Assembly (NCBI RefSeq): GCF_001729485.1
Contig: NZ_CP017157.1
Span: 124,001-188,000, forward strand
Source of the DNA: Streptomyces lydicus
GTDB taxonomy: Bacteria > Actinomycetota > Actinomycetes > Streptomycetales > Streptomycetaceae
DNA length: 64,000 bases
Direction: 5' to 3'
Part shown: positions 1-64,000 of the stretch, piece after piece
How the letters are laid out: each line of letters starts with the position of its first letter
Position numbering within the stretch: position 1 is the first letter of the stretch
Notes under the pieces: generated by a model
What the model saw: the letters and a program-made list of their open reading frames with translations, nothing else
What the model was told of the DNA's origin: nothing
Databases searched by the model: none
Position numbers and translations under genes: made by a program

Positions 1-139
1 CGCCGACCGGTACCGGCAGCACGGCGGCGAACTGGTCCGGCTCGCCGTCTCCCACGCGGTACCGGTGGGCGGCTTCACGGGCTGGCGGCAGGCGATGCCG
101 GTCACCCAGTGGTCGGCGGTCAAGCCCCCGGCGGGGTAG
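1..139 (+). CDS. cobL: Precorrin-6Y C5,15-methyltransferase, C-terminal fragment
   Basis: Only the last 45 codons are in the window; the gene begins upstream. The readable frame starts at base 2 and ends at TAG 137-139. The tail contains GGELVRLAVSHAVPVGG and then a Gly-Trp-Arg-Gln segment and MPVTQWS, which fits the C-terminal end of CobL (CbiE-CbiT fusion), the SAM-dependent enzyme that methylates and decarboxylates precorrin-6B. The neighbour cobM, 108 bases downstream on the same strand, supports the assignment. Family assignment rests on a short tail plus context, so it is moderately sure. Confidence 0.7.
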   Translation, partial: ADRYRQHGGELVRLAVSHAVPVGGFTGWRQAMPVTQWSAVKPPAG

Positions 140-246
140 CCCCCGTCACCGCCCCGGCGGGGCAGCCACCCGCCACCGTGCCCGCGCCGCGAGGGGCACC
201 CGCCCGTCCCCCGTCCCGTCCCCGTCCCCCAGGAGACCGCACAGCC

Positions 247-1011
247 ATGACCGTCCACTTCATCGGCGCGGGACCCGGCGCCGCCGACCTGATCACCGTG
301 CGCGGTGCCCGGACCCTCGCCGCCTGCGGGGTGTGCCTGTACGCCGGCAGCCTGGTGCCGCGTGAGCTGCTCGCCGAGTGCCCGCCCGGCGCCCGCCTGA
401 TCGACACCGCGCAGCTGGACCTCGACACCATCACCGCCGAGATGGTCCGCGCCCACGAGGAGGGGCACGACGTCGCCCGGCTGCACTCCGGCGACCCGTC
501 GGTCTTCAGCGCGGTCGCCGAGCAGATGCGCCGGCTGGACGCGGCCGGGGTGCCGTACGACGTGGTGCCGGGCGTGCCCGCGTTCGCCGCGGCGGCCGCG
601 GCCCTCAAGCGCGAGCTGACCGTGCCCACCGTCGGCCAGACCGTCATCCTCACCCGCGTCGCCCAGCGCGCCACGCCGATGCCCGAGGGCGAGGACCTCG
701 CCACGCTCGGCCGCAGCGGCGCGCTGCTGGTCCTGCACCTGGCCGCGATGTACGTCGACCGGGTCGTCGGCGAACTCCTGCCGCACTACGGCGCCGACTG
801 CCCGGCGGCCGTCGTCGCCATGGCCTCCCGCCCCGACGAACTGGTCCTGCGCGGCACCCTCGCCGACATCGCGGACCGGGTGAAGGCGGCGGGCGTGGTC
901 CGTACGGCGGTGATCATCGTCGGCCGCACGCTGGGCGCCGAGCAGTTCCGCGACAGCCATCTGTACTCGGCGGACCGGGAACGCCCGCACGGACCCTGCG
1001 AACGGAACTGA
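247..1011 (+). CDS. cobM: Precorrin-4 C11-methyltransferase
   Basis: A cytoplasmic SAM-dependent methyltransferase of the CobA/CbiF fold that methylates C11 of precorrin-4 in corrin ring synthesis. The 254-residue length is normal. The N-terminus reads FIGAGPGAADLITVRGA, the glycine-rich SAM-binding loop, followed by CLYAGSLVP near residue 40, the segment LHSGDPSVFSA near residue 80, and VVPGVPAFAAAAA near residue 112, all typical of CobM. ATG 247 was chosen because homology starts there; the open frame extends further upstream but encodes only low-complexity Pro/Ala. It probably belongs to the same transcription unit as the upstream cobL. Confidence 0.93.
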   Translation: MTVHFIGAGPGAADLITVRGARTLAACGVCLYAGSLVPRELLAECPPGARLIDTAQLDLDTITAEMVRAHEEGHDVARLHSGDPSVFSAVAEQMRRLDAAGVPYDVVPGVPAFAAAAAALKRELTVPTVGQTVILTRVAQRATPMPEGEDLATLGRSGALLVLHLAAMYVDRVVGELLPHYGADCPAAVVAMASRPDELVLRGTLADIADRVKAAGVVRTAVIIVGRTLGAEQFRDSHLYSADRERPHGPCERN

Positions 1012-1196
1012 CCCCCTGTCACCCCGTGGACGCGTCAGCAGTGGCGTCGGCTGGGACATCTGACTGTTTATATGACCGCATCGGGGTGAATATCCGTTAT
1101 CCGGCCTCCGGCGGCCGGTAAGCAACGTGCAACACCCAAGGGAGACCGCATCGACGGAGCACGAGCGGATCAACCGAAACGAAGGAGCACGCCACG

Positions 1197-1577
1197 ATGC
1201 GCACCAGACTGGCCGCCGGATCGGTCGCCGCCGCAGCCCTGCTGACCCTCTTCGGCAGCAGCGCCGCCCTCGCCGACACCGCGCCCACCACCCCGCGGAC
1301 CACCACCGACCCCGCACCGACGCCCGACCACTCGCGTTGGATGCACGACGACGCCGGCCGCACCCCCGCCGCCGCCGACTACTCCGGCCGGACCCGCGAG
1401 TCCGCGAGCCGGACCAGCGACCGCCAGGAGCGCCCGGACTGGATGCGGGAGAACCCGCTGCGGCTGACCACCTGTGCCCTCGGGACGGCGCTGACGGCGC
1501 TGACCGGCAGCGGCCGGGACTGCGTGGCGGACCGGATGGGCATCCACGTCAGGGCCGCCCAGGGGGCGCGCAAGTAG
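1197..1577 (+). CDS. Small secreted protein of unknown function
   Basis: A 126-residue protein with a clear Sec signal peptide: MRTR, a hydrophobic Ala/Leu core, and a likely cleavage after ALA near residue 26. The mature part is Thr/Pro/Asp-rich at first and then polar, ending in a segment with two cysteines (TTCALG and RDCVAD near residues 92 and 111) that could form a disulphide. ATG 1197 follows GAAGGAG with good spacing. I recognise no domain. It stands between cobM and the convergent cbiD, only 9 bases from the cbiD stop, and need not be linked to cobalamin synthesis. Confidence 0.75.
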   Translation: MRTRLAAGSVAAAALLTLFGSSAALADTAPTTPRTTTDPAPTPDHSRWMHDDAGRTPAAADYSGRTRESASRTSDRQERPDWMRENPLRLTTCALGTALTALTGSGRDCVADRMGIHVRAAQGARK

Positions 1578-1586
1578 CGCGGACGC

Positions 1587-2810
1587 CTATCGGGACGGGG
1601 TGTTCCGGCGGACGTCGCCGGGCCCCCGTGGCTCCGCCCGCCCCACCACCAGCCCCGCCCGGTCGATGCAGATGACGTCGACCGCGACGGGCGCGCCCCG
1701 CAGCACGGCCAGCGCCTCGTCCCGTGCCGTCGCCGCCACCAGGTCCCCGAGCGGCACCCCGGCCGCCGCGCACAACTGGAGGGCGGCCAGCCCGGTGTTG
1801 GCCTCCGCCACCGCGCCCGCCAGCGCCTCGTTCGCCCCGCCGCGCCGGGCCAGCTCCGCGAGGAAGCCCTTGTCCACCTGCGACCGCGCCGAGTGCAGAT
1901 CGAGGTGCCCGGCCGCCAGTTTGGACAGCTTGGCGAACCCTCCGCAGAGGGTGAGCCGGTCCACGGGGTGCCGCCGGAGGTACTTCAGCACCGCCCCCGC
2001 GAAGTCCCCCATGTCCAGCAGCGCGTCCTCGGGCAGGCGGTGCAGCGCGACCACGGTCTTCTCCGACGTGGACCCCGTACACCCGGCCACATGCGTACGT
2101 CCCGCCGCACGTGCCACATCCACCCCGCGCCGGATGGAGTCGATCCACGCCGAGCAGGAGTACGGCACGACGATCCCGGTGGTGCCGAGGATCGACAGCC
2201 CGCCCAGAATGCCGAGCCGCGGGTTCCAGGTACTGCGCGCGATCTCCTCCCCGTGATCGACCGAGATCTCCACCTCGACGTCCGGCTCCGCGCCGGGTGC
2301 CGCGGCACCGCCGCAGCGGCGGGCCACCTCGGTCAGGTGCTCCCGCATCATCTGCCGCGGTACCGGGTTGACCGCCGCCTCCCCGACGTCCAGCGGAAGC
2401 CCCGGCCGGGTCACCGTGCCCACCCCCGGCCCGGCCTTGAACACCACGCCGGACCCGGGCGGCAGCACCCGCACCCGCGCGCGGATCAACGCGCCGTGTG
2501 TCACGTCCGGGTCGTCGCCCGCGTCCTTGACCACCCCGGCCATGGCGCTGCCGTCGCCGGCGTCCAGCTCCTCCACGGCCAGCGCGAAGGACGGCGTCTG
2601 TCCCTTCGGCAGGGTGATCGTCACCGGGTCCGGGAACTCGCCGCCCAGCAGCGCGGTGTACGCGGCCGTGCTCGCCGCGGTCGCACACGCACCGGTCGTC
2701 CAGCCGTGCCGCAGACCGGTGTGCGCGAGCTGCGCACCACGCCCTCCCGCGGCCTGCCCGGAGCCCGGCCCCGTACCCTGCGGTTGCGCTTCACCCACGG
2801 AGGAACTCAC
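1587..2810 (-). CDS. cbiD: Cobalt-precorrin-5B (C1)-methyltransferase
   Basis: SAM-dependent C1 methyltransferase of the CbiD family, which does the ring-contraction deacylation step in the pathway branch that lacks CobF. Family signatures are LRHGWTTGACATAA near the N-terminus, VNPVPRQMM, the segment NPRLGILGGLSILGTTG mid-protein, CTGSTSEKT, and CGGFAKLSKLAAG. The length of about 407 residues is normal. The start is uncertain: GTG 2810 is used here; GTG 2840 would overlap cobK, and GTG 2798 is also possible. It is divergent from cobK with starts almost abutting, so the two promoters must lie inside each other's 5' regions. Confidence 0.9.
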   Translation of the reverse strand: MSSSVGEAQPQGTGPGSGQAAGGRGAQLAHTGLRHGWTTGACATAASTAAYTALLGGEFPDPVTITLPKGQTPSFALAVEELDAGDGSAMAGVVKDAGDDPDVTHGALIRARVRVLPPGSGVVFKAGPGVGTVTRPGLPLDVGEAAVNPVPRQMMREHLTEVARRCGGAAAPGAEPDVEVEISVDHGEEIARSTWNPRLGILGGLSILGTTGIVVPYSCSAWIDSIRRGVDVARAAGRTHVAGCTGSTSEKTVVALHRLPEDALLDMGDFAGAVLKYLRRHPVDRLTLCGGFAKLSKLAAGHLDLHSARSQVDKGFLAELARRGGANEALAGAVAEANTGLAALQLCAAAGVPLGDLVAATARDEALAVLRGAPVAVDVICIDRAGLVVGRAEPRGPGDVRRNTPSR

Positions 2811-2815
2811 ATCCC

Positions 2816-3595
2816 ATGTCCGACGCAGCACGCCCGCCACGCCACGTACTGATCCTCGGCGGTACGACGGAGGCCCGCAGTCTGGCCGCGACGCTGGCGG
2901 CGGAGCCGGCGCTGCGCGTGACGTCGTCGCTCGCCGGCCGGGTCGCCGCCCCGCGGCTGCCCGCCGGGGAGGTCCGCATCGGAGGATTCGGCGGCCCCGA
3001 CGGCCTCGCCCGCTGGCTGCGCGAGCACGCGGTGGACGCGCTCATCGACGCCACCCATCCTTTCGCCGGCACGATCAGTTTCCACGCGGCCCGGGCGGCC
3101 GCCACCGCCCATGTTCCCCTGCTGGCCCTCCGCCGCCCCGGCTGGGTGCCGGGACCCGGCGACACCTGGCACCAGGTCACCTCCCTGGACGAAGCGGCCG
3201 CCGCCCTCCCCGCCCTCGGCAACCGCGTCTTCCTCACGACGGGCCGGATGGGTCTGTCCCACTTCGCCCACCTCACCGACCTCTGGTTCCTCGTCCGCTC
3301 CGTGGACGCCCCCGAGCCCCCGCACCCGCCCCGGATGGAGGTGCTCCTCGACCGGGGCCCGTTCTCGGTGGAGGGTGAGCGCGAGCTGCTGCGTAGGCAT
3401 CGCATCGCCGTCCTCGTGACGAAGGACAGCGGCGCGGCGGCCACCGCCCCGAAACTGACGGCGGCCCGCGAGGCGGGCATCCCGGTGGTCGTCGTACGCC
3501 GCCCCCCGACCCCGGACGGAATTCCGACGGCAGCGAATCCGGCCGAGGCGGCGGAATGGCTCCGGCGACTTCTCAGCGAGGCCGGCGCGCGCTGA
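2816..3595 (+). CDS. cobK: Precorrin-6A/cobalt-precorrin-6A reductase
   Basis: NAD(P)H-dependent reductase of the macrocycle (CobK/CbiJ family), 259 residues. It opens with HVLILGGTTEARSLAA, the Rossmann-type dinucleotide loop, and has DALIDATHPFAG near residue 75, TTGRMGLSHF near residue 140 and the C-terminal VLVTKDSGAAAT, all typical of the family. ATG 2816 follows GGAGGA with correct spacing. Divergent from cbiD and followed at 3725 by an unrelated minus-strand gene, so it is the end of the first cob block in the window. Confidence 0.92.
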   Translation: MSDAARPPRHVLILGGTTEARSLAATLAAEPALRVTSSLAGRVAAPRLPAGEVRIGGFGGPDGLARWLREHAVDALIDATHPFAGTISFHAARAAATAHVPLLALRRPGWVPGPGDTWHQVTSLDEAAAALPALGNRVFLTTGRMGLSHFAHLTDLWFLVRSVDAPEPPHPPRMEVLLDRGPFSVEGERELLRRHRIAVLVTKDSGAAATAPKLTAAREAGIPVVVVRRPPTPDGIPTAANPAEAAEWLRRLLSEAGAR

Positions 3596-3724
3596 ATCTG
3601 TTGGCTTCCCTTACCCGCTGTACCAATTCCGCTGTCCGCCGGCCCGCGTCTTCCGCATTTCGCGCCCCGCGTTCTGCCTCGCGGGTCGGCTCCGGCGCTT
3701 TCTCTTCGCCGCCCACCGAACCTT

Positions 3725-3952
3725 TCACCGAGCTTCCCCGCGCAATGCCCCGGCCAGCTGACGCGCGGTCTGCGGCGTACAACGCCCCAGGTCCACGAGT
3801 GGCCGTGGGAAGTCCCCCACCAGCGACACTCCGTCCAGTGCCAGCGAGGGCAGGGTCACGCCCGCCCCTTTCAGAGCCGCCCGCAGCTCGTCCCGCGCCT
3901 CCTCCGCGTCCCTGACCGTCCTCGCCGCCGAACTGTGTTCCACCAAGGCCAT
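3725..3952 (-). CDS. Small conserved protein divergent from Scr1-type regulator
   Basis: A 75-residue soluble protein (MALVEHSSAARTVRDAEEAR at its N-terminus; central LPSLALD; C-terminal TARQLAGALRG). ATG 3952 has a strong ribosome site, GGAGAAGG, directly upstream. Proteins of this look are commonly found divergent from Scr1-type XRE regulators in Streptomyces; that association is from general knowledge of the genus, and the molecular role is unknown. The shared 128-base region with the regulator at 4081 should hold both promoters. GC and codon use fit a real gene. Confidence 0.75.
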   Translation of the reverse strand: MALVEHSSAARTVRDAEEARDELRAALKGAGVTLPSLALDGVSLVGDFPRPLVDLGRCTPQTARQLAGALRGEAR

Positions 3953-4080
3953 CAACCTTCTCCGTTCTCGTCCTGTTCGGGAAACAAACTCCCAGTACGG
4001 AACTAGAGTTGTGGCCCGGCGCCGGTTTGCACCAGGTGGTCGGCGTTGTCTTCGCACCCGACAACAGAGGGGATCTGGAG

Positions 4081-4896
4081 ATGGCCGAACTGTGTTTCGA
4101 GGAGGAGGACATGGCTCGCCAGGTGCTCGCCGGGCAGCTCCGACGGTTACGTGAAGCATCCGGAAAGTCACTTGCCCAATTAGCTAGCGAAACGAATTAC
4201 GACCGCACGTACCTGAACCGTTTGGAAAATGGCGAGCGGCTGTCGAAGTTGGCCGTGATGGAAGCGCTTGATGCGATCTACGACACGGGCGGACTGCTGG
4301 CCGATCTGTGGAAGCTTGCACAGCGGGATGCCTTCAAAGACAAATACCAGGCATTCATGCAGCGTGAGGCGATCGCCGTGGTCAACCATAAGTACTCGCT
4401 CGCCATCCCTGGGCTCCTGCAGACCGAGGCGTACGCCCGGACGCTGTTGTCCTCCGCCCCGATGCCCCTCAAGGCGGGGGTGTTGGAGGAACGGGTCGCC
4501 GCCCGGCTCGGCAGGCAGGCGGTGCTGCAGCGGGACCCACCGCTCAGCGTGCGGTTCATCATCGATGAGTCCGCACTGCGACGACCAACGGCGGACCGCG
4601 TCATCTGGCGTGAGCAGCTGACCCACATCCTGGCCGCCTCGGAGCAGTGGAACATCACCGTTCAAGTGCTTCTGCTGGCCGCGGGCGATCACGATCTCGT
4701 GGGCGGGCACCTCTCGCTTCTGTGGATGCCGGACGGGACGTCCGTCGCCTACCTGGAGGGCAGCAAGTCCGGCGGACTGGTCGAAGACCCGGACAAGGTG
4801 ACCAGGTATCGGGTCTCCTATGAGCGGCTCCGTGACATGGCCCTCTCGCCGCCTGATTCGGCATCATTCATCGCACAACTGGTGGAGGATTGCTGA
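4081..4896 (+). CDS. Scr1-family XRE transcriptional regulator (HTH plus DUF5753)
   Basis: DNA-binding regulator of about 271 residues. An N-terminal helix-turn-helix (LRRLREASGKSLAQLA, then YDRTYLNRLENGER, residues 20-60) is followed by a DUF5753-type ligand/partner domain beginning near VNHKYSLAIPGLLQTEAYAR. This arrangement defines the Scr1-like regulators of Streptomyces, which usually act with small antidote-type partners. Two starts are possible, ATG 4081 and ATG 4111; the second has a very strong GGAGGAGG. Two TTA leucine codons (4147-4149, 4180-4182) and locally lower GC suggest bldA dependence and recent acquisition. Confidence 0.88.
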   Translation: MAELCFEEEDMARQVLAGQLRRLREASGKSLAQLASETNYDRTYLNRLENGERLSKLAVMEALDAIYDTGGLLADLWKLAQRDAFKDKYQAFMQREAIAVVNHKYSLAIPGLLQTEAYARTLLSSAPMPLKAGVLEERVAARLGRQAVLQRDPPLSVRFIIDESALRRPTADRVIWREQLTHILAASEQWNITVQVLLLAAGDHDLVGGHLSLLWMPDGTSVAYLEGSKSGGLVEDPDKVTRYRVSYERLRDMALSPPDSASFIAQLVEDC

Positions 4897-4998
4897 CCAT
4901 GGGGACGGTCCCGGCCACAACCTCGACCGTCAGACGAGCGGCGGGCGAGGGGGACCACGCAACGACCCCGAAGGTTTCGTGAGCGTGAAGGGGGACGC

Positions 4999-5559
4999 GT
5001 GGACTGGGGGACGCTCGTTGCGACCGTGAGTGGTGGGCTGATCGCCCTCTCCGGCACGGTGCTCGCCGAAAAGCTACGGCGCCGGCACGAGGACGACCGC
5101 AGCAGCGAGACGAGGCGGCGGGCGGTGTACGTCGAGTTCATCACGGCTGCCGGCGTCTGCCACGCGCGGCTGCGGCAGCTCGCCCAGGACCCGGACGCCG
5201 AGGCGGACCTCGAAGCCGCCGCCCGCCTGGCACTGGCCGACGCCGCGATCCACGAGGTGCGCGAGCGGCTCTTCATCGACGCGACGACCGAGATCGCCGG
5301 CGCCGGCCAGGCGATGTTCGAGCGACTCCGCGCCCTCCAGCGGGTCGTCGCGACCGGCGCCTGGCAGACCTCACCCGCCTTCCACGACGTCTACCACCCC
5401 TACCTGGACGCCGTCTGGGCCTACCGCGTGGCCGTACGCCAGGAACTGGAAGACGGCTCCTTCTCCCCCACGGCCTTCGGCTGGGAGGCGTGGGACGGCA
5501 AGGACCGGTGCGCGGTGTGCCGGGCCGGGCGAGACGGAGCATTGCCCGTCGAGGCGTGA
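4999..5559 (+). CDS. Membrane-anchored protein of unknown function
   Basis: A 186-residue protein with one N-terminal hydrophobic segment (residues 4-22, LVATVSGGLIALSGTVLAE) followed by a basic and then long helical, charged cytosolic part (LRRRHEDDRSSETRRRA onward). Two CxxC-spaced cysteines occur near the C-terminus (DRCAVCRAG). GTG 4999 lies after a short AG-rich stretch. Similar one-helix proteins are common beside Streptomyces regulators, but I know no function. It follows the Scr1-type regulator by 102 bases and may be co-transcribed with it. Confidence 0.7.
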   Translation: MDWGTLVATVSGGLIALSGTVLAEKLRRRHEDDRSSETRRRAVYVEFITAAGVCHARLRQLAQDPDAEADLEAAARLALADAAIHEVRERLFIDATTEIAGAGQAMFERLRALQRVVATGAWQTSPAFHDVYHPYLDAVWAYRVAVRQELEDGSFSPTAFGWEAWDGKDRCAVCRAGRDGALPVEA

Positions 5560-5765
5560 ACGAGGGTCCCGGAAAACTCCCCGTATCTCCCTATGGATCG
5601 CCCAAGTTGACCCTGTCGGGACGCATCCGGCAGATGCATTCCGGTTGAAATCTGGCCAGATCACGGCTTGCTGAGGTGTGAACAGTCGACGTCACGTAGG
5701 GTGACAGGCTGTCAAATGCCGGTTGACCTGCCGGAACAGAAGAAAAAACGGGGATCGGGGGAATC

Positions 5766-6128
5766 GTGCCGGGTGTCAAAGTAAATCCAACGGCGCTTAG
5801 AACCGCTGCCGGGCATGGCGAAGAGATGCAATCCGGGGTGGGCGCTGCCGTCGGAAATCTGAGTGCTCAGCATCAGGGCGTGCCCGGGGAGACCGGAGGG
5901 TTTGAGTTCTCCGGCGAGCTCATGAGGACGCTGCAGAGCTGGCAGGACCGTCTCGGTGACGTCAAGAAGGAGTGCGGCGAGGTCGCCCACTCGCTCAGGG
6001 GCACAGCGGGCAACTACGAGCAGAACGACGAGCAGACGGCCAATGCGTTCCGGCCTGCCGCAGGATCTGCCGCCTCCGTTCGCCCGGCGAAGCAGAGCGC
6101 TGCTCGCTACGACAGCCCCTTTGGATGA
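5766..6128 (+). CDS. WXG100-like small helical protein
   Basis: A 120-residue helical protein starting at GTG 5766. It begins VKVNPTALRTAAGHGEEM, has SWQDRLGDVKKECGEVAHSL near residues 60-80 and NYEQNDEQTANAF near residue 84, a pattern like WXG100/ESAT-6-type or PE-like secretion partners of actinobacteria, although the exact WxG is absent. It ends six bases before the larger hydrolase gene, so the two are coupled. By analogy, the small protein would be a secretion partner or chaperone for the large one through a type VII (ESX) system. This role is inferred. Confidence 0.72.
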   Translation: MPGVKVNPTALRTAAGHGEEMQSGVGAAVGNLSAQHQGVPGETGGFEFSGELMRTLQSWQDRLGDVKKECGEVAHSLRGTAGNYEQNDEQTANAFRPAAGSAASVRPAKQSAARYDSPFG

Positions 6129-6134
6129 TGCTCG

Positions 6135-7814
6135 ATGACTCTGACCGTGCGAGACCTCCAGAACCTTCGCTTCTCCGCGCTGGAAGGCGCCAAGGACGAG
6201 TGGGCGCAGATCGCTCGGCGCCTCGGGGGCTATTGCGACCGAGTGGACGCGCACATGCTCCGGCCGTTGAGCCATGAATGGTCCGGCGAAGCGTCCGACA
6301 AGGCGCGGAAGCGCATGACCCGCCTGAGCGACAACTTCCAGTTCAGCAGCCAGGAATGCGCCTTGGTGGAGACGACTTTGGACGGAGCCATCACCGAGCT
6401 CCGGGCGCAGCAGAAGCTCCTGCACCAGGTACTGGACGAGGCGACCCGCAAGGGCTACCGGGTGGCTCCGACGGGTGAGGTGATGTACGCCGACGAGGGC
6501 GACATACCCACCGGAGACCCTGACGCGGGAGTGCCGGCGAAGGAGCAGGAGCGACTCGGTCTCGAAAACGACATATTCGATGCCTTACGGGGGGCGGAAG
6601 AGATTGACGCCCGCTACCGCCTCGCTCTGACGAAACTTCGGGTCGGTCGCGGGCTTTCCGTGAACGGTCTGGAGTCGGACAGGGATGCCGCGGCCATTTC
6701 CAAGATTGCGGGTGTGGCCGTCGGGCTCGACTCCGCTCCTGCCAAGGGCACGGACCCGAAGAAGGTCCGGGACTGGTGGAAGGGCCTGAGCAAGGAGGAG
6801 CAGGAGGAGCAACTGGCGCTCAACCCGAGCCTCATCGGCAACCTCGACGGCATTCCGGCAAGGACGCGGGACAAGGCGAATCGCGTCAACCTTGACCGGC
6901 TGATCGACATGTATCCGCCGGGCACGCCGATGTCACCCACCGTGGCGCGGCAGCGTGAGGGCTTCGAGGCAATCAAGAACCGCTTGGAGGGGGACTCGGG
7001 GAAGGAACCGGAACCGCTTCTGCTCGGCATCGGCCCAGAAGGTCAGGGACGGGCCATCCTGTCGTACGGAGATCCCGACACGGCGGACAATGTCGCTGCC
7101 TATGTGCCCGGGCTCAACACCCAGCTCAGGGACGTGGGGGCTGAAGACGGCGACCGTGCTTTGAATGTCTGGGATTCGGCTCAGGATGCCGGCGACGGAC
7201 GTAAGACAACGGCCTCGATCGTCTGGTTGGGGTATGACGCTCCACAGGCAGGCACGGACAGGCTCTCCGATAGTGACCTTTCGGTCGCTGACCGGGAGCG
7301 GGGCCAGAAGGGCGGTGCGGCCTTCGGGCAGTTTCTCGATGGCGTCCAGGCGACGCACCAAGGTGAACGTCCCCATGTGACGGCCATTGGGCACAGTTAT
7401 GGGTCATTCACCGTGGGGCAGGCTGCCCAGCGCGAGGGCGGGATTCCTGCCGACGACATCATTCTGGTGGGAAGTCCCGGAACCGGAGCCCAGAGGGCCG
7501 AGCAGCTTGGGGTGGGAGCGGACCACGTGTGGGCAGGTGCAGCGGAGAGTGATCTGGTCACGCATGCCCCATCTAACTTTGAAACCCTCCCCGGCGGCGC
7601 GATAGCACATTTGAGCGATCCGCATGAATTGCACTTCGGTCAGGACCCGGCCAGCGAGGAGTTCGGCGGGCGGCGGTTCGGCGTCGCGGACGGCGATTCT
7701 CCGGCCTCTCACTCCAATTACTTTGACAGGGATAAGGGAGGCGACTCGCTAACTAATATGGGTGCGATTGTGGCTGGCCGCCCGGAAAAAGTTACATTTC
7801 AGGGAAGGCGGTAA
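6135..7814 (+). CDS. DUF1023-type alpha/beta hydrolase with N-terminal WXG-like domain
   Basis: A 559-residue protein. Residues 1-110 are helical with HEWSGEASDKARKR, resembling a WXG/LXG-like secretion domain. Residues of roughly 280-520 form a DUF1023-like alpha/beta hydrolase: HVTAIGHSYGSFTVG gives the nucleophile elbow with Ser near residue 421, after IVWLGYDAPQAG; an acidic residue and a late His (near DPHELHFG or DSPASHS) can complete a triad. Such proteins are found in Streptomyces loci with small WXG-like partners; a secreted esterase or toxin role is possible but unproven. One TTA codon lies at 6585-6587. The stop overlaps closely with the following lipoprotein gene. Confidence 0.82.
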   Translation: MTLTVRDLQNLRFSALEGAKDEWAQIARRLGGYCDRVDAHMLRPLSHEWSGEASDKARKRMTRLSDNFQFSSQECALVETTLDGAITELRAQQKLLHQVLDEATRKGYRVAPTGEVMYADEGDIPTGDPDAGVPAKEQERLGLENDIFDALRGAEEIDARYRLALTKLRVGRGLSVNGLESDRDAAAISKIAGVAVGLDSAPAKGTDPKKVRDWWKGLSKEEQEEQLALNPSLIGNLDGIPARTRDKANRVNLDRLIDMYPPGTPMSPTVARQREGFEAIKNRLEGDSGKEPEPLLLGIGPEGQGRAILSYGDPDTADNVAAYVPGLNTQLRDVGAEDGDRALNVWDSAQDAGDGRKTTASIVWLGYDAPQAGTDRLSDSDLSVADRERGQKGGAAFGQFLDGVQATHQGERPHVTAIGHSYGSFTVGQAAQREGGIPADDIILVGSPGTGAQRAEQLGVGADHVWAGAAESDLVTHAPSNFETLPGGAIAHLSDPHELHFGQDPASEEFGGRRFGVADGDSPASHSNYFDRDKGGDSLTNMGAIVAGRPEKVTFQGRR

Positions 7815-7819
7815 GGGTG

Positions 7820-8407
7820 ATGGGTTGGCGGAAATTCTCCCTGGCAGCCGCCAGCGTGACGCTCGTCTCGGGATGCCTTGGCGGCTGTTCGGTCCTGCGC
7901 GGGGATGACGACCCTGAGCCGACCCTGAAACCGCATCAGGCTGTCAAGCGGGTCGACTCGGTTCTGGAAGATACTTTTAAAGCGGTACGCCCTGGACTCA
8001 AGTGGCGCGATGGCCCAGTAAGAACGTCGGAACGCAGGAATTCGTTCACCAATACCGCAAATGGTGAATTGACTATTGGTAGGACTCGGTATGTGCGCAC
8101 CAAGGTGTCGAAGGGGAAGATGGCCAAGCTGCTTAGTGTGGTCGACAGGGCTTGGAGAGCTGCGGGGTTCAAGATCGTGCAGGCGCGTCCCAAATTGCCC
8201 TCGCTTTCCGCTGCGGCGCCAGACGGCTGCATTGTTAAGTTCTCGGTAGGCGGCTTCGGGCAGGTTCGTTTCGATGCCGGTGTCGGTGCCATATCTCCCG
8301 GACACGGGTTTCACGTCGAGGGAGAGGAAGGCGACAAATTCCCCAAGGCGCCCAATGGCGGTCCCGACTACACCCCGGACGTGCGGGACCCCTACTGGTC
8401 CAAGTAG
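7820..8407 (+). CDS. Lipoprotein of unknown function
   Basis: About 195 residues with a lipoprotein signal: positively charged N-terminus, hydrophobic stretch, then LVSGCLGGC giving a lipobox cysteine near residue 19-23. The mature part contains a basic region and DGCIVKFSVGGFGQVRFDAG near the C-terminus. GTG 7817 is an alternative start and sits just after the stop of the hydrolase gene, showing tight coupling. The context suggests a surface-anchored partner (for instance an immunity or receptor-like role) of the hydrolase, which is inference only. Confidence 0.78.
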   Translation: MGWRKFSLAAASVTLVSGCLGGCSVLRGDDDPEPTLKPHQAVKRVDSVLEDTFKAVRPGLKWRDGPVRTSERRNSFTNTANGELTIGRTRYVRTKVSKGKMAKLLSVVDRAWRAAGFKIVQARPKLPSLSAAAPDGCIVKFSVGGFGQVRFDAGVGAISPGHGFHVEGEEGDKFPKAPNGGPDYTPDVRDPYWSK

Positions 8408-8409
8408 CG

Positions 8410-8440
8410 GCGATGGCCCCTGGAATCCAGGGGCCATCGC
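8410..8440. terminator. Bidirectional terminator between convergent genes
   Basis: A perfect 14-base inverted repeat: 8410-8423 (GCGATGGCCCCTGG) pairs with 8427-8440, with a three-base loop region. It lies between the stops of the plus-strand lipoprotein gene (8407) and the minus-strand cobIJ gene (8459). No T-run follows, as is common for Streptomyces terminators. Confidence 0.85.
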
Positions 8441-8458
8441 GGCAGATGGGGGCGCGCC

Positions 8459-10024
8459 CTACCCCTCCGGATACCTCCGCGGTGTCCACACCACGTCCGT
8501 GCCGTCGGCGCGGCGGGCCGCCTGGGTCTGGGAGGAGCCGATGATCAGGAGGGTGCGCATGTCGACCTGGGTGGGGTCGAGGTCGGCGAGGGGGACGGTG
8601 CGGACGGATTCCTCGGGGCCGCCGATGTCGCGGGCGAGGATGACCGGGGTGTCCGGGGCGCGGTGTTCCAGGAGGAGTTCGCGGGCCTTGCCGACCTGCC
8701 ACGTACGGCTGCGGGAGCCGGGGTTGTAGAGGGCGAGGGCCAGGTCCGCGGAGGCCGCCGCGTGGAGGCGTTCGGCGATGACCTCCCACGGCTTGAGGCG
8801 GTCGGAGAGGGAGATGACCGCGTAGTCGTGGCCGAGCGGGGCGCCGGCGCGGGCGGCGGCCGCGTTGGCGGCGGTGACGCCGGGCAGGACGCGTACCGGC
8901 ACGGAGCGGTACGGGTCCTGGGAGGCGACCTCCACGACGGCGGTGGCCATGGCGAAGACACCCGGGTCGCCGCCGGAGACCACGGCCACCTTCCGGCCGC
9001 GCCGGGCCAGGTCGAGGGCCAGCTCGGCGCGTTCGGACTCGACCTTGTTGTCGGAGGCGTGGCGGCGCTGGCCGGGGCGGACCGGGACGCGGTTCAGGTA
9101 GGTGGTGTAGCCGACGAGGTCCTCGGCGGCGGCCAGGGCGCCGCGGGACTCCGGGGTGAGCCAGAGGGGGCCGGCCGGGCCGGTGCCGACGACCACGACC
9201 TCGCCGGGGCCGGACGGGGCGGTGGCCTCGTCGGCCTCCGATCCGGGCACGCGGTAGGACTGCTCGGCGACGCGGCTGGGGACGACCGTGACGGAGAAGT
9301 AGGGGACCGTGTCGGTGGCGGGGTCGATGGCGGTGAGGGCCTCGGTGCGTTCGCCGGGCATGGTGGCGCGCTCGACGTAGTGGGCCTCCGGGAGGCGGCC
9401 GGAGCGTTCCATGGCGCGGCGGACGGTGGGGAAGGTGCGGCCGAGCTTCATGACGACGGCCGTGTCGGTGGCGGCGAGGCGGGCGGTCAGTTCCTCCTCG
9501 GGGAGGGTGCCCGGAAGGATCGTCAGGACCTCGTCGGCCTCGGCGAGCGGCTTGCCCAGGCGGGCCGCGGCGGCGCTGATCGAGGTGACGCCGGGGATCA
9601 CCTCGGTCGGGTAGCGGTGTGCCAGCCGCTTGTGCATGTGCTGGTAGGAGCCGTAGAAGAGCGGGTCGCCCTCGGAGATGACGGCGACCGTGCGGCCGGC
9701 GTCGAGGTGCGCGGCGAGGCGGGCCGCGGCGGCCTCGTAGAAGTCGTCCAGCGCGCCGCGGTAGCCGCCGGGGTGGTCGGTCGACTCGGTGGTGACCGGG
9801 TAGACCAGGGCCTCCTCGATGTGGTCGGCGCGCAGGTGCTCGGCCGCTATGGAGCGCGCGATGGACCGTCCGTGCCGGGCGCTGTGGTACGCGATGACGT
9901 CGGCCCCGGCGATGACCTGTACGGCCCGTACGGTCATCAGGGACGGGTCACCGGGGCCGAGGCCCACTCCGTAGAGGCGGCCGGTCGTCCGGGTACCGGT
10001 GCCGGGTGCCTGCTGCTCGCTCAC
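8459..10024 (-). CDS. cobIJ: Fused precorrin-2 C20- / precorrin-3B C17-methyltransferase
   Basis: A bifunctional corrin methyltransferase of 521 residues. The N-terminal half (LYGVGLGPGDPSLMTVRAVQ, then SEGDPLFYGSYQHMHKRL and VIPGVTSISAAAARLGKPLA) is CobI, methylating C20. The C-terminal half (VVVVGTGPAGPLWLTPESRG, then VVSGGDPGVFAMATAVVEV and VLPGVTAANAAAARAGAPLG) is CobJ, which methylates C17 and contracts the ring. Each half has its own SAM loop. Start GTG 10024 is three bases after the cobH stop. The fused form is usual in Streptomyces. Part of the cobG-cobH-cobIJ operon. Confidence 0.94.
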   Translation of the reverse strand: MSEQQAPGTGTRTTGRLYGVGLGPGDPSLMTVRAVQVIAGADVIAYHSARHGRSIARSIAAEHLRADHIEEALVYPVTTESTDHPGGYRGALDDFYEAAAARLAAHLDAGRTVAVISEGDPLFYGSYQHMHKRLAHRYPTEVIPGVTSISAAAARLGKPLAEADEVLTILPGTLPEEELTARLAATDTAVVMKLGRTFPTVRRAMERSGRLPEAHYVERATMPGERTEALTAIDPATDTVPYFSVTVVPSRVAEQSYRVPGSEADEATAPSGPGEVVVVGTGPAGPLWLTPESRGALAAAEDLVGYTTYLNRVPVRPGQRRHASDNKVESERAELALDLARRGRKVAVVSGGDPGVFAMATAVVEVASQDPYRSVPVRVLPGVTAANAAAARAGAPLGHDYAVISLSDRLKPWEVIAERLHAAASADLALALYNPGSRSRTWQVGKARELLLEHRAPDTPVILARDIGGPEESVRTVPLADLDPTQVDMRTLLIIGSSQTQAARRADGTDVVWTPRRYPEG

Positions 10025-10026
10025 GC

Positions 10027-10659
10027 TTACTCTTCCTCGCTTGCAATGGCGTTGATCGCGGCCGCGGCCATGGCGCTGCCGCCCCGGCGCCCGCGCACCA
10101 CGATGTGGTCCAGCTTCGACGGGTGGTCGATCAGCGCTTCCTTGGACTCGGCGGCGCCGATGAAGCCGACGGGTATGCCCAGCACGGCGGCGGGGCGGGG
10201 CGCCCCCTCCTCGATCATTTCGAGCAGGCGGAAGAGCGCGGTGGGCGCGTTGCCGACCGCCACCACGGCGCCGTCCATCCGGTCCCGCCACAGCTCCAGC
10301 GCGGCGGCGCTGCGGGTGGTGCCCATCCGCGCGGCCAGCTCCGGCACGGACGGGTCGGCGAGGGTGCACAGCACCTCGTTGCCGGCCGGGAGCCGCTTGC
10401 GGGTGACGCCGCTGGCGACCATGTTGGCGTCGCACAGGATCGGCGCGCCGTCGCGCAGCGCCTTGCGGGCGCGCGCCACCACCTCGGGGGTGAAGGCCAG
10501 ATCGCGTACGAGGTCGACCATGCCGCAGGCGTGGATCATCCGGACCGCGACCTGGCTGACGTCGGCGGGCAGCCCGGCGAGGTCGGCCTCGGCGCGGATG
10601 GTGGCGAAGGACTGGCGGTAGATCGCCGCACCGTCCTTCTCGTATTCGAACGCGGTCAC
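10027..10659 (-). CDS. cobH: Precorrin-8X methylmutase
   Basis: CobH/CbiC, 210 residues, moves the methyl group from C11 to C12 to give hydrogenobyrinate. Family features seen are [20 protein letters not shown] at the N-terminus with [11 protein letters not shown] (catalytic His in the MIHACG segment), [27 protein letters not shown] and [16 protein letters not shown]. The start GTG 10659 overlaps the cobG stop in a GTGA arrangement, so translation is coupled. Cytoplasmic. Confidence 0.95.
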
Positions 10660-12047
10660 TGTGGCCTCGTTTCCTGTGTTGCTGGTGATGCGTCCGGCCG
10701 TACGACCGAGACCTGGTAGCCGTCCGCCGTCGCCAGGACGTCGACCCAGGTGCCGTGGGGGTGGCCGCAGCGGCGTTCGCAGCCGGACCAGTAGACGGGT
10801 GCCCCGGGCGCGGCGGCCGTGGAGCCGGCGGGCACCGGCGCGCCCGCGGCGACCGCGCGCGCCAGGTCGGCGCGGACGTCGGTGCGGGATTTGGCGCAGC
10901 CGGGGCGGCCGGTGCAGGCGCCGAGCCGGTGCCAGGGCGAGGACGGGTCGGTGATCAGCCCGGCGGCGGACAGCGCGGCGAGCCGGCCGGCGGCCTCGGC
11001 GGCCGGCAGGCCGGGCAGGACCACGCCGCGCCAGGGCGTCAGGCGCAGCTCACCGCAGCCGTGCCGCGCGGCGGTGGTGGTGAGCAGGCGCCACTGGGCG
11101 GCGCTCAGCCGGCCCAGGGGGGCCAGGACGGACAGCGCGTGGCGGCCGTCGGGGCCCTCGACGACGCCCGGGGCGGAGGAGTCCGCGCGGGCGGTGGCGC
11201 CCCGCGGCCCCGTCGTGGGCCCGGCCGTCGCGGTGAAGGCGCCTGGCCCGTCCGGGACATGGGTCGCGGCGATGCCCGTCGCCCGTAGTGCCCCGGCCAC
11301 GTCCCGGGCCGTCAGCGCGTGCTCCTCGGGCAGTTCGCGGACCCGCCAGGCGCCGGAGCCGCTCGCCTCCGCGGCGGTCAGGAACGCCTCGGCGGCGGCG
11401 AGTGCGGCGCGCGGTGCGTCCGGGGCGGCGATCCGCAGCGCTGCCGGGTCGTCACCGACCCGCAGCAGCGCGGTGCCCCCGCCGCCGTCCGTGCCGTCGT
11501 CGGCCCCGCCCCGTTCTGCGACCAAGCTCACATCGCCGCCGAGCGCCGCCACATCGCCCCGCCCGTCGTCCAGGACGAACAGGAAACGGCCGGACAGCGC
11601 GGTCGCGGACTCGCTCGCGCACAGCAGGGCGTCCAGGCGCCGGGCCCACCACCGCACGTCAGCGGGGGTGTGCCGGTCCAGTCCGGCCAGCGGGGAGGCG
11701 AGGATGTTGCGGATGCGCTCATGGCGGGCGGAGGGCAGCAGCCCGGCGTCGTCCAGCAGGCCGGCGAGCCGGCCGGCGCAGCCGTCGGGCAGGCCGCGGA
11801 GTTCCACGTTCCCGCGGGAGGTGAGGGAGAGGAAGCCGTCCCCGAGCTGCTCCGCGGCGTCGGCCAGCGCCAGTGCCTGACGCACCGTCAAGTCTCCGGC
11901 GGGTACCCGCACTCGGGCGAGCAGTCCGTCGGCCGCGGCGTGCAGCCGCAGCGCCCCCGGGCAGGCGTCACCGCGGTCCCGCAGGGGCGGTGCGGACCCA
12001 AGGGGCCGGATCGAGGGGGAGGGCGGCATGGCGGCGAGCATACCCAC
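10656..12047 (-). CDS. cobG: Precorrin-3B synthase
   Basis: Iron-sulphur monooxygenase of the nitrite/sulphite reductase family that makes precorrin-3B, the oxygen-dependent step of the aerobic cobalamin route. The 463-residue protein carries two ferredoxin-like half repeats ([14 protein letters not shown] near residue 75 and [14 protein letters not shown] near residue 340) and the cluster/sirohaem cysteines as CTGRPGC and [12 protein letters not shown] near the C-terminus. Possible starts are GTG 12047, ATG 12041 or ATG 12029; none has a clear ribosome site. First gene of the minus-strand operon with cobH and cobIJ, divergent from cobN. Confidence 0.88.
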
Positions 12048-12177
12048 GACGGCGGGCGGTGGATCCGGGGCGGATCCGGCCGGCCACCGGCCGCGGACCG
12101 GCCACGGCCGGGCGGGCGGAGCCTCCCGCGACCGCGGCTCCCAGGGCCCGCTTACCTCGCCGGCCCACAGCCCTTAC

Positions 12178-12345
12178 TATGCAGGTCGGTGGGTCGGCTG
12201 GCCCGCCGGACGCCAGCGACGGCGCCGGGCCCTGCGGCCCGAGGGAGGAAGCCCGGTGAGAATCCGGCGCGGTCCCGCCACTGTGAACCCGGCCGGTCCG
12301 GGTGAGTCAGGAACTCCCGCCGTCCTTACGACCACCCGGGGCGCG
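12178..12345 (+). promoter_or_regulatory. Cobalamin riboswitch upstream of cobN
   Basis: The 5' leader of cobN contains the conserved B12-riboswitch core: GGAAGCCCGGTGAGAATCCG at about 12246-12265, then CGGTCCCGCCACTGTGAACC (12272-12291) and GAGTCAGGAACTCC (12304-12317), the standard order of these elements. An upstream GC-rich stem and a downstream hairpin region before ATG 12373 complete the expected layout. Adenosylcobalamin binding should lower cobN expression. Boundaries are approximate. Confidence 0.92.
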
Positions 12346-12372
12346 GACACCCCGAGGAAGGGCTGCGCCCGC

Positions 12373-15978
<3,606 letters not shown>

Positions 15979-16005
15979 CGGGCCGCGCCGCACCGGCGCG
16001 GGGCG

Positions 16006-16758
16006 TCAAGAGGCGGTGGTGCCGGCCGTGATGTCGCCGTTGCCGGTCGTCAGGTCCAGCCGCAGCGTGCCCGACGGGTCGTCGGGCACGCTGATGTCCT
16101 TGCCGCCGCTGCCGGTCGTGGCGGAGACGCGGTAGCGGGCCTCGGGCACCCGTACCGTGAGGGAGCCGTTGGAGGTCTTGGCCCGGACGCTCTGCGGGGT
16201 GGCCGCGGTGAGATCGATCTCCCCGTTGGTGGTCTCGGCGTCGATGTGCGAACCGGACAGGGCGCGGCCGGTGATCCGGCCGTTGGTGGTCCGTACGTCG
16301 ACCGGGCCGGTCACCCCGTCCAGCTCGACGCCCCCCGAGCCGGTGCGCACCTCCACCGCGCCCACCCCGCTCAGGTCCAGCGCACCGTTCGAGGTCTTCC
16401 CGCTCACCGGGAGGCCCGCCGGCAGCGCGACCGTGTAGTCCACCGAGCAGCCGTCACCGCAGCCGCCGAGCACCAGCACGCCGTCCTCGACGCGGTGGGT
16501 CGCCCGTTCCGGACGGTGTCCGTGGTACGTGACCGCGCGGTGCACCCCCACCGTGCCGCTGCTCCCGCCGTCCGGCGCGGTGCCGCCGCGGAGCGTGACG
16601 TCGCCCGACCCGCTGTCCAGCCGGACGGCCGTGATCTTCGTCGGCACCACGGCGTCGTCCCGGAACGTCTTGCCCGGCAGCAGGCCGCAGGCGCTGATGC
16701 CCAGCACCCCGGTGCAGGTGAGTGCGGCGGCCCCGACGGCGCGGACGCGCAGATGCAT
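16006..16758 (-). CDS. DUF4097-family lipoprotein
   Basis: A 250-residue exported lipoprotein. The signal ends in LGISACGLLPG, giving a lipobox cysteine near residue 24. The mature part is a repetitive beta-solenoid typical of DUF4097 (putative adhesin-like) proteins: successive strands such as RLDSGSGDVTLRGG, KTSNGALDLSGVGAVEV, RTTNGRITGRAL, ETTNGEIDL and KTSNGSLTV, spaced about 20 residues apart. Function of the family is unknown; an envelope role is likely. ATG 16758 has a GGGGGA site upstream. Confidence 0.88.
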   Translation of the reverse strand: MHLRVRAVGAAALTCTGVLGISACGLLPGKTFRDDAVVPTKITAVRLDSGSGDVTLRGGTAPDGGSSGTVGVHRAVTYHGHRPERATHRVEDGVLVLGGCGDGCSVDYTVALPAGLPVSGKTSNGALDLSGVGAVEVRTGSGGVELDGVTGPVDVRTTNGRITGRALSGSHIDAETTNGEIDLTAATPQSVRAKTSNGSLTVRVPEARYRVSATTGSGGKDISVPDDPSGTLRLDLTTGNGDITAGTTAS

Positions 16759-16975
16759 GAAGTCCCCCGGTGTGCGCGGTGGTTGCTGGGCCGGCCGGAC
16801 GTCCCCCGCCGCCGGCCGGATGCCTCACGCTAGGGCCGCGGCCGTGGCCGCTGCCATGGGGTAAACCCCACGGTCGGGGTGCGGCGGGCCCCAGGTGCGT
16901 GGCGCGGGCGGCGGTGCGACGATTTTCGTGGGGGCAGGTCCTGTGCTGCGTAGGGGCGTACCGAGGAGGCTTCCG

Positions 16976-17245
16976 GTGACCACGAAGACATGGAAAGCCG
17001 AGATCACCATCACCGAGACCGACAGTGAGGTCAGGGCCGAGGCCAGGCTCCGGGGCAAGGAGGGCGGGCAGATGGTCGGCCAGGGGACGGCCCGCTGCAA
17101 CCCCGCCGATGAGAACGTCCCCGCCATCGGGGACGAGTTGGCCGTGGCCCGGGCGATGTCGGACCTCAGCCACCAGCTGCTGCAGCGGGCCGCGCACGAC
17201 ATCGAGGTGCACACGGCCCGTCCGGTGGAGCGGCTGCAGGCTTGA
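16976..17245 (+). CDS. DUF1876 domain protein
   Basis: An 89-residue cytoplasmic protein. It reads TTKTWKAEITITETDSEVRA near the start and ends in a helix with ELAVARAMSDLSHQLLQRA, matching the DUF1876 family (Rv2632c-like, dsRNA-binding-like fold), with the DNVPAIGDELA-type loop (here ENVPAIGDELA) between. GTG 16976 follows a strong GAGGAGG. Function unknown; homologues in mycobacteria are stress-associated. It is monocistronic as far as can be seen. Confidence 0.87.
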   Translation: MTTKTWKAEITITETDSEVRAEARLRGKEGGQMVGQGTARCNPADENVPAIGDELAVARAMSDLSHQLLQRAAHDIEVHTARPVERLQA

Positions 17246-17399
17246 GGGCCGCCGGGACCGGCGGCCGAGGAGGCGCCCGACGGGATCGGGTGAACCACGC
17301 GGGCCTCCCGGGCGCGGCAGCCGCGCCGCCGCCCGGCGGGCCCCTTGCGCTCCGACCGCGTCGGGGGGAACGCAGTCCCCCAGGTTGCGTCGGCGGCCC

Positions 17400-18881
17400 C
17401 TAGCCGGTCGAATCCGCGGAGAAGTCCGGCCCGATCGTCAGCGTCACCGCGCCCGGTGTCGCCGAGGTCGACTCCGTCGCCTTGATGCCGCGCAGGTGGC
17501 CGGTGAGCACCTCGCTCTGGGTCTTGAGCGCGGCGGGATAGGTGACGGTGGACTTGTCCGTCGCGGGGGCGTTCCCGGTGCCGATCACGTTGAAGCCGAG
17601 CTTGCGCAGCTCCTCGGCCGCGGCGGCGGCCTGGCCCGGGGTTCCGGTGCCGTTGAGGACGCGGACCTGGACGGAGTGCGCGGTGACCGGGCTCTTGGCG
17701 GCCTCGGCGAACTTCTTCTTGCCGGCGGCGCCGATCTCGCGGTCGTGGGCCAGATCGCTGAACAGCTCGGTGGCCTGCGGGTACTGCCAGACCACATTGG
17801 CCTTGTCGGTGGGGACGTCGGCCTGGCGGTAGTAGTTGGGGACGGTGAGGAAGGTGAGGCGGTCGCTGGGGATGTCCTTGACCGTCGAGGCGAGGTCGTA
17901 GAGCGGCTTCAGGCCGGCCAGTTCCGTGTCGGTGGTGATCGACTTGGTCGCCGAGTCCAGGAAGTCGTAGAGCTCACCGGGGCTGGTCAGCTTCTCCTGC
18001 GCCTTTTTGCCGAGCGCCTTCATGAACTCCTGCTGGCGGCCGATCCGGCCGAGGTCGGAGCCGTCGCCGACGCTGTAGCGGGTCCGGACGTAGCCCAGCG
18101 CCTTCTCGTCCTGGACGTTCTGGCACCCCGCGTCCATGTCGAGGTGGGCCTTCTTGTCGTGGATGGCGTGCTTGGGGCAGACCTCGATGCCGCCCAGCGC
18201 GTTGACCATGCCCTTGAAGCCCTGGAAGTCGACCGAGGTGAAGTGGTCGATGCGCAGCCCGGTGTTCTGCTCGACGGTCTTGATGGTGCAGGCCGCGGCC
18301 TTGTTGATCTTTCCGGTGTCCCCGCCGATCGAGAACGCCTCATTGATCTTGAAGTGGTGCGGGGTGGACTTCGAACCGTCGCCGCGGCTGCAGGCCGGGA
18401 TCTTCACCCAGGAGTCGCGCGGGAAGGACACCGCGGTGGCCCACTCGTGGTTGGCGGCGATGTGCAGCACCATCAGCGTGTCCGACTGCATGGTGGTCAG
18501 GCCCTTGCCGTACTTGGCGTTGGCCCCGGCGCGGCTGTCGGACCCGACGACCAGGATGTTCTTGGACCCGGGGCTGAGGTTGACCGGCCGCTTGCCGTCG
18601 ATGCCGATGTCCGCGCCGTGGATGTTGCCGTCCAGGTGCTGGTAGACCCAGGCACCGACACCGGCCGTGGCGAGCAGCAGGACGCCGAGCACACCGCCGG
18701 TCCAGGCGACGATGCGGCCGCGCCGGGTCACCCGCACGCCACCGGATTTGCCCGCTCTGCGGGAGCCGCCGGCGCGGCGCGAGGAACCGGTCGACCTGCG
18801 ACGGGAGGTGTCGCCGTCCGTACGGGAGGTGTCGGCGCCGCCCCGTCGGGCCGTCTGCTGGTGCGTCTGCCTGTCATGCAC
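17400..18881 (-). CDS. LCP-family cell-wall glycopolymer ligase with LytR_C domain
   Basis: LytR-CpsA-Psr enzyme of about 493 residues that transfers lipid-linked glycopolymers to peptidoglycan outside the membrane. Residues 1-50 are Arg/Ser-rich cytoplasmic; one membrane helix follows (IVAWTGGVLGVLLLATAGVG). The LCP domain shows ILVVGSDSRAG, QSDTLMVLHI, AVSFPRDSWV, GLRIDHFTSVDFQGF and YVRTRYSVGDGSDLGRIGRQ, including the catalytic/pyrophosphate-binding Arg and Asp residues. A C-terminal LytR_C domain (VQVRVLNGTGTPGQAA, residues about 395-480) completes it. GTG 18881 is preferred for its upstream AAGGG; a longer frame to 18962 would read through the parS site. Confidence 0.92.
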   Translation of the reverse strand: MHDRQTHQQTARRGGADTSRTDGDTSRRRSTGSSRRAGGSRRAGKSGGVRVTRRGRIVAWTGGVLGVLLLATAGVGAWVYQHLDGNIHGADIGIDGKRPVNLSPGSKNILVVGSDSRAGANAKYGKGLTTMQSDTLMVLHIAANHEWATAVSFPRDSWVKIPACSRGDGSKSTPHHFKINEAFSIGGDTGKINKAAACTIKTVEQNTGLRIDHFTSVDFQGFKGMVNALGGIEVCPKHAIHDKKAHLDMDAGCQNVQDEKALGYVRTRYSVGDGSDLGRIGRQQEFMKALGKKAQEKLTSPGELYDFLDSATKSITTDTELAGLKPLYDLASTVKDIPSDRLTFLTVPNYYRQADVPTDKANVVWQYPQATELFSDLAHDREIGAAGKKKFAEAAKSPVTAHSVQVRVLNGTGTPGQAAAAAEELRKLGFNVIGTGNAPATDKSTVTYPAALKTQSEVLTGHLRGIKATESTSATPGAVTLTIGPDFSADSTG

Positions 18882-18955
18882 GCCGATGGCCCTTCTGGTC
18901 CTTCTGTTCCCGGTGATACGGGTGATGAGAGTGAGGTGGTGCGGGGAGAGGGGCG

Positions 18956-18969
18956 GTTTCACGTGAAAC
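18956..18969. promoter_or_regulatory. parS centromere site (perfect)
   Basis: GTTTCACGTGAAAC is an exact 14-base palindrome identical to the Streptomyces ParB-binding consensus. It lies in the intergenic region 75 bases upstream of the LCP gene start. Streptomyces parS sites mostly cluster around oriC; ParB would load here. Confidence 0.85.
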
Positions 18970-19013
18970 GGCCCGCGAGGTCGACGGCAGCGGCGCCGGG
19001 TCGGGATGACGGG

Positions 19014-19259
19014 TCAGATGCCGGTGCTGGGCAGGAGCCGGATGGACTCGGGGTCGTAGCGGTGCCAGCGCGGGCCGTCGCCGGGCAGGGTGCGCAGCCG
19101 GCAGCACAACTCGCCCGCCTCGTCCGTCCACCAGGCGCTGATCCGGCCCAACTCCCATGTGCCGTCCGGGTATTGGACCTCCACGGGCTGATAGACCCAT
19201 CGCACCTCCGCCTCTGGAGGCGGGCAGTCCCAGCTCAGGAGTCCGCACCTCGTCGCCAT
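19014..19259 (-). CDS. Small soluble protein of unknown function
   Basis: An 81-residue protein. ATG 19259 has a very strong GGAGGGGGAG just upstream; the in-frame codons further 5' lack such a site. The sequence is rich in Trp and Asp/Glu (VEVQYPDGTWELGRISAWW, then CRLRTLPGDGPRWHRYDPE), suggesting a compact beta-barrel such as an SH3- or Tudor-like fold, which I cannot confirm. It lies between the parS site and the M56 peptidase gene, on the same strand as the LCP gene. Confidence 0.68.
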   Translation of the reverse strand: MATRCGLLSWDCPPPEAEVRWVYQPVEVQYPDGTWELGRISAWWTDEAGELCCRLRTLPGDGPRWHRYDPESIRLLPSTGI

Positions 19260-19519
19260 CTCCCCCTCCGGCCGCGCCCGTTGCGCATGTGTGCGCGCAA
19301 CTGTACCGGGAAGTTCTACAGGGGTGTAGAAGTCGCCGGTCATGCGCCCGCTCACTGCGTCCCGCGGGGCACACCCCCGGGAGAGTCAGGGATCAGTGTG
19401 CACGGAGAGCGGACGTGGTGCCCCGAGAACGTCAAACCGGGCGCAGGGGGAGTCTCGGGAGTCATCGGAAATCAGGGAAAACCGGCGCAGCCCGGCAATC
19501 CGGGTCGAAACCCGGTGAA

Positions 19520-20485
19520 TCAGAGCGGTGTCGCCGCCTTGAGGACGAGGAACAGCGCCACCGCCGCGTTCAGGGCGGAGAGCGCGGAGGCGGCCGTACC
19601 CGCCGCGGCGACCAGGGCCGCCAGGCCCGCCGGGGTCAGCGCCGGCGGCCAGTGCCGGGCCGGCGGCACCGGCCCGAGCAGCGCCGCCACCCGGCGCGGT
19701 ACGGGCCCCGGTTCGGGCGCCGCGAAGTGCGCCAGCTCCGGGGCGGGCCCGGGCCGCGCGATCAGTGCCGCCCGGCCCACCGCGCGGGCGGTCAGCCGCC
19801 GGTCGCCGACCGTCCGCGCCGCCTCCTCGTCCGCCCAGCGCTCGGTGGCGAAGCCGACCGCGGAACGCAGCGGCAGCAGCAGCGGGTTGACGCAGCCGGC
19901 CAGGCGTACGGCGAGCAGATAGCGGTGGTGGCGGCAGCGCAGATGCGCGCGCTCGTGGGCGAACAGGGCGCGCCGCTCGTCCTCGTCCAGGCTGTGCAGC
20001 ATGCCGCGGGAGACCGCGATCCGGCCGGGACGGGCGGGCCGGCCGGGGCGGGCGGGGGTGCCGGGCACGGCGTAGGCGTAGGGAGCGTCGTCGGGGAGCA
20101 CGGCCGGGTCGGCGCCGGCCGGCAGGACGTCCAGCGCGCGGTGGGCGCGGGCCCGGATGCGGCGGTGCCGGCGCAGCGTCCCGCCGCACGCCGTGAGCGC
20201 CGCGGCCAGCAGCGGGATCGCGGCGGCGCCGGCGACCTCGGCGTACGGCACCGCGGCCCGCACCTCCGGGTCCGACCAGCCGTCGGGCAGCGGATTGCCG
20301 GGGAGCTGCGCGGTGCCGACGACCATCAGCAGGCCCAGGCAGAGGGTGCTGCACAGCCCGAGGACGGCCGCGAGCAGGGTCAGCAGACGGGTGCTGACGC
20401 GCGGGTGGAGGTGCTGCTCCGCGAGCCGGGCGATCGGCAGCGCGGTGACCGGCAGGACGAGCGGCAGGAACACGAAGACGCCCAC
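19520..20485 (-). CDS. M56-family membrane metallopeptidase (BlaR1-like)
   Basis: A 321-residue multi-pass membrane protease. Hydrophobic segments occur at residues 3-20, 33-57 and 80-98, and again at the C-terminus. The zinc motif is HERAH (within LFAHERAHLRCRHH, near residue 173), with the downstream acidic ligand in ERWADEEAAR. It forms an operon with the BlaI-type repressor immediately upstream (three-base gap). By analogy with BlaR1/BlaI, the protease inactivates its repressor, but no penicillin-binding sensor domain is present, so the signal is unknown. Confidence 0.9.
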   Translation of the reverse strand: MGVFVFLPLVLPVTALPIARLAEQHLHPRVSTRLLTLLAAVLGLCSTLCLGLLMVVGTAQLPGNPLPDGWSDPEVRAAVPYAEVAGAAAIPLLAAALTACGGTLRRHRRIRARAHRALDVLPAGADPAVLPDDAPYAYAVPGTPARPGRPARPGRIAVSRGMLHSLDEDERRALFAHERAHLRCRHHRYLLAVRLAGCVNPLLLPLRSAVGFATERWADEEAARTVGDRRLTARAVGRAALIARPGPAPELAHFAAPEPGPVPRRVAALLGPVPPARHWPPALTPAGLAALVAAAGTAASALSALNAAVALFLVLKAATPL

Positions 20486-20488
20486 CGG

Positions 20489-20992
20489 TCAGCCTCCGGG
20501 GAGGTGGTCCGAGGGATCGCGGGGGCCGGGGGCGTCCGGGGCCGCCGCGCCGCCCTCGCCGGGGGCCGGCTCCTCGTCGGCGGCGGCGCGGTCGAGGAGG
20601 GTGCGCAGCAGCTGCTCGTCGTGCGCCGAGAGCGCCGAGACGAAGCTGGTCAGCACGGCGTCCCGGTCCGGTTCGCCGTCCAGCACGCGGCGCATCCGCA
20701 GCGCGGCGAGCCCGGCCTCGTCGGCGGCCGGGGTCCACACGTAGGCGCGGCCGGACCGCTCGCGGGTGACGGCCTGCTTGGTGTGCAGCCGGGACAGGAT
20801 CGTCATCACGGTCGTGTACGCGAGGTCGCCGCCGAGCCGTTGCTGTACCCAGGCGGCGGTGGCCGGGCCGGGAGAGTGGTGCAGCGCGGCCAGCACCTGG
20901 GCCTCCAGCTGCCCCTGTCCGCGCCGGCGGGCGCGCTCGCGGCCGGGCCCGCCGAGGTCGCCCAGCGACTTCCCGAAGGGCGTGCCGCCCAT
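20489..20992 (-). CDS. BlaI/MecI/CopY-family repressor
   Basis: A 167-residue winged-helix repressor. The DNA-binding part reads QLEAQVLAALHHSPGPATAA and YTTVMTILSRLHTKQAVTRE, followed by RAYVWTPAADEAGLAALRM and a dimerisation helix, as in BlaI. The C-terminal 25 residues are a Pro/Gly/Asp-rich extension. ATG 20992 follows GGGAGG at good spacing. Co-transcribed with the M56 peptidase; probably autoregulatory on the promoter just upstream. Confidence 0.92.
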   Translation of the reverse strand: MGGTPFGKSLGDLGGPGRERARRRGQGQLEAQVLAALHHSPGPATAAWVQQRLGGDLAYTTVMTILSRLHTKQAVTRERSGRAYVWTPAADEAGLAALRMRRVLDGEPDRDAVLTSFVSALSAHDEQLLRTLLDRAAADEEPAPGEGGAAAPDAPGPRDPSDHLPGG

Positions 20993-21331
20993 GTCGTGGC
21001 CTCCCGTCGCGCAGGGTGTCCCGCCGGCCGGGACGTCGGGCATCTTACTGACCGCCCGCCTGCCGGGTGGCCGGATCCGGGTGGTGGGAGGCGCCCTCGC
21101 GTGCCGGGGCGGCGTCCTCGCCGGCCCGGGCTCGGGAGCGGAGCCGAGGACGGGCCGTGACCCCCTCGGACACGTGCCGTGACCCCGCCGGAGCGCGGGC
21201 GCGCGACCGCTGACCAGGCGTGGAGATATCAACCGTTCCGAGCGGATTCGCCCGGGTATGCCGGGGTACCGTGGAAGCACCGGAACGCCGAGGATGCCCG
21301 GAGATGCCGAGGGTTCGGTGAGGTGAGCTCC

Positions 21332-21562
21332 ATGCAGACGCTCTTGACCGTGGTCGTGCTGCTGGCGCTGGTCGGCCTGGGGGCGCTGTTCATCGCCCGG
21401 GTCAATGCCCAGCAGACGGGGCGGATGGCCAGCCATCGCTACGCGGACTGGCGGGCGTCGATGCGGCAGCGCAGGCGTCGGCGACCGCACGGTGACGCCC
21501 CTCCCGGACCGCAGGTGGCCTCCGCGCCCCCGCCGTCCGGCAAGCCGGGGAACGACCTGTGA
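21332..21562 (+). CDS. Small single-pass membrane protein
   Basis: A 76-residue protein with an N-terminal hydrophobic helix (LLTVVVLLALVGLGALFIA, residues 4-22) followed by a basic, Pro-rich cytoplasmic tail (RRRRRPHGDAPPGPQ). ATG 21332 is used; GTG 21323 is possible. Its stop overlaps the desaturase start in a GTGA arrangement, so the two are translationally coupled. It may anchor or modulate the desaturase, which is inference. Confidence 0.75.
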   Translation: MQTLLTVVVLLALVGLGALFIARVNAQQTGRMASHRYADWRASMRQRRRRRPHGDAPPGPQVASAPPPSGKPGNDL

Positions 21563-22545
21563 CCTCGACCGACCGCCCCACCCCGTCCGCACCGGACTAC
21601 GACGGGACCTCGCCGTTCCCGGAGACCGGCGGCCCGCGGCCGCCGAGCACCGGCCGACGGCTGTACGTCACGATCACCGGCATCATCGTCGTCGCCCCGT
21701 TCGTGGGCCTGGCCGTCGCCATCCCCCTCCTGTGGGGCAGCGTCGTGCACCTCACCGACCTCGTCCTGCTGGCCGTCTTCTACGTCGTCTCCGGCCTCGG
21801 CGTCACGATCGGCTTCCACCGCGGCCTCACCCACGGCAGCTACACTGCCGCCCCCGCGCTGCGGGTCGCGCTCGCTGTCGCCGGCTCGCTCAGTTTCCAG
21901 GGCGACGTCATCGACTGGGTCGCCACCCACCGCCGGCACCACGCCTTCACCGACCGGCCCGGCGACCCGCACTCCCCGTACCGCTACGGCACCAGCCTGC
22001 ACGGCCAGCTGCGCGGGATGATCCACTCCCACATCGGCTGGCTCTTCGGCGACGACCCCACCTCGCACCGGCACTACGCCCCCGATCTGCTGGCCGACCG
22101 CGGAATCCGCGCGGTGGACCGGGCCTTTCCCGCGCTGTGCCTGGTCACCCTCGGTCTGCCGTGCGCGCTGGGCTGGGCGCTCGGCGGCACCTGGGTCACG
22201 GCGCTGACGGCGCTGCTGTGGGCGGGGTTCATCCGGATCGCGCTGCTGCACCACGTCACCTGGAGCGTCAATTCGCTCTGCCACGTCATCGGTGAGCGCC
22301 CGTTCCGCACCCGGCGCCACGACCGGGCGACCAACCTGTGGCCGCTCGCCCTGCTCTCCTTCGGCGAGAGCTGGCACAACATGCACCACGCTGACCCGAC
22401 CTGCGCCCGGCACGGCGTCGACCGCGGTCAGGTCGACGTGTCCGCCGCGGTCATCCGGCTCTTCGAACGCCTCGGCTGGGTCTGGAACGTCCGCTGGCCC
22501 GACCCCGACCGACTGGCCGCCCGCCGTATCGGGAGCACCGCATGA
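21559..22545 (+). CDS. Acyl-CoA (delta-9 type) fatty acid desaturase
   Basis: Integral membrane di-iron desaturase, 328 residues, introducing a cis double bond into acyl-CoA. The three histidine boxes are clear: HRGLTH near residue 92, HRRHH near residue 129, and HNMHH near residue 273. Hydrophobic segments flank them (TITGIIVVAPFVGLAVAIPL and LLAVFYVVSGLGVTIG early on, two more around residues 190-215). An electron donor is not encoded here. Middle gene of a three-gene overlapping operon. Confidence 0.95.
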   Translation: MTSTDRPTPSAPDYDGTSPFPETGGPRPPSTGRRLYVTITGIIVVAPFVGLAVAIPLLWGSVVHLTDLVLLAVFYVVSGLGVTIGFHRGLTHGSYTAAPALRVALAVAGSLSFQGDVIDWVATHRRHHAFTDRPGDPHSPYRYGTSLHGQLRGMIHSHIGWLFGDDPTSHRHYAPDLLADRGIRAVDRAFPALCLVTLGLPCALGWALGGTWVTALTALLWAGFIRIALLHHVTWSVNSLCHVIGERPFRTRRHDRATNLWPLALLSFGESWHNMHHADPTCARHGVDRGQVDVSAAVIRLFERLGWVWNVRWPDPDRLAARRIGSTA

Positions 22546-22976
22546 CCACCCACTCCGGGGGCCCCGCCCGCCCGGCGCAGCACCGGCACCACAGCCCGCC
22601 GCCGGTCGCCCGGCTCGCCATCGCCCCGCACACCGACACGGTGCGGCGGATCGACGGCGCCTGGTGGCCGCACTCGGCCGATCTGCTGGCCGAACTCCCC
22701 GAGCTGCTGACCGCGTTGCCCTTCGACTGGCCGCGGATCACGCACGCCACGGTCAACGGCGCGGGCTGGCCGGCCCTGCCCACGCACACCCTGGTCGACG
22801 GCCATGTCGTCCGCCTCCGCCGGACCGTCGGCCGCCCCGGCCCGGACACCGTCTGCCTGGTCTCCCCCGGTCACGGCCGCTGGGACCTGCTGATCATCCC
22901 GCCCGGCACCCCGGAACCCGAGGCCGTCCGCATCATGGCCGAGATGGCCCGTACGGGAGCACCCACCCCGGCCTGA
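22542..22976 (+). CDS. DUF5994-family protein
   Basis: A 144-residue cytoplasmic protein. The segment LDGAWWPHSADLLAELPELL (as RIDGAWWPHSADLL near residue 36) and the following alternating strands with NGAGWP match the Streptomyces DUF5994 family, of unknown function. ATG 22542 overlaps the desaturase stop (ATGA), so it is the last gene of that operon. A terminator-like hairpin follows at 23000. Confidence 0.8.
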   Translation: MTTHSGGPARPAQHRHHSPPPVARLAIAPHTDTVRRIDGAWWPHSADLLAELPELLTALPFDWPRITHATVNGAGWPALPTHTLVDGHVVRLRRTVGRPGPDTVCLVSPGHGRWDLLIIPPGTPEPEAVRIMAEMARTGAPTPA

Positions 22977-22999
22977 ACCCCGGGGGGACGGTCCCGGCA

Positions 23000-23022
23000 G
23001 CCCGTCGGCACCGCCGACGGGC
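23000..23022 (+). terminator. Terminator of the desaturase operon
   Basis: GCCCGTCGGC at 23000-23009 and its reverse complement at 23013-23022 form a perfect ten-base stem with a three-base loop, 24 bases after the DUF5994 stop. From here to 23417 no gene is supported; the stretch contains a promoter-like AT-richer patch (23255-23275) and short GCAAC repeats. Confidence 0.75.
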
Positions 23023-23417
23023 GTCGTGCTGCCCGCGCCCGTGGAACCGCCGACGCGGCCATAACCCGAGAATCCGCCGCGCGCATCCCCCGGCACCTCG
23101 GCCGGCCCGCTCGCACCGGCCCCGGCCGAGCGGATGACCGGGCTCTGCGACCCCCGCCGACCTGCTGATCCCCGGCCCTGGCTACTGCGTACGGGTGGTG
23201 TTCATCGGAAGAACGCCGATCCGGGGGCGTCGGTCCGTGAATCCTCCCATTGCGTACTCATCATAAGAAAACGCAACAGAAGCGACGCAACGTAAGCGAT
23301 GCGAGCGGAGCGCCGCAACTGCTGCGGTGCAACGGACGTACTCGCACGACAGCAGGACCAGACCACGAAGCACCGGATCTCTCGGGGAGATCCTGACCGG
23401 AAGAGAGGGAAGTGACC

Positions 23418-23999
23418 ATGGCTGCCACCAAGGTCATGCAGTTCTGGGCGGTGTGCCTTGCCGTGCTCGGCAAGCTGCTGGCATCGCTGGGTGTCTCCGC
23501 GCCGGCCTCGGCCGCGCGCCGCGAGGCCGCACTGTACGAGCGCACCCTGGGCAACGGGAGCGCGGGGACCGACGCTCCGGGCGGCGAGGTGCCCAAGGGG
23601 GTGCCCTGCGCCGAACCGGACCGTGATCCGGACGCGGGGACCCCTGCGGTGCCCACGGCACGAGCCGTACCCCGGGTGCCCGCACCACGTGCCGTGCCGC
23701 AGGTGGACCACGCCTGGCCGACCCGCCGGACGGTCGCCCGGCCCGAGCTGCCGCCGACCATCAAGCAGCGCATCCGGGCCGAGGCCCACGGTTCCTCGCC
23801 GGGTCTGCGCAGCCGCGTCACCCGCGGCCTGGAGCCGCTGATGGGCGCCCCCGTGCCGCACGACGCCGCGCCGCACACCCCCGCGCCGCGGGACGGCGCA
23901 CAGGAGTACGCGGCGCCGCGGAACGCCACCGACACGGACGCCCGTCCCGCGGCCGTCCCGGCCGCCCGGCGGCGCGTGGACACCGCCCGCACCGTCTGA
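23418..23999 (+). CDS. DUF6344-like protein, possibly membrane or secreted
   Basis: About 193 residues. A hydrophobic N-terminus (KVMQFWAVCLAVLGKLLASL then SAPASAA) looks like a signal peptide or anchor; the remainder is Pro/Ala/Arg-rich and low in complexity, with a short helical stretch LPPTIKQRIRAEAHG and TRGLEPLMG. The opening resembles the Streptomyces DUF6344 family, from memory. ATG 23418 is preferred to GTG 23412 because the GAGGGAAG site is then correctly spaced. No function known. Confidence 0.68.
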   Translation: MAATKVMQFWAVCLAVLGKLLASLGVSAPASAARREAALYERTLGNGSAGTDAPGGEVPKGVPCAEPDRDPDAGTPAVPTARAVPRVPAPRAVPQVDHAWPTRRTVARPELPPTIKQRIRAEAHGSSPGLRSRVTRGLEPLMGAPVPHDAAPHTPAPRDGAQEYAAPRNATDTDARPAAVPAARRRVDTARTV

Positions 24000-24486
24000 T
24001 CCGGGCAGCGGCATGTCCCCTGACCAGGCCCGTCGGCCGGACAGGGACGGAGCGGCGCGTGACGGTTCCGCGCCGAGCGGACCGGACGCACACGAGGCGA
24101 CGGTGACGATGACGGTGACGGTGACGACGGTGATGACGACGCAGGCGACGCGGCGAAGACGCTGAACGGGCGGACGGCGCCGGAGCGATGAGAGCGTGTG
24201 GATGTTCCACGTGAAACATCGGCCGGCCGAGGAGACCGCGAGAAGGCCGCGACGTCGGAGCGGAAGACAAAAGACGGAAGCCCGAGGACCGAAGACGAAG
24301 ACAGAAGGCACAGGGCATACGGCAGAACGAGAAGTCCCCAGACGTGAACCACCTGTAGGACGAGCCCCGTAGGGCCTCTCCGCAGTACGCCCCCCCAGAC
24401 ACTCTCCCGTAGGACTGCCGGAGCGGCAGGACTGTCACCCGCAGGACGACGCCCCAGGGGCAACCGCCCCTCGCACGACCGGAGTT
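24000..24486. other. Gene-free stretch with a parS-like site and GACGGTGAC microrepeats
   Basis: No gene is supported on either strand. The stretch holds a short run of GACGGTGAC/GATGACGAC units at about 24098-24142 and the parS-like element at 24204-24217. Long open frames on the minus strand here have Arg/Ser/Pro-rich translations and are artefacts of GC content. Confidence 0.6.
24204..24217. promoter_or_regulatory. parS-like site with one mismatch
   Basis: GTTCCACGTGAAAC differs from the perfect parS palindrome by one base (C for T at position 4). It lies in the gene-free stretch 5.2 kb from the perfect site at 18956. ParB may bind it more weakly. Confidence 0.6.
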
Positions 24487-25992
24487 CTAGCGCCCGGCCC
24501 CGGGTCGGGGTACCGGTCCCGGACCCTCCACCTGCTCCAGCCCCAGCTGTGCACGCAACGCGCGCGTGTCCGGCTTTCCGTTGGCGGTGAGCGGGAAGTG
24601 GTCGACGACATGGACCGCGTTGGGCTGTTCGTACTCCGCGAGGTGCTCGGCCAGCCGCCGGCGCCAGACGAGCGGGGCCTCGCCCGCGGGGTCAGCGACG
24701 ACGAAGTGCAGGGCACTGCCGCGGCGTTGGTCCTCGACCGCCAGTACCTTGACCGGTCGCCCGCAGCTCTCGGCGCGGCGCTCCAGGCTCTCGGGGTAGA
24801 GCGTGAAGCCCAGCCGGTGGACGGCCTGATTGCGGCCCACCACCCGTACGGTTCCGTCGGCGTCGACGCTGCCCAGGTCCGCCGTCGGGTACCAGGCGTC
24901 CGGGTCGACGGGGGTGAGCGAGCCGTCCTCCTGGAGGTAGCCGGCCATCAGCCCGGGGGAGCGCACCTCGATGCCGCCGAGCTCGCCGGGGCCGGCAGCG
25001 CTGCCGTCGGGCCGTCTCACGCGCAGCCGTACGCCGGGCAGCGGACGCCCGCAGCCGTGCGGCGTCTCCGGGGTGGCCAGTGCGACATTGCCGAGTTCTG
25101 TCAGGCCGTAGCCGTCCAGCAACGGGCGGCCCATCGTCGTGCGGAAGGACTCGGCCAGCGGTGTGGGCAGCGGTGCGCCGCCCACGCCCCAGACGCGTAC
25201 GCCCGCGAGTCCGGCGCGCACCTCGGGGCGGCGGCGCACCACGCCCAGCAGCGAGTGGTACGTGGACGGGGCGGCGTCCACGGCGGTGGCGCCGTGCGCG
25301 GCGGCCTGGGTGACGGCCGCGTCGAGCCGCTGGTAGGGGGTGACGAGCAGCGTGCAACGGGCCAGCCACCACAGCAGGATGACGGAGAGCCCGTACTGGT
25401 GGGAGAAGGGCAGCAGCGGCGCGAAGACGTCGTCCGCGCGGTAGCCCATGGCCTCGATGGTGCGCAGCGAGTTGTCGAGCACCGCACGGCCCGGCTTGAC
25501 GATGCCCTTGGGCCGCCCGGTGGTGCCCGAGGACCACAGGACGAGCGCGTCGGGGCGGTGGAACCAGCGGTCCAGGTCGACCCCGGCCGGCGGGGCCGGC
25601 GGGGCGTCGGCGGGCAGCCGCGGGTAGTGGATGACGCGTTCGTCGGGGATGCCGGGGAAGCCGGCCGGGTGGTCGGCGGCGGTGACCAGCCAGCGGGCCC
25701 GGGCCTGCCGGGCGGCCGCGGCGGCGTCCGCGGCGGGCACCCGGTGGTCGAGCGGGACGAGTGAGACGTCCAGGTGCATCAGGGCCAGCAGCGTCAGGAC
25801 GTAGTCGACGCTGTTGTCGCCCTGGACCAGGACCCGGTCGCCGGCGCGGAGGCCGAGGCCGCGCAGGGCGCCCGCGGTGCCGCCGATCCGGCGACTGAGC
25901 GCCGGGCCGTCGAGGTGGCCGCCGCCGAGCGGGGCCGTGGTGCCGTCGACGAGCCGGGCGGCGGCGACCGGAGGGGCGATGGTGTCGGTCAT
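24487..25992 (-). CDS. AMP-dependent acyl-CoA/acyl-ACP ligase
   Basis: ANL-superfamily adenylating enzyme of 501 residues that activates a carboxylic acid as acyl-AMP and loads it onto CoA or an ACP. Motifs seen: ALVLWSSGTTGRPKGIVKPG (A3 P-loop, near residue 165), LLDGYGLTELGNVALA (A5), YPTADLGSVDADGTVRVVGR (A7 Asp and A8 hinge), and LTANGKPDTRAL with the catalytic Lys near residue 480 (A10). Last gene of the fabI-hadA-like-ligase operon; its ATG overlaps the preceding stop (ATGA). Together with the divergent ACP gene it probably supplies an acyl starter for the lanthipeptide cluster. Confidence 0.9.
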   Translation of the reverse strand: MTDTIAPPVAAARLVDGTTAPLGGGHLDGPALSRRIGGTAGALRGLGLRAGDRVLVQGDNSVDYVLTLLALMHLDVSLVPLDHRVPAADAAAAARQARARWLVTAADHPAGFPGIPDERVIHYPRLPADAPPAPPAGVDLDRWFHRPDALVLWSSGTTGRPKGIVKPGRAVLDNSLRTIEAMGYRADDVFAPLLPFSHQYGLSVILLWWLARCTLLVTPYQRLDAAVTQAAAHGATAVDAAPSTYHSLLGVVRRRPEVRAGLAGVRVWGVGGAPLPTPLAESFRTTMGRPLLDGYGLTELGNVALATPETPHGCGRPLPGVRLRVRRPDGSAAGPGELGGIEVRSPGLMAGYLQEDGSLTPVDPDAWYPTADLGSVDADGTVRVVGRNQAVHRLGFTLYPESLERRAESCGRPVKVLAVEDQRRGSALHFVVADPAGEAPLVWRRRLAEHLAEYEQPNAVHVVDHFPLTANGKPDTRALRAQLGLEQVEGPGPVPRPGAGR

Positions 25993-26492
25993 GGGTGCTC
26001 CGATCCCGTGGGGTCGAGGGGGCGCCGCCCGGGCCGCGGGACGGCGGCCGGGCACAGCAGTGAGGAGGTGGTGGTGGCCACCCACAGTCCGTCCGCGTCG
26101 TGGAACGCGCACTCGACGGTGAGCAGCCGGCGGTCCGCGAGGGTGGTGGCGCCGGCGAGGCGGACGGTCGCGTGGAGGGTGTCGCCGGCGTGTGCGGGGC
26201 GGGCGTGGCGCAGCGCCTGGGAGCGGTGCACCGCCCCCTCGGTGGTGATGTCGTCCCAGCCGCTGAGGAGTTGGTCCTCGGCGTGTGCGGCGAGGGTGGC
26301 GAGGTAGGTGGGCGGCGCGAGGGTGTCCGGGTGTCCGAGGGCCCGGGCGGCGGCCGGGTCGGTGTACGCGGGGTGGGGGTCACCGAGCGCGGCCGCGAAC
26401 GCGGCGATCCGCTCCCGGTCGAGTGCGTACGGGCCGCACCGGAGGACGGTGGGCGGCGCGGCCGGGGGAGGCGGCGCCGGTCTCTCCGCCAT
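25989..26492 (-). CDS. HadA-like hotdog protein (MaoC N-terminal type)
   Basis: A 167-residue hotdog-fold protein. LDRERIAAFAAALGDPHPAY, then TDPAAARALGHPDTLAPPTYL and HARPAHAGDTLHATVRL match the FAS1-like/MaoC-N dehydratase domain (HadA type). The hydratase Asp/His catalytic motif is not evident, as expected of a HadA-type subunit that needs a HadB partner; none is seen nearby. It would take part in 3-hydroxyacyl-ACP dehydration. ATG 26492 lies five bases after the fabI-like stop, and its own stop overlaps the ligase start. Confidence 0.78.
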   Translation of the reverse strand: MAERPAPPPPAAPPTVLRCGPYALDRERIAAFAAALGDPHPAYTDPAAARALGHPDTLAPPTYLATLAAHAEDQLLSGWDDITTEGAVHRSQALRHARPAHAGDTLHATVRLAGATTLADRRLLTVECAFHDADGLWVATTTSSLLCPAAVPRPGRRPLDPTGSEHP

Positions 26493-26497
26493 GACGG

Positions 26498-27268
26498 TCA
26501 GTCGCCGATCATGTGATGGCCGCCGTCCGCGTGCACGATCTCGCCGGTGGTGGCGGGCAGCCAGTCCGACAGCAGGGCCACACAGGTACGGGCCACCGGC
26601 TCGGCGTCCTGCGGGTCCCAGCCCAGCGGGGCACGGCTCGCCCAGCTCTTCTCGAAGGACGGGCCGTCGCCGCCGATGCCCCGCGCGGCCAGGGTGCGCA
26701 GCGGGCCGGCCGCGACGAGGTTGGCCCGTATGCCCTGGCCGCCGAGGTCCCGCGCCAGATAGCGCGAGCAGGCTTCGAGTCCCGCCTTCGCGACGCCCAT
26801 CCAGTCGTAGCCCGGCCAGGCGCGGGACGCGTCGAAGTCCACGCCGACGACCGAGGCGCCGGGGCGCAGCAGCGGACGGCAGGCCATGGTCAGCGCCACC
26901 AGGGAGTAGGTCGAGGTGTGCAGCGCGGCGGCCACATCGCGCCACGGCGCGGTCAGGAAGCCGCCGTCCAGGCAGGTGGCCGGGGCGTTGGCGACCGAGT
27001 GCAGCACCCCGTCGATCCCGTCGAGGTGGGCGCCGACCCGGTCGGCAAGCGTGCTGAGCTGCGTTTCGTCGGTGACGTCCAGCTCCACGACGGGGGGTTC
27101 CTCCGGGAGCCGGCGGGCGAGCCGGGCCACCAGGCTCGGCCGTCCGTACGCGGTGAGGACGATCTTGGCGCCCTCTTCCTGGGCGAGCCGGGCCACCGCG
27201 TAGGCGATGGAGCTTTCGGTGATCACACCCGTGACAACCAGCCGCTTTCCGTCGAGCAGACCGCTCAT
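26498..27268 (-). CDS. fabI: Enoyl-ACP reductase, FabI type
   Basis: NAD(P)H-dependent enoyl-ACP reductase of the short-chain dehydrogenase fold, 256 residues. The cofactor loop is VVTGVITESSIAYAVA near residue 11; VLHSVANAPA lies near residue 90; the catalytic YDWMGVAKAGLEA gives Tyr-x6-Lys at about residues 155-162; ADGGHHMIGD is at the C-terminus. A strong GGAGG precedes ATG 27268. It heads the operon with the HadA-like and ligase genes and is divergent from the ACP gene. Its position suggests a dedicated copy for a secondary-metabolite acyl chain rather than housekeeping FabI. Confidence 0.93.
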   Translation of the reverse strand: MSGLLDGKRLVVTGVITESSIAYAVARLAQEEGAKIVLTAYGRPSLVARLARRLPEEPPVVELDVTDETQLSTLADRVGAHLDGIDGVLHSVANAPATCLDGGFLTAPWRDVAAALHTSTYSLVALTMACRPLLRPGASVVGVDFDASRAWPGYDWMGVAKAGLEACSRYLARDLGGQGIRANLVAAGPLRTLAARGIGGDGPSFEKSWASRAPLGWDPQDAEPVARTCVALLSDWLPATTGEIVHADGGHHMIGD

Positions 27269-27280
27269 GCGGTTCCTCCG

Positions 27281-27426
27281 TCTGACTCATTCTCGACTTC
27301 GGAGTCACTGAACATAACTCAGAAGCATTGTCCTGGCATGGTCTTGAAAGGTCGTCGTTGACAACCTATCGGACCTCCAGTTGACTAGAACAGTCAAGCA
27401 TAGTCAAAAGAATGACTCTGAAGTCA
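27281..27426. promoter_or_regulatory. Divergent promoter region with TGACT/AGTCA inverted repeats
   Basis: The region between fabI and the ACP gene holds three inverted repeats: TGACTC 27283-27288 with GAGTCA 27302-27307; TTGACTAGAACAGTCAA at 27381-27397; and TGACTCTGAAGTCA at 27413-27426. A further half-site AGTCAA lies at 27402-27407. The repeats lie within a locally AT-rich stretch where the two promoters are expected. They look like operator sites for a dimeric regulator, possibly one of the two XRE-TPR proteins in the cluster. Confidence 0.6.
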
Positions 27427-27461
27427 CGGAGGGTGCGCCCTTCGGCAGAGAGGTGACCGTC

Positions 27462-27716
27462 ATGACCGTCCCCACCCGCGAAGAGATCGTCGCTCAGCTC
27501 GCCGAGATCCTGCACGAGGTGGCCGGCGTGCTGCCGGCCGACGTGACCGAGGAGAAGTCCCTGGTCGAGGAGCTGGACGTGGACTCGCTGGCGATGGCCG
27601 AAGTCATCGTCGTCGCCGAGGAACGCTTCGGGATCGCTCTGCCCGAAGAGGAGATGAAGGACATGCGTAGGGTTTTGGACATAGTGCTCCGCGTGGAGAA
27701 GCAGCTGGCGTCCTGA
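27462..27716 (+). CDS. Acyl carrier protein
   Basis: An 84-residue acidic carrier protein. The phosphopantetheine attachment motif is DVDSLAMAEV, with Ser42 as the site, and helix 3 reads ERFGIALPEEEMKDMR. ATG 27462 is chosen because the fold begins there. It is divergent from the fabI operon and followed by a PPTase-like gene, which fits a dedicated carrier in this cluster. It would hold the growing or finished acyl chain for transfer. Confidence 0.94.
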   Translation: MTVPTREEIVAQLAEILHEVAGVLPADVTEEKSLVEELDVDSLAMAEVIVVAEERFGIALPEEEMKDMRRVLDIVLRVEKQLAS

Positions 27717-28024
27717 GGCGCCGCGCGCCGCGCACCGGGGCGGCCCGTCGGTCGGTGCGCTCCCGCCGGCCCGCACCGCCCGGCAGCGGCGCCTCCGCAT
27801 CACTCCGGCCCGCCCCCGGATGCGCCGGCCGGCAGCCGTTCGGATCGGCGAAATCTGGTAATCCCAGGCGGTAAACCAAAGTTGATTTTCAGTCGTCGCT
27901 TGTTGACGCAGGCATAGACCAGGGTTACCTTGAAGATCTCCGGAGGGTAAATCAAATCGACTCAGTGCACTGCTTTCTCGGATGTGACTGATCCGCGGAA
28001 AGGAGACATGGTGCGAGGGGATCT

Positions 28025-28819
28025 ATGCGGGGGGACGAGCCTTTCTGTGGCGCGCATACGCTCAACCATGACGACAGCCGGCACGGCCCGGAGCGTACGT
28101 CCAAGGAGCCTGTAAGCAGCGGGAGTTGGGGCCCGCCCGACCCCTCCGAATTAGCCGACGGCAGTTTGCACATTTTCTCGCCCACGGCCGGCGACATTCG
28201 CGAAGTCAGTTGTCTGACAGCATTTCTCGCGCGTTTACTCCATTGTTCTCCGCGCGATATTCCGGTGGTACCCGACGGCTTCGGCCGGCCGGTGTTCGCC
28301 GAGCCGCCGCCCGCCATCGGCTGGCCACCCGGCGCCCGGCTCTGCCTCGGCATCGCCGCGGACCCCGCCCGCCAGCTCCTCGCCGTGACCCGGGACCTCC
28401 CCGTCGCGCTGTCCGTGCACACCGTCCCGCACGGCCCGGTCGGCCAACTGCTGCTCCCGTTCACCGAGTTGGAACGCCGTCACGTCCAGGACGCCCCGGT
28501 CGGCCACCGGGCCCGCCGGCTGGCCCAGCTGTGGACCCGCAAGGAGGCGTCGCTGCGGCTGACCGGACCGGGCGGGCTGGCCATCGCCGACGAGATCGAC
28601 GCGCTGAGCGAGGCGCGGGACGGCAAGGTCGTGATCCCCGCGTCCCTCGCCCACCCGGGCGGCATCGCCTACGTCCGCGATCTGCCCGCCGGCCCGCAGA
28701 CCGTGGCCTGCGCGGCCACCGCCGCCCCGGCACCGCAGGTCCGCATCTGGCGGCCGGACTGCCTCGACGCGCCGGCCGGCACCCCGAGCGCACCGCCCGG
28801 CACGCCGCAGCCCGGCTGA
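28025..28819 (+). CDS. 4'-phosphopantetheinyl transferase-like protein (divergent)
   Basis: A 264-residue protein of the Sfp-like fold. The signature LWTRKEASLRLTG (W-x-x-K-E-A) lies near residue 172. The upstream Asp-x-Glu magnesium pair usually found as GIDIE aligns by eye with LSVHT, so two metal ligands seem to be replaced. Its position after the ACP gene suggests it modifies that ACP, if active. Two TTA leucine codons (28151-28153 and 28235-28237) imply bldA dependence. The C-terminal 25 residues are Pro-rich. ATG 28025 follows GAGGGG; upstream is a 300-base AT-richer gap from 27717 with no other gene. Confidence 0.8.
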   Translation: MRGDEPFCGAHTLNHDDSRHGPERTSKEPVSSGSWGPPDPSELADGSLHIFSPTAGDIREVSCLTAFLARLLHCSPRDIPVVPDGFGRPVFAEPPPAIGWPPGARLCLGIAADPARQLLAVTRDLPVALSVHTVPHGPVGQLLLPFTELERRHVQDAPVGHRARRLAQLWTRKEASLRLTGPGGLAIADEIDALSEARDGKVVIPASLAHPGGIAYVRDLPAGPQTVACAATAAPAPQVRIWRPDCLDAPAGTPSAPPGTPQPG

Positions 28820-28860
28820 GCCGTACGCCCGCCACCGGAGGCGTCGGGCGCCGCCGCCCG

Positions 28861-30135
28861 CTACGGCATCAGCACCGCGTGCGGATCCGGCCCGTCGCCC
28901 TGCCGGCCGCCGGCGCTCAGCTCACGCCAGCTCTCCAGCGCCAGCCGGAACGCGCCGGCCTGCTCGTACCCCTCCGCGGCCTGCTTGAAGGCGGCCTCGG
29001 CGGCCTCCTCGGAGCCGTTCGCACGATGCGCGCGGGCGGTCTGCAGCAGACACCGGGCACGGTCGAGCGGCGAGAGGTCACCGGCGGCCGGATCGATCGC
29101 GGCGGCCTGCTCGGCGGCCGCCGCGGGCCGGCCCGCGCGCAGTGCCGCGGCCGTCTCCAGCACGGCCAGCCAGGTCGCCGAGGACGGCGTGTCCACCAGC
29201 GCGGCCGCCTGCCGGGCACGGGTGAGCAGCGCGTCCGCCTGCTCCGGCGGGCCCGCGGCGAGCGCCAGCAGCGTACGGGCCCGGGCCAGCCGCAGCCGGA
29301 GCCGCACGCCGTCGGTCGCGGCGAGCTGCTGCTCCGCCTCGGCCATCAGCTCCAGGGCCTGCTCCGGACGTCCGCCCAGATAGCGCGCACCGGCCACCGC
29401 CCACAGCGCGCCGGCCCGCAGCTCACCGGCCGGCAGCGACTCGACCTGCGCGGTCAGTTCCGTCCCGAGCTGCTCGGCGCGGCTCCACTCGCCGCTGTCG
29501 ACGGACGCGGACAACAGCGCCACCCGGGCCTGGGCCCGCTCCGGACGCCCGGGCTCCAGCTCGCCGGTGACCCGTACCGCCTCCTCGGCGAAGCGCACGC
29601 CCTCCGGGAGACGGCCCGCGGCGCGCAGCAGCTGGGCCAGCTCGATGGCGACCCGGGCGTGCAGCACCGGGGCGGAGCGGGTGAGCGGGTCGTCGAGGAG
29701 GTGGCGCAGCGCCGCTTCGTGGCGGTCCGGTTCGTCGAGCCGGCCGAGGACGGTGGCCAGCTCCCAGCGGGCCTCCCAGCGCACCTCGTCCTGGCCGGCG
29801 CCGCCGGTCTGCTCCACCAGGGACTCCAGCTGCCGGCGCGCCGCGGGCCAGTCGCCGGCCAGCGCACTGGCGCGGGCCGCCACCAACTGGCCGACCAGGC
29901 CCAGGCGGTGGGTCAGCCGGTCGCCCGGCTCCTCGGCGGCGCTGAGCGCCTCGACCGTCGTGCCGAGCCGTTCGGCGAGCGACCGGGCGATCTTCGCGCC
30001 CGGAATTCTGCGGCCGTTCTCCACCAGCGAGACGTAGCTGGGGGAGAGGTCGTCCCCGGCGAGGTCCCCTTGGGACAGACCCTGAGTGCGCCGGGCCTCC
30101 CGCACGCGCTTCCCGAAAGCAGGCTGCTCAATCAC
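28861..30135 (-). CDS. XRE-TPR transcriptional regulator (first of two)
   Basis: About 424 residues. The N-terminal helix-turn-helix reads FGKRVREARRTQGLSQGDLA and SPSYVSLVENGRRIPG (residues 7-50), followed by a long all-helical part of TPR-like repeats (for example WPAARRQLESLVEQTG, AIELAQLLRAAGRLPEGVRF, TARAHRANGSEEAAEAAFKQ). Such regulators bind peptides or other ligands through the TPR part. GTG 30135 is preferred because the homology starts there. It is divergent from the ALDH-like gene and is a close relative in architecture of the regulator at 35551; both probably control the lanthipeptide cluster. Confidence 0.88.
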   Translation of the reverse strand: MIEQPAFGKRVREARRTQGLSQGDLAGDDLSPSYVSLVENGRRIPGAKIARSLAERLGTTVEALSAAEEPGDRLTHRLGLVGQLVAARASALAGDWPAARRQLESLVEQTGGAGQDEVRWEARWELATVLGRLDEPDRHEAALRHLLDDPLTRSAPVLHARVAIELAQLLRAAGRLPEGVRFAEEAVRVTGELEPGRPERAQARVALLSASVDSGEWSRAEQLGTELTAQVESLPAGELRAGALWAVAGARYLGGRPEQALELMAEAEQQLAATDGVRLRLRLARARTLLALAAGPPEQADALLTRARQAAALVDTPSSATWLAVLETAAALRAGRPAAAAEQAAAIDPAAGDLSPLDRARCLLQTARAHRANGSEEAAEAAFKQAAEGYEQAGAFRLALESWRELSAGGRQGDGPDPHAVLMP

Positions 30136-30521
30136 CAAGAAAATCGCTCGCAGTTGAGTGGGGTGGACGGACGGTGACGATGTACGGACGGCTCCGGACG
30201 GAGGCCGTGTGATGACGGGGAGTCTACTCACCGGCGGTCCGCCCGGGCATGCCTGTGGACGACGTTCCCTCGTCCGGGGAGTCATTTTTTGTCACTTACG
30301 GACGTCGGGATTCCCTTTGCTGTCGGGCGCGCGTTACGACAGTTGAGAGGCGCGTCCAGCCCTACGGCGCACGGGGCGGCGGGGTGTCGTCGGGCGACCT
30401 GGAGCCATCGCGGGGGCGGCTGCTTGTCATATGAGCCAGTCGAGTGCAATGACTTTACTTGACAATAAATGACAATTGGCTGACGCTGACCCTCCATGGA
30501 CTACGCCCCCAGGAGGGACAT
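30136..30521. promoter_or_regulatory. Divergent control region with TGACA repeats
   Basis: No gene is supported in this 386-base gap. The stretch nearest the ALDH-like gene (30428-30490) is AT-rich and holds AATGACTTTACTTGACAATA followed by further TGACA units at ten-base spacing, related to the TGACT/AGTCA boxes before fabI and the ketosynthase. It should contain the promoters of the XRE-TPR and ALDH-like genes. Confidence 0.5.
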
Positions 30522-31763
30522 ATGAGCTCCGCTCCCGCATGGCCGACCGTGGCCGCCGAGCCGGAGGGCAGCCTCGCGCGCCATCGTGCGGCGGCCGTGC
30601 ACCGGGTCCGGGACTTCCTGGTGAACGACGCCGGTACCGTGCACGAGCTGCTGTGCGAGATCTCCACCCACCGCGCCGCGCGCTACGAGATCGAGTCGAC
30701 CGTCGCCACCCTCGACGGGGCCCTGGACGAGGTGACCGCCCACCGGCCCGGCCGGGTCCCCCGGCTGGCCGCCTTCATGCCGTCGAACGTCATCCTCTAC
30801 TCCTACGCCCTGTACCTCCTGGTGCCCGCCCTCTACACCGACCGCCTGGTCTTCCGCCCCTCCAGCCGCGTCAAGGACCAGATGCGCCGGCTGCACACCC
30901 TGCTCGCCGCGCAGCACGGCCTGCCCATCGAGCTCACCACCGCCAGCCAGCGGGACTTCCTGCACGACCACGTGCTCCCCGCCGACGTCGTGGTCTTCAC
31001 CGGCGCCTACGCCAACGCCGAGCAGATCCGCGCCCGGCTCTCCCCCGGTCAGCTGTTCCTCTTCCTCGGCTCCGGCGTCAACCCGTTCGTCGTCGCGCCC
31101 GGTGCCGACGTCGAGCGGGCGGCTCGCGACGCCATCGCCATCCGGGTCCTCAACACCGGCCAGGACTGCCTGGGCCCCGACCTCTTCAGCGTCCACGAGA
31201 CGCTGCTCGAACCGTTCGTCGACGCGCTGGTCAGCGAGTTGAAGGGGCTGCGCTACGGCCCGTACACCGACCCGGACGCCGACTTCGGGCCGATCTTCTA
31301 CGACAGCGCGCTGGAGGACGGCGCGCAGTTCCTCGCCCGCCACCGCGGCGCCATCGTGCACGGCGGACACGTCGACTTCCGCGGCCGCCGGCTCGACCCC
31401 ACCGTCGTCGTCGGCGAGGAGGTCACCCCGCGCACCCACGTCCCGGAGTTCTTCGCGCCGATCTTCAACGTCGCCTCCTACCGCGACGAGGACGCCCTCG
31501 CGACCACGCTCACCACCGGCATGTTCACCGAACGCGCCCTGGGCTCCAGCGTCTACGGCCACGCCCCGCGCCTGGTCGAGGCGCTGCGCAGGCGTACCAC
31601 CGTCACCCTGGACACCACTCTGCTGTCCATCGACGACGGCAACGCCCCGTTCGGCGGCTACGGCCGGATGGCCAACTACATCTCCGACGGACACGAGCTG
31701 CGCGCCGAGCCCGTCCTGCTCTCCAAGGCCGTCGCCGCCCACCGCCCGGGAGCCGCCCGATGA
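30522..31763 (+). CDS. Aldehyde dehydrogenase-superfamily enzyme, possibly acyl-CoA/ACP reductase
   Basis: A 413-residue ALDH-fold protein. The nucleophile Cys lies in LNTGQDCLGPDLF near residue 223, and the C-terminal NAPFGGYGRMANYISDG matches the substrate-side loop. The ALDH general-base motif (usually ELGG) is replaced by FLGSGVNP, so the catalytic Glu is missing. That is seen in CoA-acylating and reductase members of the superfamily, making an acyl-CoA/acyl-ACP reductase or acyl transfer role plausible. ATG 30522 follows AGGAGG. Its stop overlaps the ThDP enzyme start (ATGA). Length is shorter than ordinary 480-500-residue ALDHs. Confidence 0.82.
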   Translation: MSSAPAWPTVAAEPEGSLARHRAAAVHRVRDFLVNDAGTVHELLCEISTHRAARYEIESTVATLDGALDEVTAHRPGRVPRLAAFMPSNVILYSYALYLLVPALYTDRLVFRPSSRVKDQMRRLHTLLAAQHGLPIELTTASQRDFLHDHVLPADVVVFTGAYANAEQIRARLSPGQLFLFLGSGVNPFVVAPGADVERAARDAIAIRVLNTGQDCLGPDLFSVHETLLEPFVDALVSELKGLRYGPYTDPDADFGPIFYDSALEDGAQFLARHRGAIVHGGHVDFRGRRLDPTVVVGEEVTPRTHVPEFFAPIFNVASYRDEDALATTLTTGMFTERALGSSVYGHAPRLVEALRRRTTVTLDTTLLSIDDGNAPFGGYGRMANYISDGHELRAEPVLLSKAVAAHRPGAAR

Positions 31764-33469
31764 CCGCGACGACCCACCCCACCGCCTGGGCCGCGCTCGC
31801 GGACTACCTGCGCCACCTCGGCACCGGGGCGGTCTTCGGGCTGCCCGGCGACGACATGGCGCTGCTCGGCGAGCTGGAGCGCGCCGACACCCCGGTCGTG
31901 CTCTGCCGCGACCAGCGCAACGCGCTGTTCATGGCGACGGGGTACGCGCTCGCCGCCGGCCGCCCCGGCGTCTGCGTGATCGGCAAGGGCCCGGCGCTGA
32001 CCAACGCGCTCACCGGCGTCCTGGAGGCGCGGTCGGCCGCCGCCCCGCTGATCCTGATCGCCGACGGCACCCGCCTCGACCGGCTGGGCACCGGCGCCTT
32101 CCAGGAGCTGGACCAGCTGACCGCGGTCCGCCCGTACGTGAAGTGGGCGGCCCGCATCGACCACGCCGACCGGCTGCCCGCCGCCCTGGAGAAGGCCGCC
32201 GCGCTCGCCGTCAACGGCACGCCCGGCCCCGTCTACCTGGAGCTCGCCGAACAGCTCGCGGACCAGCCGGTCACCCGCAGCGGATCCTGGCGCCCGGTCG
32301 CGCCGCAGCGGCCGTCCCCCGACCAGGACGCGCTCGCCGCGACCGCCGAGCGCATCGCCGCCGCCGAGCGGCCGTTGCTGCTGGTCGGCGGCGGGGCCCG
32401 GCACCGCAACACCGGCCGGCGCATCGAGCGGCTCGCCGAGCGCCTCGGCGCCGGCGTGTTCACCACCGCCTCCGGCCGCGGCGCGGTCGCCGAGGACCAC
32501 CCCCTGTACTGCGGCGTCAGCGGCCTCTACACCGTCGCGCCGATGGACGCGCTGTGGCGCGAGGCCGACCTCGTCATCGCCCTGGGCAGCCGCCTGGAGG
32601 AGACCGCCACCTTCGGCTGGCCCGAGGACGCCGCGCAACTCCCCGTGGTCCAGGCCGTGCTGGGCGAGGAGAGCCTGGTCATGGAGCGGCCCGGGGCACA
32701 CGTCCTCGGTGACGCCGGGCGGATCGTGGACGGCTGGGCGGAGCTGCTGGCCGGGCACCGGGCGACCGGCGACTGGCCCGAGCGGATCCGCACCGCGCGG
32801 ACCGCGCTGGCGCAGCGCGCCGCGGACCGTGCCGAGGAGGCCGTCAAGCGGGTGCCCGAGGGGGCCGTCCCGGTCTCGCAGGTGCTGGCCGCCCTCGACC
32901 GCGCCGTCCCCGCCGGCCGGGTCCTGGTCCAGGAGAACGGCCTTCAGGACATGTGGTCGTACTTCTTCCCGCACTACGCGCTGGGTACCGGCGGCGGGTC
33001 CGTCGTGCCCAGTGAGCAGACCCCGCTGGGCTTCGGCGCGGCGGCCGCGGTCGGCGTACGGCTGGCCGAGCCGGCCGGGCGGCCGGTGGTCGCGGTGGTG
33101 GGCGACGGCGCCTTCAACCTCTTCCGCTGCGAGCTCCCCACCGTCGCGGACGCCGGCGCCGCGGTGCTCTACCTCGTGCTGGACAACGGCGGTTACGGCT
33201 GGCTCCAGTCCAACCTCGACCGGGTCAGCGGCCCCGCCTCCCGCTTCTCCTTCACCACCCCGCGCCCCACCGGCACCGAGGGCGTGTCCCTCGCCCACGG
33301 TCTGGGATACGCCCGGGTCACGAACGCCGAGGACCTGCCCGCCGCGCTGTCCGCCGCCTGGCAACGGGTCGCCTCCGGCACCACCTCGATCGTCGAGATA
33401 GCCGTCGCCCTCCCGGACACACCACCGGGAATGACGGCTGCGTCGGGTGACTTCCCCGAGCGGGAGTGA
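31760..33469 (+). CDS. Thiamine diphosphate-dependent enzyme (acetolactate synthase-like)
   Basis: A 569-residue protein with the three-domain layout of ThDP decarboxylases/ligases: N-terminal PYR domain (GAVFGLPGDDMALLGEL), central domain (RPLLLVGGGARHRN), C-terminal PP domain with the cofactor motif VGDGAFNLFRCELPTV followed by LDNGGYGW near residue 475. By eye, the N-terminal segment LCRDQRNALFMATGYA aligns with the family's RHEQGAxH region, placing Gln where the ThDP-activating Glu normally sits. The partner ALDH-like gene overlaps by four bases, so the two probably act in sequence on a keto or aldehyde acyl unit. Exact reaction unknown. Confidence 0.87.
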   Translation: MTATTHPTAWAALADYLRHLGTGAVFGLPGDDMALLGELERADTPVVLCRDQRNALFMATGYALAAGRPGVCVIGKGPALTNALTGVLEARSAAAPLILIADGTRLDRLGTGAFQELDQLTAVRPYVKWAARIDHADRLPAALEKAAALAVNGTPGPVYLELAEQLADQPVTRSGSWRPVAPQRPSPDQDALAATAERIAAAERPLLLVGGGARHRNTGRRIERLAERLGAGVFTTASGRGAVAEDHPLYCGVSGLYTVAPMDALWREADLVIALGSRLEETATFGWPEDAAQLPVVQAVLGEESLVMERPGAHVLGDAGRIVDGWAELLAGHRATGDWPERIRTARTALAQRAADRAEEAVKRVPEGAVPVSQVLAALDRAVPAGRVLVQENGLQDMWSYFFPHYALGTGGGSVVPSEQTPLGFGAAAAVGVRLAEPAGRPVVAVVGDGAFNLFRCELPTVADAGAAVLYLVLDNGGYGWLQSNLDRVSGPASRFSFTTPRPTGTEGVSLAHGLGYARVTNAEDLPAALSAAWQRVASGTTSIVEIAVALPDTPPGMTAASGDFPERE

Positions 33470-33478
33470 GTGCTTCCC

Positions 33479-33564
33479 ACGTTGTCGGCTTTCCCGCCGT
33501 GTTTGTTGCTCGCCGGTGCGCTTTGCGGCGCCGCGTACGTTGTCGGCTTTCCCGCCGTGTTTGT
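33479..33564. repeat. 28-base direct repeat, two copies
   Basis: The 28-base sequence at 33479-33506 (starting ACGTTGTCGGCTTTCCC) is repeated exactly at 33537-33564, 58 bases on. It lies between the ThDP gene and its terminator, in a region with no supported gene. No transposase is present; the origin is unclear. Confidence 0.75.
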
Positions 33565-33666
33565 CGCCCGCCGTTTCGCCTGCGGCGGGCGTGGGTGGTC
33601 GGGTGCGGTGCCGCTCCTCCGGACTTCGTCCTGCGGCGCGGCCCCTCCCGTAGGGGATGAGAAAAG

Positions 33667-33714
33667 GCCGGTGGGGGCGGGCGTCGTGACTGACGCCCGC
33701 CCCACCGGCTTTTT
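33667..33714. terminator. Bidirectional rho-independent terminator
   Basis: GCCGGTGGGGGCGGGCGTC (33667-33685) pairs with 33692-33709 apart from one bulged G, loop of six bases, followed by TTTTT (33710-33714) and preceded by AAAA (33662-33665). It ends both the plus-strand ALDH/ThDP unit and the minus-strand permease gene. Confidence 0.92.
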
Positions 33715-33731
33715 CCCGGGGGGCGGGGGGG

Positions 33732-34562
33732 CTAGCTCTTGGCCCGGAACTTGGCGATCGCCAAGGGGGCGGTGACCGCGGTGAGGGCCAGGGACCAGGC
33801 CAGGGTCCACAGGACGGGGCCGGCCACCGGGCCCTCGCCCAGGGCGAGTCCGCGGGCCGCGTCCGCCATGTGCGTCAGGGGGTTGACGCGGGTGAAGGCC
33901 CGCAGCCAGTCCGGCATGGTCGTGGGGGACACGAAGATCGAGGAGCCGAACTGCAGCGGGGTCAGCACCAGAACCGAGAGGCCCTGGATCGCCTGGGCGG
34001 AGCGCAGGGTCAGGCCCAGCAGCATGAAGATCCAGATGAGCGAGGTGCCGAAGACGGTGGTGAGGCCGACCGCCGCGGCGATGCCCGGCCAGCGCCCGGT
34101 GAAGTCGAAGCCGAGCACGGCCGCGACAAGCAGCAGGACCGCGATGGCGACCAGCATCCGGCCGGTCTCCACCACGACCTTGGCCAGCAGCACCGAGGAG
34201 CGGGCGATGGGCATCGTACGGAACCGGTCCATCACGCCCGTACGGAAGTCGTCGTTGACGCCGGTGCCCACGGCCATGGCGATGGTCATCCCGAGGATCA
34301 CCATCAGGCCGGGCACCAGGAAGGCGGTGTACCGGGCCCGGGAGCCGCCGACCGCGCCGCCGAAGACGAAGACGAAGAGCACCGTCAGCACGATCGGCAT
34401 CAGGAGCGCGTCGGTCATCGACTCGGGGTTCTGCCGGATCTGCAGGAGGTTGCGGCGGACCAGGGCCCCGGTGTGCCGGGCCATGGCCCGCGGGCGTATC
34501 CGTCCCTCGTCGCCGAGCGGGACGTCGGCAGCGGTACGGGGCACCGCCTGATGCACCGTCAC
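33732..34562 (-). CDS. ABC-2 type transporter permease (DrrB-like)
   Basis: A 276-residue integral membrane permease. It starts with cytoplasmic ALVRRNLLQIRQNPESM and has about six hydrophobic segments, including LLMPIVLTVLFVFVFGGAVG, VPGLMVILGMTIAMAVGTG and VAIAVLLLVAAVLGFDF; the conserved ABC-2 loops LTPLQFGSSIFVSPTTMP and RVNPLTHMADAAR are present. This type exports lipids and drugs, including lipopeptides. No ATPase gene lies beside it; GTG 34562 overlaps the stop of the DUF1707 gene (GTGA). A partner ATPase may be elsewhere. Confidence 0.9.
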   Translation of the reverse strand: MTVHQAVPRTAADVPLGDEGRIRPRAMARHTGALVRRNLLQIRQNPESMTDALLMPIVLTVLFVFVFGGAVGGSRARYTAFLVPGLMVILGMTIAMAVGTGVNDDFRTGVMDRFRTMPIARSSVLLAKVVVETGRMLVAIAVLLLVAAVLGFDFTGRWPGIAAAVGLTTVFGTSLIWIFMLLGLTLRSAQAIQGLSVLVLTPLQFGSSIFVSPTTMPDWLRAFTRVNPLTHMADAARGLALGEGPVAGPVLWTLAWSLALTAVTAPLAIAKFRAKS

Positions 34563-35215
34563 GCCCGGCCGCGCCGCTCGTCGAGCCACCGCTGCCAGTA
34601 CGTGCGCCGGTCGCTGCTCGGGTGGGCGACGATGATGTCGCCGAAGACGGCGGAGCCGGTGATGCGCACGCGCGGGGTGACTGCTTCCGGGCCGGAGTGC
34701 TCCCGGATCAGGTTGCGCACGTCGCCGAGGACGGTGCTGCAGTTCATCTCGACCCGGACGCCTTCCGGGAGCAGCAGGTGGATGTCGCCGATGATCGCGC
34801 GGGCCTGGATGGTCAGCTCGCCGGTCGACGGGGCGGGGGACGCACACAGGTCGAGGGTCAGGTCGCCGAAGATCGCGGTGGCCTCGATGCCGTGTTCCAG
34901 GGAGGGGCTGTGATGGGTGACGTCGCCGAAGGCGGCGCGGAAGCTGCGCTGGCCGGTGGCGGTTCTGGCGGACTCGGGGGCGGTGACGTGCGGCAGGTCC
35001 TCGCCGACCGAGCTCAACTCCTCGCGGGTGCGGGCGAGATACGCGGCCTCGGAACGCTCCGCCAGTTCCTCCAGGGTCAGCCGGCCCTCGGCGGTGGCCT
35101 CCCTGAGCCGCTCGACCATGTCCTCGCGTTCGGCGTCCGACGCCAGGACCGAGCGCGAGGAGACGGACGGGGGCGCCAGATCCTTGTGCAGATCGGGGCG
35201 TTGGGGCTGCGTCAT
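34559..35215 (-). CDS. DUF1707 / LiaF-C-like envelope-stress protein
   Basis: A 218-residue cytoplasmic protein. An N-terminal DUF1707 segment (VLASDAEREDMVERLREATA then GRLTLEELAERSEAAYLA, residues 20-75) is followed by repeated strands of the LiaF C-terminal type (RAAFGDVTHHSPS, ATAIFGDLTLDL, RAIIGDIHLLLPEG, STVLGDVRNLI, SAVFGDIIVAHP). Such proteins are linked with cell-envelope antibiotic response. ATG 35215 has GGAGG upstream. Coupled by overlap to the ABC-2 permease, so a self-resistance role for the pair is plausible. Confidence 0.82.
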   Translation of the reverse strand: MTQPQRPDLHKDLAPPSVSSRSVLASDAEREDMVERLREATAEGRLTLEELAERSEAAYLARTREELSSVGEDLPHVTAPESARTATGQRSFRAAFGDVTHHSPSLEHGIEATAIFGDLTLDLCASPAPSTGELTIQARAIIGDIHLLLPEGVRVEMNCSTVLGDVRNLIREHSGPEAVTPRVRITGSAVFGDIIVAHPSSDRRTYWQRWLDERRGRA

Positions 35216-35550
35216 GGAGAGTGCCTCCGCGGGGTCCGGCAGGGGTGGGACGTCGGTCGCCTCATCGGACCACGTCACACCGGGCGCGGACATCGCCGTG
35301 GGGTAGTACATCGAAAGGTTGACCCTCGGCGGCGGGGCACACAGTTCGGTGTACTCGGCGGCCGGTTTTTTCGGCGCCCGGGCGTCCGGCGAAATGATCT
35401 CGGAGAGCTGGTGAAGACCGGTGAAGGAATCCGAATATCGGTCGACTTCTTCTTGACTAGTTGGTAAAGTGCGCAGCACTCATTGTGACTCGCCGATTTG
35501 ATGCAGCCGGCCGGAGTCATCCAACGTTCGAAATCCGGAGGGCTTGTCGA
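35216..35550. promoter_or_regulatory. Divergent promoter region, DUF1707 gene / XRE-TPR gene
   Basis: No gene is supported in this 335-base gap. The AT-rich part nearest the XRE-TPR gene contains TTGACTAGTTGGTAAAG at about 35453-35469, sharing its first eight bases with the palindrome at 27381, and a TGACTC box near 35487. These are probably promoter or operator elements for the flanking genes. Confidence 0.45.
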
Positions 35551-36798
35551 ATGCCTGAGCTGGCGGACACCGGGCGGCGAATCAAAGAGCTTCGGGTCAG
35601 CGCGGGAATGACACAGCACGACCTTGCCGGGTCCGAAATGTCGTCCAGCTACATCTCGCTCGTCGAACGCGGGAAGCGCATTCCCAGCGGCCGGGCGCTG
35701 CGGATCCTGGCGGAACGCCTCGGGGTCGGCGTGGACGAAATATCCAGAGGAGCCGAGCCGGTCGAAACCCCTGGCCGGGTACGGCGGCTGGACCTGGTCG
35801 GACGATTGGTGGCGGCCCGCCGGCAATGGGAGGGCGGCGACGCCGAGGGCGCGCTGTCGGAATTCCGCGCACTGGCCGAGACCGACCCCGCCGGACGGCA
35901 GGACGACGTATTTACCGAGGCCCAGCTCGCCATTGCCGAAATACTGGGCACGCTGGGCCGCGCCGACGAGGGCGCCGAGGTCCTGCTGCGGATGCTGGAC
36001 GCGCTGGCCCCCGCCCCGTACGCGGAGGCCCGGCTGCGCGCCCTGATCGCGCTCGCCGACCTGCTGGAGTCGGCCGGCCGGGTGCAGGACGGGCTGCGCT
36101 ACGCGCTCACCGGCTTCCTCGAATGCGCCGACCGGAGCCCGGGCAGCGGCTTCCACGCCCTGCTCGTGCTGGAGGTGCTCACCCGGTGCGCGTACTGGAG
36201 CGGCTGCCCCGACTGGGCGCCCGGCACCGACCACGGCCGGCCGTCCGCGGACGGCGTGCTCCCCGGGCCGCGGGCCACCATCGATCTGCACCGGGCGCTC
36301 GATCTGCGCGACCGGGGCGAGGTGGCGCGCGCCGCCGAGCTGCTGGGGGAGTGCGCGCGCCGGGTCACCCCGGCCGCCGGCTTCCCGCTCTGGGAGAAGA
36401 TCAGCGGCCACTACGCCCTGCTGCTCCTGGAGCGCGGCGAGGCGGCGGCGGCCCGCAGCATCGTCGAGCGCGGCCTCGTCGTCGCCTCGGTGGCGCAGGA
36501 GCCGGACTTCCCGCTGTGGCTGAGCACCGCGCAGGCGGTGTGCGCCCAGGCGGCCGGCGACGCGGACCGGCTCTTCGCGCTGGGCGAGGAGGTGGCCGCG
36601 CTGCCCGACACCGGCCGCAGCCACGAGAAAGCCGCCGCGCTCGGTGAGATCGCGGCGGCTTGTGAGCGGGCGGGGGACCGGGAAAGGGCGGCCGGACACT
36701 TCCGGTATTCCGCGGAGCTGTTCCGGCGGGCCCAGGCGTACCGGCACGCCGAGCGGGCCCGGGAACGGCTGGCGGACCTCCTCGAAAAGCGCGGCTGA
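35551..36798 (+). CDS. XRE-TPR transcriptional regulator (second of two)
   Basis: A 415-residue regulator with the same layout as the one at 28861. The helix-turn-helix reads GRRIKELRVSAGMTQHDLAG and SSSYISLVERGKRIPSGRAL (residues 8-55), followed by TPR-like helical repeats (AEARLRALIALADLLESAGR, HYALLLLERGEAAAARSIVE, AACERAGDRERAAGHFRYSA). ATG 35551 has GGAGG at good spacing. It lies directly before the core biosynthetic genes and divergent from the DUF1707/permease unit, a natural place for a pathway regulator; the TPR part may sense a cluster peptide or acyl ligand. Confidence 0.9.
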   Translation: MPELADTGRRIKELRVSAGMTQHDLAGSEMSSSYISLVERGKRIPSGRALRILAERLGVGVDEISRGAEPVETPGRVRRLDLVGRLVAARRQWEGGDAEGALSEFRALAETDPAGRQDDVFTEAQLAIAEILGTLGRADEGAEVLLRMLDALAPAPYAEARLRALIALADLLESAGRVQDGLRYALTGFLECADRSPGSGFHALLVLEVLTRCAYWSGCPDWAPGTDHGRPSADGVLPGPRATIDLHRALDLRDRGEVARAAELLGECARRVTPAAGFPLWEKISGHYALLLLERGEAAAARSIVERGLVVASVAQEPDFPLWLSTAQAVCAQAAGDADRLFALGEEVAALPDTGRSHEKAAALGEIAAACERAGDRERAAGHFRYSAELFRRAQAYRHAERARERLADLLEKRG

Positions 36799-36856
36799 CG
36801 CCGGCGGGGTAAAGCGCCGCGGCGCCGCAAATGCCGCTATTGCGCCCAATGCGCGC

Positions 36857-37036
36857 TTATTTATTAGCCTTCTTTCCAAGGCCCAGGAGTGCGAACAGCG
36901 CCTCCGCACCACCGACGATCGCGAGCACCAGACCGGCCTTGTGGAGCGAGACCACCGGAGTCTCCACTTCCTTTGTGGTCAGCCACAGGATCAGTCCGAC
37001 GATCGCCAGAACAATACCTACCGCAATACCCTTCAT
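36857..37036 (-). CDS. Small two-helix membrane protein
   Basis: A 59-residue protein with two hydrophobic helices (GIAVGIVLAIVGLILWL, residues 3-19, and GLVLAIVGGAEALFALLGL, residues 37-55) and a basic C-terminus (GKKANK). ATG 37036 follows GAGGG. Similar small membrane proteins are widespread in Streptomyces and of unknown function. It sits between the second XRE-TPR gene (convergent) and the ketosynthase gene (divergent). It may be incidental to the cluster or provide a membrane function for immunity. Confidence 0.75.
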   Translation of the reverse strand: MKGIAVGIVLAIVGLILWLTTKEVETPVVSLHKAGLVLAIVGGAEALFALLGLGKKANK

Positions 37037-37467
37037 CGGTTCCCTCGTCCCTAGTGACGGTGCCCCGCACGATGCCGCGGGGGCAGTTGTACGGACCAGC
37101 GTCCCGTCGGACCGGGCCATTCGGATCATCCGCAGGTAGGCACTTTCCGCCCCGGCGTCTGTCACTTTCTATGTACTCCGGCCCCTACCCGGAGGCTGTC
37201 CGGGGCCGGAGCGGGGCCGTCCGGGGGCGGTGGACGCCCCTCCAGCGCCGCCAGCCTGGCCCGTACAGTCAATTTTCGTGACAGTGCGAGTCATGCGTCT
37301 GAGAGCGTTTTCGCTGGTACGGGGCCTGGTGGGCCACGTTGTCATCGCGCGACCGCCCTCTGACTCTCCGGCCGACTGTTGACAGGTCGATGACTCAGCT
37401 GTCATCTTTCTGGTCATGAGGACGCCCCAAGCGTGACAACGGGGCAGGAATTCAGGAGGTGGGTTTC
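37037..37467. promoter_or_regulatory. Control region of the core ketosynthase-GNAT-LanKC operon
   Basis: No gene is supported in this 431-base gap. It is dense in TGAC/GTCA boxes: GTGACAG near 37278, GAGTCATG near 37288, CTGACTC near 37361, TTGACAG near 37379, the near-palindrome GATGACTCAGCTGTCATC at 37389-37406, and GGTCATG near 37412. AGGAGG at 37454-37459 is the ribosome site for the ketosynthase. The recurring boxes resemble those before the ACP/fabI and ALDH genes and probably bind one shared regulator. Confidence 0.55.
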
Positions 37468-38727
37468 ATGGAGTTGCGCACGGATCGGCGGCGTGTCGTC
37501 GTCACCGGCTGCGGCGTGGTCTCCCCCGTGGGAAACACCACCGCGGACTTCTGGAACGCCCTTCTCGACGGCCGCAGCGGAATCCGCGCCGTCACCCGCT
37601 TCGACACCTACGGGCTCCCGGTCCGTATCGGCGGGGACCTCACCGGATTCGACACCACCGGCTGCCTCACCCCGCAGGAGGCCCGGCGCAGCGACAACTT
37701 CACGCAGTACGCGGTGGTCGCCGCGGTCCAGGCGATGCGGGCCGCCGGCCTCGCAACACCGGCCGGCATCGACCCGCACCGCTTCGCCGTGGTGATCGGC
37801 TCCGGCTACGGCGCCGCCATCGCCATCCAGCAGCAGTACGACGTGCTGCGGGAGCACGGACCGCGGCGGGTCTCCCCGTACCACTCGGTGCTCACCGCCA
37901 TCGACCACCCGGCCGGCCTGCTGTCCATCAAGTACGGGATCAGCGGACCGAGTTGCGCGGTCTCGGCGGCGTGCGCCACCGGCGCGGTGGCCATCGGCGA
38001 GGCGGTCGAGATGATCCGCCACGGCCGCGCGGACCTCGCGCTGGCCGGCGGCACCGACGACTCCCTCACCGCGGTCGACCTGGCCGGCACCGCCAACGCA
38101 CAGGCCCTCTCCCGCCGCAACGACGACCCCGAAGGCGCCAGCCGGCCCTTCGACCGGGACCGCGACGGCTTCGTGATGTCCGTCGGGGCCACCGTCCTGA
38201 CACTGGAGGAGGCCGGTCACGCCGAGCGGCGCGGCGCGGAGATCCTCGCCGAGGTCGCCGGCTACGCCGCCACCACCGACGCCCACCACGCCACCGCCCC
38301 CGATCCGACCGGCGCCGGAGCCATCCGCGCGATGCGCGGCGCCCTCGCCGACGCGGGGTGCGTGCCGGAGGACGTCGGCCAGGTCAGCGCGCACGGCACC
38401 GGCACGGTCCTCAACGACCGCATCGAGGCCGCGGCGCTGCGCGAGGTGCTCGGCCCCGACCAGCTGCGCCGGACGCCGATCACCGCGGTCAAGAGCATGA
38501 CCGGGCACATGCTCGGTGCCTCCGGAGCCGCCGAGGCCGCCGCCGCGGTGCTCTCCCTCCGGGACCACGTGATCCCACCGGTCCGCAACTGCGACCACCC
38601 CGAGGAGGAAGACCTCGACCTGGTCGTCAAGGGCGCCCGCGAGTGGGACGGCGACGTGGTGCTGAGCAATTCCTTCGGCTTCGGCGGCCACAACGCCGTC
38701 CTCGTACTCAAGCGCTGGACCCGCTGA
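37468..38727 (+). CDS. Beta-ketoacyl-ACP synthase, FabF/KAS II type
   Basis: A 419-residue condensing enzyme of the FabF class. It begins RRVVVTGCGVVSPVGNTTAD; the nucleophile Cys lies in SAACATGAVAIGEA near residue 167; the catalytic histidines are in HGTGTVLNDRIEAAA near residue 310 and TGHMLGASGAAEAAA near residue 345, with VKSMTGH carrying the conserved Lys. ATG 37468 follows AGGAGG with eight-base spacing. It heads the core operon and should elongate the acyl chain carried by the ACP. A beta-ketoreductase is not found in the window, so that step may come from primary metabolism. Confidence 0.94.
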   Translation: MELRTDRRRVVVTGCGVVSPVGNTTADFWNALLDGRSGIRAVTRFDTYGLPVRIGGDLTGFDTTGCLTPQEARRSDNFTQYAVVAAVQAMRAAGLATPAGIDPHRFAVVIGSGYGAAIAIQQQYDVLREHGPRRVSPYHSVLTAIDHPAGLLSIKYGISGPSCAVSAACATGAVAIGEAVEMIRHGRADLALAGGTDDSLTAVDLAGTANAQALSRRNDDPEGASRPFDRDRDGFVMSVGATVLTLEEAGHAERRGAEILAEVAGYAATTDAHHATAPDPTGAGAIRAMRGALADAGCVPEDVGQVSAHGTGTVLNDRIEAAALREVLGPDQLRRTPITAVKSMTGHMLGASGAAEAAAAVLSLRDHVIPPVRNCDHPEEEDLDLVVKGAREWDGDVVLSNSFGFGGHNAVLVLKRWTR

Positions 38728-38758
38728 CCCCACCCACAGAGAAGGAGGTAAACGCACC

Positions 38759-39490
38759 GTGCAGGGACGACTGGTGACCTTGGAATGGCCCGGCGACGAC
38801 GACTGGGCCGCGATCGCCTCCTGGCTGCGGCCCGGCTCGCCGGCCGCCGTACTCAGCGGGGACTGGGAACTGCTGGGCGCCGCCGAGGTCGAGCAGGCCA
38901 ACCGCTCGGGCCGGGTCCACAACCTGGTGATCCGCGCCAAGGACGGCGAGCGCATCGGGACCGTGAGCTACCAGCGCTCCGGCCGGATCGGCGGCTACAC
39001 CGTCGGCGGCGCGATCGGCTCGCCCGAGCTGTGGCGCCGCGGCTACGGCGCGGAGGCCGTCGTGCTGCTCGTCGACTACCTCTTCCACCAGCTCGACGCC
39101 CACAAGGTGCAGGTCACCACCGCCGGTTACAACAAGGGCATCATCCGGCTGATGACCAAGACCCAGTTCGTGGTCGAGGGCATCCTGCGGGACCACTGCT
39201 ACCTCGACGGCGAGTACCACGACGCGATCGTGTGGGGCCTGCTGCGCGACGAGCACTACGCCTCGCTCAAGCCCAGCGACGACAACCGCGTACTGGCCGT
39301 CGGGCTCGCGGACTTCGTCCCCGAGGACGACAAGACGCAGGCCCGCGCCGTGCTCGCGGAGCACCTGGCGAGCACCGGGCGCACCGCGCTGGCGCCCTAC
39401 CTCGACGGGGCGGCGCCCCGACCGGCCGCGGTGCCCGCGGACCCGTCCGACGCCGCCGGCCGCGCCGAGCCCGCGCGAGGTGCCGCATGA
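38759..39490 (+). CDS. GNAT-family acyltransferase, candidate peptide N-acyltransferase
   Basis: A 243-residue GNAT protein of the RimJ/RimL type. The CoA-binding segment reads LWRRGYGAEAVVLLVDYLF near residue 84, following GERIGTVSYQRSGRIGGYTV. The last 40 residues are a Pro/Ala-rich tail. Its ATGA overlap with the LanKC gene and its place after the ketosynthase make it the best candidate to transfer the acyl chain to the N-terminus of the processed lanthipeptide, as reported for the GNAT enzyme of the goadvionin lipolanthine pathway. Start GTG 38759 has AAGGAGG upstream. The function is inferred from context. Confidence 0.82.
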   Translation: MQGRLVTLEWPGDDDWAAIASWLRPGSPAAVLSGDWELLGAAEVEQANRSGRVHNLVIRAKDGERIGTVSYQRSGRIGGYTVGGAIGSPELWRRGYGAEAVVLLVDYLFHQLDAHKVQVTTAGYNKGIIRLMTKTQFVVEGILRDHCYLDGEYHDAIVWGLLRDEHYASLKPSDDNRVLAVGLADFVPEDDKTQARAVLAEHLASTGRTALAPYLDGAAPRPAAVPADPSDAAGRAEPARGAA

Positions 39491-42168
39491 GAGACGGCGC
39501 CGAGAGCTTCGCCCTGGCCGACCGCACCTTCTTCGACTGGCCGGGCAACTGGGACCTGGAAGCCACCCGCTTCCCCGCCCCGCCCCTGCCCGACGGCTGG
39601 ACCCACGACGAGAACGAAGCCTGGGCCTTCTGCCGCCCGCCCGAGGACCGCCTCCCCGACCAGGGCTGGAAGATCCACGTCAGCGCGGCCCCCGACGACG
39701 CCGCCCGCACCATCGCCGACGTCGCCGCCTACTGCACCCGGCACGGCCTGACGTTCAAGTACCTCAAGAGCGCCAACGTCCTGCGCGCCCTGAGCCGCAA
39801 GTACGCCCAGCGCTCCTCGGCCGGCAAGCTGCTGACCGTCTACCCCGTCGACGAGGCCGACCTGGCCCGCACCCTCGAAGGGCTCGACGCGCTGGTCGGC
39901 GGCCGCCCCGGCCCGTACGTCCTGACCGACCTGCGCTTCCGCGAGGGCCCGCTCTACGTCCGCTACGGCGGCTTCCGCACCCACTACACGGAAGACGCCG
40001 ACGGCGAACTGGTCACGGCCTTCCACCGCCCCGACGGCACCCCGGAGCCGGACCGCCGCACCCCCGTCTTCCACACCCCCGACTGGGTCACGGTCCCCGA
40101 CGTGCTGAAGGAATCGCTGGCCGCCCGGCAGGCGCTGGACGACTTCCCCTACCGGATCACCGGGGCGCTGCAGTTCTCCAACGGCGGCGGCGTCTACCGC
40201 GCCGCGCCGCTCGGCACGGACGCCCTCGGTGCGGGCGAGACCGGTGTCGTCCTCAAGGAGGGACGGCCGTGGTCCGGGACGGACGGCGTCGGCCGCGACG
40301 CGGTCACCCGGCTCGCCCACGAGCACCGGATGCTCCAGCGGCTGGCCGGCCTCCCCGGGATACCGCGGACCTTCGGCACCCTCCAGGTGCGCGACCACCT
40401 CTTCCTGGTGCTGGAGGACATCGAGGGCCAGGACTTCCAGACCTGGCTCGCCGCCCACCACCCGCTGACCGTGCCGGACCCCGACGAGCAGGCCGTCGCG
40501 GACTACAGGGACCGCGCACTCGCCCTGTTCGGCCGCATCGAGGCGCTGGTCGCCGCGGTGCACGGGCGCGGCGTCCGGATCGGTGACCTGCACCCGGGCA
40601 ACCTCATCATCAAGCCGGGCGACGAACCCGTCCTCCTCGACTTCGAGGTCGCCGACGAGATCGACCGGGCCACCCCCAGCAGCCTGGGCGCCCCCGGCTT
40701 CCACCGCGCCGACGCGACCGGCGCGGACGGGGACCGCTACGCCCTCGCCGCGATCGGCCTGTGGCTCTTCCTGCCGCTGGCCGCCCTCGGCGGGCTCGCC
40801 CCCGACAAGGCCCCCGCCCTGCTGGCCACCGCCGCCGAGCGCTACGCCCTGCCGGACGCGCTGGTGGCGCGGCTGGCGCCGCAGCTGGCCCCCAACGACG
40901 ACACGACGTCCGAACTCCGCTCCCTGCCAGGGACGTTCCCACCCAGCGACGTCCTGGCCTCCCTGGGCCGCGGGCTGCGCGAGAGCGCCACCCCGCACCG
41001 CGCCGACCGGCTCCACCCCGGCGACTTCGAGCAGTTCGTCGAGGGGGGCGCGGGCTTCGGCCACGGCGCCGCCGGTGTCCTGTGGGCCCGGCACACCGTC
41101 CTCGGGGAGCGCGACGAGGAGGGCGCGGCCTGGCTGCGCGCCGCCGTCGACCGGGTCCCCGCCGAGCGGATCGGCTTCTACGACGGCCTGCACGGCATGG
41201 CCTACGTCTTACAGGAGCTCGGCGACGACGAGGCGGCCCAACGGGCCCTCGACCGCGCCGCGGACCGGCTCCCCGTGCGCCACTGCCCCAGCCTCTACCG
41301 CGGCCTCTCCGGCGTCGGCCTGAACCTGCTGCACTTCGCCGACGCCCTGGACCGCCCCGACCTGCGCAAGCAGGCCCTCGACCTGGCCGGCCGGGTCACC
41401 GAACGACTGGCCGCGGCCCGCACCGAACCCGTCGAGCGCAGGCGCCGACGCGGTGCGCAGGACGCCGCCGGGCTGATGTACGGCTGGTCGGGCGCCGCGC
41501 TCTTCCTGCTGCGCGCCCACCAGGCCACCGGCGACCCCGGGTTGCTGGACCAGGCGGTGCTCGCCGTCCACCGCGACCTCGACCGGTGTTCCCCCGGCCC
41601 GCAGGACACCCTCCAGGTGGACGAGGGCTTCCGGCTCCTGCCCTACCTGGACAACGGCAGCGCCGGGATCGCCCTGGTGGCCGCCGCGCTGCTGGACCAC
41701 CGGGACGACGACCGGATCCACCAGGCCCTGCCCGCCCTGCTGCGCGCCTGCGCCGCCGACTTCGTCATCGAGTCCGGCCTGCTGGGCGGACGCGCGGGAC
41801 TGCTCGCCACCCTGGCGGCCCTCCGCGAACGGGCGGCGCTCCCACCGGAACGGACCGACCGCTACCTGCGCCGGCACCTGACCAACCTCGGCCAGCACGC
41901 CATGACGCGGAACGGGGCGGTGGTCTTCCCCTGCGACGGCCGCGCCCGGATCTCCATGGACCTGGCCGGCGGCGGCGCCGGAGTCCTGCTGGCGCTCTCC
42001 ACCACCGAACGGGGCACCCCGCTGCTGCCGTTCCTCACAGACTCGCGCCCCGCGGCGGCCGTTCATCCGGCCGCACCGGGACGCGTCGGCGGCGCCCACG
42101 GTGCCGTCACCCCCACCGCCCCGTCCGGGGCAGCGGGCACTGCGCACCACGGAAGGGAGGTGTCGTAA
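39487..42168 (+). CDS. lanKC: Class III lanthipeptide synthetase
   Basis: An 893-residue three-domain enzyme that phosphorylates precursor Ser/Thr, eliminates phosphate, and cyclises onto dehydro-residues. The N-terminal lyase-type region (residues 1-210) includes TFKYLKSANVLRALSRKYAQ and GPYVLTDLRFREGPLYVRYG. The kinase region (about 215-500) has GGVYRA, RLAHEHRMLQRL, IGDLHPGNLII (catalytic Asp near 367) and LLDFEVADE. The C-terminal cyclase region (about 510-870) has LanC-like glycine repeats FYDGLHGMAYVL, LYRGLSGVGLNLL, MYGWSGAALFLL and LDNGSAGIAL without the zinc-ligand set, as in class III. A TTA codon lies at 41209-41211 (residue 575). It is followed with no gap by the first precursor gene. 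Confidence 0.95.
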   Translation: MRDGAESFALADRTFFDWPGNWDLEATRFPAPPLPDGWTHDENEAWAFCRPPEDRLPDQGWKIHVSAAPDDAARTIADVAAYCTRHGLTFKYLKSANVLRALSRKYAQRSSAGKLLTVYPVDEADLARTLEGLDALVGGRPGPYVLTDLRFREGPLYVRYGGFRTHYTEDADGELVTAFHRPDGTPEPDRRTPVFHTPDWVTVPDVLKESLAARQALDDFPYRITGALQFSNGGGVYRAAPLGTDALGAGETGVVLKEGRPWSGTDGVGRDAVTRLAHEHRMLQRLAGLPGIPRTFGTLQVRDHLFLVLEDIEGQDFQTWLAAHHPLTVPDPDEQAVADYRDRALALFGRIEALVAAVHGRGVRIGDLHPGNLIIKPGDEPVLLDFEVADEIDRATPSSLGAPGFHRADATGADGDRYALAAIGLWLFLPLAALGGLAPDKAPALLATAAERYALPDALVARLAPQLAPNDDTTSELRSLPGTFPPSDVLASLGRGLRESATPHRADRLHPGDFEQFVEGGAGFGHGAAGVLWARHTVLGERDEEGAAWLRAAVDRVPAERIGFYDGLHGMAYVLQELGDDEAAQRALDRAADRLPVRHCPSLYRGLSGVGLNLLHFADALDRPDLRKQALDLAGRVTERLAAARTEPVERRRRRGAQDAAGLMYGWSGAALFLLRAHQATGDPGLLDQAVLAVHRDLDRCSPGPQDTLQVDEGFRLLPYLDNGSAGIALVAAALLDHRDDDRIHQALPALLRACAADFVIESGLLGGRAGLLATLAALRERAALPPERTDRYLRRHLTNLGQHAMTRNGAVVFPCDGRARISMDLAGGGAGVLLALSTTERGTPLLPFLTDSRPAAAVHPAAPGRVGGAHGAVTPTAPSGAAGTAHHGREVS

Positions 42169-42255
42169 ATGACCATCATGGATCTTCAGGGTCTGGAGGT
42201 GCCGGGCGAGCGTGACGCCCAGGCTCTCGGCTCCACCGTCTCCGGCGGCTGCTGA
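42169..42255 (+). CDS. lanA1: Class III lanthipeptide precursor, copy 1
   Basis: A 28-codon gene starting at the base after the lanKC stop; GGAAGGGAGG inside the end of lanKC is its ribosome site. The leader begins MTIMDLQGLEVPGE, with the DLQ-x-L-E motif like the LLDLQ-type motif of class III leaders (AmfS/SapB type). The predicted core is the C-terminal STVSGGC, in which Ser-x2-Ser-x2-Cys is the labionin/avionin-type crosslink pattern. Such a small core is unusual. It is near-identical to copies 2 and 3, which have Ile in place of Val at residue 24. Confidence 0.88.
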   Translation: MTIMDLQGLEVPGERDAQALGSTVSGGC

Positions 42256-42261
42256 CGCGAC

Positions 42262-42300
42262 GCCGGACGGGCCGCGCACCGAAATGCACGGCCCGCCGGC
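42262..42300 (+). terminator. Hairpin between precursor copies 1 and 2
   Basis: GCCGGACGGGCCGCGCA (42262-42278) pairs with 42285-42300 apart from one bulged A and one mismatch, with a CCGAAA loop. No T-run follows, so it may act as an attenuator or as an RNA-processing/stability element for the lanKC-lanA1 transcript rather than a full stop. Confidence 0.6.
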
Positions 42301-42380
42301 TCCAGGTGTCCCGCAACGGCACCTGGTACGTCACCACCGTTGATCATCCGCGACTCACCCTCGGAAGGAGGTGTCGACAA

Positions 42381-42467
42381 ATGACCATCATGGATCTTCA
42401 GGGTCTGGAGGTGCCGGGCGAGCGTGACGCCCAGGCGCTCGGCTCCACCATCAGCGGCGGCTGCTGA
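42381..42467 (+). CDS. lanA2: Class III lanthipeptide precursor, copy 2
   Basis: A 28-codon gene, near-identical to copy 1 in leader and core, with predicted core STISGGC. AAGGAGG just upstream (about 42364-42371) is its own ribosome site, conserved with the other copies. It is separated from copy 1 by a 125-base spacer with two hairpins and from copy 3 by a spacer with tandem repeats. Encodes the same leader motif DLQGLE. All three would be LanKC substrates. Confidence 0.88.
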   Translation: MTIMDLQGLEVPGERDAQALGSTISGGC

Positions 42468-42480
42468 ACCGGCTGACCCT

Positions 42481-42540
42481 TTGACCACACGGTGCTTGAT
42501 CACACGAGGTTTGCTCACACGTTTGATCACACGGTGCTCG
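42481..42540. repeat. Tandem TTGAYCACACG repeats between precursor copies 2 and 3
   Basis: Four related 11-base units occur at 42481 (TTGACCACACG), 42496 (TTGATCACACG), 42511 (TTGCTCACACG) and 42523 (TTGATCACACG), spaced 15, 15 and 12 bases. A longer form TTGAYCACACGGTGCT is at 42481-42496 and 42523-42538. They lie in the spacer and could be a protein-binding array or a promoter element for copy 3. Confidence 0.7.
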
Positions 42541-42608
42541 GTTTCCACCACGCACCGTGCATACCACCGTACACACGTTCACCGATTCTCGGAAGGGAGG
42601 TGTCGACA

Positions 42609-42695
42609 ATGACCATCATGGACCTTCAGGGCCTGGAGGTGCCGGGCGAGCGTGACGCCCAGGCGCTCGGCTCCACCATCAGCGGCGGTTGCTGA
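42609..42695 (+). CDS. lanA3: Class III lanthipeptide precursor, copy 3
   Basis: A 28-codon gene with the same peptide as copy 2 (core STISGGC); it differs from copy 2 only in silent or near-silent bases. GGAAGGGAGG lies just upstream. A strong terminator follows 7 bases after the stop, so this is the last gene of the ketosynthase-GNAT-lanKC-lanA operon. Three copies should raise precursor supply relative to the enzyme. Confidence 0.88.
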   Translation: MTIMDLQGLEVPGERDAQALGSTISGGC

Positions 42696-42701
42696 CACGG
42701 C

Positions 42702-42749
42702 GCCCGGTGGTCCCGCACTACGGTGCGGGCCACCGGGCCCCTGTGTTTT
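42702..42749 (+). terminator. Rho-independent terminator after the precursor genes
   Basis: GCCCGGTGGTCCCGCAC (42702-42718) pairs with 42723-42738 apart from a bulged T, loop TACG, followed by CCTGTGTTTT. It closes the core operon. Confidence 0.9.
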
Positions 42750-42813
42750 CTGACGTCAGTCCCCGGCCGTCGGGCACCTCTCGCACGGCCACCGGCCAAC
42801 GGACGGAGGCCAG

Positions 42814-44643
42814 TTGAACCGGCAAGTGGGCCCGGCCCGCTCCCTGTGCGTCATCGGCTGCGGCCCGCGCGGCACCTCGATCGTCGAGCGGATCCTCGCC
42901 AACGTCCCCGCCCTGTACGGCGACCGGCCGCTGGACCTGCACGTCGTCGACCCGTACCCGCCCGGCGCCGGCCGCACCTGGCGCACCGACCAGCCCGGCC
43001 TGCTGTGGATGAACTCCGCCGCCGAGCAGGTCACCCTGTACCCCGACGCGAGCGTGGACTGCGCGGGCCCGCCGCGCCCCGGACCCACCACCGCCGGATG
43101 GCTCGACGCCCCGCTGCACGACGGGGCCTACGCCGCCCGCCGCGACCAGGGCCGCTACCTGCGCCACTTCTTCGACACCGTCACCCGCGAACTCCCCGCC
43201 ACGGTGCGGCTGTACGTCCACCGGGCGCGCGCCGTCGACCTGCGCCGGGTGACCGCGGACGGCCTGCCGCCGGCGCCGGGGGACACCCCGGCAGGCCGCC
43301 AGCAGGTGGTCCTCGACTCCGGCGAGGCACCCTTCCTGGCCGACCGGGTCGTCCTCGCCCAGGGCCACCTGGAGACCCGCACCGACCCCGCGCCGCCCGG
43401 CCTGACCCGGATCGGCCCGGGCCCCGCCGACCCGGACGCGCTGGCCGCCGTGCCGCCCGGCGAACCCGTCCTGGTCCGCGGACTGGGGCTGGTCTTCATC
43501 GACTGCCTGGCGCTGCTGACCGAGGGCCGCGGCGGCCGCTTCGTCCGCACCGCCCCCGGCGGGCCGCTGCGCTACCTGCCCTCCGGACGCGAGCCGCGGC
43601 TGTACGCGGGCTCCCGCCGCGGGGTCCCGCTGCCGCCCAAACCGGCGCGCGGCGCCCCGGACGCCCCGGCCGCGGCCCCCGCCGCCCCGCGCTTCGCCAC
43701 CCTCGACGCCTGCCGCGCCCGGCTGGCCCGTCCCGCCGCCGCCTTCGGCCGCGACGTCTGGCCGCTGGTGCTCGCCGAACTGGGCTGGTGCCACTACCGC
43801 GCGCTCTTCGCCGAGCGGCCCGCCCGTACCCGGATGAGCCGGCAGGACTTCGAGGACCAGTACGCGCTGCTGCACACCGACCCCGAGCGGCTGGCCAAGC
43901 TCGCCCGCGAGGCGGTGCCCGACCCCGCCGACCGGCTCGACCTGGACCGGCTGGCGGACCCGCTCGCCGGGCTGCGGTTCGACCGGGCCGACGACCTCCA
44001 GCGGCAGGTGCGCGGCCATCTCGCCGAGGTCCTGCGCGGTCGTACGGGGCCCGCGCGCGGGGTCGCGACCGCCCTGGTCGACGGCCTGCAACGGGCCGGT
44101 GCGGTCATCGAGGAGCTGTGGCGAGCCGGCGACCTGGCGGCCGATCAGGTCAGCGAGGCGCTGGGCCTCTTCGCGATCGGCACCCACCTCAGCTCGGGCC
44201 CGCCGCCGCTGCGCGCCGAGCAGCTGCTCGCGCTGGCCGAGGCGGGCGTGGTGACGTTCGTGGGACCCGGGATGCGGGTGGAGACCGCGGCGGCCGGCCG
44301 GCGCACGGTGTACCGGGCGACCAGCCCGGCGCTGCCCGGCGTCGCCCACGAGGCGGCCGTCCTGCTCGACGCCCGGCTGGCGGCGCCCGCACCCGAGCGG
44401 GCCGCCGATCCCCTGCTGCGCGCCCTGCTGTCCCGCGGCGAACTGGCGGCCGAGCGCACCGCGGACGGCGCCGCGAGCGGGATGCTGCGGCTGTCCGGCG
44501 CGGGACTGCACCCGATCGGTGCGGACGGCACCGAGCACCGCGACCGGATCGTCGCCGGGCCGGCGCAGTTCCCCCGCCCGGGAACCAACGCCGTCTACTT
44601 CCGGCAGAACGACGCGATCGCCCGCAGCCTGCTCGGCGACTGA
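42814..44643 (+). CDS. FAD/NAD(P)-binding protein of unknown reaction
   Basis: A 609-residue protein with an N-terminal dinucleotide fold: SLCVIGCGPRGTSIVERILA near residue 9, then ALYGDRPLDLHVVDPYPPGA. PGLLWMNSAAEQVTLYPD follows. This matches the FAD-NAD(P)-binding family (NAD_binding_9 type), found beside several RiPP and siderophore gene sets. It begins with TTG 42814 after GGAGG; no ATG near the start fits. It comes 64 bases after the lanA terminator on the same strand. A redox tailoring step on the peptide or acyl chain is possible, but unknown. It is not a LanD-type cysteine decarboxylase. Confidence 0.82.
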   Translation: MNRQVGPARSLCVIGCGPRGTSIVERILANVPALYGDRPLDLHVVDPYPPGAGRTWRTDQPGLLWMNSAAEQVTLYPDASVDCAGPPRPGPTTAGWLDAPLHDGAYAARRDQGRYLRHFFDTVTRELPATVRLYVHRARAVDLRRVTADGLPPAPGDTPAGRQQVVLDSGEAPFLADRVVLAQGHLETRTDPAPPGLTRIGPGPADPDALAAVPPGEPVLVRGLGLVFIDCLALLTEGRGGRFVRTAPGGPLRYLPSGREPRLYAGSRRGVPLPPKPARGAPDAPAAAPAAPRFATLDACRARLARPAAAFGRDVWPLVLAELGWCHYRALFAERPARTRMSRQDFEDQYALLHTDPERLAKLAREAVPDPADRLDLDRLADPLAGLRFDRADDLQRQVRGHLAEVLRGRTGPARGVATALVDGLQRAGAVIEELWRAGDLAADQVSEALGLFAIGTHLSSGPPPLRAEQLLALAEAGVVTFVGPGMRVETAAAGRRTVYRATSPALPGVAHEAAVLLDARLAAPAPERAADPLLRALLSRGELAAERTADGAASGMLRLSGAGLHPIGADGTEHRDRIVAGPAQFPRPGTNAVYFRQNDAIARSLLGD

Positions 44644-44677
44644 GCGCCCGCCCGGCACCGGGCCCGGGCCGGGCGGC

Positions 44678-45454
44678 TCACCCCTGCGGCGCGTTGATCC
44701 CGTACTGCTGCGCCAGGATCGCCGCCTGCACCCGGCTGCGCAGATGCAGCTTCGACAGGATCCGGCTGATGTGGGTCTTCACGGTGCCCTCGGCGAGGCT
44801 GAGGGTCTGTGCGATGGCGCTGTTGGGCAGCCCGCGGGCGATGCACGCGAGCACCTCCAGCTCCCGCTTGGTGAGGGAGTCCAGGGCCTGCGTGGTGTCG
44901 TCCGGCAGCCCGGCACCGGCCGGCAGCGGCGGTCCGGCCGCCGGTAAGCGGCCGCTGAACTCGGTGATCAGCCGCCGGGCGATGGCCGGGGTGAGGAACC
45001 CGTCGCCGTGCGCCACCTCCCGTACGGCGCTGACCAGCACCGCCGGCTCGGCGTTCTTCAGGATGAAGCCGCCGGCCCCGGCCCGCAGCGCCCCGAAGAT
45101 GTACTCGTTGAGGTCGAAGGTGGTCAGCACCAGCACCTCGGCCAGGCCGCGCTCGACGATCCTGCGGGTGGCGGCGACGCCATTGAGCAGCGGCATCTGC
45201 ACGTCCATCAGCACCACGTCGGGCCGCAGCTCGGCGGCCATCCGGACCGCCGCCTCCCCGTCACCGGCCTCGCCGACGACGGTGATGCCCGGGTCGGTCT
45301 GCAGTACCAGGACCAGCCCGGACCGCACGGCGGCCTGGTCGTCGGCCACCAGCACCCGTATGCCGGGCGGCCGCCGGTCCGCCCCCTCCCCCGGCGCGTC
45401 CGCCGTCGCGTCCTGCACGCTGTCCTCCACCGGCTGCCTCACTGGCTGTTCCAC
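44678..45454 (-). CDS. NarL/LuxR-type response regulator
   Basis: A 258-residue response regulator. The receiver domain shows RVLVADDQAAVRSGLVLVLQ, the phospho-acceptor Asp in PDVVLMDVQMPLLNG near residue 82, and VLVLTTFDLNEYIFGALRAG. The LuxR-type DNA-binding domain at the C-terminus reads LTKRELEVLACIARGLPNSA and GTVKTHISRILSKLHLRSRVQ. The start GTG 45454 includes a 30-residue polar N-terminal extension. It pairs with the histidine kinase directly upstream, 60 bases apart. Convergent with the FAD/NAD(P) gene. Confidence 0.95.
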   Translation of the reverse strand: MEQPVRQPVEDSVQDATADAPGEGADRRPPGIRVLVADDQAAVRSGLVLVLQTDPGITVVGEAGDGEAAVRMAAELRPDVVLMDVQMPLLNGVAATRRIVERGLAEVLVLTTFDLNEYIFGALRAGAGGFILKNAEPAVLVSAVREVAHGDGFLTPAIARRLITEFSGRLPAAGPPLPAGAGLPDDTTQALDSLTKRELEVLACIARGLPNSAIAQTLSLAEGTVKTHISRILSKLHLRSRVQAAILAQQYGINAPQG

Positions 45455-45514
45455 CTCTCGTCCTCACCGCCCCCGTGCCGGACCCGGGGCCGTGTCGCCC
45501 CGGGAGTCGTCCCC

Positions 45515-46783
45515 CTATGCGTTCTGGGTCAGCGGGAGCACCGCCCGTACCCGCCAGCGCCCGGGGGCGGTGCGGTCGGGTCCCGCGTCGAAGATGCCGC
45601 CGACCAGCGCGGCCCGCTCGGACATCCCGGCGAGCCCGGCGCCGGCACCGGTGGTCAGCTGCGCCACCGGCCGCTGCCGGGTCCGGCCGTCGGAGCGGGC
45701 CAGCGGGCTGTCGACCGAAATGGTCAGCTGCTCGGCGCCGGCCTCGCAGCGGATCCGCACCCGGCCCGCGGAGGCGTGCTTGAGGACGTTGGTCAGCGCC
45801 TCCTGCACGATGCGGTACGCGGTCACCTCGATCACCGACGACACCTCGGGGAAGCTCTCGGGGAAGTCGGTGTACAGGGTCAGCGCGGCGGCGTCGGCGG
45901 CCGGCCGGGCCTGCTCGACCAGCGCGCCCAGCGCGTTGAGCTGCGGCCGGTCCCAGTCGTCGTCCACGCCCCGGTCGGACCGCAGCAGCACCACCATCCG
46001 CCGCATTTCGGCCAGTCCCTGCACGCTGTTCTCGCGGATCACCGCCAGCGCCCGCAGCACCGGGTCCTCCTCGCCGTCGTCGTCCCGGCCGCCCTCCCGC
46101 TCCCGCTTGGCCTCGCTCAGCGACAGCACGGCGCTGGAGTGGATGGCGATCGCGCTGAGGTGGTTGGCCACCAGGTCGTGCAACTCCCGTGCCATCCGGG
46201 TGCGTTCGGTCTGCAGCACGGTCTTGCGGTCCAGTTCCGCCAGCCGGTTGATCTGCGCGGCGCGCTCCCGCTCGGTGTCCGCCCGCTCCTTGTGGTTCCG
46301 TATCAACACCCCGGTCCACACCGGGGAGATGAGCAGCAGGGCGACGATGACGCCGGTCGTCACCCCCTCCGAGCGGTCGCTGATCACGATCAGGGCGACG
46401 GTGGTGGCGAGCGTGACGGCGACGGTCCCGAACTGCAGCAGCCGGCACAGCCAGGTGGCCCCGTACAGGGCGGCCGCGTACAGCAGGTCGGTGTAGATCA
46501 GCACGGGGCCCAGACCGCCGCTCGACGTCATCTCCACGAGCACGGTCACGGTGCCGACGGCGACCGCCAGCGGGGGCAGGGCGCTGCGGTAGGCGGTCGC
46601 GGCACACAGCACGAGCACCGGCAGGACCGCCTGCCAGACGGCGATGTCGCCCCCCATCACCCGGGGGCCGCCCACCACGTACAGAATCAGACAGCCGGCG
46701 AAGAATCCCACGGCCAATCTGAGGTCGCGGAGCGGTATGGGGCGGCGGCGCGCGTGCGTTCTTGTGAAAAGACGTAACCACAC
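45515..46783 (-). CDS. NarL-type sensor histidine kinase
   Basis: A 422-residue sensor kinase. About five to six membrane segments occupy residues 25-165 (LAVGFFAGCLILYVVGGP, AVLPVLVLCAATAYRSAL, LLYAAALYGATWLCRLL and others). A HisKA_3-type dimerisation domain carries the phospho-accepting His in RMARELHDLVANHLSAIAIH near residue 202, and the ATPase domain includes IVQEALTNVLKHASAG and GAGAGLAGMSERAALVGG. No large extracellular sensor is present, so it may detect membrane or envelope change. If translation starts at GTG 46783, the third codon is TTA. Partner of the response regulator at 44678. Confidence 0.93.
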   Translation of the reverse strand: MWLRLFTRTHARRRPIPLRDLRLAVGFFAGCLILYVVGGPRVMGGDIAVWQAVLPVLVLCAATAYRSALPPLAVAVGTVTVLVEMTSSGGLGPVLIYTDLLYAAALYGATWLCRLLQFGTVAVTLATTVALIVISDRSEGVTTGVIVALLLISPVWTGVLIRNHKERADTERERAAQINRLAELDRKTVLQTERTRMARELHDLVANHLSAIAIHSSAVLSLSEAKREREGGRDDDGEEDPVLRALAVIRENSVQGLAEMRRMVVLLRSDRGVDDDWDRPQLNALGALVEQARPAADAAALTLYTDFPESFPEVSSVIEVTAYRIVQEALTNVLKHASAGRVRIRCEAGAEQLTISVDSPLARSDGRTRQRPVAQLTTGAGAGLAGMSERAALVGGIFDAGPDRTAPGRWRVRAVLPLTQNA

Positions 46784-46850
46784 ACGAGGACAGTACTGGG
46801 GCGTGTCGCCCGTTCTCTTGGCCCTGGCGCCCGAATTTGGGTCGGTCTCC

Positions 46851-46878
46851 CGTACATCGAAGTATGTAGCCGTACATC
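46851..46878. promoter_or_regulatory. TACAT/ATGTA repeat upstream of the two-component genes
   Basis: CGTACATC occurs at 46851-46858 and again at 46871-46878, twenty bases apart, with ATGTA between them at 46864-46868, so TACAT and ATGTA alternate in inverted orientation. It lies 68 bases upstream of the kinase gene start and could be a binding site for the NarL-type regulator. Confidence 0.5.
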
Positions 46879-47037
46879 AGCAGGAGGGATGACTCGAAGG
46901 CTCCGGAGGATCTGCAAACCTTGGGCTGTCTGTATCGATCGATGTAGGCGAAAAAGGGGGAGACAGCTTCTGTATGACGGCCTGTCACTCACCCAGTGCG
47001 GCCTCGGCACCGCTCAACTGTGGAGGACGGAAAGTAC

Positions 47038-47838
47038 GTGGAAACGAACGCCGCTCTTCTCGAACTCTGTCCGGAACCCCTTGACCAGGACGTTCCGGAT
47101 CCTCGGCACCACCTCGTCCGGACCCCTCCGGCACCCCTCGCACCCGCACCCTCGACCGACCGTCCGCACCCGCACGACCACCCGGACGCGGCGGCCGTCC
47201 CCGTACCGATCTTCGTCGTCCCCATCGAATCCCCCACCGCACCCTCCGCAGTGTCCCCCGCGTTCGACGGCTCCACCAGCCTGCTGTCCCCGGACAACTG
47301 CCTGGGCCTGAACGGCCATTCCAGAGCCACCCTCGACGGCGCGTCCCGCAGCTGGCTGCTGGCCCGGCTCCCCGCCCGGGTGGCCACCGCGATGGCCGCC
47401 GCCACCCACTGGGAGCTCTACGGCACCCGCGGCCTGCTGGTGGTGGCGTGCGGTGAGGACGCCCGCAGGATGGGTTTCTCGGTGGAGTCCGTCCGCCGCG
47501 AGGCCGCCGCCCCGACCACCCCGTACGAGGTGCTGACCGCCCGGGAGGCGCGGCTCGCGGCCACCTGCCCGGACGCCGAACGGGAGCGTCTCATCACCCG
47601 TTTCTGGGTCCGCAAGGACGCCGCCATGCAGGCCGTCGGCCGCGGTCTGTCCATCGCTCCGGAGCGTATCGAGGCCGGCTTTCCCACCGACCACGGCACG
47701 GTCAGCGTGCCGGGCCCGTACGGCCTGGAAGTCCCCGTTTCGGTAAGGAACTTCGCCTTCGCGGCCTCTTACGAGTTCGCGGTGGCCACCGCTGAACCCC
47801 TTCCGATCGCCCCTTCCTTCGCCTATTCGGGCACGTAA
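47038..47838 (+). CDS. Second phosphopantetheinyl transferase-like protein (divergent)
   Basis: About 266 residues. The segment RFWVRKDAAMQAVGRGLSIA near residue 198 matches the W-x-x-K-E-A signature with Asp in place of Glu. The GIDIE metal motif aligns by eye with GFSVES, so the first Asp is replaced by Ser. An Ala-rich, Pro-rich first 70 residues precede the fold. GTG 47038 is preferred for its upstream GGAGG-like site; GTG 46996 is possible. It resembles the PPTase-like gene at 28025 in having altered metal ligands. Whether it is active or has become a binding protein is unclear. Confidence 0.72.
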   Translation: METNAALLELCPEPLDQDVPDPRHHLVRTPPAPLAPAPSTDRPHPHDHPDAAAVPVPIFVVPIESPTAPSAVSPAFDGSTSLLSPDNCLGLNGHSRATLDGASRSWLLARLPARVATAMAAATHWELYGTRGLLVVACGEDARRMGFSVESVRREAAAPTTPYEVLTAREARLAATCPDAERERLITRFWVRKDAAMQAVGRGLSIAPERIEAGFPTDHGTVSVPGPYGLEVPVSVRNFAFAASYEFAVATAEPLPIAPSFAYSGT

Positions 47839-48080
47839 TTGCCCGTTTCCCGCGCAGGTGGCGCGGCCACGGCGAATTCCGTGCTCCTGGCCTGAATTCA
47901 CGCCTTGACAGCGGCGGCCGCGGGCGACGGCACGGCAATGGCCCAGCCGGGTGAAACGCACGCATGTCGCGCTTCGCCGGTTGGGCGAAAACCATATTGC
48001 CGGGTTAGTTGGTGCGTGCCCACCGGTCGTGGCGAGCACGCGGTCACGGCGTTGCCGGAGCACAGCGGAGGAATCCCGTG
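47839..48080. other. Leader region of the rpf-like gene
   Basis: About 240 bases with no supported gene. Streptomyces rpf genes are often preceded by a ydaO-type c-di-AMP riboswitch; I looked for its conserved blocks and did not find them here. GGAGGAATCCC at 48067-48077 is the ribosome site. Confidence 0.5.
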
Positions 48081-48632
48081 ATGCCGTCGCCCCACGCCAA
48101 GCGTTCCGTCGTGACGATCCTGTCCGTGCTGCTGGCGGTGCTGAGCGTCCTCGGCCTCGCCGCCCCCGCCGTGGCGACCGGTGCTCCCCTCGGTTCCCCG
48201 GTGCCCGACTGGGAGCGCATCGCCGCCTGCGAGAGCAACGGCCGCTGGCACATCAACTCCGGCAACGGCTACCACGGCGGCCTGCAGATCGACCCCGCCA
48301 CCTGGCGCGCGTACGGCGGCGGCCAGTACGCCCCGCGCGCCGACCTCGCCAGCCGCGACGAGCAGATCTCCGTCGCCCGGCGCATCGTCCGCGACCGCGG
48401 CATGTCCGCCTGGCCCAACTGCTCCTACACCACCGGCACCCGCGCGGTCCCGCAGCAGGCTCCGCCCGCCGCCCACTCCTATGTCGTACGCCCCGGCGAC
48501 TGCCTCTCCGCCATCGCCGAACGCACCGGCACCCCTGGTGGCGCCAAGGCCCTCTACCACCTCAACAAGCACCGTCTCCCCGACGGCGCCGATCGCATCT
48601 ACCCGGGCCAGCGGCTGCGCCTGCGGGCGTGA
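48081..48632 (+). CDS. Resuscitation-promoting factor-like muralytic enzyme with LysM
   Basis: A 183-residue secreted enzyme. A Sec signal (SVVTILSVLLAVLSVLGLAAP, cleavage near AVATG) precedes an Rpf transglycosylase domain: DWERIAACESNGRWHINSGN with the catalytic Glu in ACESNG near residue 51, GGLQIDPATWRAYGG, and a Cys pair (AACES and PNCSY). A C-terminal LysM module (SYVVRPGDCLSAIAERTGTP) binds peptidoglycan. It cleaves cell wall during spore germination or growth. ATG 48081 is used; GTG 48078 is equally spaced from GGAGG. Confidence 0.94.
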   Translation: MPSPHAKRSVVTILSVLLAVLSVLGLAAPAVATGAPLGSPVPDWERIAACESNGRWHINSGNGYHGGLQIDPATWRAYGGGQYAPRADLASRDEQISVARRIVRDRGMSAWPNCSYTTGTRAVPQQAPPAAHSYVVRPGDCLSAIAERTGTPGGAKALYHLNKHRLPDGADRIYPGQRLRLRA

Positions 48633-48665
48633 GCCCGGGCCGGACGCGCCGGGGGCCGTGGGGGT

Positions 48666-49463
48666 TCAGCGCACCGCGACCACCACGTGGCTGTTGCCGA
48701 ACTGCCAGACCGGCCCGGCGTGGCGGAAGCCGGCCTCGCGCAGCAGCGTGAGGTGGGCGGAGAGGGTGAGGTGTTCGCCCTCGCTGGCGGGCAGCGGGCG
48801 GGTGCGGCGTTCGGCGAGCAGGCCGGCGAGTGCGGGGTCGGCGTGTGCGGCGGCCCACCAGGAGTCCCAGTCCTCGTGGGAGCGGACGCGCCGGCGTTCG
48901 GCCCGGCGGCGGCCGACGGCGCGGGCGATCTCGCACAGCCGTCCGGCGTCCTGCCGGAGGTGGTCGCCGTTGACCAGGACGCCGCCGGGGCGCAGGCGGT
49001 CGGCCAGGTCGCGGTAGACGCGGCGCAGGGCCGCCTCGCCGAGGTAGTGCAGGGCGGTGGTGGAGACCGCGGCGTCCAGGGGGCGGTCCAGGGCCAGGGC
49101 GCCGAGCCAGCCGGGGCGGCCGATCACGGCCTCGACGAAGCGGACGGCCGGGCCGTAGTACGCGCGCCCCAGCCCGAGCAGGAGAGGGTCGGCGTCGACG
49201 GCCACGATCGCGGCGTGCGGGAGCCGGGCCGCCAGCCGGGCCGCCAGGGCGCCCGGGCCGCAGCCGAGGTCGACGACCAGCGGTTCGGCAAGGCCGGCGG
49301 TGGTGTGTTCGACGACGTCGGCGATCACCGTGAGCCGCTCGTCGCGGTCGACCGCGTAGTGCTGCTGCTGGTCCTCCCAGCGCCGCACCCAGCGTGCCGC
49401 CGTGGCGACGCCGACGCTCGTGCCGCCCCGTACCTCTGTCGTTCCGCTCGTCCCCGACACCAC
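48666..49463 (-). CDS. SAM-dependent methyltransferase (class I)
   Basis: A 265-residue class I methyltransferase. The SAM motif is LVVDLGCGPGALAARLAAR near residue 62, followed by IVAVDADPLLL; VSTTALHYLGEAALRRVYRD and LRPGGVLVNGDHLRQDAG are the post-motif segments. Length is usual. It is the last gene of the minus-strand PLP-enzyme group (34 bases after the aminotransferase). Substrate unknown; it may methylate the product of the adjacent PLP-enzyme pathway. Confidence 0.87.
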   Translation of the reverse strand: MVSGTSGTTEVRGGTSVGVATAARWVRRWEDQQQHYAVDRDERLTVIADVVEHTTAGLAEPLVVDLGCGPGALAARLAARLPHAAIVAVDADPLLLGLGRAYYGPAVRFVEAVIGRPGWLGALALDRPLDAAVSTTALHYLGEAALRRVYRDLADRLRPGGVLVNGDHLRQDAGRLCEIARAVGRRRAERRRVRSHEDWDSWWAAAHADPALAGLLAERRTRPLPASEGEHLTLSAHLTLLREAGFRHAGPVWQFGNSHVVVAVR

Positions 49464-49497
49464 GCGCCACCCCTGCTCGCACCGATGATTGTGAAAA

Positions 49498-50733
49498 TCA
49501 TTGCAGACTGGTGAGGGTGGAGACCAGCGCGTCGATCTCCTCCGGAGTGTTGTGGACGTGCAGGCTCACCCGCACGGAGCCGTCCTCCCCGCCCGCGGGC
49601 GCGCCGGCCTGGCAGTGGTGGTCGGAGCGGACCATGAAGCCGTGGCTGTAGAGGATGAAGCCGAGGTCGGTGGAGCTGATGGCGCGGTGCCGGAAGGTGA
49701 CGATGCTGCGGCGGCGCTGGACCCGCGAGGCGGCGGACAGGCTCTCCCGGCAGCCGAGGACCTCGTACGCGTCGAGCCGGCCGAGGCCGTCGGTCAGCCG
49801 GGCGGCCAGCGCCACCGTCCAGCGCTCGATCCGGTCCGTGCCCGCCGCGTCCAGCCAGTCGAGCGCCGCCGCCAGGCCGGCGATCCCGGCGGTGTTGGGG
49901 GTGCCCTGCCAGCCGCCGGGGCGGAAGCGGGGGCCGCGCAGGCCGCGGGCCCAGACGGCGCCGGTGCCCGGCAGGGCGAGCGCCTTGTGCCCGGAGAACA
50001 CCACGAAGTCGACGTCCAGCCGGTCGGTGGAGACCGGGAGGTGGCCGACGCTCTGGGCGGCGTCGAGGCAGATCGGCACGGCGGGCCCGGCCACCTCGCG
50101 GAGGCGGTGGACGTTCATGTCGGCCCCGTACACGTGGTGCACGTGCGTGGCGGCGATGAACCGGGTGCGGGGGGTGAGCTGCGCCGCCAGCGCCGCCGGG
50201 TCGTAGTCGCCGGAGCCCTCCTGGCAGGGCAGCGCGCGGACGCGGACGCCGATGCCGCGCCGCGCCAGCAGGTCCCGGGCCTCCAGCCACGGCGCCAGGT
50301 TCGCCCGGTGGTCGGCGAACGGGACGACGATCTCGTCGCCGTCGGTCAGGAACGTGGTCAGCCAGTCCCGGGCGACGGCGCGCAGTCCCTCGGTGGTGCC
50401 GCTGGTGAAGTGCACGGCGGAGCGCTCGGGACGCGGGTCGCGCAGGAAGGACTTGACGCGGTCGCGGGCCGCCTCCACCAGGGCGGTCGTGGCGTTGGCC
50501 CAGGGGTAGGTGCCGCGGCCCGCGTTGGCGTTGGAGGTCGTCAGGTAGGAGAGCACGGCGTCCAGGACGGCCTGCGGCTTCTGCGAGGTGGCCGCGCTGT
50601 CCAGATAGGCGAGTCCGGGGTGGGCCGTGATGATCGGGAACTGGGCGCGCAGCGGACGCTGCCACGCCCGCAGCGCCACCAGGTCGTCGTCCGGCGTCTG
50701 CCGCCGGGGCGGGTCCTCCACGGGACGGCTCAT
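49498..50733 (-). CDS. Class V aminotransferase / cysteine desulphurase-like enzyme
   Basis: A 411-residue PLP enzyme of the SufS/CsdA group. AYLDSAATSQKPQAVLDAVLS is at the N-terminus; the PLP lysine lies in VFSGHKALALPGTGAVWA near residue 229; CLDAAQSVGHLPV holds the cofactor Asp; a Cys in VRSDHHCQAG near residue 375 occupies the place of the SufS catalytic cysteine. It would release sulphur or amino groups from cysteine-like substrates. It is downstream of the CysK-rhodanese gene by one base, suggesting a sulphur-transfer role in the operon. Confidence 0.9.
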   Translation of the reverse strand: MSRPVEDPPRRQTPDDDLVALRAWQRPLRAQFPIITAHPGLAYLDSAATSQKPQAVLDAVLSYLTTSNANAGRGTYPWANATTALVEAARDRVKSFLRDPRPERSAVHFTSGTTEGLRAVARDWLTTFLTDGDEIVVPFADHRANLAPWLEARDLLARRGIGVRVRALPCQEGSGDYDPAALAAQLTPRTRFIAATHVHHVYGADMNVHRLREVAGPAVPICLDAAQSVGHLPVSTDRLDVDFVVFSGHKALALPGTGAVWARGLRGPRFRPGGWQGTPNTAGIAGLAAALDWLDAAGTDRIERWTVALAARLTDGLGRLDAYEVLGCRESLSAASRVQRRRSIVTFRHRAISSTDLGFILYSHGFMVRSDHHCQAGAPAGGEDGSVRVSLHVHNTPEEIDALVSTLTSLQ

Positions 50734-50734
50734 G

Positions 50735-52075
50735 TCAGTCCCGCACCAGGGGAGCGCCCGCGTCGCGCCAGGCGATGATGCCGCCGGCCAGGCTGCGGAC
50801 GTCGGGATGGCCCATCCGCGTCAGCAGCGCCGCGTACCGTACGGACTTCTCGCCGACCGGACAGGCCAGCAGGACCGGCTGCCGCTTGCTGAACGGCAGC
50901 CCGCCGCGCAGGAGTTCGTCGAACAGTTCGTCCACGATGTTGATCGAGCCGTCGATGTGCAGGGCGGCGTAGGCGAAGGGGCCGCGGAGGTCGACCACCA
51001 GCGGGCGTTCGGCGGCGATCCACTTCCGGGCGTCGGTGGTGTCGATGACGGTCGTCGCCCGTATCTCGGCGTCGGTGAGGGTGGCCACCGAGTTCCGCGC
51101 GGGCGGCCGGCCCAGCAGCTCCGGCCGGCGTTCGCGGACGTAGCCGAGGTAGCTCTCGACGCGGTCGCAGACGATGAAGACGGCGGTCCGCCGGCGCCCG
51201 TCCGCGCCCGCCGCCCCGGCCGACTCCGCGTCCAGCGGCCGCAGATGGCGCACCGCGCCGTGGTACGCCGCGCCGCCCGTGGGCCCGGCGAGCAGGCCGC
51301 AGCGGCGGATCAGCGTCAGCATTCCGTCCAGCGCGTCGTCGGCGGCGACCGCCTCGATCGTGTCGTAGGTGGCGGGGTCGAAGAGGCCGACCTCGTGCAC
51401 CTCGTCGAGGGTGCGGATGCCCGGGATGAAGTCGGACTTCTCACCGACCAGTCCGACGACCCGGACCGCGGGATCGTGCGCCCGCAGCGCCCTGGCCACA
51501 CCGGTGGACGAACCGGCGGTGCCCACACAGGCGACGAACCAGTCGGGGGCCCGGCCGTCCAGGTCGGCGATGATCTCCGGGCCGGTGCCGGCCGCGTGCG
51601 CCGCGGTGTTCAGGTCGTTGAAGTACTGGTCGGTGTGCAGGCTCGGCCGGCCGGGCCGGGTCAGCTCCTGGTGGAAGAGGGTGAGCGGGTCCTCGGTGTC
51701 GGTCGGGTCGAGGCACTCGCTCCGGCCGGGCAGCTCCTCGATCTCCGCGCCCAGCAGCAGGAGCAGCTCCTTGATCTCCGGCACCCGCATCCGGTTGGTG
51801 ACGCTCTTGAACGGCAGGCCGTGCATCCCCGCGATGACGGCCAGCGCCTTGGCGGTGTTCCCGCTGGACAGCTCGACGATCGTCGCGCCGCGGCGCACCG
51901 CGTCGGGCAGGCCGGGCCGGGCCATGTTCCAGGCCGCCCGGTCCTTGACCGAGCCGAAGGGGTTGAGCATCTCCAGCTTCGCGTACAGATCGATGTGGCG
52001 CAGGCCGTGCACGGCCGGGTCGATGCGCACGAGCGGGGTGTCGCCGATGGCGTCGGTGATGCTGTCGTACCTCAT
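50735..52075 (-). CDS. Cysteine synthase-like PLP enzyme fused to a rhodanese domain
   Basis: A 446-residue fusion. Residues 1-310 are a fold-type II PLP enzyme (cysteine synthase/SbnA-like): AIGDTPLVRIDPAVHG, NPFGSVKDRAAWNMA with the PLP Lys near residue 45, VELSSGNTAKALAVIAG, VACVGTAGSSTGVARAL and AGPTGGAAYHGAV. Residues 340-440 are a rhodanese domain: RPLVVDLRGPFAYAALHIDG and a catalytic Cys in VLLACPVGEKSVRYAALL. The fusion suggests direct coupling of amino-acid and sulphur handling. ATG 52075 overlaps the preceding stop (ATGA). The natural product is unknown. Confidence 0.88.
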   Translation of the reverse strand: MRYDSITDAIGDTPLVRIDPAVHGLRHIDLYAKLEMLNPFGSVKDRAAWNMARPGLPDAVRRGATIVELSSGNTAKALAVIAGMHGLPFKSVTNRMRVPEIKELLLLLGAEIEELPGRSECLDPTDTEDPLTLFHQELTRPGRPSLHTDQYFNDLNTAAHAAGTGPEIIADLDGRAPDWFVACVGTAGSSTGVARALRAHDPAVRVVGLVGEKSDFIPGIRTLDEVHEVGLFDPATYDTIEAVAADDALDGMLTLIRRCGLLAGPTGGAAYHGAVRHLRPLDAESAGAAGADGRRRTAVFIVCDRVESYLGYVRERRPELLGRPPARNSVATLTDAEIRATTVIDTTDARKWIAAERPLVVDLRGPFAYAALHIDGSINIVDELFDELLRGGLPFSKRQPVLLACPVGEKSVRYAALLTRMGHPDVRSLAGGIIAWRDAGAPLVRD

Positions 52076-53589
52076 GCCGTGAGTCCCCCAGAAGGTGTGA
52101 GCGGCCAGTACTGCTCGTCGAGGCACCAGCGCCAGGAGCCGTCCTCCTCCCAGGCGGCGACCTTGTGCGCGACGGGCTGCGCCTGTGCGCGGGTGGCGCT
52201 GAAGTCCATGCAGTAGCCGGCGGTGTTGGCGAACGCGAGCAGGTCTCCGGGGCGTGGCGGGCGGGGCAGGAAGACGGCCCTGCGGGTGATCAGATCGGAC
52301 TCCAGGCACAGGCTGCCCGTCAGGTACACCCCGTGCGCGCCCGGCCCGCCGCCGTCGCTCCCGGTGCCGTCGCACCCGGCGTCGTCGTCGGCCGCCGGGC
52401 CCGGCCCGTCGCGCGGTACGAGCACCGGGTCCATCAGGACGCCGTGCTCCTCCAGGCTGACGTCGTCCGCCGTCATGGCCAGCCGTACGAGCCGGTCGCC
52501 GGCGGCCGTGCTGCGCACCTCCAGCACCCGCGCCAGGGACAGCCCGCACTGGTCCACCAGGGCCCGGCCCGGCTCGCTGTACAGGTCGTAGAGGTTCTCC
52601 AGCAGCAGGGTGCCCAGCGGGCGGCCGCCCAGCGACGGTGCCGGGCGGGCGAGCAGCGCGTCGAGGTAGGCGGCGCCGGCGAGCGGCCGGTGGGCCGGGT
52701 AGAGGCCGAGGGCGCCGCGCAGGGTGCCGCCCTCCGCCCGCAGGCCGTAGCCGTGTCCGCCCCAGGTCAGCGGGGGGCGGCTGCCCAGCACGGCGTGGGT
52801 GAGCGCGGTGGTGTACCGGTCCCAGGCGGCGCCGTCCGCGAGGTAGTTGACGCCGAAGCCGCCGCCGATGTCGACGGCCCGCGGTCGGAAGCCGCGGCGG
52901 CGCAGCGCGTCCATGGCGTGCAGCGCGCCTTCGAGGGCGAGTGCCTTCTCGTCGAGGCTGGTGGTGTCGAGGTGGTGGCCCACACCGACCGGTTCGACGG
53001 CGTCCCGGTGGCGTTCGACCGCGTCCAGCAGGCCGTCCAGCAGCGTCACGGAGGTGCCGAACCGGCTCTGCCGGGAGCGCACCCGGATCCCGGACGCCGC
53101 CGCCTCGAACCCCGATAACCGCAGCAGGACGCGCACCGGCGCGAGGCCGTGGCGGCGTACCAGCGCCGCCAGCCCGGCCAGTTCGCCCTCCCCGTCGACG
53201 CTGACCGTGACGCCGGTGCGCGCGGCGAGCCACCGGAACTGCGGGTCCTTGGGGCCGGTCGCCACGATCCGGTCCGGGGTGAAGCCGGCGCCCAGCGCGT
53301 GCTGGAGCTCGCCCAGCGAGGCGACGTCGATGCCGGCGTCCGTGGCGGCGAGCCGGCGCACCAGGGCGCGGGAGCGGTTCGCCTTGTGCGCGAAGTAGAC
53401 CTGCCCGGCGAGGCTGTGCCGGCCGTGGACGGCGCGGAAGCGGCCGACGTTCGCGGCGATCCGGTCGGGGAGGACGATGTTGAGCGGTGAGCCGAGCGCG
53501 TCGACGAGCGTGTGCAGGAAGGCCGGTGCGCGCAGTACGGTCGCCAGCGGTGGTTCCAGGTGCGGTTCCAGTTGAAGGGCACCGTTCAT
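52072..53589 (-). CDS. Fold-type III PLP decarboxylase-like enzyme (Y4yA/LysA type)
   Basis: A 505-residue PLP enzyme of the ornithine/diaminopimelate decarboxylase fold. The PLP lysine lies in QVYFAHKANRSRALVRRL near residue 70; AVDIGGGFGVNYLADG is the phosphate-binding glycine loop near residue 240; the late CLESDLI segment supplies the substrate-side Cys-Glu-Ser near residue 430. It resembles the Y4yA family known beside SbnA-like enzymes in rhizobia and actinobacteria (from memory). First gene of the operon with the CysK-rhodanese fusion and the class V enzyme. The role may be a decarboxylation or racemisation in a secondary pathway. Confidence 0.85.
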   Translation of the reverse strand: MNGALQLEPHLEPPLATVLRAPAFLHTLVDALGSPLNIVLPDRIAANVGRFRAVHGRHSLAGQVYFAHKANRSRALVRRLAATDAGIDVASLGELQHALGAGFTPDRIVATGPKDPQFRWLAARTGVTVSVDGEGELAGLAALVRRHGLAPVRVLLRLSGFEAAASGIRVRSRQSRFGTSVTLLDGLLDAVERHRDAVEPVGVGHHLDTTSLDEKALALEGALHAMDALRRRGFRPRAVDIGGGFGVNYLADGAAWDRYTTALTHAVLGSRPPLTWGGHGYGLRAEGGTLRGALGLYPAHRPLAGAAYLDALLARPAPSLGGRPLGTLLLENLYDLYSEPGRALVDQCGLSLARVLEVRSTAAGDRLVRLAMTADDVSLEEHGVLMDPVLVPRDGPGPAADDDAGCDGTGSDGGGPGAHGVYLTGSLCLESDLITRRAVFLPRPPRPGDLLAFANTAGYCMDFSATRAQAQPVAHKVAAWEEDGSWRWCLDEQYWPLTPSGGLTA

Positions 53590-53743
53590 CCCGGACGTTC
53601 CCTCCCCTGCGAGGCATGAGAATGGCGGGCCGCGGTTCCTCTTCGGCGGCCCGGTGGCCCGTCCGGTGGATCAGGGTCGAACGGGCACAGAGACCCTTTC
53701 CATTCGTGCGCCGTTTACCCCCGCAGCGGAAAGGGGGTTCCGG

Positions 53744-54304
53744 TCAGCCGGCCGTCCGCAGGTCGAGCGCCATCAGGATCTCGTCCCGGTCGTCGCCCGG
53801 CGCGAGCCGCAGCGCGCCGGGCCACCGGCCGACCTCCGTCCAGCCCAGCCGCCGGTAGAAGTCCTCCAGCCCCAGCCCCTCCCGGACCCCGATGTGCAGT
53901 TGCTCCAGGCCCATTTCCGTCGCCGTGCCCCGGGCCCGCCGCAGCAGCGCGCTGCCGATCCCGCGGCCGCGGAAGGCGGGGTGCGTCTGGACGTGGTTGA
54001 CCACGCCCCAGTGCCGGATCAGCGGGTGCAGCTCCCTGCGCACGACCAACCAGCCCGCGAGCGTGCCCTCGACGGTGGCCAGCAGCAGCCGGCCCCGGTC
54101 CGGGGCGAGCCCGGCGACGAGTGCGTCGGCGGCCGGCGCGACCTGTTCGGCGTCGACCGGCGGCACGGGGAAGGCGAGCGGGACGACCGCCCCACCGGAG
54201 TTGGCCACAACCGTCCAGCAGGCGATGAGTTCCGCGCGCCACCGCGCGGTCAGCTCCCGCGGCCGGGCGATCTGCACGAACCCGGCCACCGCGTCGTCGT
54301 CCAT
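53744..54304 (-). CDS. GNAT-family N-acetyltransferase
   Basis: A 186-residue GNAT enzyme. NHVQTHPAFRGRGIGSALLR is the acetyl-CoA-binding motif (residues about 103-122), followed by GLEQLHIGVREGLGLEDFYR and GWTEVGRWPG. GTG 54346 is an alternative start, neither start having a strong ribosome site. Substrate is unknown. It stands alone between the PLP operon and the divergent secreted protein. Confidence 0.85.
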   Translation of the reverse strand: MDDDAVAGFVQIARPRELTARWRAELIACWTVVANSGGAVVPLAFPVPPVDAEQVAPAADALVAGLAPDRGRLLLATVEGTLAGWLVVRRELHPLIRHWGVVNHVQTHPAFRGRGIGSALLRRARGTATEMGLEQLHIGVREGLGLEDFYRRLGWTEVGRWPGALRLAPGDDRDEILMALDLRTAG

Positions 54305-54468
54305 GCCGGCAGCGTGCCAGAGCGCCGCGCGCCGGAGGGCCGTCACGGTGAATCCAGTGGTCGGACAGGGTGAATACGAAGGACGGGCCGTTGCTCAGGC
54401 TTGGTGGATGCGGTGACGCCCGATAGCAAGACCGCGGGTTACCAAACCGCGAGGTGCAGGAGCACACA

Positions 54469-54849
54469 GTGAAGAACATGGCACGCGTCAATTTCGTGAT
54501 CGCAGGAGCATGTGGCCTGCTCCTGGCTGCGGGTGGGGCATCTCCCGCCCTGGCGAACGGGTTCGACGGGGGGTACGGCGGCGACGGCGTATGGGCCAGC
54601 GACACCATCGCCAGCTTCCACACCGTGCTCCGCTGTGGTCCCCGGGCGAGGATCTGCGTCAACGGCCCGCTCAACAGCGGTAACGTCAGGAACGCGCAGA
54701 ACGTCCGCCTGTCGGGCAACAACAGCGACAGCGGCAGCCCGACGATCGACAACGGCAACACCAACGTCGACAGCGGCGGTACGACCGGTGCGGAGAACAA
54801 GACCGGTAACGACATCCAGCACAACGGACCCGGTTCGACGCGTCTGTGA
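54469..54849 (+). CDS. Secreted Asn/Gly/Ser-rich protein, paralogue 1
   Basis: A 126-residue secreted protein. GTG 54469 follows AGGAG. A signal peptide (residues 1-30, hydrophobic Ala/Gly-rich, cleavage near SPALA) precedes a mature part with CGPRARICVNGPLNSGN and many N-G-S-T residues (SGNNSDSGSP, NGNTNVDSGGTT). The pattern C-[VI]NGP-xxSGN is shared with the convergent protein at 54955. Rodlin- or adhesin-like surface function in aerial growth is possible from composition; not established. Confidence 0.78.
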   Translation: MKNMARVNFVIAGACGLLLAAGGASPALANGFDGGYGGDGVWASDTIASFHTVLRCGPRARICVNGPLNSGNVRNAQNVRLSGNNSDSGSPTIDNGNTNVDSGGTTGAENKTGNDIQHNGPGSTRL

Positions 54850-54860
54850 CCTGACGCGGT

Positions 54861-54906
54861 GAAGCGGCCCCGCTCCCCGGTACCGACCGGGGAGCGGGGC
54901 CGCTTC
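54861..54906. terminator. Bidirectional terminator, perfect 20-base stem
   Basis: GAAGCGGCCCCGCTCCCCGG at 54861-54880 is followed by its exact reverse complement at 54887-54906 with a six-base loop. It separates the two convergent secreted-protein genes and should stop transcription from both sides. Confidence 0.92.
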
Positions 54907-54954
54907 GTGTGGTCCGTGCCGGCCGCGGGGAAGCGGCCGGCGGGGGCGTCCGCG

Positions 54955-55371
54955 TCAGAAGCCGAGGATCTTGAAGACCCGCTGGATGTTGTTGCTGCTG
55001 CCGACCGACGAACCCGATGTCGAGTTGGCGCTGTTCGTCGAGCCGTTGGTGCTGGACAGGTTGCCGCTGTTGTTGGGGTTGCCGTGGTTGATGAAGTTGC
55101 CACTGTTGAGGCTGTTACCGCTGCGCACGGGGCCGTTGATGCAGGGGTGCGGCGACGGCGACTTGTACACCGGCGACTTGTAATGGAAGTCGGCGAGGCG
55201 GTTGTTGCAGATGACGCCGGAGACCATGCCCGTGACGTCACCGACGTCCGCGCCCACCGCGGCCTGCAGCAGCGATTCCCCCGGAACCGTCACGGCCGTG
55301 GCGGCACCGCTGCCGAACAGCACCAGCCCGCACGCCCCGATCACACTTCCTGCCTGCGCAATTCTTCTCAC
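54955..55371 (-). CDS. Secreted Asn/Gly/Ser-rich protein, paralogue 2
   Basis: A 138-residue protein reading from GTG 55371 (AGGAG upstream). Signal peptide with VIGACGLVLFGSGAATA is followed by a mature part with PCINGPVRSGNSLNSGN and NSGN/SSTNGSTNSANS tracts, sharing the C-INGP-xxSGN signature and tail NNIQ with the protein at 54469. The segment ICNNRLADFHYKSPVY has a Tyr-rich insertion absent from paralogue 1. Convergent arrangement with a common terminator suggests an inverted duplication followed by divergence. Confidence 0.75.
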   Translation of the reverse strand: MRRIAQAGSVIGACGLVLFGSGAATAVTVPGESLLQAAVGADVGDVTGMVSGVICNNRLADFHYKSPVYKSPSPHPCINGPVRSGNSLNSGNFINHGNPNNSGNLSSTNGSTNSANSTSGSSVGSSNNIQRVFKILGF

Positions 55372-55625
55372 GATGCTCCTCGCCTGTTCATCGTTCCGAT
55401 GCCAGACGTATCGTGCTGCCGTTGTCCACCCGCATCGTCGTTCAACCCGCAGGGAGTAAAACGCTCGTCGGCCAGAATCAGCCGGGTGGCCCAACAACCC
55501 ACCGGCCCCGTCGCCGTTGGCGCCGTACCGCCGGGGCAGGCTGAAGATCACCACGGGTCCGCCGCCGGTGCCGGGCAGCCGAGCGGCCCCCGCGCCGGAT
55601 CGTCCCGCACCCCCCCCTCATCGCC

Positions 55626-55913
55626 TCACAGCACGAGCCGCTCCGGCATCGGCTGCTCCACACCGTCCAGCTCCAGCGTGCAGCGGGGCATGGACGGCAC
55701 CAGGTGGGGCTGGCGCAGCAGGACGCGGAAGGGGTGCGCGGGCTGGTCGGGGAGCTCGCCCGTCAGGACGTTCATCCCCGGGCCGTGCTCCTTCTGATAG
55801 GCGACGACCTTCCCGTTGACCAGCAGCTCGATCTCGCCGTCCCGGCCGGGGCCGACGTTCACGGTGATCGAGTGGCCGCCCTGGTCCAGGTGGAAGTGAT
55901 GGCTGTGCCCCAT
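55626..55913 (-). CDS. Small protein of unknown function
   Basis: A 95-residue cytoplasmic protein starting ATG 55913 after GGAGG. It begins MGHSHHFHLDQGGHSITVNV and alternates hydrophobic and polar strands (IELLVNGKVVAYQKEHG, CTLELDGVEQ), with a His-rich N-terminus that could bind metal. No family is recognised. It is divergent from the site-2 protease gene. Confidence 0.7.
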   Translation of the reverse strand: MGHSHHFHLDQGGHSITVNVGPGRDGEIELLVNGKVVAYQKEHGPGMNVLTGELPDQPAHPFRVLLRQPHLVPSMPRCTLELDGVEQPMPERLVL

Positions 55914-55996
55914 GACGCACCTCCGGGAGTCCAGCAGTCCCGCCAATAGGTCCAGCGTAGATTCCGCGCGCGACAATTGGTGTGGATAGGGATGAA

Positions 55997-57145
55997 ATGA
56001 ACGGTTCACTACAGATCGGCCAGGTCGTCGGGGTGCCGCTGCGGATGCACTGGAGCGTGCCCCTCCTGGTGGGCCTGTTCGCGTTCGGGCTCGGCCGGCA
56101 GGCCCTGCCCGCGTGGATGCCGGGCCGCCCGCCCGCCGTCTACGCCCTCGGCGGCGTCATCGGCGCCGTCCTGCTCACCGGCAGCCTGCTGCTGCACGAG
56201 ACGGCCCATGCGGCGACCGCCCGCCGCCGGAAGATCTCGGTCGAGGACGTCACGCTGTGGGCGCTGGGCGGGATGACGCGGATGGGCCGCCCGCAGTCCG
56301 CCGCCGCGGCCTTCGCGGTGGCCGTCAGCGGCCCGCTCACCAGCCTCGCCCTCGGCGGCCTGGCGCTCGGCGCGGGCATCGGGCTGCAGCGCCTGGCCGG
56401 CTGGGCGGAGCTCCCCGCGGTGATCCTGCTCTGGCTCGGCTGGGCCAACCTCTTCCTGGGCGTCTTCAACCTGCTGCCCGCGGTGCCGCTGGACGGCGGA
56501 CGGGTGGTGCAGGCGGTGCTGTGGTGGCGCACCAAGGACCGCGACCGCGCCGACCTGGCGGCCTCCCGCGGCGGGCAGGTCATGGGCGTCCTGTTCGTGG
56601 CGGCCGGCTGGATCTCCGTACTGCGCGGGGCGCCGGGCGGGCTGTGGATCGTCTTCGTCGGCCTGTTCGTCATGGTCGTCGCCGGGGCGGAGCGGCGCCG
56701 TGCCGCGCTGCACACGTCGCTGCGCGGCGTACGGGTCGCCGACGCCATGTCCAGCCCCGTCGTCACCGGCGCCGACTGGCTGACCGTGCAGCGCTTCATC
56801 GACGAGGTGGCGGTGCCCGCCCACCACACCGCCCTGCCGCTGCTCGACTTCGAGGGCCGCCCCAGCGGCCTGGTGCAACTCCAGCGGCTCGCCTCCGTAC
56901 CGCCCCCGAGCCGGGAGACGGCCCGGGTGCGCGAGGTGGCGACCCCGCTGTCCCAGTGCGCCGTGGCCGCGCCGGACGACCTGCTGAGCGACGCCGTCGA
57001 CCGCTTCACCCTGCGCACCGGGCCCCGGCTGCTGGTCCTGGACGCGGGCCGGCTGGTCGGCATCGTCACGGGCAAGGACGTGACCCGGCTGATGCAGCGG
57101 CGCACCCTGAGCGCCCGGGAGAACGGTGACCGGGCCGACGACTGA
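55997..57145 (+). CDS. Site-2 protease (M50) with CBS domains
   Basis: A 382-residue intramembrane metalloprotease. The zinc site is HETAH near residue 67, and the third ligand lies in NLLPAVPLDGGRVVQAVLWW (Asp near residue 170). About six transmembrane helices are present. The C-terminal 150 residues are two CBS-like repeats (VADAMSSPVVTGADWLTVQR and VREVATPLSQCAVAAPDD), an arrangement found in the actinobacterial M50B class. ATG 55997 has AGGGA upstream. It could cleave membrane-bound regulators; the CBS pair may sense adenine nucleotides. Confidence 0.92.
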   Translation: MNGSLQIGQVVGVPLRMHWSVPLLVGLFAFGLGRQALPAWMPGRPPAVYALGGVIGAVLLTGSLLLHETAHAATARRRKISVEDVTLWALGGMTRMGRPQSAAAAFAVAVSGPLTSLALGGLALGAGIGLQRLAGWAELPAVILLWLGWANLFLGVFNLLPAVPLDGGRVVQAVLWWRTKDRDRADLAASRGGQVMGVLFVAAGWISVLRGAPGGLWIVFVGLFVMVVAGAERRRAALHTSLRGVRVADAMSSPVVTGADWLTVQRFIDEVAVPAHHTALPLLDFEGRPSGLVQLQRLASVPPPSRETARVREVATPLSQCAVAAPDDLLSDAVDRFTLRTGPRLLVLDAGRLVGIVTGKDVTRLMQRRTLSARENGDRADD

Positions 57146-57162
57146 GAGAGGCGGAACCCGCC

Positions 57163-57903
57163 ATGCCGTACGTCACCGTGACCGCCCTCAGCCACCCCGG
57201 CCTGATCCGGGACCACAACGAGGACAGCCTGGTGGCCGGCCCGTGGACGCTGTGCGCGACCGTGACCGAGAATCCGCAGACGCTGGTGTTCCCGCGCGGC
57301 CACCCGCTCGTCGTCGCGGTCGCCGACGGCATCGGCGGCCAGCCGGGCGGTGAGGTGGCCAGCGCGCTGACCGTACGGCAGCTGGCGGCGGTCGGCCCGG
57401 CGCTGGACGGCGCGCAGGCCGTCCAGGACGCCCTGAAGCTCTGCAACCAGGCGGTGTACGCGGCCGCCGACCGCGACCCCGAACTGCTCACCATGGGGAC
57501 GACGGTGGCCGGCGCGGTCGTCCTGGCGGAGTCGCTGCTGGTCTTCAACGTCGGCGACAGCCGGGTCCTGGGCGTCACCGAGGACGGCCTGCGGCAGGTC
57601 AGCATCGACGACAGCCCGCCCCTGCAGCCCGGCCGTCGCACCACCTCCCTGGTCACCCAGGCGCTCGGCGGCGCCCCCGGCTTCAGCCCGATCACCCCGC
57701 ACGTCAGCACGGCCCCGCTCACGCCCGGTGACCGCTACCTCATCTGCACCGACGGCCTGACCGACCCGGTGCCGCAGGACGAGCTGGACGAGGTGCTGCG
57801 CGCCCACGACGACGGCCGGGCCGCCTTCGAGCTCTGGCGGGCCGCCATCGAGGCCGGCGGCCCGGACAACATCACGCTGGCGCTGGTCGGCGTCGGGGAC
57901 TGA
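57163..57903 (+). CDS. PP2C-type Ser/Thr phosphatase
   Basis: A 246-residue metal-dependent phosphatase. PP2C motifs are visible in order: GLIRDHNEDSL (residues 13-24), VVAVADGIGGQPGGEVAS near residue 50, FNVGDSRVLGV near residue 127, YLICTDGLTD near residue 193, and GGPDNITLALV near residue 234. ATG 57163 follows GAGAGGCGG. It probably counteracts the Ser/Thr kinase encoded next, 76 bases downstream, forming a kinase-phosphatase pair. Confidence 0.94.
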   Translation: MPYVTVTALSHPGLIRDHNEDSLVAGPWTLCATVTENPQTLVFPRGHPLVVAVADGIGGQPGGEVASALTVRQLAAVGPALDGAQAVQDALKLCNQAVYAAADRDPELLTMGTTVAGAVVLAESLLVFNVGDSRVLGVTEDGLRQVSIDDSPPLQPGRRTTSLVTQALGGAPGFSPITPHVSTAPLTPGDRYLICTDGLTDPVPQDELDEVLRAHDDGRAAFELWRAAIEAGGPDNITLALVGVGD

Positions 57904-57978
57904 GCGGCCCCGGGCAACCCGCGCGTGCTCCAGGCCGTCTTCCGGCGTGTTGGCGTCAGACGGTCCGTGGAGGAACCG

Positions 57979-59505
57979 GTGGAGCACAGAATCCTGGGCG
58001 AACGGTACGAGCTGGTGGAGCAGCTCGGGCACGGCGGGATGGGCACGGTCCACCGTGCCGTCGACCGCCGGCTGCGCCGCACCGTCGCGGTCAAGACGCT
58101 CTCCGCCGAGCTGGCGCTGCAGCCCGAGTTCCTCGCCCGTTTCCAGCGCGAGGCGCACGCCGCGGCGGCGCTCAACCACCCCGGGGTGGCCACCGTCCAC
58201 GACGTGGGGGAGGACGCCGGCGGCGGCAGCGCCGAGCCCTACCTCGTGATGGAGTACGTACCGGGCCGGGCCCTCAGTCAGGTCCTGGCCGACGGCCTGC
58301 TGCCGGTGGCGCAGGCGGTCGACCTCGCCGGCCAGGTGCTGGACGCGCTGGAGCACAGCCACCGGCACGCCATCGTGCACCGGGACATCAAGCCGGCGAA
58401 CGTGATGCTCACCGCCACCGGCCGGGTCAAGGTCGTCGACTTCGGCATCGCCAAGGCCCTCAGCGAGGTGGCCACCCGGCTGACCGGGACCGGCGTGGCG
58501 GTCGGCACCCCCGCCTATCTGGCGCCGGAGCAGATCAACGGGGCCGAGACCGATCACCGCACGGACCTGTACGCGGTGGGCTGCCTGCTCCACGAGCTGC
58601 TGACCGGGCGGCCCCCGTACACCGGGGACTCGCCGTTCTCCGTCATGCACCAGCACCTGGCCGCGGTACCGCCGGCGGCGTCCGCGCTGCGGCCGGGGCT
58701 GCCACCGGCCGTCGACGAGGTGATCCGCCGGGCGCTGCACAAGAACCGGGCGGACCGGTTCGCGGACGCGACGGAGATGAAGGCGGCGCTCGACGCGGCG
58801 GCCGGGGCCGCGCCGGCCGCCCCCGTACGGACGCCCACGGCGCTCGATCCCCGGGCCGGTGCGGTCGCCGCCGGGGCGCCGGCGCCGTCCCCCGCGCCGC
58901 CCCGCGGTGAACCGGCGGGGCGGGCCGCACGCCGGTGGCCGGCGCGGGTGGTGTTCCGGCCGACGGCCGAGGGGGCGGTCGCGCTGCTCGGCTGCTTCCT
59001 GGCGCTGGTGATCTCCCGTAGCGAGGTGATCGAGGTCGGCCGGTTCTCGCACGTCGCGCTGGGCGCCGCGGTGGCGGGGGCGGTGCTGCTGCCGTGGTCG
59101 GCGCGGCTGGCGTGCGCGGTGGTGTGGGGCCCGGTGGCCGAGGCGGTGGCCGTGTGGTCCGAGCTGTCCCGCGGCTCCCTCGGCTGGGACACCCGCTACG
59201 TCGTCATCGCCCTGCTGCTGGGTGCCGTGGCCGCGCTCTGCTTCGCCGCCGGCTACCGGGACGAGCGCAGCGGCGGCTTCGCCCTGATCGCGTTCTGGTT
59301 CACCGGTCTGACCTCGGTCTGGTTCTTCCTCGACGACCTGCACAAGATAGGCGTCTTCTACGTCCTGCTGCTGGGGGTCACGCTCGCCGTCGGCGCCCAG
59401 GTCCTCAAGGCGCGCACCCGGCCGCCGCGGGCCGCCGCCGAGCCGCGCGGCACCGCGGACGCCGCGCACGCCGCCGCCGGGACCGGCGCCGCGGCCCGCG
59501 GCTGA
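57979..59505 (+). CDS. Transmembrane Ser/Thr protein kinase
   Basis: A 508-residue PASTA-less STPK. The kinase domain (residues 8-275) shows LGHGGMGTVHRAVD (P-loop), VAVKTL (Lys near 40), IVHRDIKPANVML (catalytic Asp near 137), VVDFGIAKAL and GTPAYLAPEQ. A Pro/Ala linker follows, then about five hydrophobic segments between residues 335 and 495 (for example VALLGCFLALVISRSEVIEV and YVLLLGVTLAVGAQVL). GTG 57979 is chosen because of GGAGG just upstream. Expected membrane kinase acting with the adjacent phosphatase. Confidence 0.94.
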   Translation: MEHRILGERYELVEQLGHGGMGTVHRAVDRRLRRTVAVKTLSAELALQPEFLARFQREAHAAAALNHPGVATVHDVGEDAGGGSAEPYLVMEYVPGRALSQVLADGLLPVAQAVDLAGQVLDALEHSHRHAIVHRDIKPANVMLTATGRVKVVDFGIAKALSEVATRLTGTGVAVGTPAYLAPEQINGAETDHRTDLYAVGCLLHELLTGRPPYTGDSPFSVMHQHLAAVPPAASALRPGLPPAVDEVIRRALHKNRADRFADATEMKAALDAAAGAAPAAPVRTPTALDPRAGAVAAGAPAPSPAPPRGEPAGRAARRWPARVVFRPTAEGAVALLGCFLALVISRSEVIEVGRFSHVALGAAVAGAVLLPWSARLACAVVWGPVAEAVAVWSELSRGSLGWDTRYVVIALLLGAVAALCFAAGYRDERSGGFALIAFWFTGLTSVWFFLDDLHKIGVFYVLLLGVTLAVGAQVLKARTRPPRAAAEPRGTADAAHAAAGTGAAARG

Positions 59506-59524
59506 GCCGGTCCGCTGCCCGTCC

Positions 59525-60313
59525 TCACACGACGGTCTGCCCGCCCGGCTCCAGCAGGTGCAGCCGGTCGGCGAGGCCCGCCCGTTCGAAGGCCGCGGCC
59601 AGGGTGCCGGCGCCCTGGGTGAAGTGCTTCCAGTGCTCGAAGTGCAGCGGAACCACCGCCCGGGCGCCCAGGATGAGCGCCGCCTCGGCCGCCTGGTCGC
59701 TCGGCAGCGTGAGGTAGGCGTCGCCGAGCAGCGGGGTCCGCGCGCCGCCGGCGAACAGCAGCGCCACATCGACCGTCCCGGCCCGCTCGGCGACCGCGCG
59801 CACCACGTCGAGTGCGGCGTTGTCGCCGCTGACGTAGACCGTCGGCAGCTCCTCGCCGGACAGCAGGAAGCCGGTGACCTCGCCGACCAGGTGCTCGGAG
59901 CCGTCCGGACCGTGCTGCGCGGGCACACCGGTGATCCGCAGCGTTCTGCCGTCCGGGAGCGGCAGGGTGGTCTCCGCCCAGTTGGCCAGCGCCCGTACGG
60001 TGCCGCCGAGCCGTGCCTGCGCGGAGGCGGTGGACAGCACCAGCGGCGCACCGTCGAGGAAGGCCCGGCCGGCGCGGTCGAGGTTGTCCGGGTGCTGGTC
60101 GTGGGAGAGCAGCACCGCGTCGACCGGCCCGAGCGTGGCCGCGTCCAGCGCCGGGCCGGCGGTCTTCACCAGGGTGCGGTCGCCGATCGGGTAGTCGCCG
60201 GGCGGATCGAAGGTGGGGTCGGTCAGCAGCCGTACGCCGGCGATCTCCAGGACCGCGGTGGGCCCGCCGAGATAGCGGACGGTCAGTGCGGTGACGGGGG
60301 TGGACTCGCTCAT
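59525..60313 (-). CDS. MBL-fold metallohydrolase (UlaG-like)
   Basis: A 262-residue metallo-beta-lactamase-fold enzyme. LLTDPTFDPPGDYPIG is the early loop, and LSHDQHPDNLDRAGR near residue 70 holds the metal-binding HxxxxD-type motif; VYVSGDNAAL and VPLHFEHWKHFTQG carry the later ligands. Substrate unknown; lactonase or esterase activity is usual for the group. ATG 60313. Convergent with the kinase gene. Confidence 0.88.
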   Translation of the reverse strand: MSESTPVTALTVRYLGGPTAVLEIAGVRLLTDPTFDPPGDYPIGDRTLVKTAGPALDAATLGPVDAVLLSHDQHPDNLDRAGRAFLDGAPLVLSTASAQARLGGTVRALANWAETTLPLPDGRTLRITGVPAQHGPDGSEHLVGEVTGFLLSGEELPTVYVSGDNAALDVVRAVAERAGTVDVALLFAGGARTPLLGDAYLTLPSDQAAEAALILGARAVVPLHFEHWKHFTQGAGTLAAAFERAGLADRLHLLEPGGQTVV

Positions 60314-60349
60314 GGCTGCCTTTCGCGGGACCCGACGTGCTCGTCAGCG

Positions 60350-61663
60350 TCAAGTGGCCGCGCGGACGGGCTGTTCCCCCGGCCCGGTGCCGCTGGCCCC
60401 GGCGAGCCGGAGGGTGGCCACCGCCCCGCCGTCGGGCGCGTTCGAGAACCGCAGCGCGGCACCGAGCACCCGGGCCTGCCCGGTGGCGATCGTCAGGCCC
60501 AGCCCGTGGCCCGTCCGGCGGCCGTTGCCCGAACTGCTCTTGAAGCGCTGCGGCCCCTCGTCGAGGAGGTAGCCGGGAAACCCGTCGCCGTGGTCCCGCA
60601 CGGTCACCACCGGGCCGTCGACGGTCAGCACCACGGGCCGGCGGCCGTGCTTGTGGGCGTTCGCGACGAGGTTGCCCAGCACCCGCTCCAGCCTGCGCCG
60701 GTCGGTCTCCACCCGGGCGTCCCGTACGACGCGCACCTCGGTCGACGTCCCCGTGGCGCGCGCCGCCCGCTCGGCCAGCGGACCCAGTTGGTGGACGTCG
60801 AGTTCGGCCCGCTCCACCTGCGCGTCGAGCCGGGAGATCTCCAGCAGGTCCTCGGTCAGCCGGCGCATGGTCCGGATGCGCTCCTGCACCATCTCCGTCG
60901 GGCGGCCGGGCGGCAGCAGCTCGGCGGCCGCGTGCAGCCCGGTGAGCGGGGTGCGCAGCTCGTGCGAGACATCGGCGGTGAAGCGCTGTTCGCTGTGCAG
61001 CTTGGCCTGGAGCGTGGCGGCCATCGCGTCGAGCGCCGCCGCCACCGCCCCGGCCTCGTCCTGGGCGTGCCCGGGGCGCCGCGCGCGAGGGTCGTTGACG
61101 CGGGCGTCGAGATCGCCGGTGCTGATCCGGCGGGCCACCCGCGCGGTGTGGTGCAGCCGGCGGGTGATGCGCGAGACGGCGACCAGCCCGACGAGCACGG
61201 TGGCCCCGATCGCGGCGGCCGAGGAGCCGATGATGGCGCGGTCCAGGCCCTGCGTGGCGGCGGCCCGGTCGCTGTAGTCGAGGCGTACGGCCAGTGCCCT
61301 GCCGCCGTCGACCGGCGCCACCGCCCACATCGTCGGCCGGCCCCGGTGGTCGGCGAGCTGGGTGCCGCGCTCCTTGTGCCGTGCCATCTCGCGCAGCGCG
61401 CGGGGCAGGTCCGGCGGGTCCACCGCCGCGTTGCGGCCGAGCGGCTCCCCGGCGATGTACGTCGCCACCGCGTTGTCCAGCTCGTCCAGGGCCGCGCCGC
61501 GGGCCTGGCCCTCGGTCTGCCGGCCCACCAGGACGTGCACGAGGACGCCGAGCAGCGCGGCGAGCGTGCAGCACATGACGGTGAGGAAGACCGCGAACTT
61601 CCAGTAGAGCGTGGCCGTCCAGCCGGGCAGCCGCAGCGCCGCCCGCCGCCGGGCGGCGCTCAC
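60350..61663 (-). CDS. HAMP-domain sensor histidine kinase (CseC-like)
   Basis: A 437-residue membrane sensor kinase. TM1 (WKFAVFLTVMCCTLAALLGV) is followed by an extracytoplasmic stretch of about 100 residues, TM2 (AAAIGATVLVGLVAVSRITR), a HAMP region (RLHHTARVARRISTGDLDAR), HisKA with the phospho-His in FTADVSHELRTPLTGLHA near residue 235, and a HATPase_c domain with LGNLVANAHKHG, DHGDGFPG and TGHGLGLTIATGQA. The GTG start overlaps the lipoprotein stop (GTGA). No response regulator gene is beside it in the window, so its partner is unknown. It resembles CseC of the SigE envelope-stress system. Confidence 0.9.
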   Translation of the reverse strand: MSAARRRAALRLPGWTATLYWKFAVFLTVMCCTLAALLGVLVHVLVGRQTEGQARGAALDELDNAVATYIAGEPLGRNAAVDPPDLPRALREMARHKERGTQLADHRGRPTMWAVAPVDGGRALAVRLDYSDRAAATQGLDRAIIGSSAAAIGATVLVGLVAVSRITRRLHHTARVARRISTGDLDARVNDPRARRPGHAQDEAGAVAAALDAMAATLQAKLHSEQRFTADVSHELRTPLTGLHAAAELLPPGRPTEMVQERIRTMRRLTEDLLEISRLDAQVERAELDVHQLGPLAERAARATGTSTEVRVVRDARVETDRRRLERVLGNLVANAHKHGRRPVVLTVDGPVVTVRDHGDGFPGYLLDEGPQRFKSSSGNGRRTGHGLGLTIATGQARVLGAALRFSNAPDGGAVATLRLAGASGTGPGEQPVRAAT

Positions 61664-62430
61664 CGCGTGCGCTCCGGGGCGGGCGGGGCGGCCGCGGAAC
61701 GGCCCGGGGACGGCGAGGAGCCCGCGGACCGGCCGGGGGCGGGCGAGGAGGCCGCGCGGTCGAACTCCATCGCCCGGATCTCCATCGTCTGCCGCTTGTC
61801 GTCCCACGAGTGGACCGTGCGCATCTCGTACCCGGGCGAGCCGGTGGGCTCCCGCATGATCAGGTCGCCGTCCGCCACCTCCACCGACAACGGGGTGCCG
61901 GCGGTGTCCAGGATCCGGTTCACCACCCCGCCCCGCAGCGTGTAGGCCCACACCGCGAGCACGTGCTCGCTCCCCTCGATGCCGACGATCAGCTCGGCTT
62001 TCCCGTCGTGCGTCAGGTCCTGGTACTGGGGCGCCCGTACGGGGCAGCCCGCCGACGGCTCGGCGGTGCAGCGGAGGATCTTCCGCTCGGTGGCCCGGTC
62101 GAACGCCGGCGAGTGCGCCCGGGCGTCCGCGGCGATCTGCGCCCGTACGACGGAGAGCGGGTCCACCTTCCGGATGTCGCCGGACGCCTCCCGGTGCAGC
62201 CCGGGCACCGGCGACGGCCCGTCCTGACCGCTCCGGTCCGGCGGGGGCTGCGGCGCCGGCGGCCGTTCGGGCCACAGCCGCGCCGGAGCGGAGGCGATCC
62301 GGGTCGCTCCGGCTCCCTCGGGCTCCCCGGTGTCCGAGCACCCCGCCAGCGCCGCCGCACCCGCGACCACAAGGGCGAGCGAGACGGTTCGCGCCGGACC
62401 GGGGGCGGACAGGGAACGGGGAAGGAGCAC
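61660..62430 (-). CDS. Lipoprotein preceding the histidine kinase (CseA-like)
   Basis: A 256-residue lipoprotein. The signal runs VSLALVVAGAAALAGC, with lipobox Cys near residue 31. The mature part has a Pro-rich linker, then DPLSVVRAQIAADARAH and YQDLTHDGKAELIVGIEGSE, a calcium/integrin-like DxDxD-type strand, and ends in a Ser/Pro/Ala-rich tail. The start GTG 62430 is inferred from the signal peptide. Overlap with the kinase gene (GTGA) suggests a regulatory pair, as CseA controls the CseBC system. Assignment as CseA-like is by position and type. Confidence 0.8.
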   Translation of the reverse strand: MLLPRSLSAPGPARTVSLALVVAGAAALAGCSDTGEPEGAGATRIASAPARLWPERPPAPQPPPDRSGQDGPSPVPGLHREASGDIRKVDPLSVVRAQIAADARAHSPAFDRATERKILRCTAEPSAGCPVRAPQYQDLTHDGKAELIVGIEGSEHVLAVWAYTLRGGVVNRILDTAGTPLSVEVADGDLIMREPTGSPGYEMRTVHSWDDKRQTMEIRAMEFDRAASSPAPGRSAGSSPSPGRSAAAPPAPERTR

Positions 62431-62668
62431 GGTACGTCCAGGAGCGCGGGCCGGCAGCGGATGCGGACGATGATGCTCCCCGTCGCGTATTACAGCAATC
62501 CGGCGGTTGCGTAACAACCGCCCATAAATGGTCGAACACCGGCACGACCCACACGCGCCCCGCCCGCCCCGGGCGGGGCGAGGACGGCATCGAACGCGCG
62601 GCGCGGGAACACGCCCGGCCCCGGCCCCGCGCAGCAGGGACGACCGGACCGCACCCGCACCACCCCGG

Positions 62669-63616
62669 TCAGCCGAGGCAGACGACTCCCAGCAGGCACA
62701 CGTGCGACGGCGAGGTCGGATCGGCCGACGGCGACGTGGGTGCCGGCTGCTGGGTCTGCGTCTGCGTCTGCGTGGACGGCGTGCGGCTCACCGACGAGGA
62801 GCCCGCGTCGGACCCCCCGGCGGGCGCGGGCGCGCCGGTCCGGGGCGCCGCCGCCGGGCCGCTGCCGGCGCTGTCGGTGTGCGGCGCCGCGGCCGGGGCC
62901 GACGCGCTGTGCGGCGCCGTGCTCGGGGCCGCGGCGGGGTGCGTCGCGGCGGGGGCCGGCTGCCGGCTCGTCGTGTCGGGGGCCGCGGCGGGGCCGGTGC
63001 CCTGCGGCGGCCGGCCGGCCGCCCTCGGCGGACGGCTGTCGAGGTGCCGCGAGGCCCGCGCGTCCGGCTGCTCCGACGCCGCGTCGGTGTGCTCCGTACC
63101 AGGCGTGCCCGCGAGCTCGGGGTCGGGTGACCCGGCCGCCTGCGTCTGGCCGGTGGACGGCTTGTTCGGCAGCAGCGCCACGGTCAGGGCACCACCGGCG
63201 AGCGCGAACGCCGTCGCGGCCGCGGCCCGGCGCCGGTGCTTCTTCCAACGCGCCATCTGCCGGCGCCGCGCGGCCCGGCCCTGCCCCGTGCCGGAGGCGC
63301 CGTCGAAGCCGTGCTCCGCACCGGCGTCCGCCCCCGTCGAGGCACCCTGCGCCGCGGCCGCCCCACCGGCGGGCGTCCCGCCGCTCCCGGCCGGCGCCGG
63401 GTCGAAGAGATCAGGAACCTGCGGGGCACTCGGAACGTGCGGGGCACTCGCGGCGGTCGCCTCCGACGGCCAGCTGTCCCACGACGACGACGCCGCGGCA
63501 GCGGCCGCGCCACCGCGATGGCGGCCGGGCGGGGCTATGTCAGGGGCGTAATCACCGCAACCCGGGCACACCAGCGCCCCGTTGAGGTTCCGGCGGCACG
63601 AGGAGCAGTAGTCCAT
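62669..63616 (-). CDS. SCO2400-like zinc-ribbon membrane protein
   Basis: A 315-residue protein. The N-terminal zinc ribbon is MDYCSSCRRNLNGALVCPGC (two CxxC pairs at residues 4-7 and 17-20). A low-complexity cytoplasmic segment follows, then a basic stretch (RRRQMARWKKHRRR) and one membrane helix (AAAATAFALAGGALTVALL, near residue 145), then a long Pro/Ala/Thr/Ser-rich extracellular tail ending VCLLGVVCLG. This matches the Streptomyces SCO2400-type family, of unknown function. ATG 63616 is used; no clear ribosome site. From 63617 to 63939 no gene is seen. Confidence 0.82.
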   Translation of the reverse strand: MDYCSSCRRNLNGALVCPGCGDYAPDIAPPGRHRGGAAAAAASSSWDSWPSEATAASAPHVPSAPQVPDLFDPAPAGSGGTPAGGAAAAQGASTGADAGAEHGFDGASGTGQGRAARRRQMARWKKHRRRAAAATAFALAGGALTVALLPNKPSTGQTQAAGSPDPELAGTPGTEHTDAASEQPDARASRHLDSRPPRAAGRPPQGTGPAAAPDTTSRQPAPAATHPAAAPSTAPHSASAPAAAPHTDSAGSGPAAAPRTGAPAPAGGSDAGSSSVSRTPSTQTQTQTQQPAPTSPSADPTSPSHVCLLGVVCLG

Positions 63617-63939
63617 CTGCGTTCTTTCTCTGCTGACTGCGCCGCCAGGGACGCCGGGATCTGGCCACGTTCGCACGCGGGATCGAGCGGCCAGCAACGC
63701 TAACGGCACACACCGAAGGCAACGCGTAGACCTTGTGACGCTCGTGTGCAGATTCCCCACCACCCCCACACGCCCCACCCGACATGTCCCCTGAATCCAG
63801 GGATACCCCCCACCACCCCGACAACCACCGACGGGCGGCAGCCGCCGGAACAGGCCCTGCCCCCGTCGCCCCACCCGCACAGGTGGCCGGTTCGGGTCCG
63901 TCGCTGTCGGTGTGGACCGTCTGCGGCGGACCCGTCCGT

Positions 63940-64000
63940 TCAGTGGTCGGAATAGCTCAGGTCGCCCACCGTCCAGGCGGCGACGTCGTCGATGGCGACG
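63940..64000 (-). CDS. 3' end of an unidentified gene
   Basis: The last 19 codons plus stop (TGA 63942-63940) of a minus-strand gene that continues beyond the window. The readable tail is VAIDDVAAWTVGDLSYSDH. Codon use is coding-like. Too short to assign. Confidence 0.55.
   Translation of the reverse strand, partial: VAIDDVAAWTVGDLSYSDH

Follow-up and report, generated by a model that had tools for sequence, protein, structure and literature searches.

Gene content of the locus

The window, the whole analyzed stretch of 64,000 nucleotides, carried the following genes and features between positions 24487 and 47838. Names such as fusC-like refer to the fusaricidin cluster of Paenibacillus polymyxa.

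24487..25992, minus: AMP-dependent acyl ligase (fusF-like); PF00501 179 bits; conserved in relatives
25989..26492, minus: HadA/MaoC-like dehydratase; PF13452 (FAS1_DH_region) 67.7 bits
26498..27268, minus: FabI-type enoyl-ACP reductase (fusG-like); NCBIfam PRK07889 396 bits, cut-off 299
27462..27716, plus: acyl carrier protein (ACP); PF00550 37.4 bits
28025..28819, plus: phosphopantetheinyl-transferase-like (PPTase-like) protein; weak PF01648 match, 20.6 bits, below the cut-off of 25
28861..30285, minus: XRE/TPR regulator; PF01381, PF13424
30459..31763, plus: ALDH-like enzyme (fusE-like); PF00171 86 bits; catalytic Cys kept, catalytic Glu absent
31760..33469, plus: ThDP enzyme (fusD-like); three TPP domains; Gln at the usual activating-Glu position
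33732..34484, minus: ABC-2 type permease; PF01061 104.9 bits; conserved
34559..35479, minus: DUF1707/LiaF-like protein
35461..36798, plus: second XRE regulator; PF01381
36857..37165, minus: small DUF5708 protein; its true start is likely closer to 37036, judging by the aligned length in relatives and an ATG there
37468..38727, plus: FabF-type ketosynthase (KS; fusC-like); TIGR03150 490.9 against a cut-off of 493.75, PRK07314 481 against 387
38759..39490, plus: GNAT acyltransferase, proposed joiner of acyl chain and peptide; PF13302 48.5 bits
39487..42168, plus: LanKC class III synthetase; NF038151 917 bits, cut-off 575; RamC_N, kinase and LANC domains
42169..42255, plus: precursor 1 (lanA1), ending in GSTVSGGC, solabiomycin B
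42381..42467, plus: precursor 2 (lanA2), ending in GSTISGGC, solabiomycin A
42609..42695, plus: precursor 3 (lanA3), ending in GSTISGGC, solabiomycin A
42702..42738, plus: hairpin downstream of the precursors that may act as a terminator or attenuator
42814..44643, plus: FAD/NADPH monooxygenase, candidate SolS sulfoxidase; PF13454; PDB 8cp2 281 bits
44678..45454, minus: LuxR-type response regulator
45515..46783, minus: sensor histidine kinase
46996..47838, plus: second PPTase-like protein; PF01648 22.2 bits, below the cut-off of 25; conserved in all six close relatives

The genes for the ketosynthase, GNAT enzyme, LanKC and three precursors formed a head-to-tail block on the plus strand (37468-42695), in which the GNAT and LanKC genes overlapped by 4 bases. 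These genes and the acyl genes upstream had been named in a sequence-only reading of this DNA, and all were present as it had described them. The flavin monooxygenase gene after lanA3 (42814-44643, plus strand) was absent from that reading.

The hairpin between lanA3 and the flavin gene had a folding energy of -44.3 kcal/mol (z -6.5; the inner stem has 16 pairs and a single bulge), and a terminator scan detected one terminator at 42727-42740 against 0.5 expected. Therefore, the flavin gene may be expressed from a weaker or separate transcript.

Precursor cores, product and sulfoxidation

The LanKC scored above the curated cut-off (917 vs. 575) and the three precursors displayed the DLQ leader motif and SxxSxxC, as in class III systems. 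With the predicted leader cleavage site, the cores were GSTVSGGC once and GSTISGGC twice. The closest named genome was Streptomyces lydicus NRRL ISP-5461, which we take to be the published solabiomycin producer strain; its ALDH-like protein was 99% identical, and DNA identity was about 96% over 17.7 of the 21 kb compared and 93% over 3.2 kb.

According to a review, solabiomycins are lipopeptides of S. lydicus that inhibit some bacteria; they contain a labionin sulfoxide, and their acyl chain is 13-guanidinotridecanoyl (primary papers: Asamizu et al., 2022; Ijichi et al., 2023, the latter for SolS). A cited title names the ring labionin/solabionin. The review table gives solabiomycin A as 1*GG^2*IA^^GGA^ and B as 1*GG^2*VA^^GGA^, where, following its legend, 1 is 13-guanidinotridecanoyl, 2 is dehydrobutyrine and ^ marks sulfoxide bridges. 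The cores agreed with these peptides at 8/8 positions, and both the A and B variants were present. Gene content, conservation and this core identity were obtained directly, while the product structure is that of the review. The region 24487-47838 is thus very probably the gene cluster for solabiomycin biosynthesis in a strain resembling Streptomyces lydicus. The sequence-only reading was right in its main point: a single conserved cluster encodes a class III mini-lanthipeptide together with its own set of fatty-acid-like genes, and the product is N-acylated. However, it took the locus as undescribed and the core as a heptapeptide, whereas the core is an octapeptide, GST[V/I]SGGC, whose two variants are those of solabiomycins A and B; the product family was already described and the cluster is not new.

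Masses of 896.07 and 882.04 were computed from these precursors for three dehydrations, one oxygen, a retained carboxylate and the guanidinotridecanoyl chain. With these masses the MICs tabulated in the review (3.49 and 3.55 µM) correspond to 3.127 and 3.131 µg/mL, a calculation that presumes a two-fold dilution series; without the oxygen they become 3.071 and 3.074 µg/mL, just 2% off. The masses fit a labionin with a free carboxylate, not an avionin.

In the proposed pathway, LanKC would phosphorylate and dehydrate both Ser and the Thr of GST[V/I]SGGC and close the labionin from Ser, Ser and Cys, with Thr left as dehydrobutyrine. Once the leader is removed, the GNAT enzyme would couple the 13-guanidinotridecanoyl chain to the N-terminal Gly. 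The flavin monooxygenase may then take the SolS role, oxidizing the labionin sulfur to the sulfoxide.

The flavin gene is the best candidate for solS, and we consider this assignment likely. Among 80 named loci encoding the ALDH-like protein, 27 had a LanKC nearby within the locus DNA covered. The flavin gene family was detected in six of these 27 and in none of the 53 cassette loci without LanKC, suggesting that it tracks the peptide and not the chain. Of the genes scanned from 24.4 to 47.9 kb, it was also the only one to resemble an oxygenase gene. The nearest solved homologue is not a sulfoxidase but the L-aspartate N-hydroxylase 8cp2 (281 bits, full length), and the flavin-site Asn was kept in the window protein and in 13/13 homologues. 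Such a match would also suit an enzyme that N-hydroxylates an amine or guanidine group in the acyl chain, with SolS encoded by another gene. This is improbable in view of the distribution given above and of the lack of a second oxygenase-like gene in the scanned interval. Moreover, the aspartate-binding cluster of the helical domain of 8cp2 (R409, R412, N413, R416) reads V, L, Q and G in the window protein and was kept in 0/13 homologues, and the review reports a plain guanidinotridecanoyl chain and, as the oxidation, a sulfoxide. Aspartate N-hydroxylation or nitrite supply was ruled out by the same lost substrate residues.

A decarboxylation of the C-terminal Cys by a LanD encoded elsewhere would give an avionin ring and make the product a true lipolanthine. 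The SxxSxxC motif with its C-terminal Cys permits such a ring and the genome contains four PF02441 genes. However, all four are located outside the window, the nearest about 51 kb from LanKC, and among 10 relatives a PF02441 match near the cluster was found in G193 alone, where it was weak (26.5 bits), unconserved and situated in a stretch between the flavin and response regulator genes that is absent from the window. The avionin mass would turn both MICs into 2.97 µg/mL, which is not a usual dilution step, and labionin/solabionin is the ring in the cited title. The avionin product is therefore very unlikely, and was rejected on the PF02441 search and the masses. The earlier label lipolanthine-like holds for class III and for N-acyl chain genes beside LanKC, but strict membership, which involves avionin and LanD, fails because no LanD gene is near.

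Conservation and the acyl cassette

Six other Streptomyces genomes had the block, and a further three had its core in rearranged form; cluster flanks were compared by tblastn. In the six close relatives protein identities were 55-96% (precursors 79-100%); the contig of one of them, G193, ends after the first XRE gene, and the genes from the ligase to the first PPTase-like protein are outside its view. Since the genes were kept across these six relatives, their association is not due to chance. It is barely conceivable that a lanthipeptide cluster (37-44 kb) and an unrelated fatty-acid-like cluster (24-33 kb) are independent neighbors, as the permease, DUF1707, XRE and DUF5708 genes between the halves and the partly opposite strand of the acyl genes might suggest, because three diverged clusters (LanKC 47-48% alike) contain the same genes in another order with FabI beside the precursor and the ligase within 3 kb, LanKC accompanies the 27 ALDH loci mentioned above, and the known product bears an acyl chain according to the review.

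Fusaricidin is an antifungal guanidino-lipopeptide with a 15-guanidino-3-hydroxypentadecanoyl tail. In its cluster fusD and fusE are neighbored by genes for a ligase, an enoyl reductase and a ketoacyl synthase, and each of these genes is required for activity. The ThDP, ALDH, ligase, FabI and KS genes of the present cluster matched fusC-fusG, and these five families occurred together with a dehydratase. In P. brasilensis (L133) the same families followed the fus order, and open reading frames of 1461, 1224 and 1701 bp equaled the lengths of fusF, fusE and fusD. The combination of ThDP and ALDH-like enzymes had been regarded as undescribed, but fusD is listed as an acetolactate synthase and fusE as an aldehyde dehydrogenase. 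A literature search by enzyme names found no paper combining five of the six cassette terms. A PigD/PigE-like Stetter chemistry, as in prodigiosin, was considered and superseded by the fusaricidin match.

The ligase and the ALDH-like protein shared one open frame at 12 of 15 other cassette loci examined; an ALDH-ThDP fusion was discarded, as the long frames proved to be ligase-ALDH. Six of the 27 LanKC loci (L117, L123, L135, L136, L139, L148) had no ThDP gene in the locus DNA covered, so the trio of ligase, ALDH-like and ThDP genes was not seen complete in each relative. No relative of the ALDH-like protein was found in the viral contigs scanned.

Both unusual enzymes depart from canonical active sites. 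In the ThDP enzyme, Gln replaces the activating Glu of canonical decarboxylases and carboligases in 74/74 readable loci (6 of the 80 had no match), while the GDG Asp and Asn were kept in 71/71 readable relatives. Its nearest solved sequences were BbmA, CsmA and HACL (142-167 bits, nearly whole length). The ALDH-like protein kept the catalytic Cys in 80/80 loci. Aligned to known ALDHs, it does not pair this Cys with the ELGG Glu of hydrolytic ALDHs: residues 202 and 203 beside that position were Glu in 0/80, and residue 204 was an invariant Gly in 13 aligned sequences.

The trio would provide the dedicated ACP with a guanidino starter, and the FabF-type KS, HadA-like dehydratase and FabI, together with host FabG and FabD, would extend it to 13-guanidinotridecanoyl-ACP. 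A simple starter route leads from arginine to 4-guanidinobutyryl, which does not give the C13 chain because C13 is odd. A homoarginine route via an amidinotransferase was also considered; the single PF02274 gene of the genome lies a long way from the window. Tentatively, we suggest that the trio is a distinct starter-making machine common to RiPP and NRPS lipopeptides, in which a ThDP enzyme lacking the activating Glu and an ALDH fold acting as thioester enzyme change a basic amino-acid skeleton by one carbon. If true, this would explain the odd chains of solabiomycin (C13) and fusaricidin (C15).

Comparison with known systems

These results explain the locus itself and offer a likely gene for the sulfoxidase. 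In sister clusters, for example those of S. rimosus, S. virginiae, Crossiella, Prauserella and Kutzneria, tails and rings may differ.

The locus shares with solabiomycins A and B the identical core octapeptides, the S. lydicus origin and genes for a labionin-type ring and acyl chain, and one flavin oxygenase gene is available for the sulfoxide; no difference from the solabiomycins described in the review was noticed. Lipolanthines such as microvionin and goadvionin likewise combine a class III LanKC, a mini core and an N-acyl chain, but avionin and LanD are not indicated here, where the ring is a labionin sulfoxide. In lipoavitide a short acyl chain is made by KASIII; this type was set aside since the KS here is FabF-type. 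The lipolanthine nocaviogua is reported to carry a bismethylated guanidino fatty acid.

Among solved enzymes, BbmA and CsmA (CybE-type) and the 2-hydroxyacyl-CoA lyases are closest to the ThDP enzyme, but the residue aligned in BbmA is Glu and not Gln. The flavin protein has the flavin-site residues of 8cp2 without its aspartate-binding cluster.

One acyl cassette links the ribosomal solabiomycins and the nonribosomal fusaricidins. With fusB-fusG of P. polymyxa the cluster shares the enoyl reductase, ligase, ALDH, acetolactate-synthase-like and KS genes and an odd guanidino acyl product. The fusaricidin chain bears a 3-hydroxyl and is passed to an NRPS, while here the GNAT enzyme would transfer the chain to a lanthipeptide. 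The dehydratase is FabA-like beside the presumed P. brasilensis cassette and MaoC-like here, and the acyl genes of the present cluster are split over both strands, unlike the fusaricidin set.

Gene content and conservation of the cluster

Every gene named in the sequence-only reading of the window was recovered by gene calls and family searches. The ketosynthase (KS), GNAT, class III synthetase (LanKC) and three precursor genes were consecutive on one strand:

37468-38727, +, FabF-type KS
38759-39490, +, GNAT
39487-42168, +, LanKC
42169-42255, +, precursor, 28 aa
42381-42467, +, precursor, 28 aa
42609-42695, +, precursor, 28 aa

One precursor read MTIMDLQGLEVPGERDAQAL-GSTVSGGC, and two ended in -GSTISGGC. 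The genes 5' of the KS block encoded a ligase, a HadA/MaoC-like dehydratase, FabI, ACP, a PPTase-like protein, an XRE regulator, an ALDH-like protein and a ThDP enzyme. A strong hairpin (42702-42738) was located 3' of the last precursor, by which precursor mRNA may outnumber that of the next gene. This gene, absent from the sequence-only reading, encoded a 609-aa flavin monooxygenase and was followed by genes for a response regulator, a histidine kinase and another PPTase-like protein; neither PPTase-like protein reached the Pfam cut-off. An ABC-2 permease gene (33732-34484) was kept across the cluster relatives, and no adjoining ATPase gene was recognised. Outside the window, the same genome encoded a second class III synthetase-like gene (G000:C1:3666922-3669528), 42% identical and with one stop within the match.

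A search of 392 Streptomyces genomes identified six close LanKC orthologues (80-89% alike). The gene order around LanKC was identical in all six (the contig of genome G193 stops after the XRE regulator gene, so that the ligase to first PPTase-like genes are not visible there). The response regulator, histidine kinase and second PPTase-like genes were downstream in all six, with additional genes after the flavin gene in G193 and G347. In the left flank, a fatty acid desaturase and DUF5994 were kept in four of the five relatives examined there, and DUF5994 only in the fifth. Because these flanking genes are also kept, the shared order in the six close relatives alone is not proof of one cluster.

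Three rearranged clusters, in genomes G036, G048 and G042, do better as evidence than the six co-linear relatives. Their LanKC (47-48% alike) and KS (53-54%) were accompanied by ALDH (76-77%), ThDP (70-72%), ACP (68-70%), FabI (86-89%), ligase (72-75%) and GNAT (46-48%), in a gene order differing from the window, with FabI adjoining the lone detected precursor; the dehydratase was detected in one of the three at the threshold used. The core of these sister clusters (loci L040, L041 and L042), readable in two of three, was ...SSTVSSHC, and the flavin gene had no match in the DNA examined around them. The G048 region also contained an arginase-family gene after FabI, a P450, a ribonucleotide-reductase-small-chain/AurF-like protein, a glycosyltransferase and a second KS-like protein. 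The sister-cluster tail may carry an amine instead of a guanidine.

Product, ring type and the flavin enzyme

In a 2026 review (PMC13192320, which cites Asamizu et al. 2022 and Ijichi et al.), solabiomycins A and B from Streptomyces lydicus are written as 1*GG^2*IA^^GGA^ and 1*GG^2*VA^^GGA^, where 1 is 13-guanidinotridecanoyl, 2 is dehydrobutyrine and ^ marks sulfoxide bridges. The window core G-S-T-I/V-S-G-G-C agreed with this notation at 8 of 8 positions. Among the best 80 of 136 matches, the closest named genome was S. lydicus NRRL ISP-5461, where DNA identity was about 96% across 17.7 kb and 93% across a left part of 3.2 kb; this strain is presumably the published solabiomycin producer.

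Assuming three dehydrations, one oxygen and a kept carboxylate, the window precursors gave average masses of 896.07 and 882.04. Multiplied by the values of 3.49 and 3.55 uM tabulated in the review (PMC13192320), these correspond to 3.127 and 3.131 ug/mL, near the usual 3.125 dilution step, while the same conversion gave 2.967 and 2.968 ug/mL for an avionin version and 3.071 and 3.074 ug/mL for a version without the oxygen. This agreement is a consistency check and falls short of proof. The interpretation as a lipolanthine-like cluster was largely right, but the cluster is already known, as that of the solabiomycins.

Avionin lipolanthines are expected to involve a LanD decarboxylase (PF02441). 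No PF02441 gene was found within the window; the genome has four, the nearest ~51 kb from LanKC, and among ten relatives only G193 had a hit near the cluster (26.5 bits, inside the extra stretch between the flavin gene and the response regulator). The missing nearby gene, together with the mass check, argues for labionin and against an avionin ring.

At E 0.001, the flavin enzyme (42814..44643, +) had a single PDB sequence relative, the L-aspartate N-hydroxylase 8cp2, matched over the full length with 281 bits; the key residues were taken from the 8cp2 paper. R13, N62, R266, R276, R577 and R593 are retained in the window protein, while R409, R412, N413 and R416 are replaced by V, L, Q and G. 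Among 13 homologues, these last four were kept in none (one gap at N413) and N62 and R276 in all; R266 was altered in two (loci L085 and L139) and R577 in three of six readable. By this residue pattern, the enzyme is an oxygenase of the 8cp2 fold, probably with a different substrate. Since its gene was found only with LanKC (best 80 of 136 loci) and oxidation on the labionin sulfur is reported, we infer with good confidence that SolS, the published solabiomycin labionin sulfoxidase, is its best assignment.

Distribution of the acyl cassette

Using the ALDH-like protein as query (E 1e-60 or better), matches were detected in 30 of the 392 Streptomyces genomes. In the 15 of 21 further genus matches that were examined for layout, the ThDP gene was always present, and ligase and ALDH-like protein formed a single open frame in 12. 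Among named GTDB genomes, the best 80 of 136 related stretches were analyzed with flanks of at most 10 kb; counts among LanKC loci are therefore lower bounds, and the flavin gene of window-type loci falls outside these flanks. LanKC was nearby in at least 27 of these 80. GNAT occurred in at least 20 of the 27 versus 4 of the 53 loci without LanKC, and the flavin gene in at least 6 versus 0; the ThDP gene was not seen within these flanks in six of the 27.

LanKC with ligase and ALDH-like genes also occurred outside Streptomyces, in Crossiella (L117, L123), Prauserella (L135, L136), Amycolatopsis (L139), Frankia (L148), Kutzneria (L157) and a Microbacteriaceae bin (L158), with cores such as GSTVSNNC and GSTVSGGC readable in five of the eight. 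Four loci from Fictibacillus, Bacillus and Brevibacillus (L149, L153, L160, L163) had ligase, ALDH-like, ThDP and GNAT genes (GNAT 36-37% to that of the window) and no LanKC match; three had a small secreted-looking peptide ending DDPIIGHH near GNAT. In L087, the cassette adjoins NRPS, ATP-grasp, AurF and YqcI/YcgG genes, which by gene content is a different product type putatively supplied by the same starter machinery. Its layout is similar to that of L083, L084 and L086. Two cassette loci per genome were present in Paenibacillus brasilensis (L133, L165) and S. rimosus NRRL WC-3904 (L102, L128), the latter with LanKC at one copy and without it in the flanks examined at the other.

Starter chemistry and the fusaricidin cassette

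The motif of the ThDP enzyme (31760-33469 in the window) was RDQR in 25 aligned rows, with Gln at the position aligned with the BbmA Glu. Among the best 80 of 136 loci, each of the 74 that were readable had Gln instead of this activating Glu, and the presumed FusD of L133 was one of them; the Asp of GDG and the Asn were kept in all 71 readable. The ALDH-like protein kept its Cys in all 80, and a Glu was lacking both at the ELGG position and next to it. Loss of the ELGG Glu is known in thioester-forming ALDHs (CoA-acylating ones, LuxC), and two ALDH-like relatives matched LuxC weakly, the second just below the cut-off. The ligase, ALDH-like and ThDP trio most likely converts a basic 2-oxo acid or acid to an acyl thioester starter. 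The solabiomycin and fusaricidin tails are both odd (C13, C15), whereas a 4-guanidinobutyryl starter from arginine would yield even chains; the odd tails would thus call for a starter of three or five carbons (C3 or C5) or for a change by one carbon. The residual interest lies in this starter chemistry and in the sister clusters.

Paenibacillus accounted for 17 of the best 80 of 136 named loci. In the published P. polymyxa fusaricidin cluster (PMC6829208), fusG encodes an enoyl-ACP reductase, fusF (1461 bp) an acyl-CoA ligase, fusE (1224 bp) an aldehyde dehydrogenase, fusD (1701 bp) an acetolactate synthase, fusC a ketoacyl synthase and fusA an NRPS; fusB, annotated '(3R)-hydroxymyristoyl-acyl carrier protein', is read here as the dehydratase gene. 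When any one of fusB-fusG was knocked out, antifungal activity and fusaricidin peaks were lost; the fusaricidin tail is 15-guanidino-3-hydroxypentadecanoyl (PMC6829208). The P. brasilensis locus L133 is presumed to be the fus locus because it has the same families in fus order, with ORFs of 1461, 1224 and 1701 bp and a FabA-like dehydratase followed by an NRPS. Therefore the mix of ThDP and ALDH-like enzymes, which had been considered unlike described members, is a known guanidino-acyl cassette by its match to the published fus genes. The two differ in the dehydratase, which is MaoC-like in the window and FabA-like in P. brasilensis.
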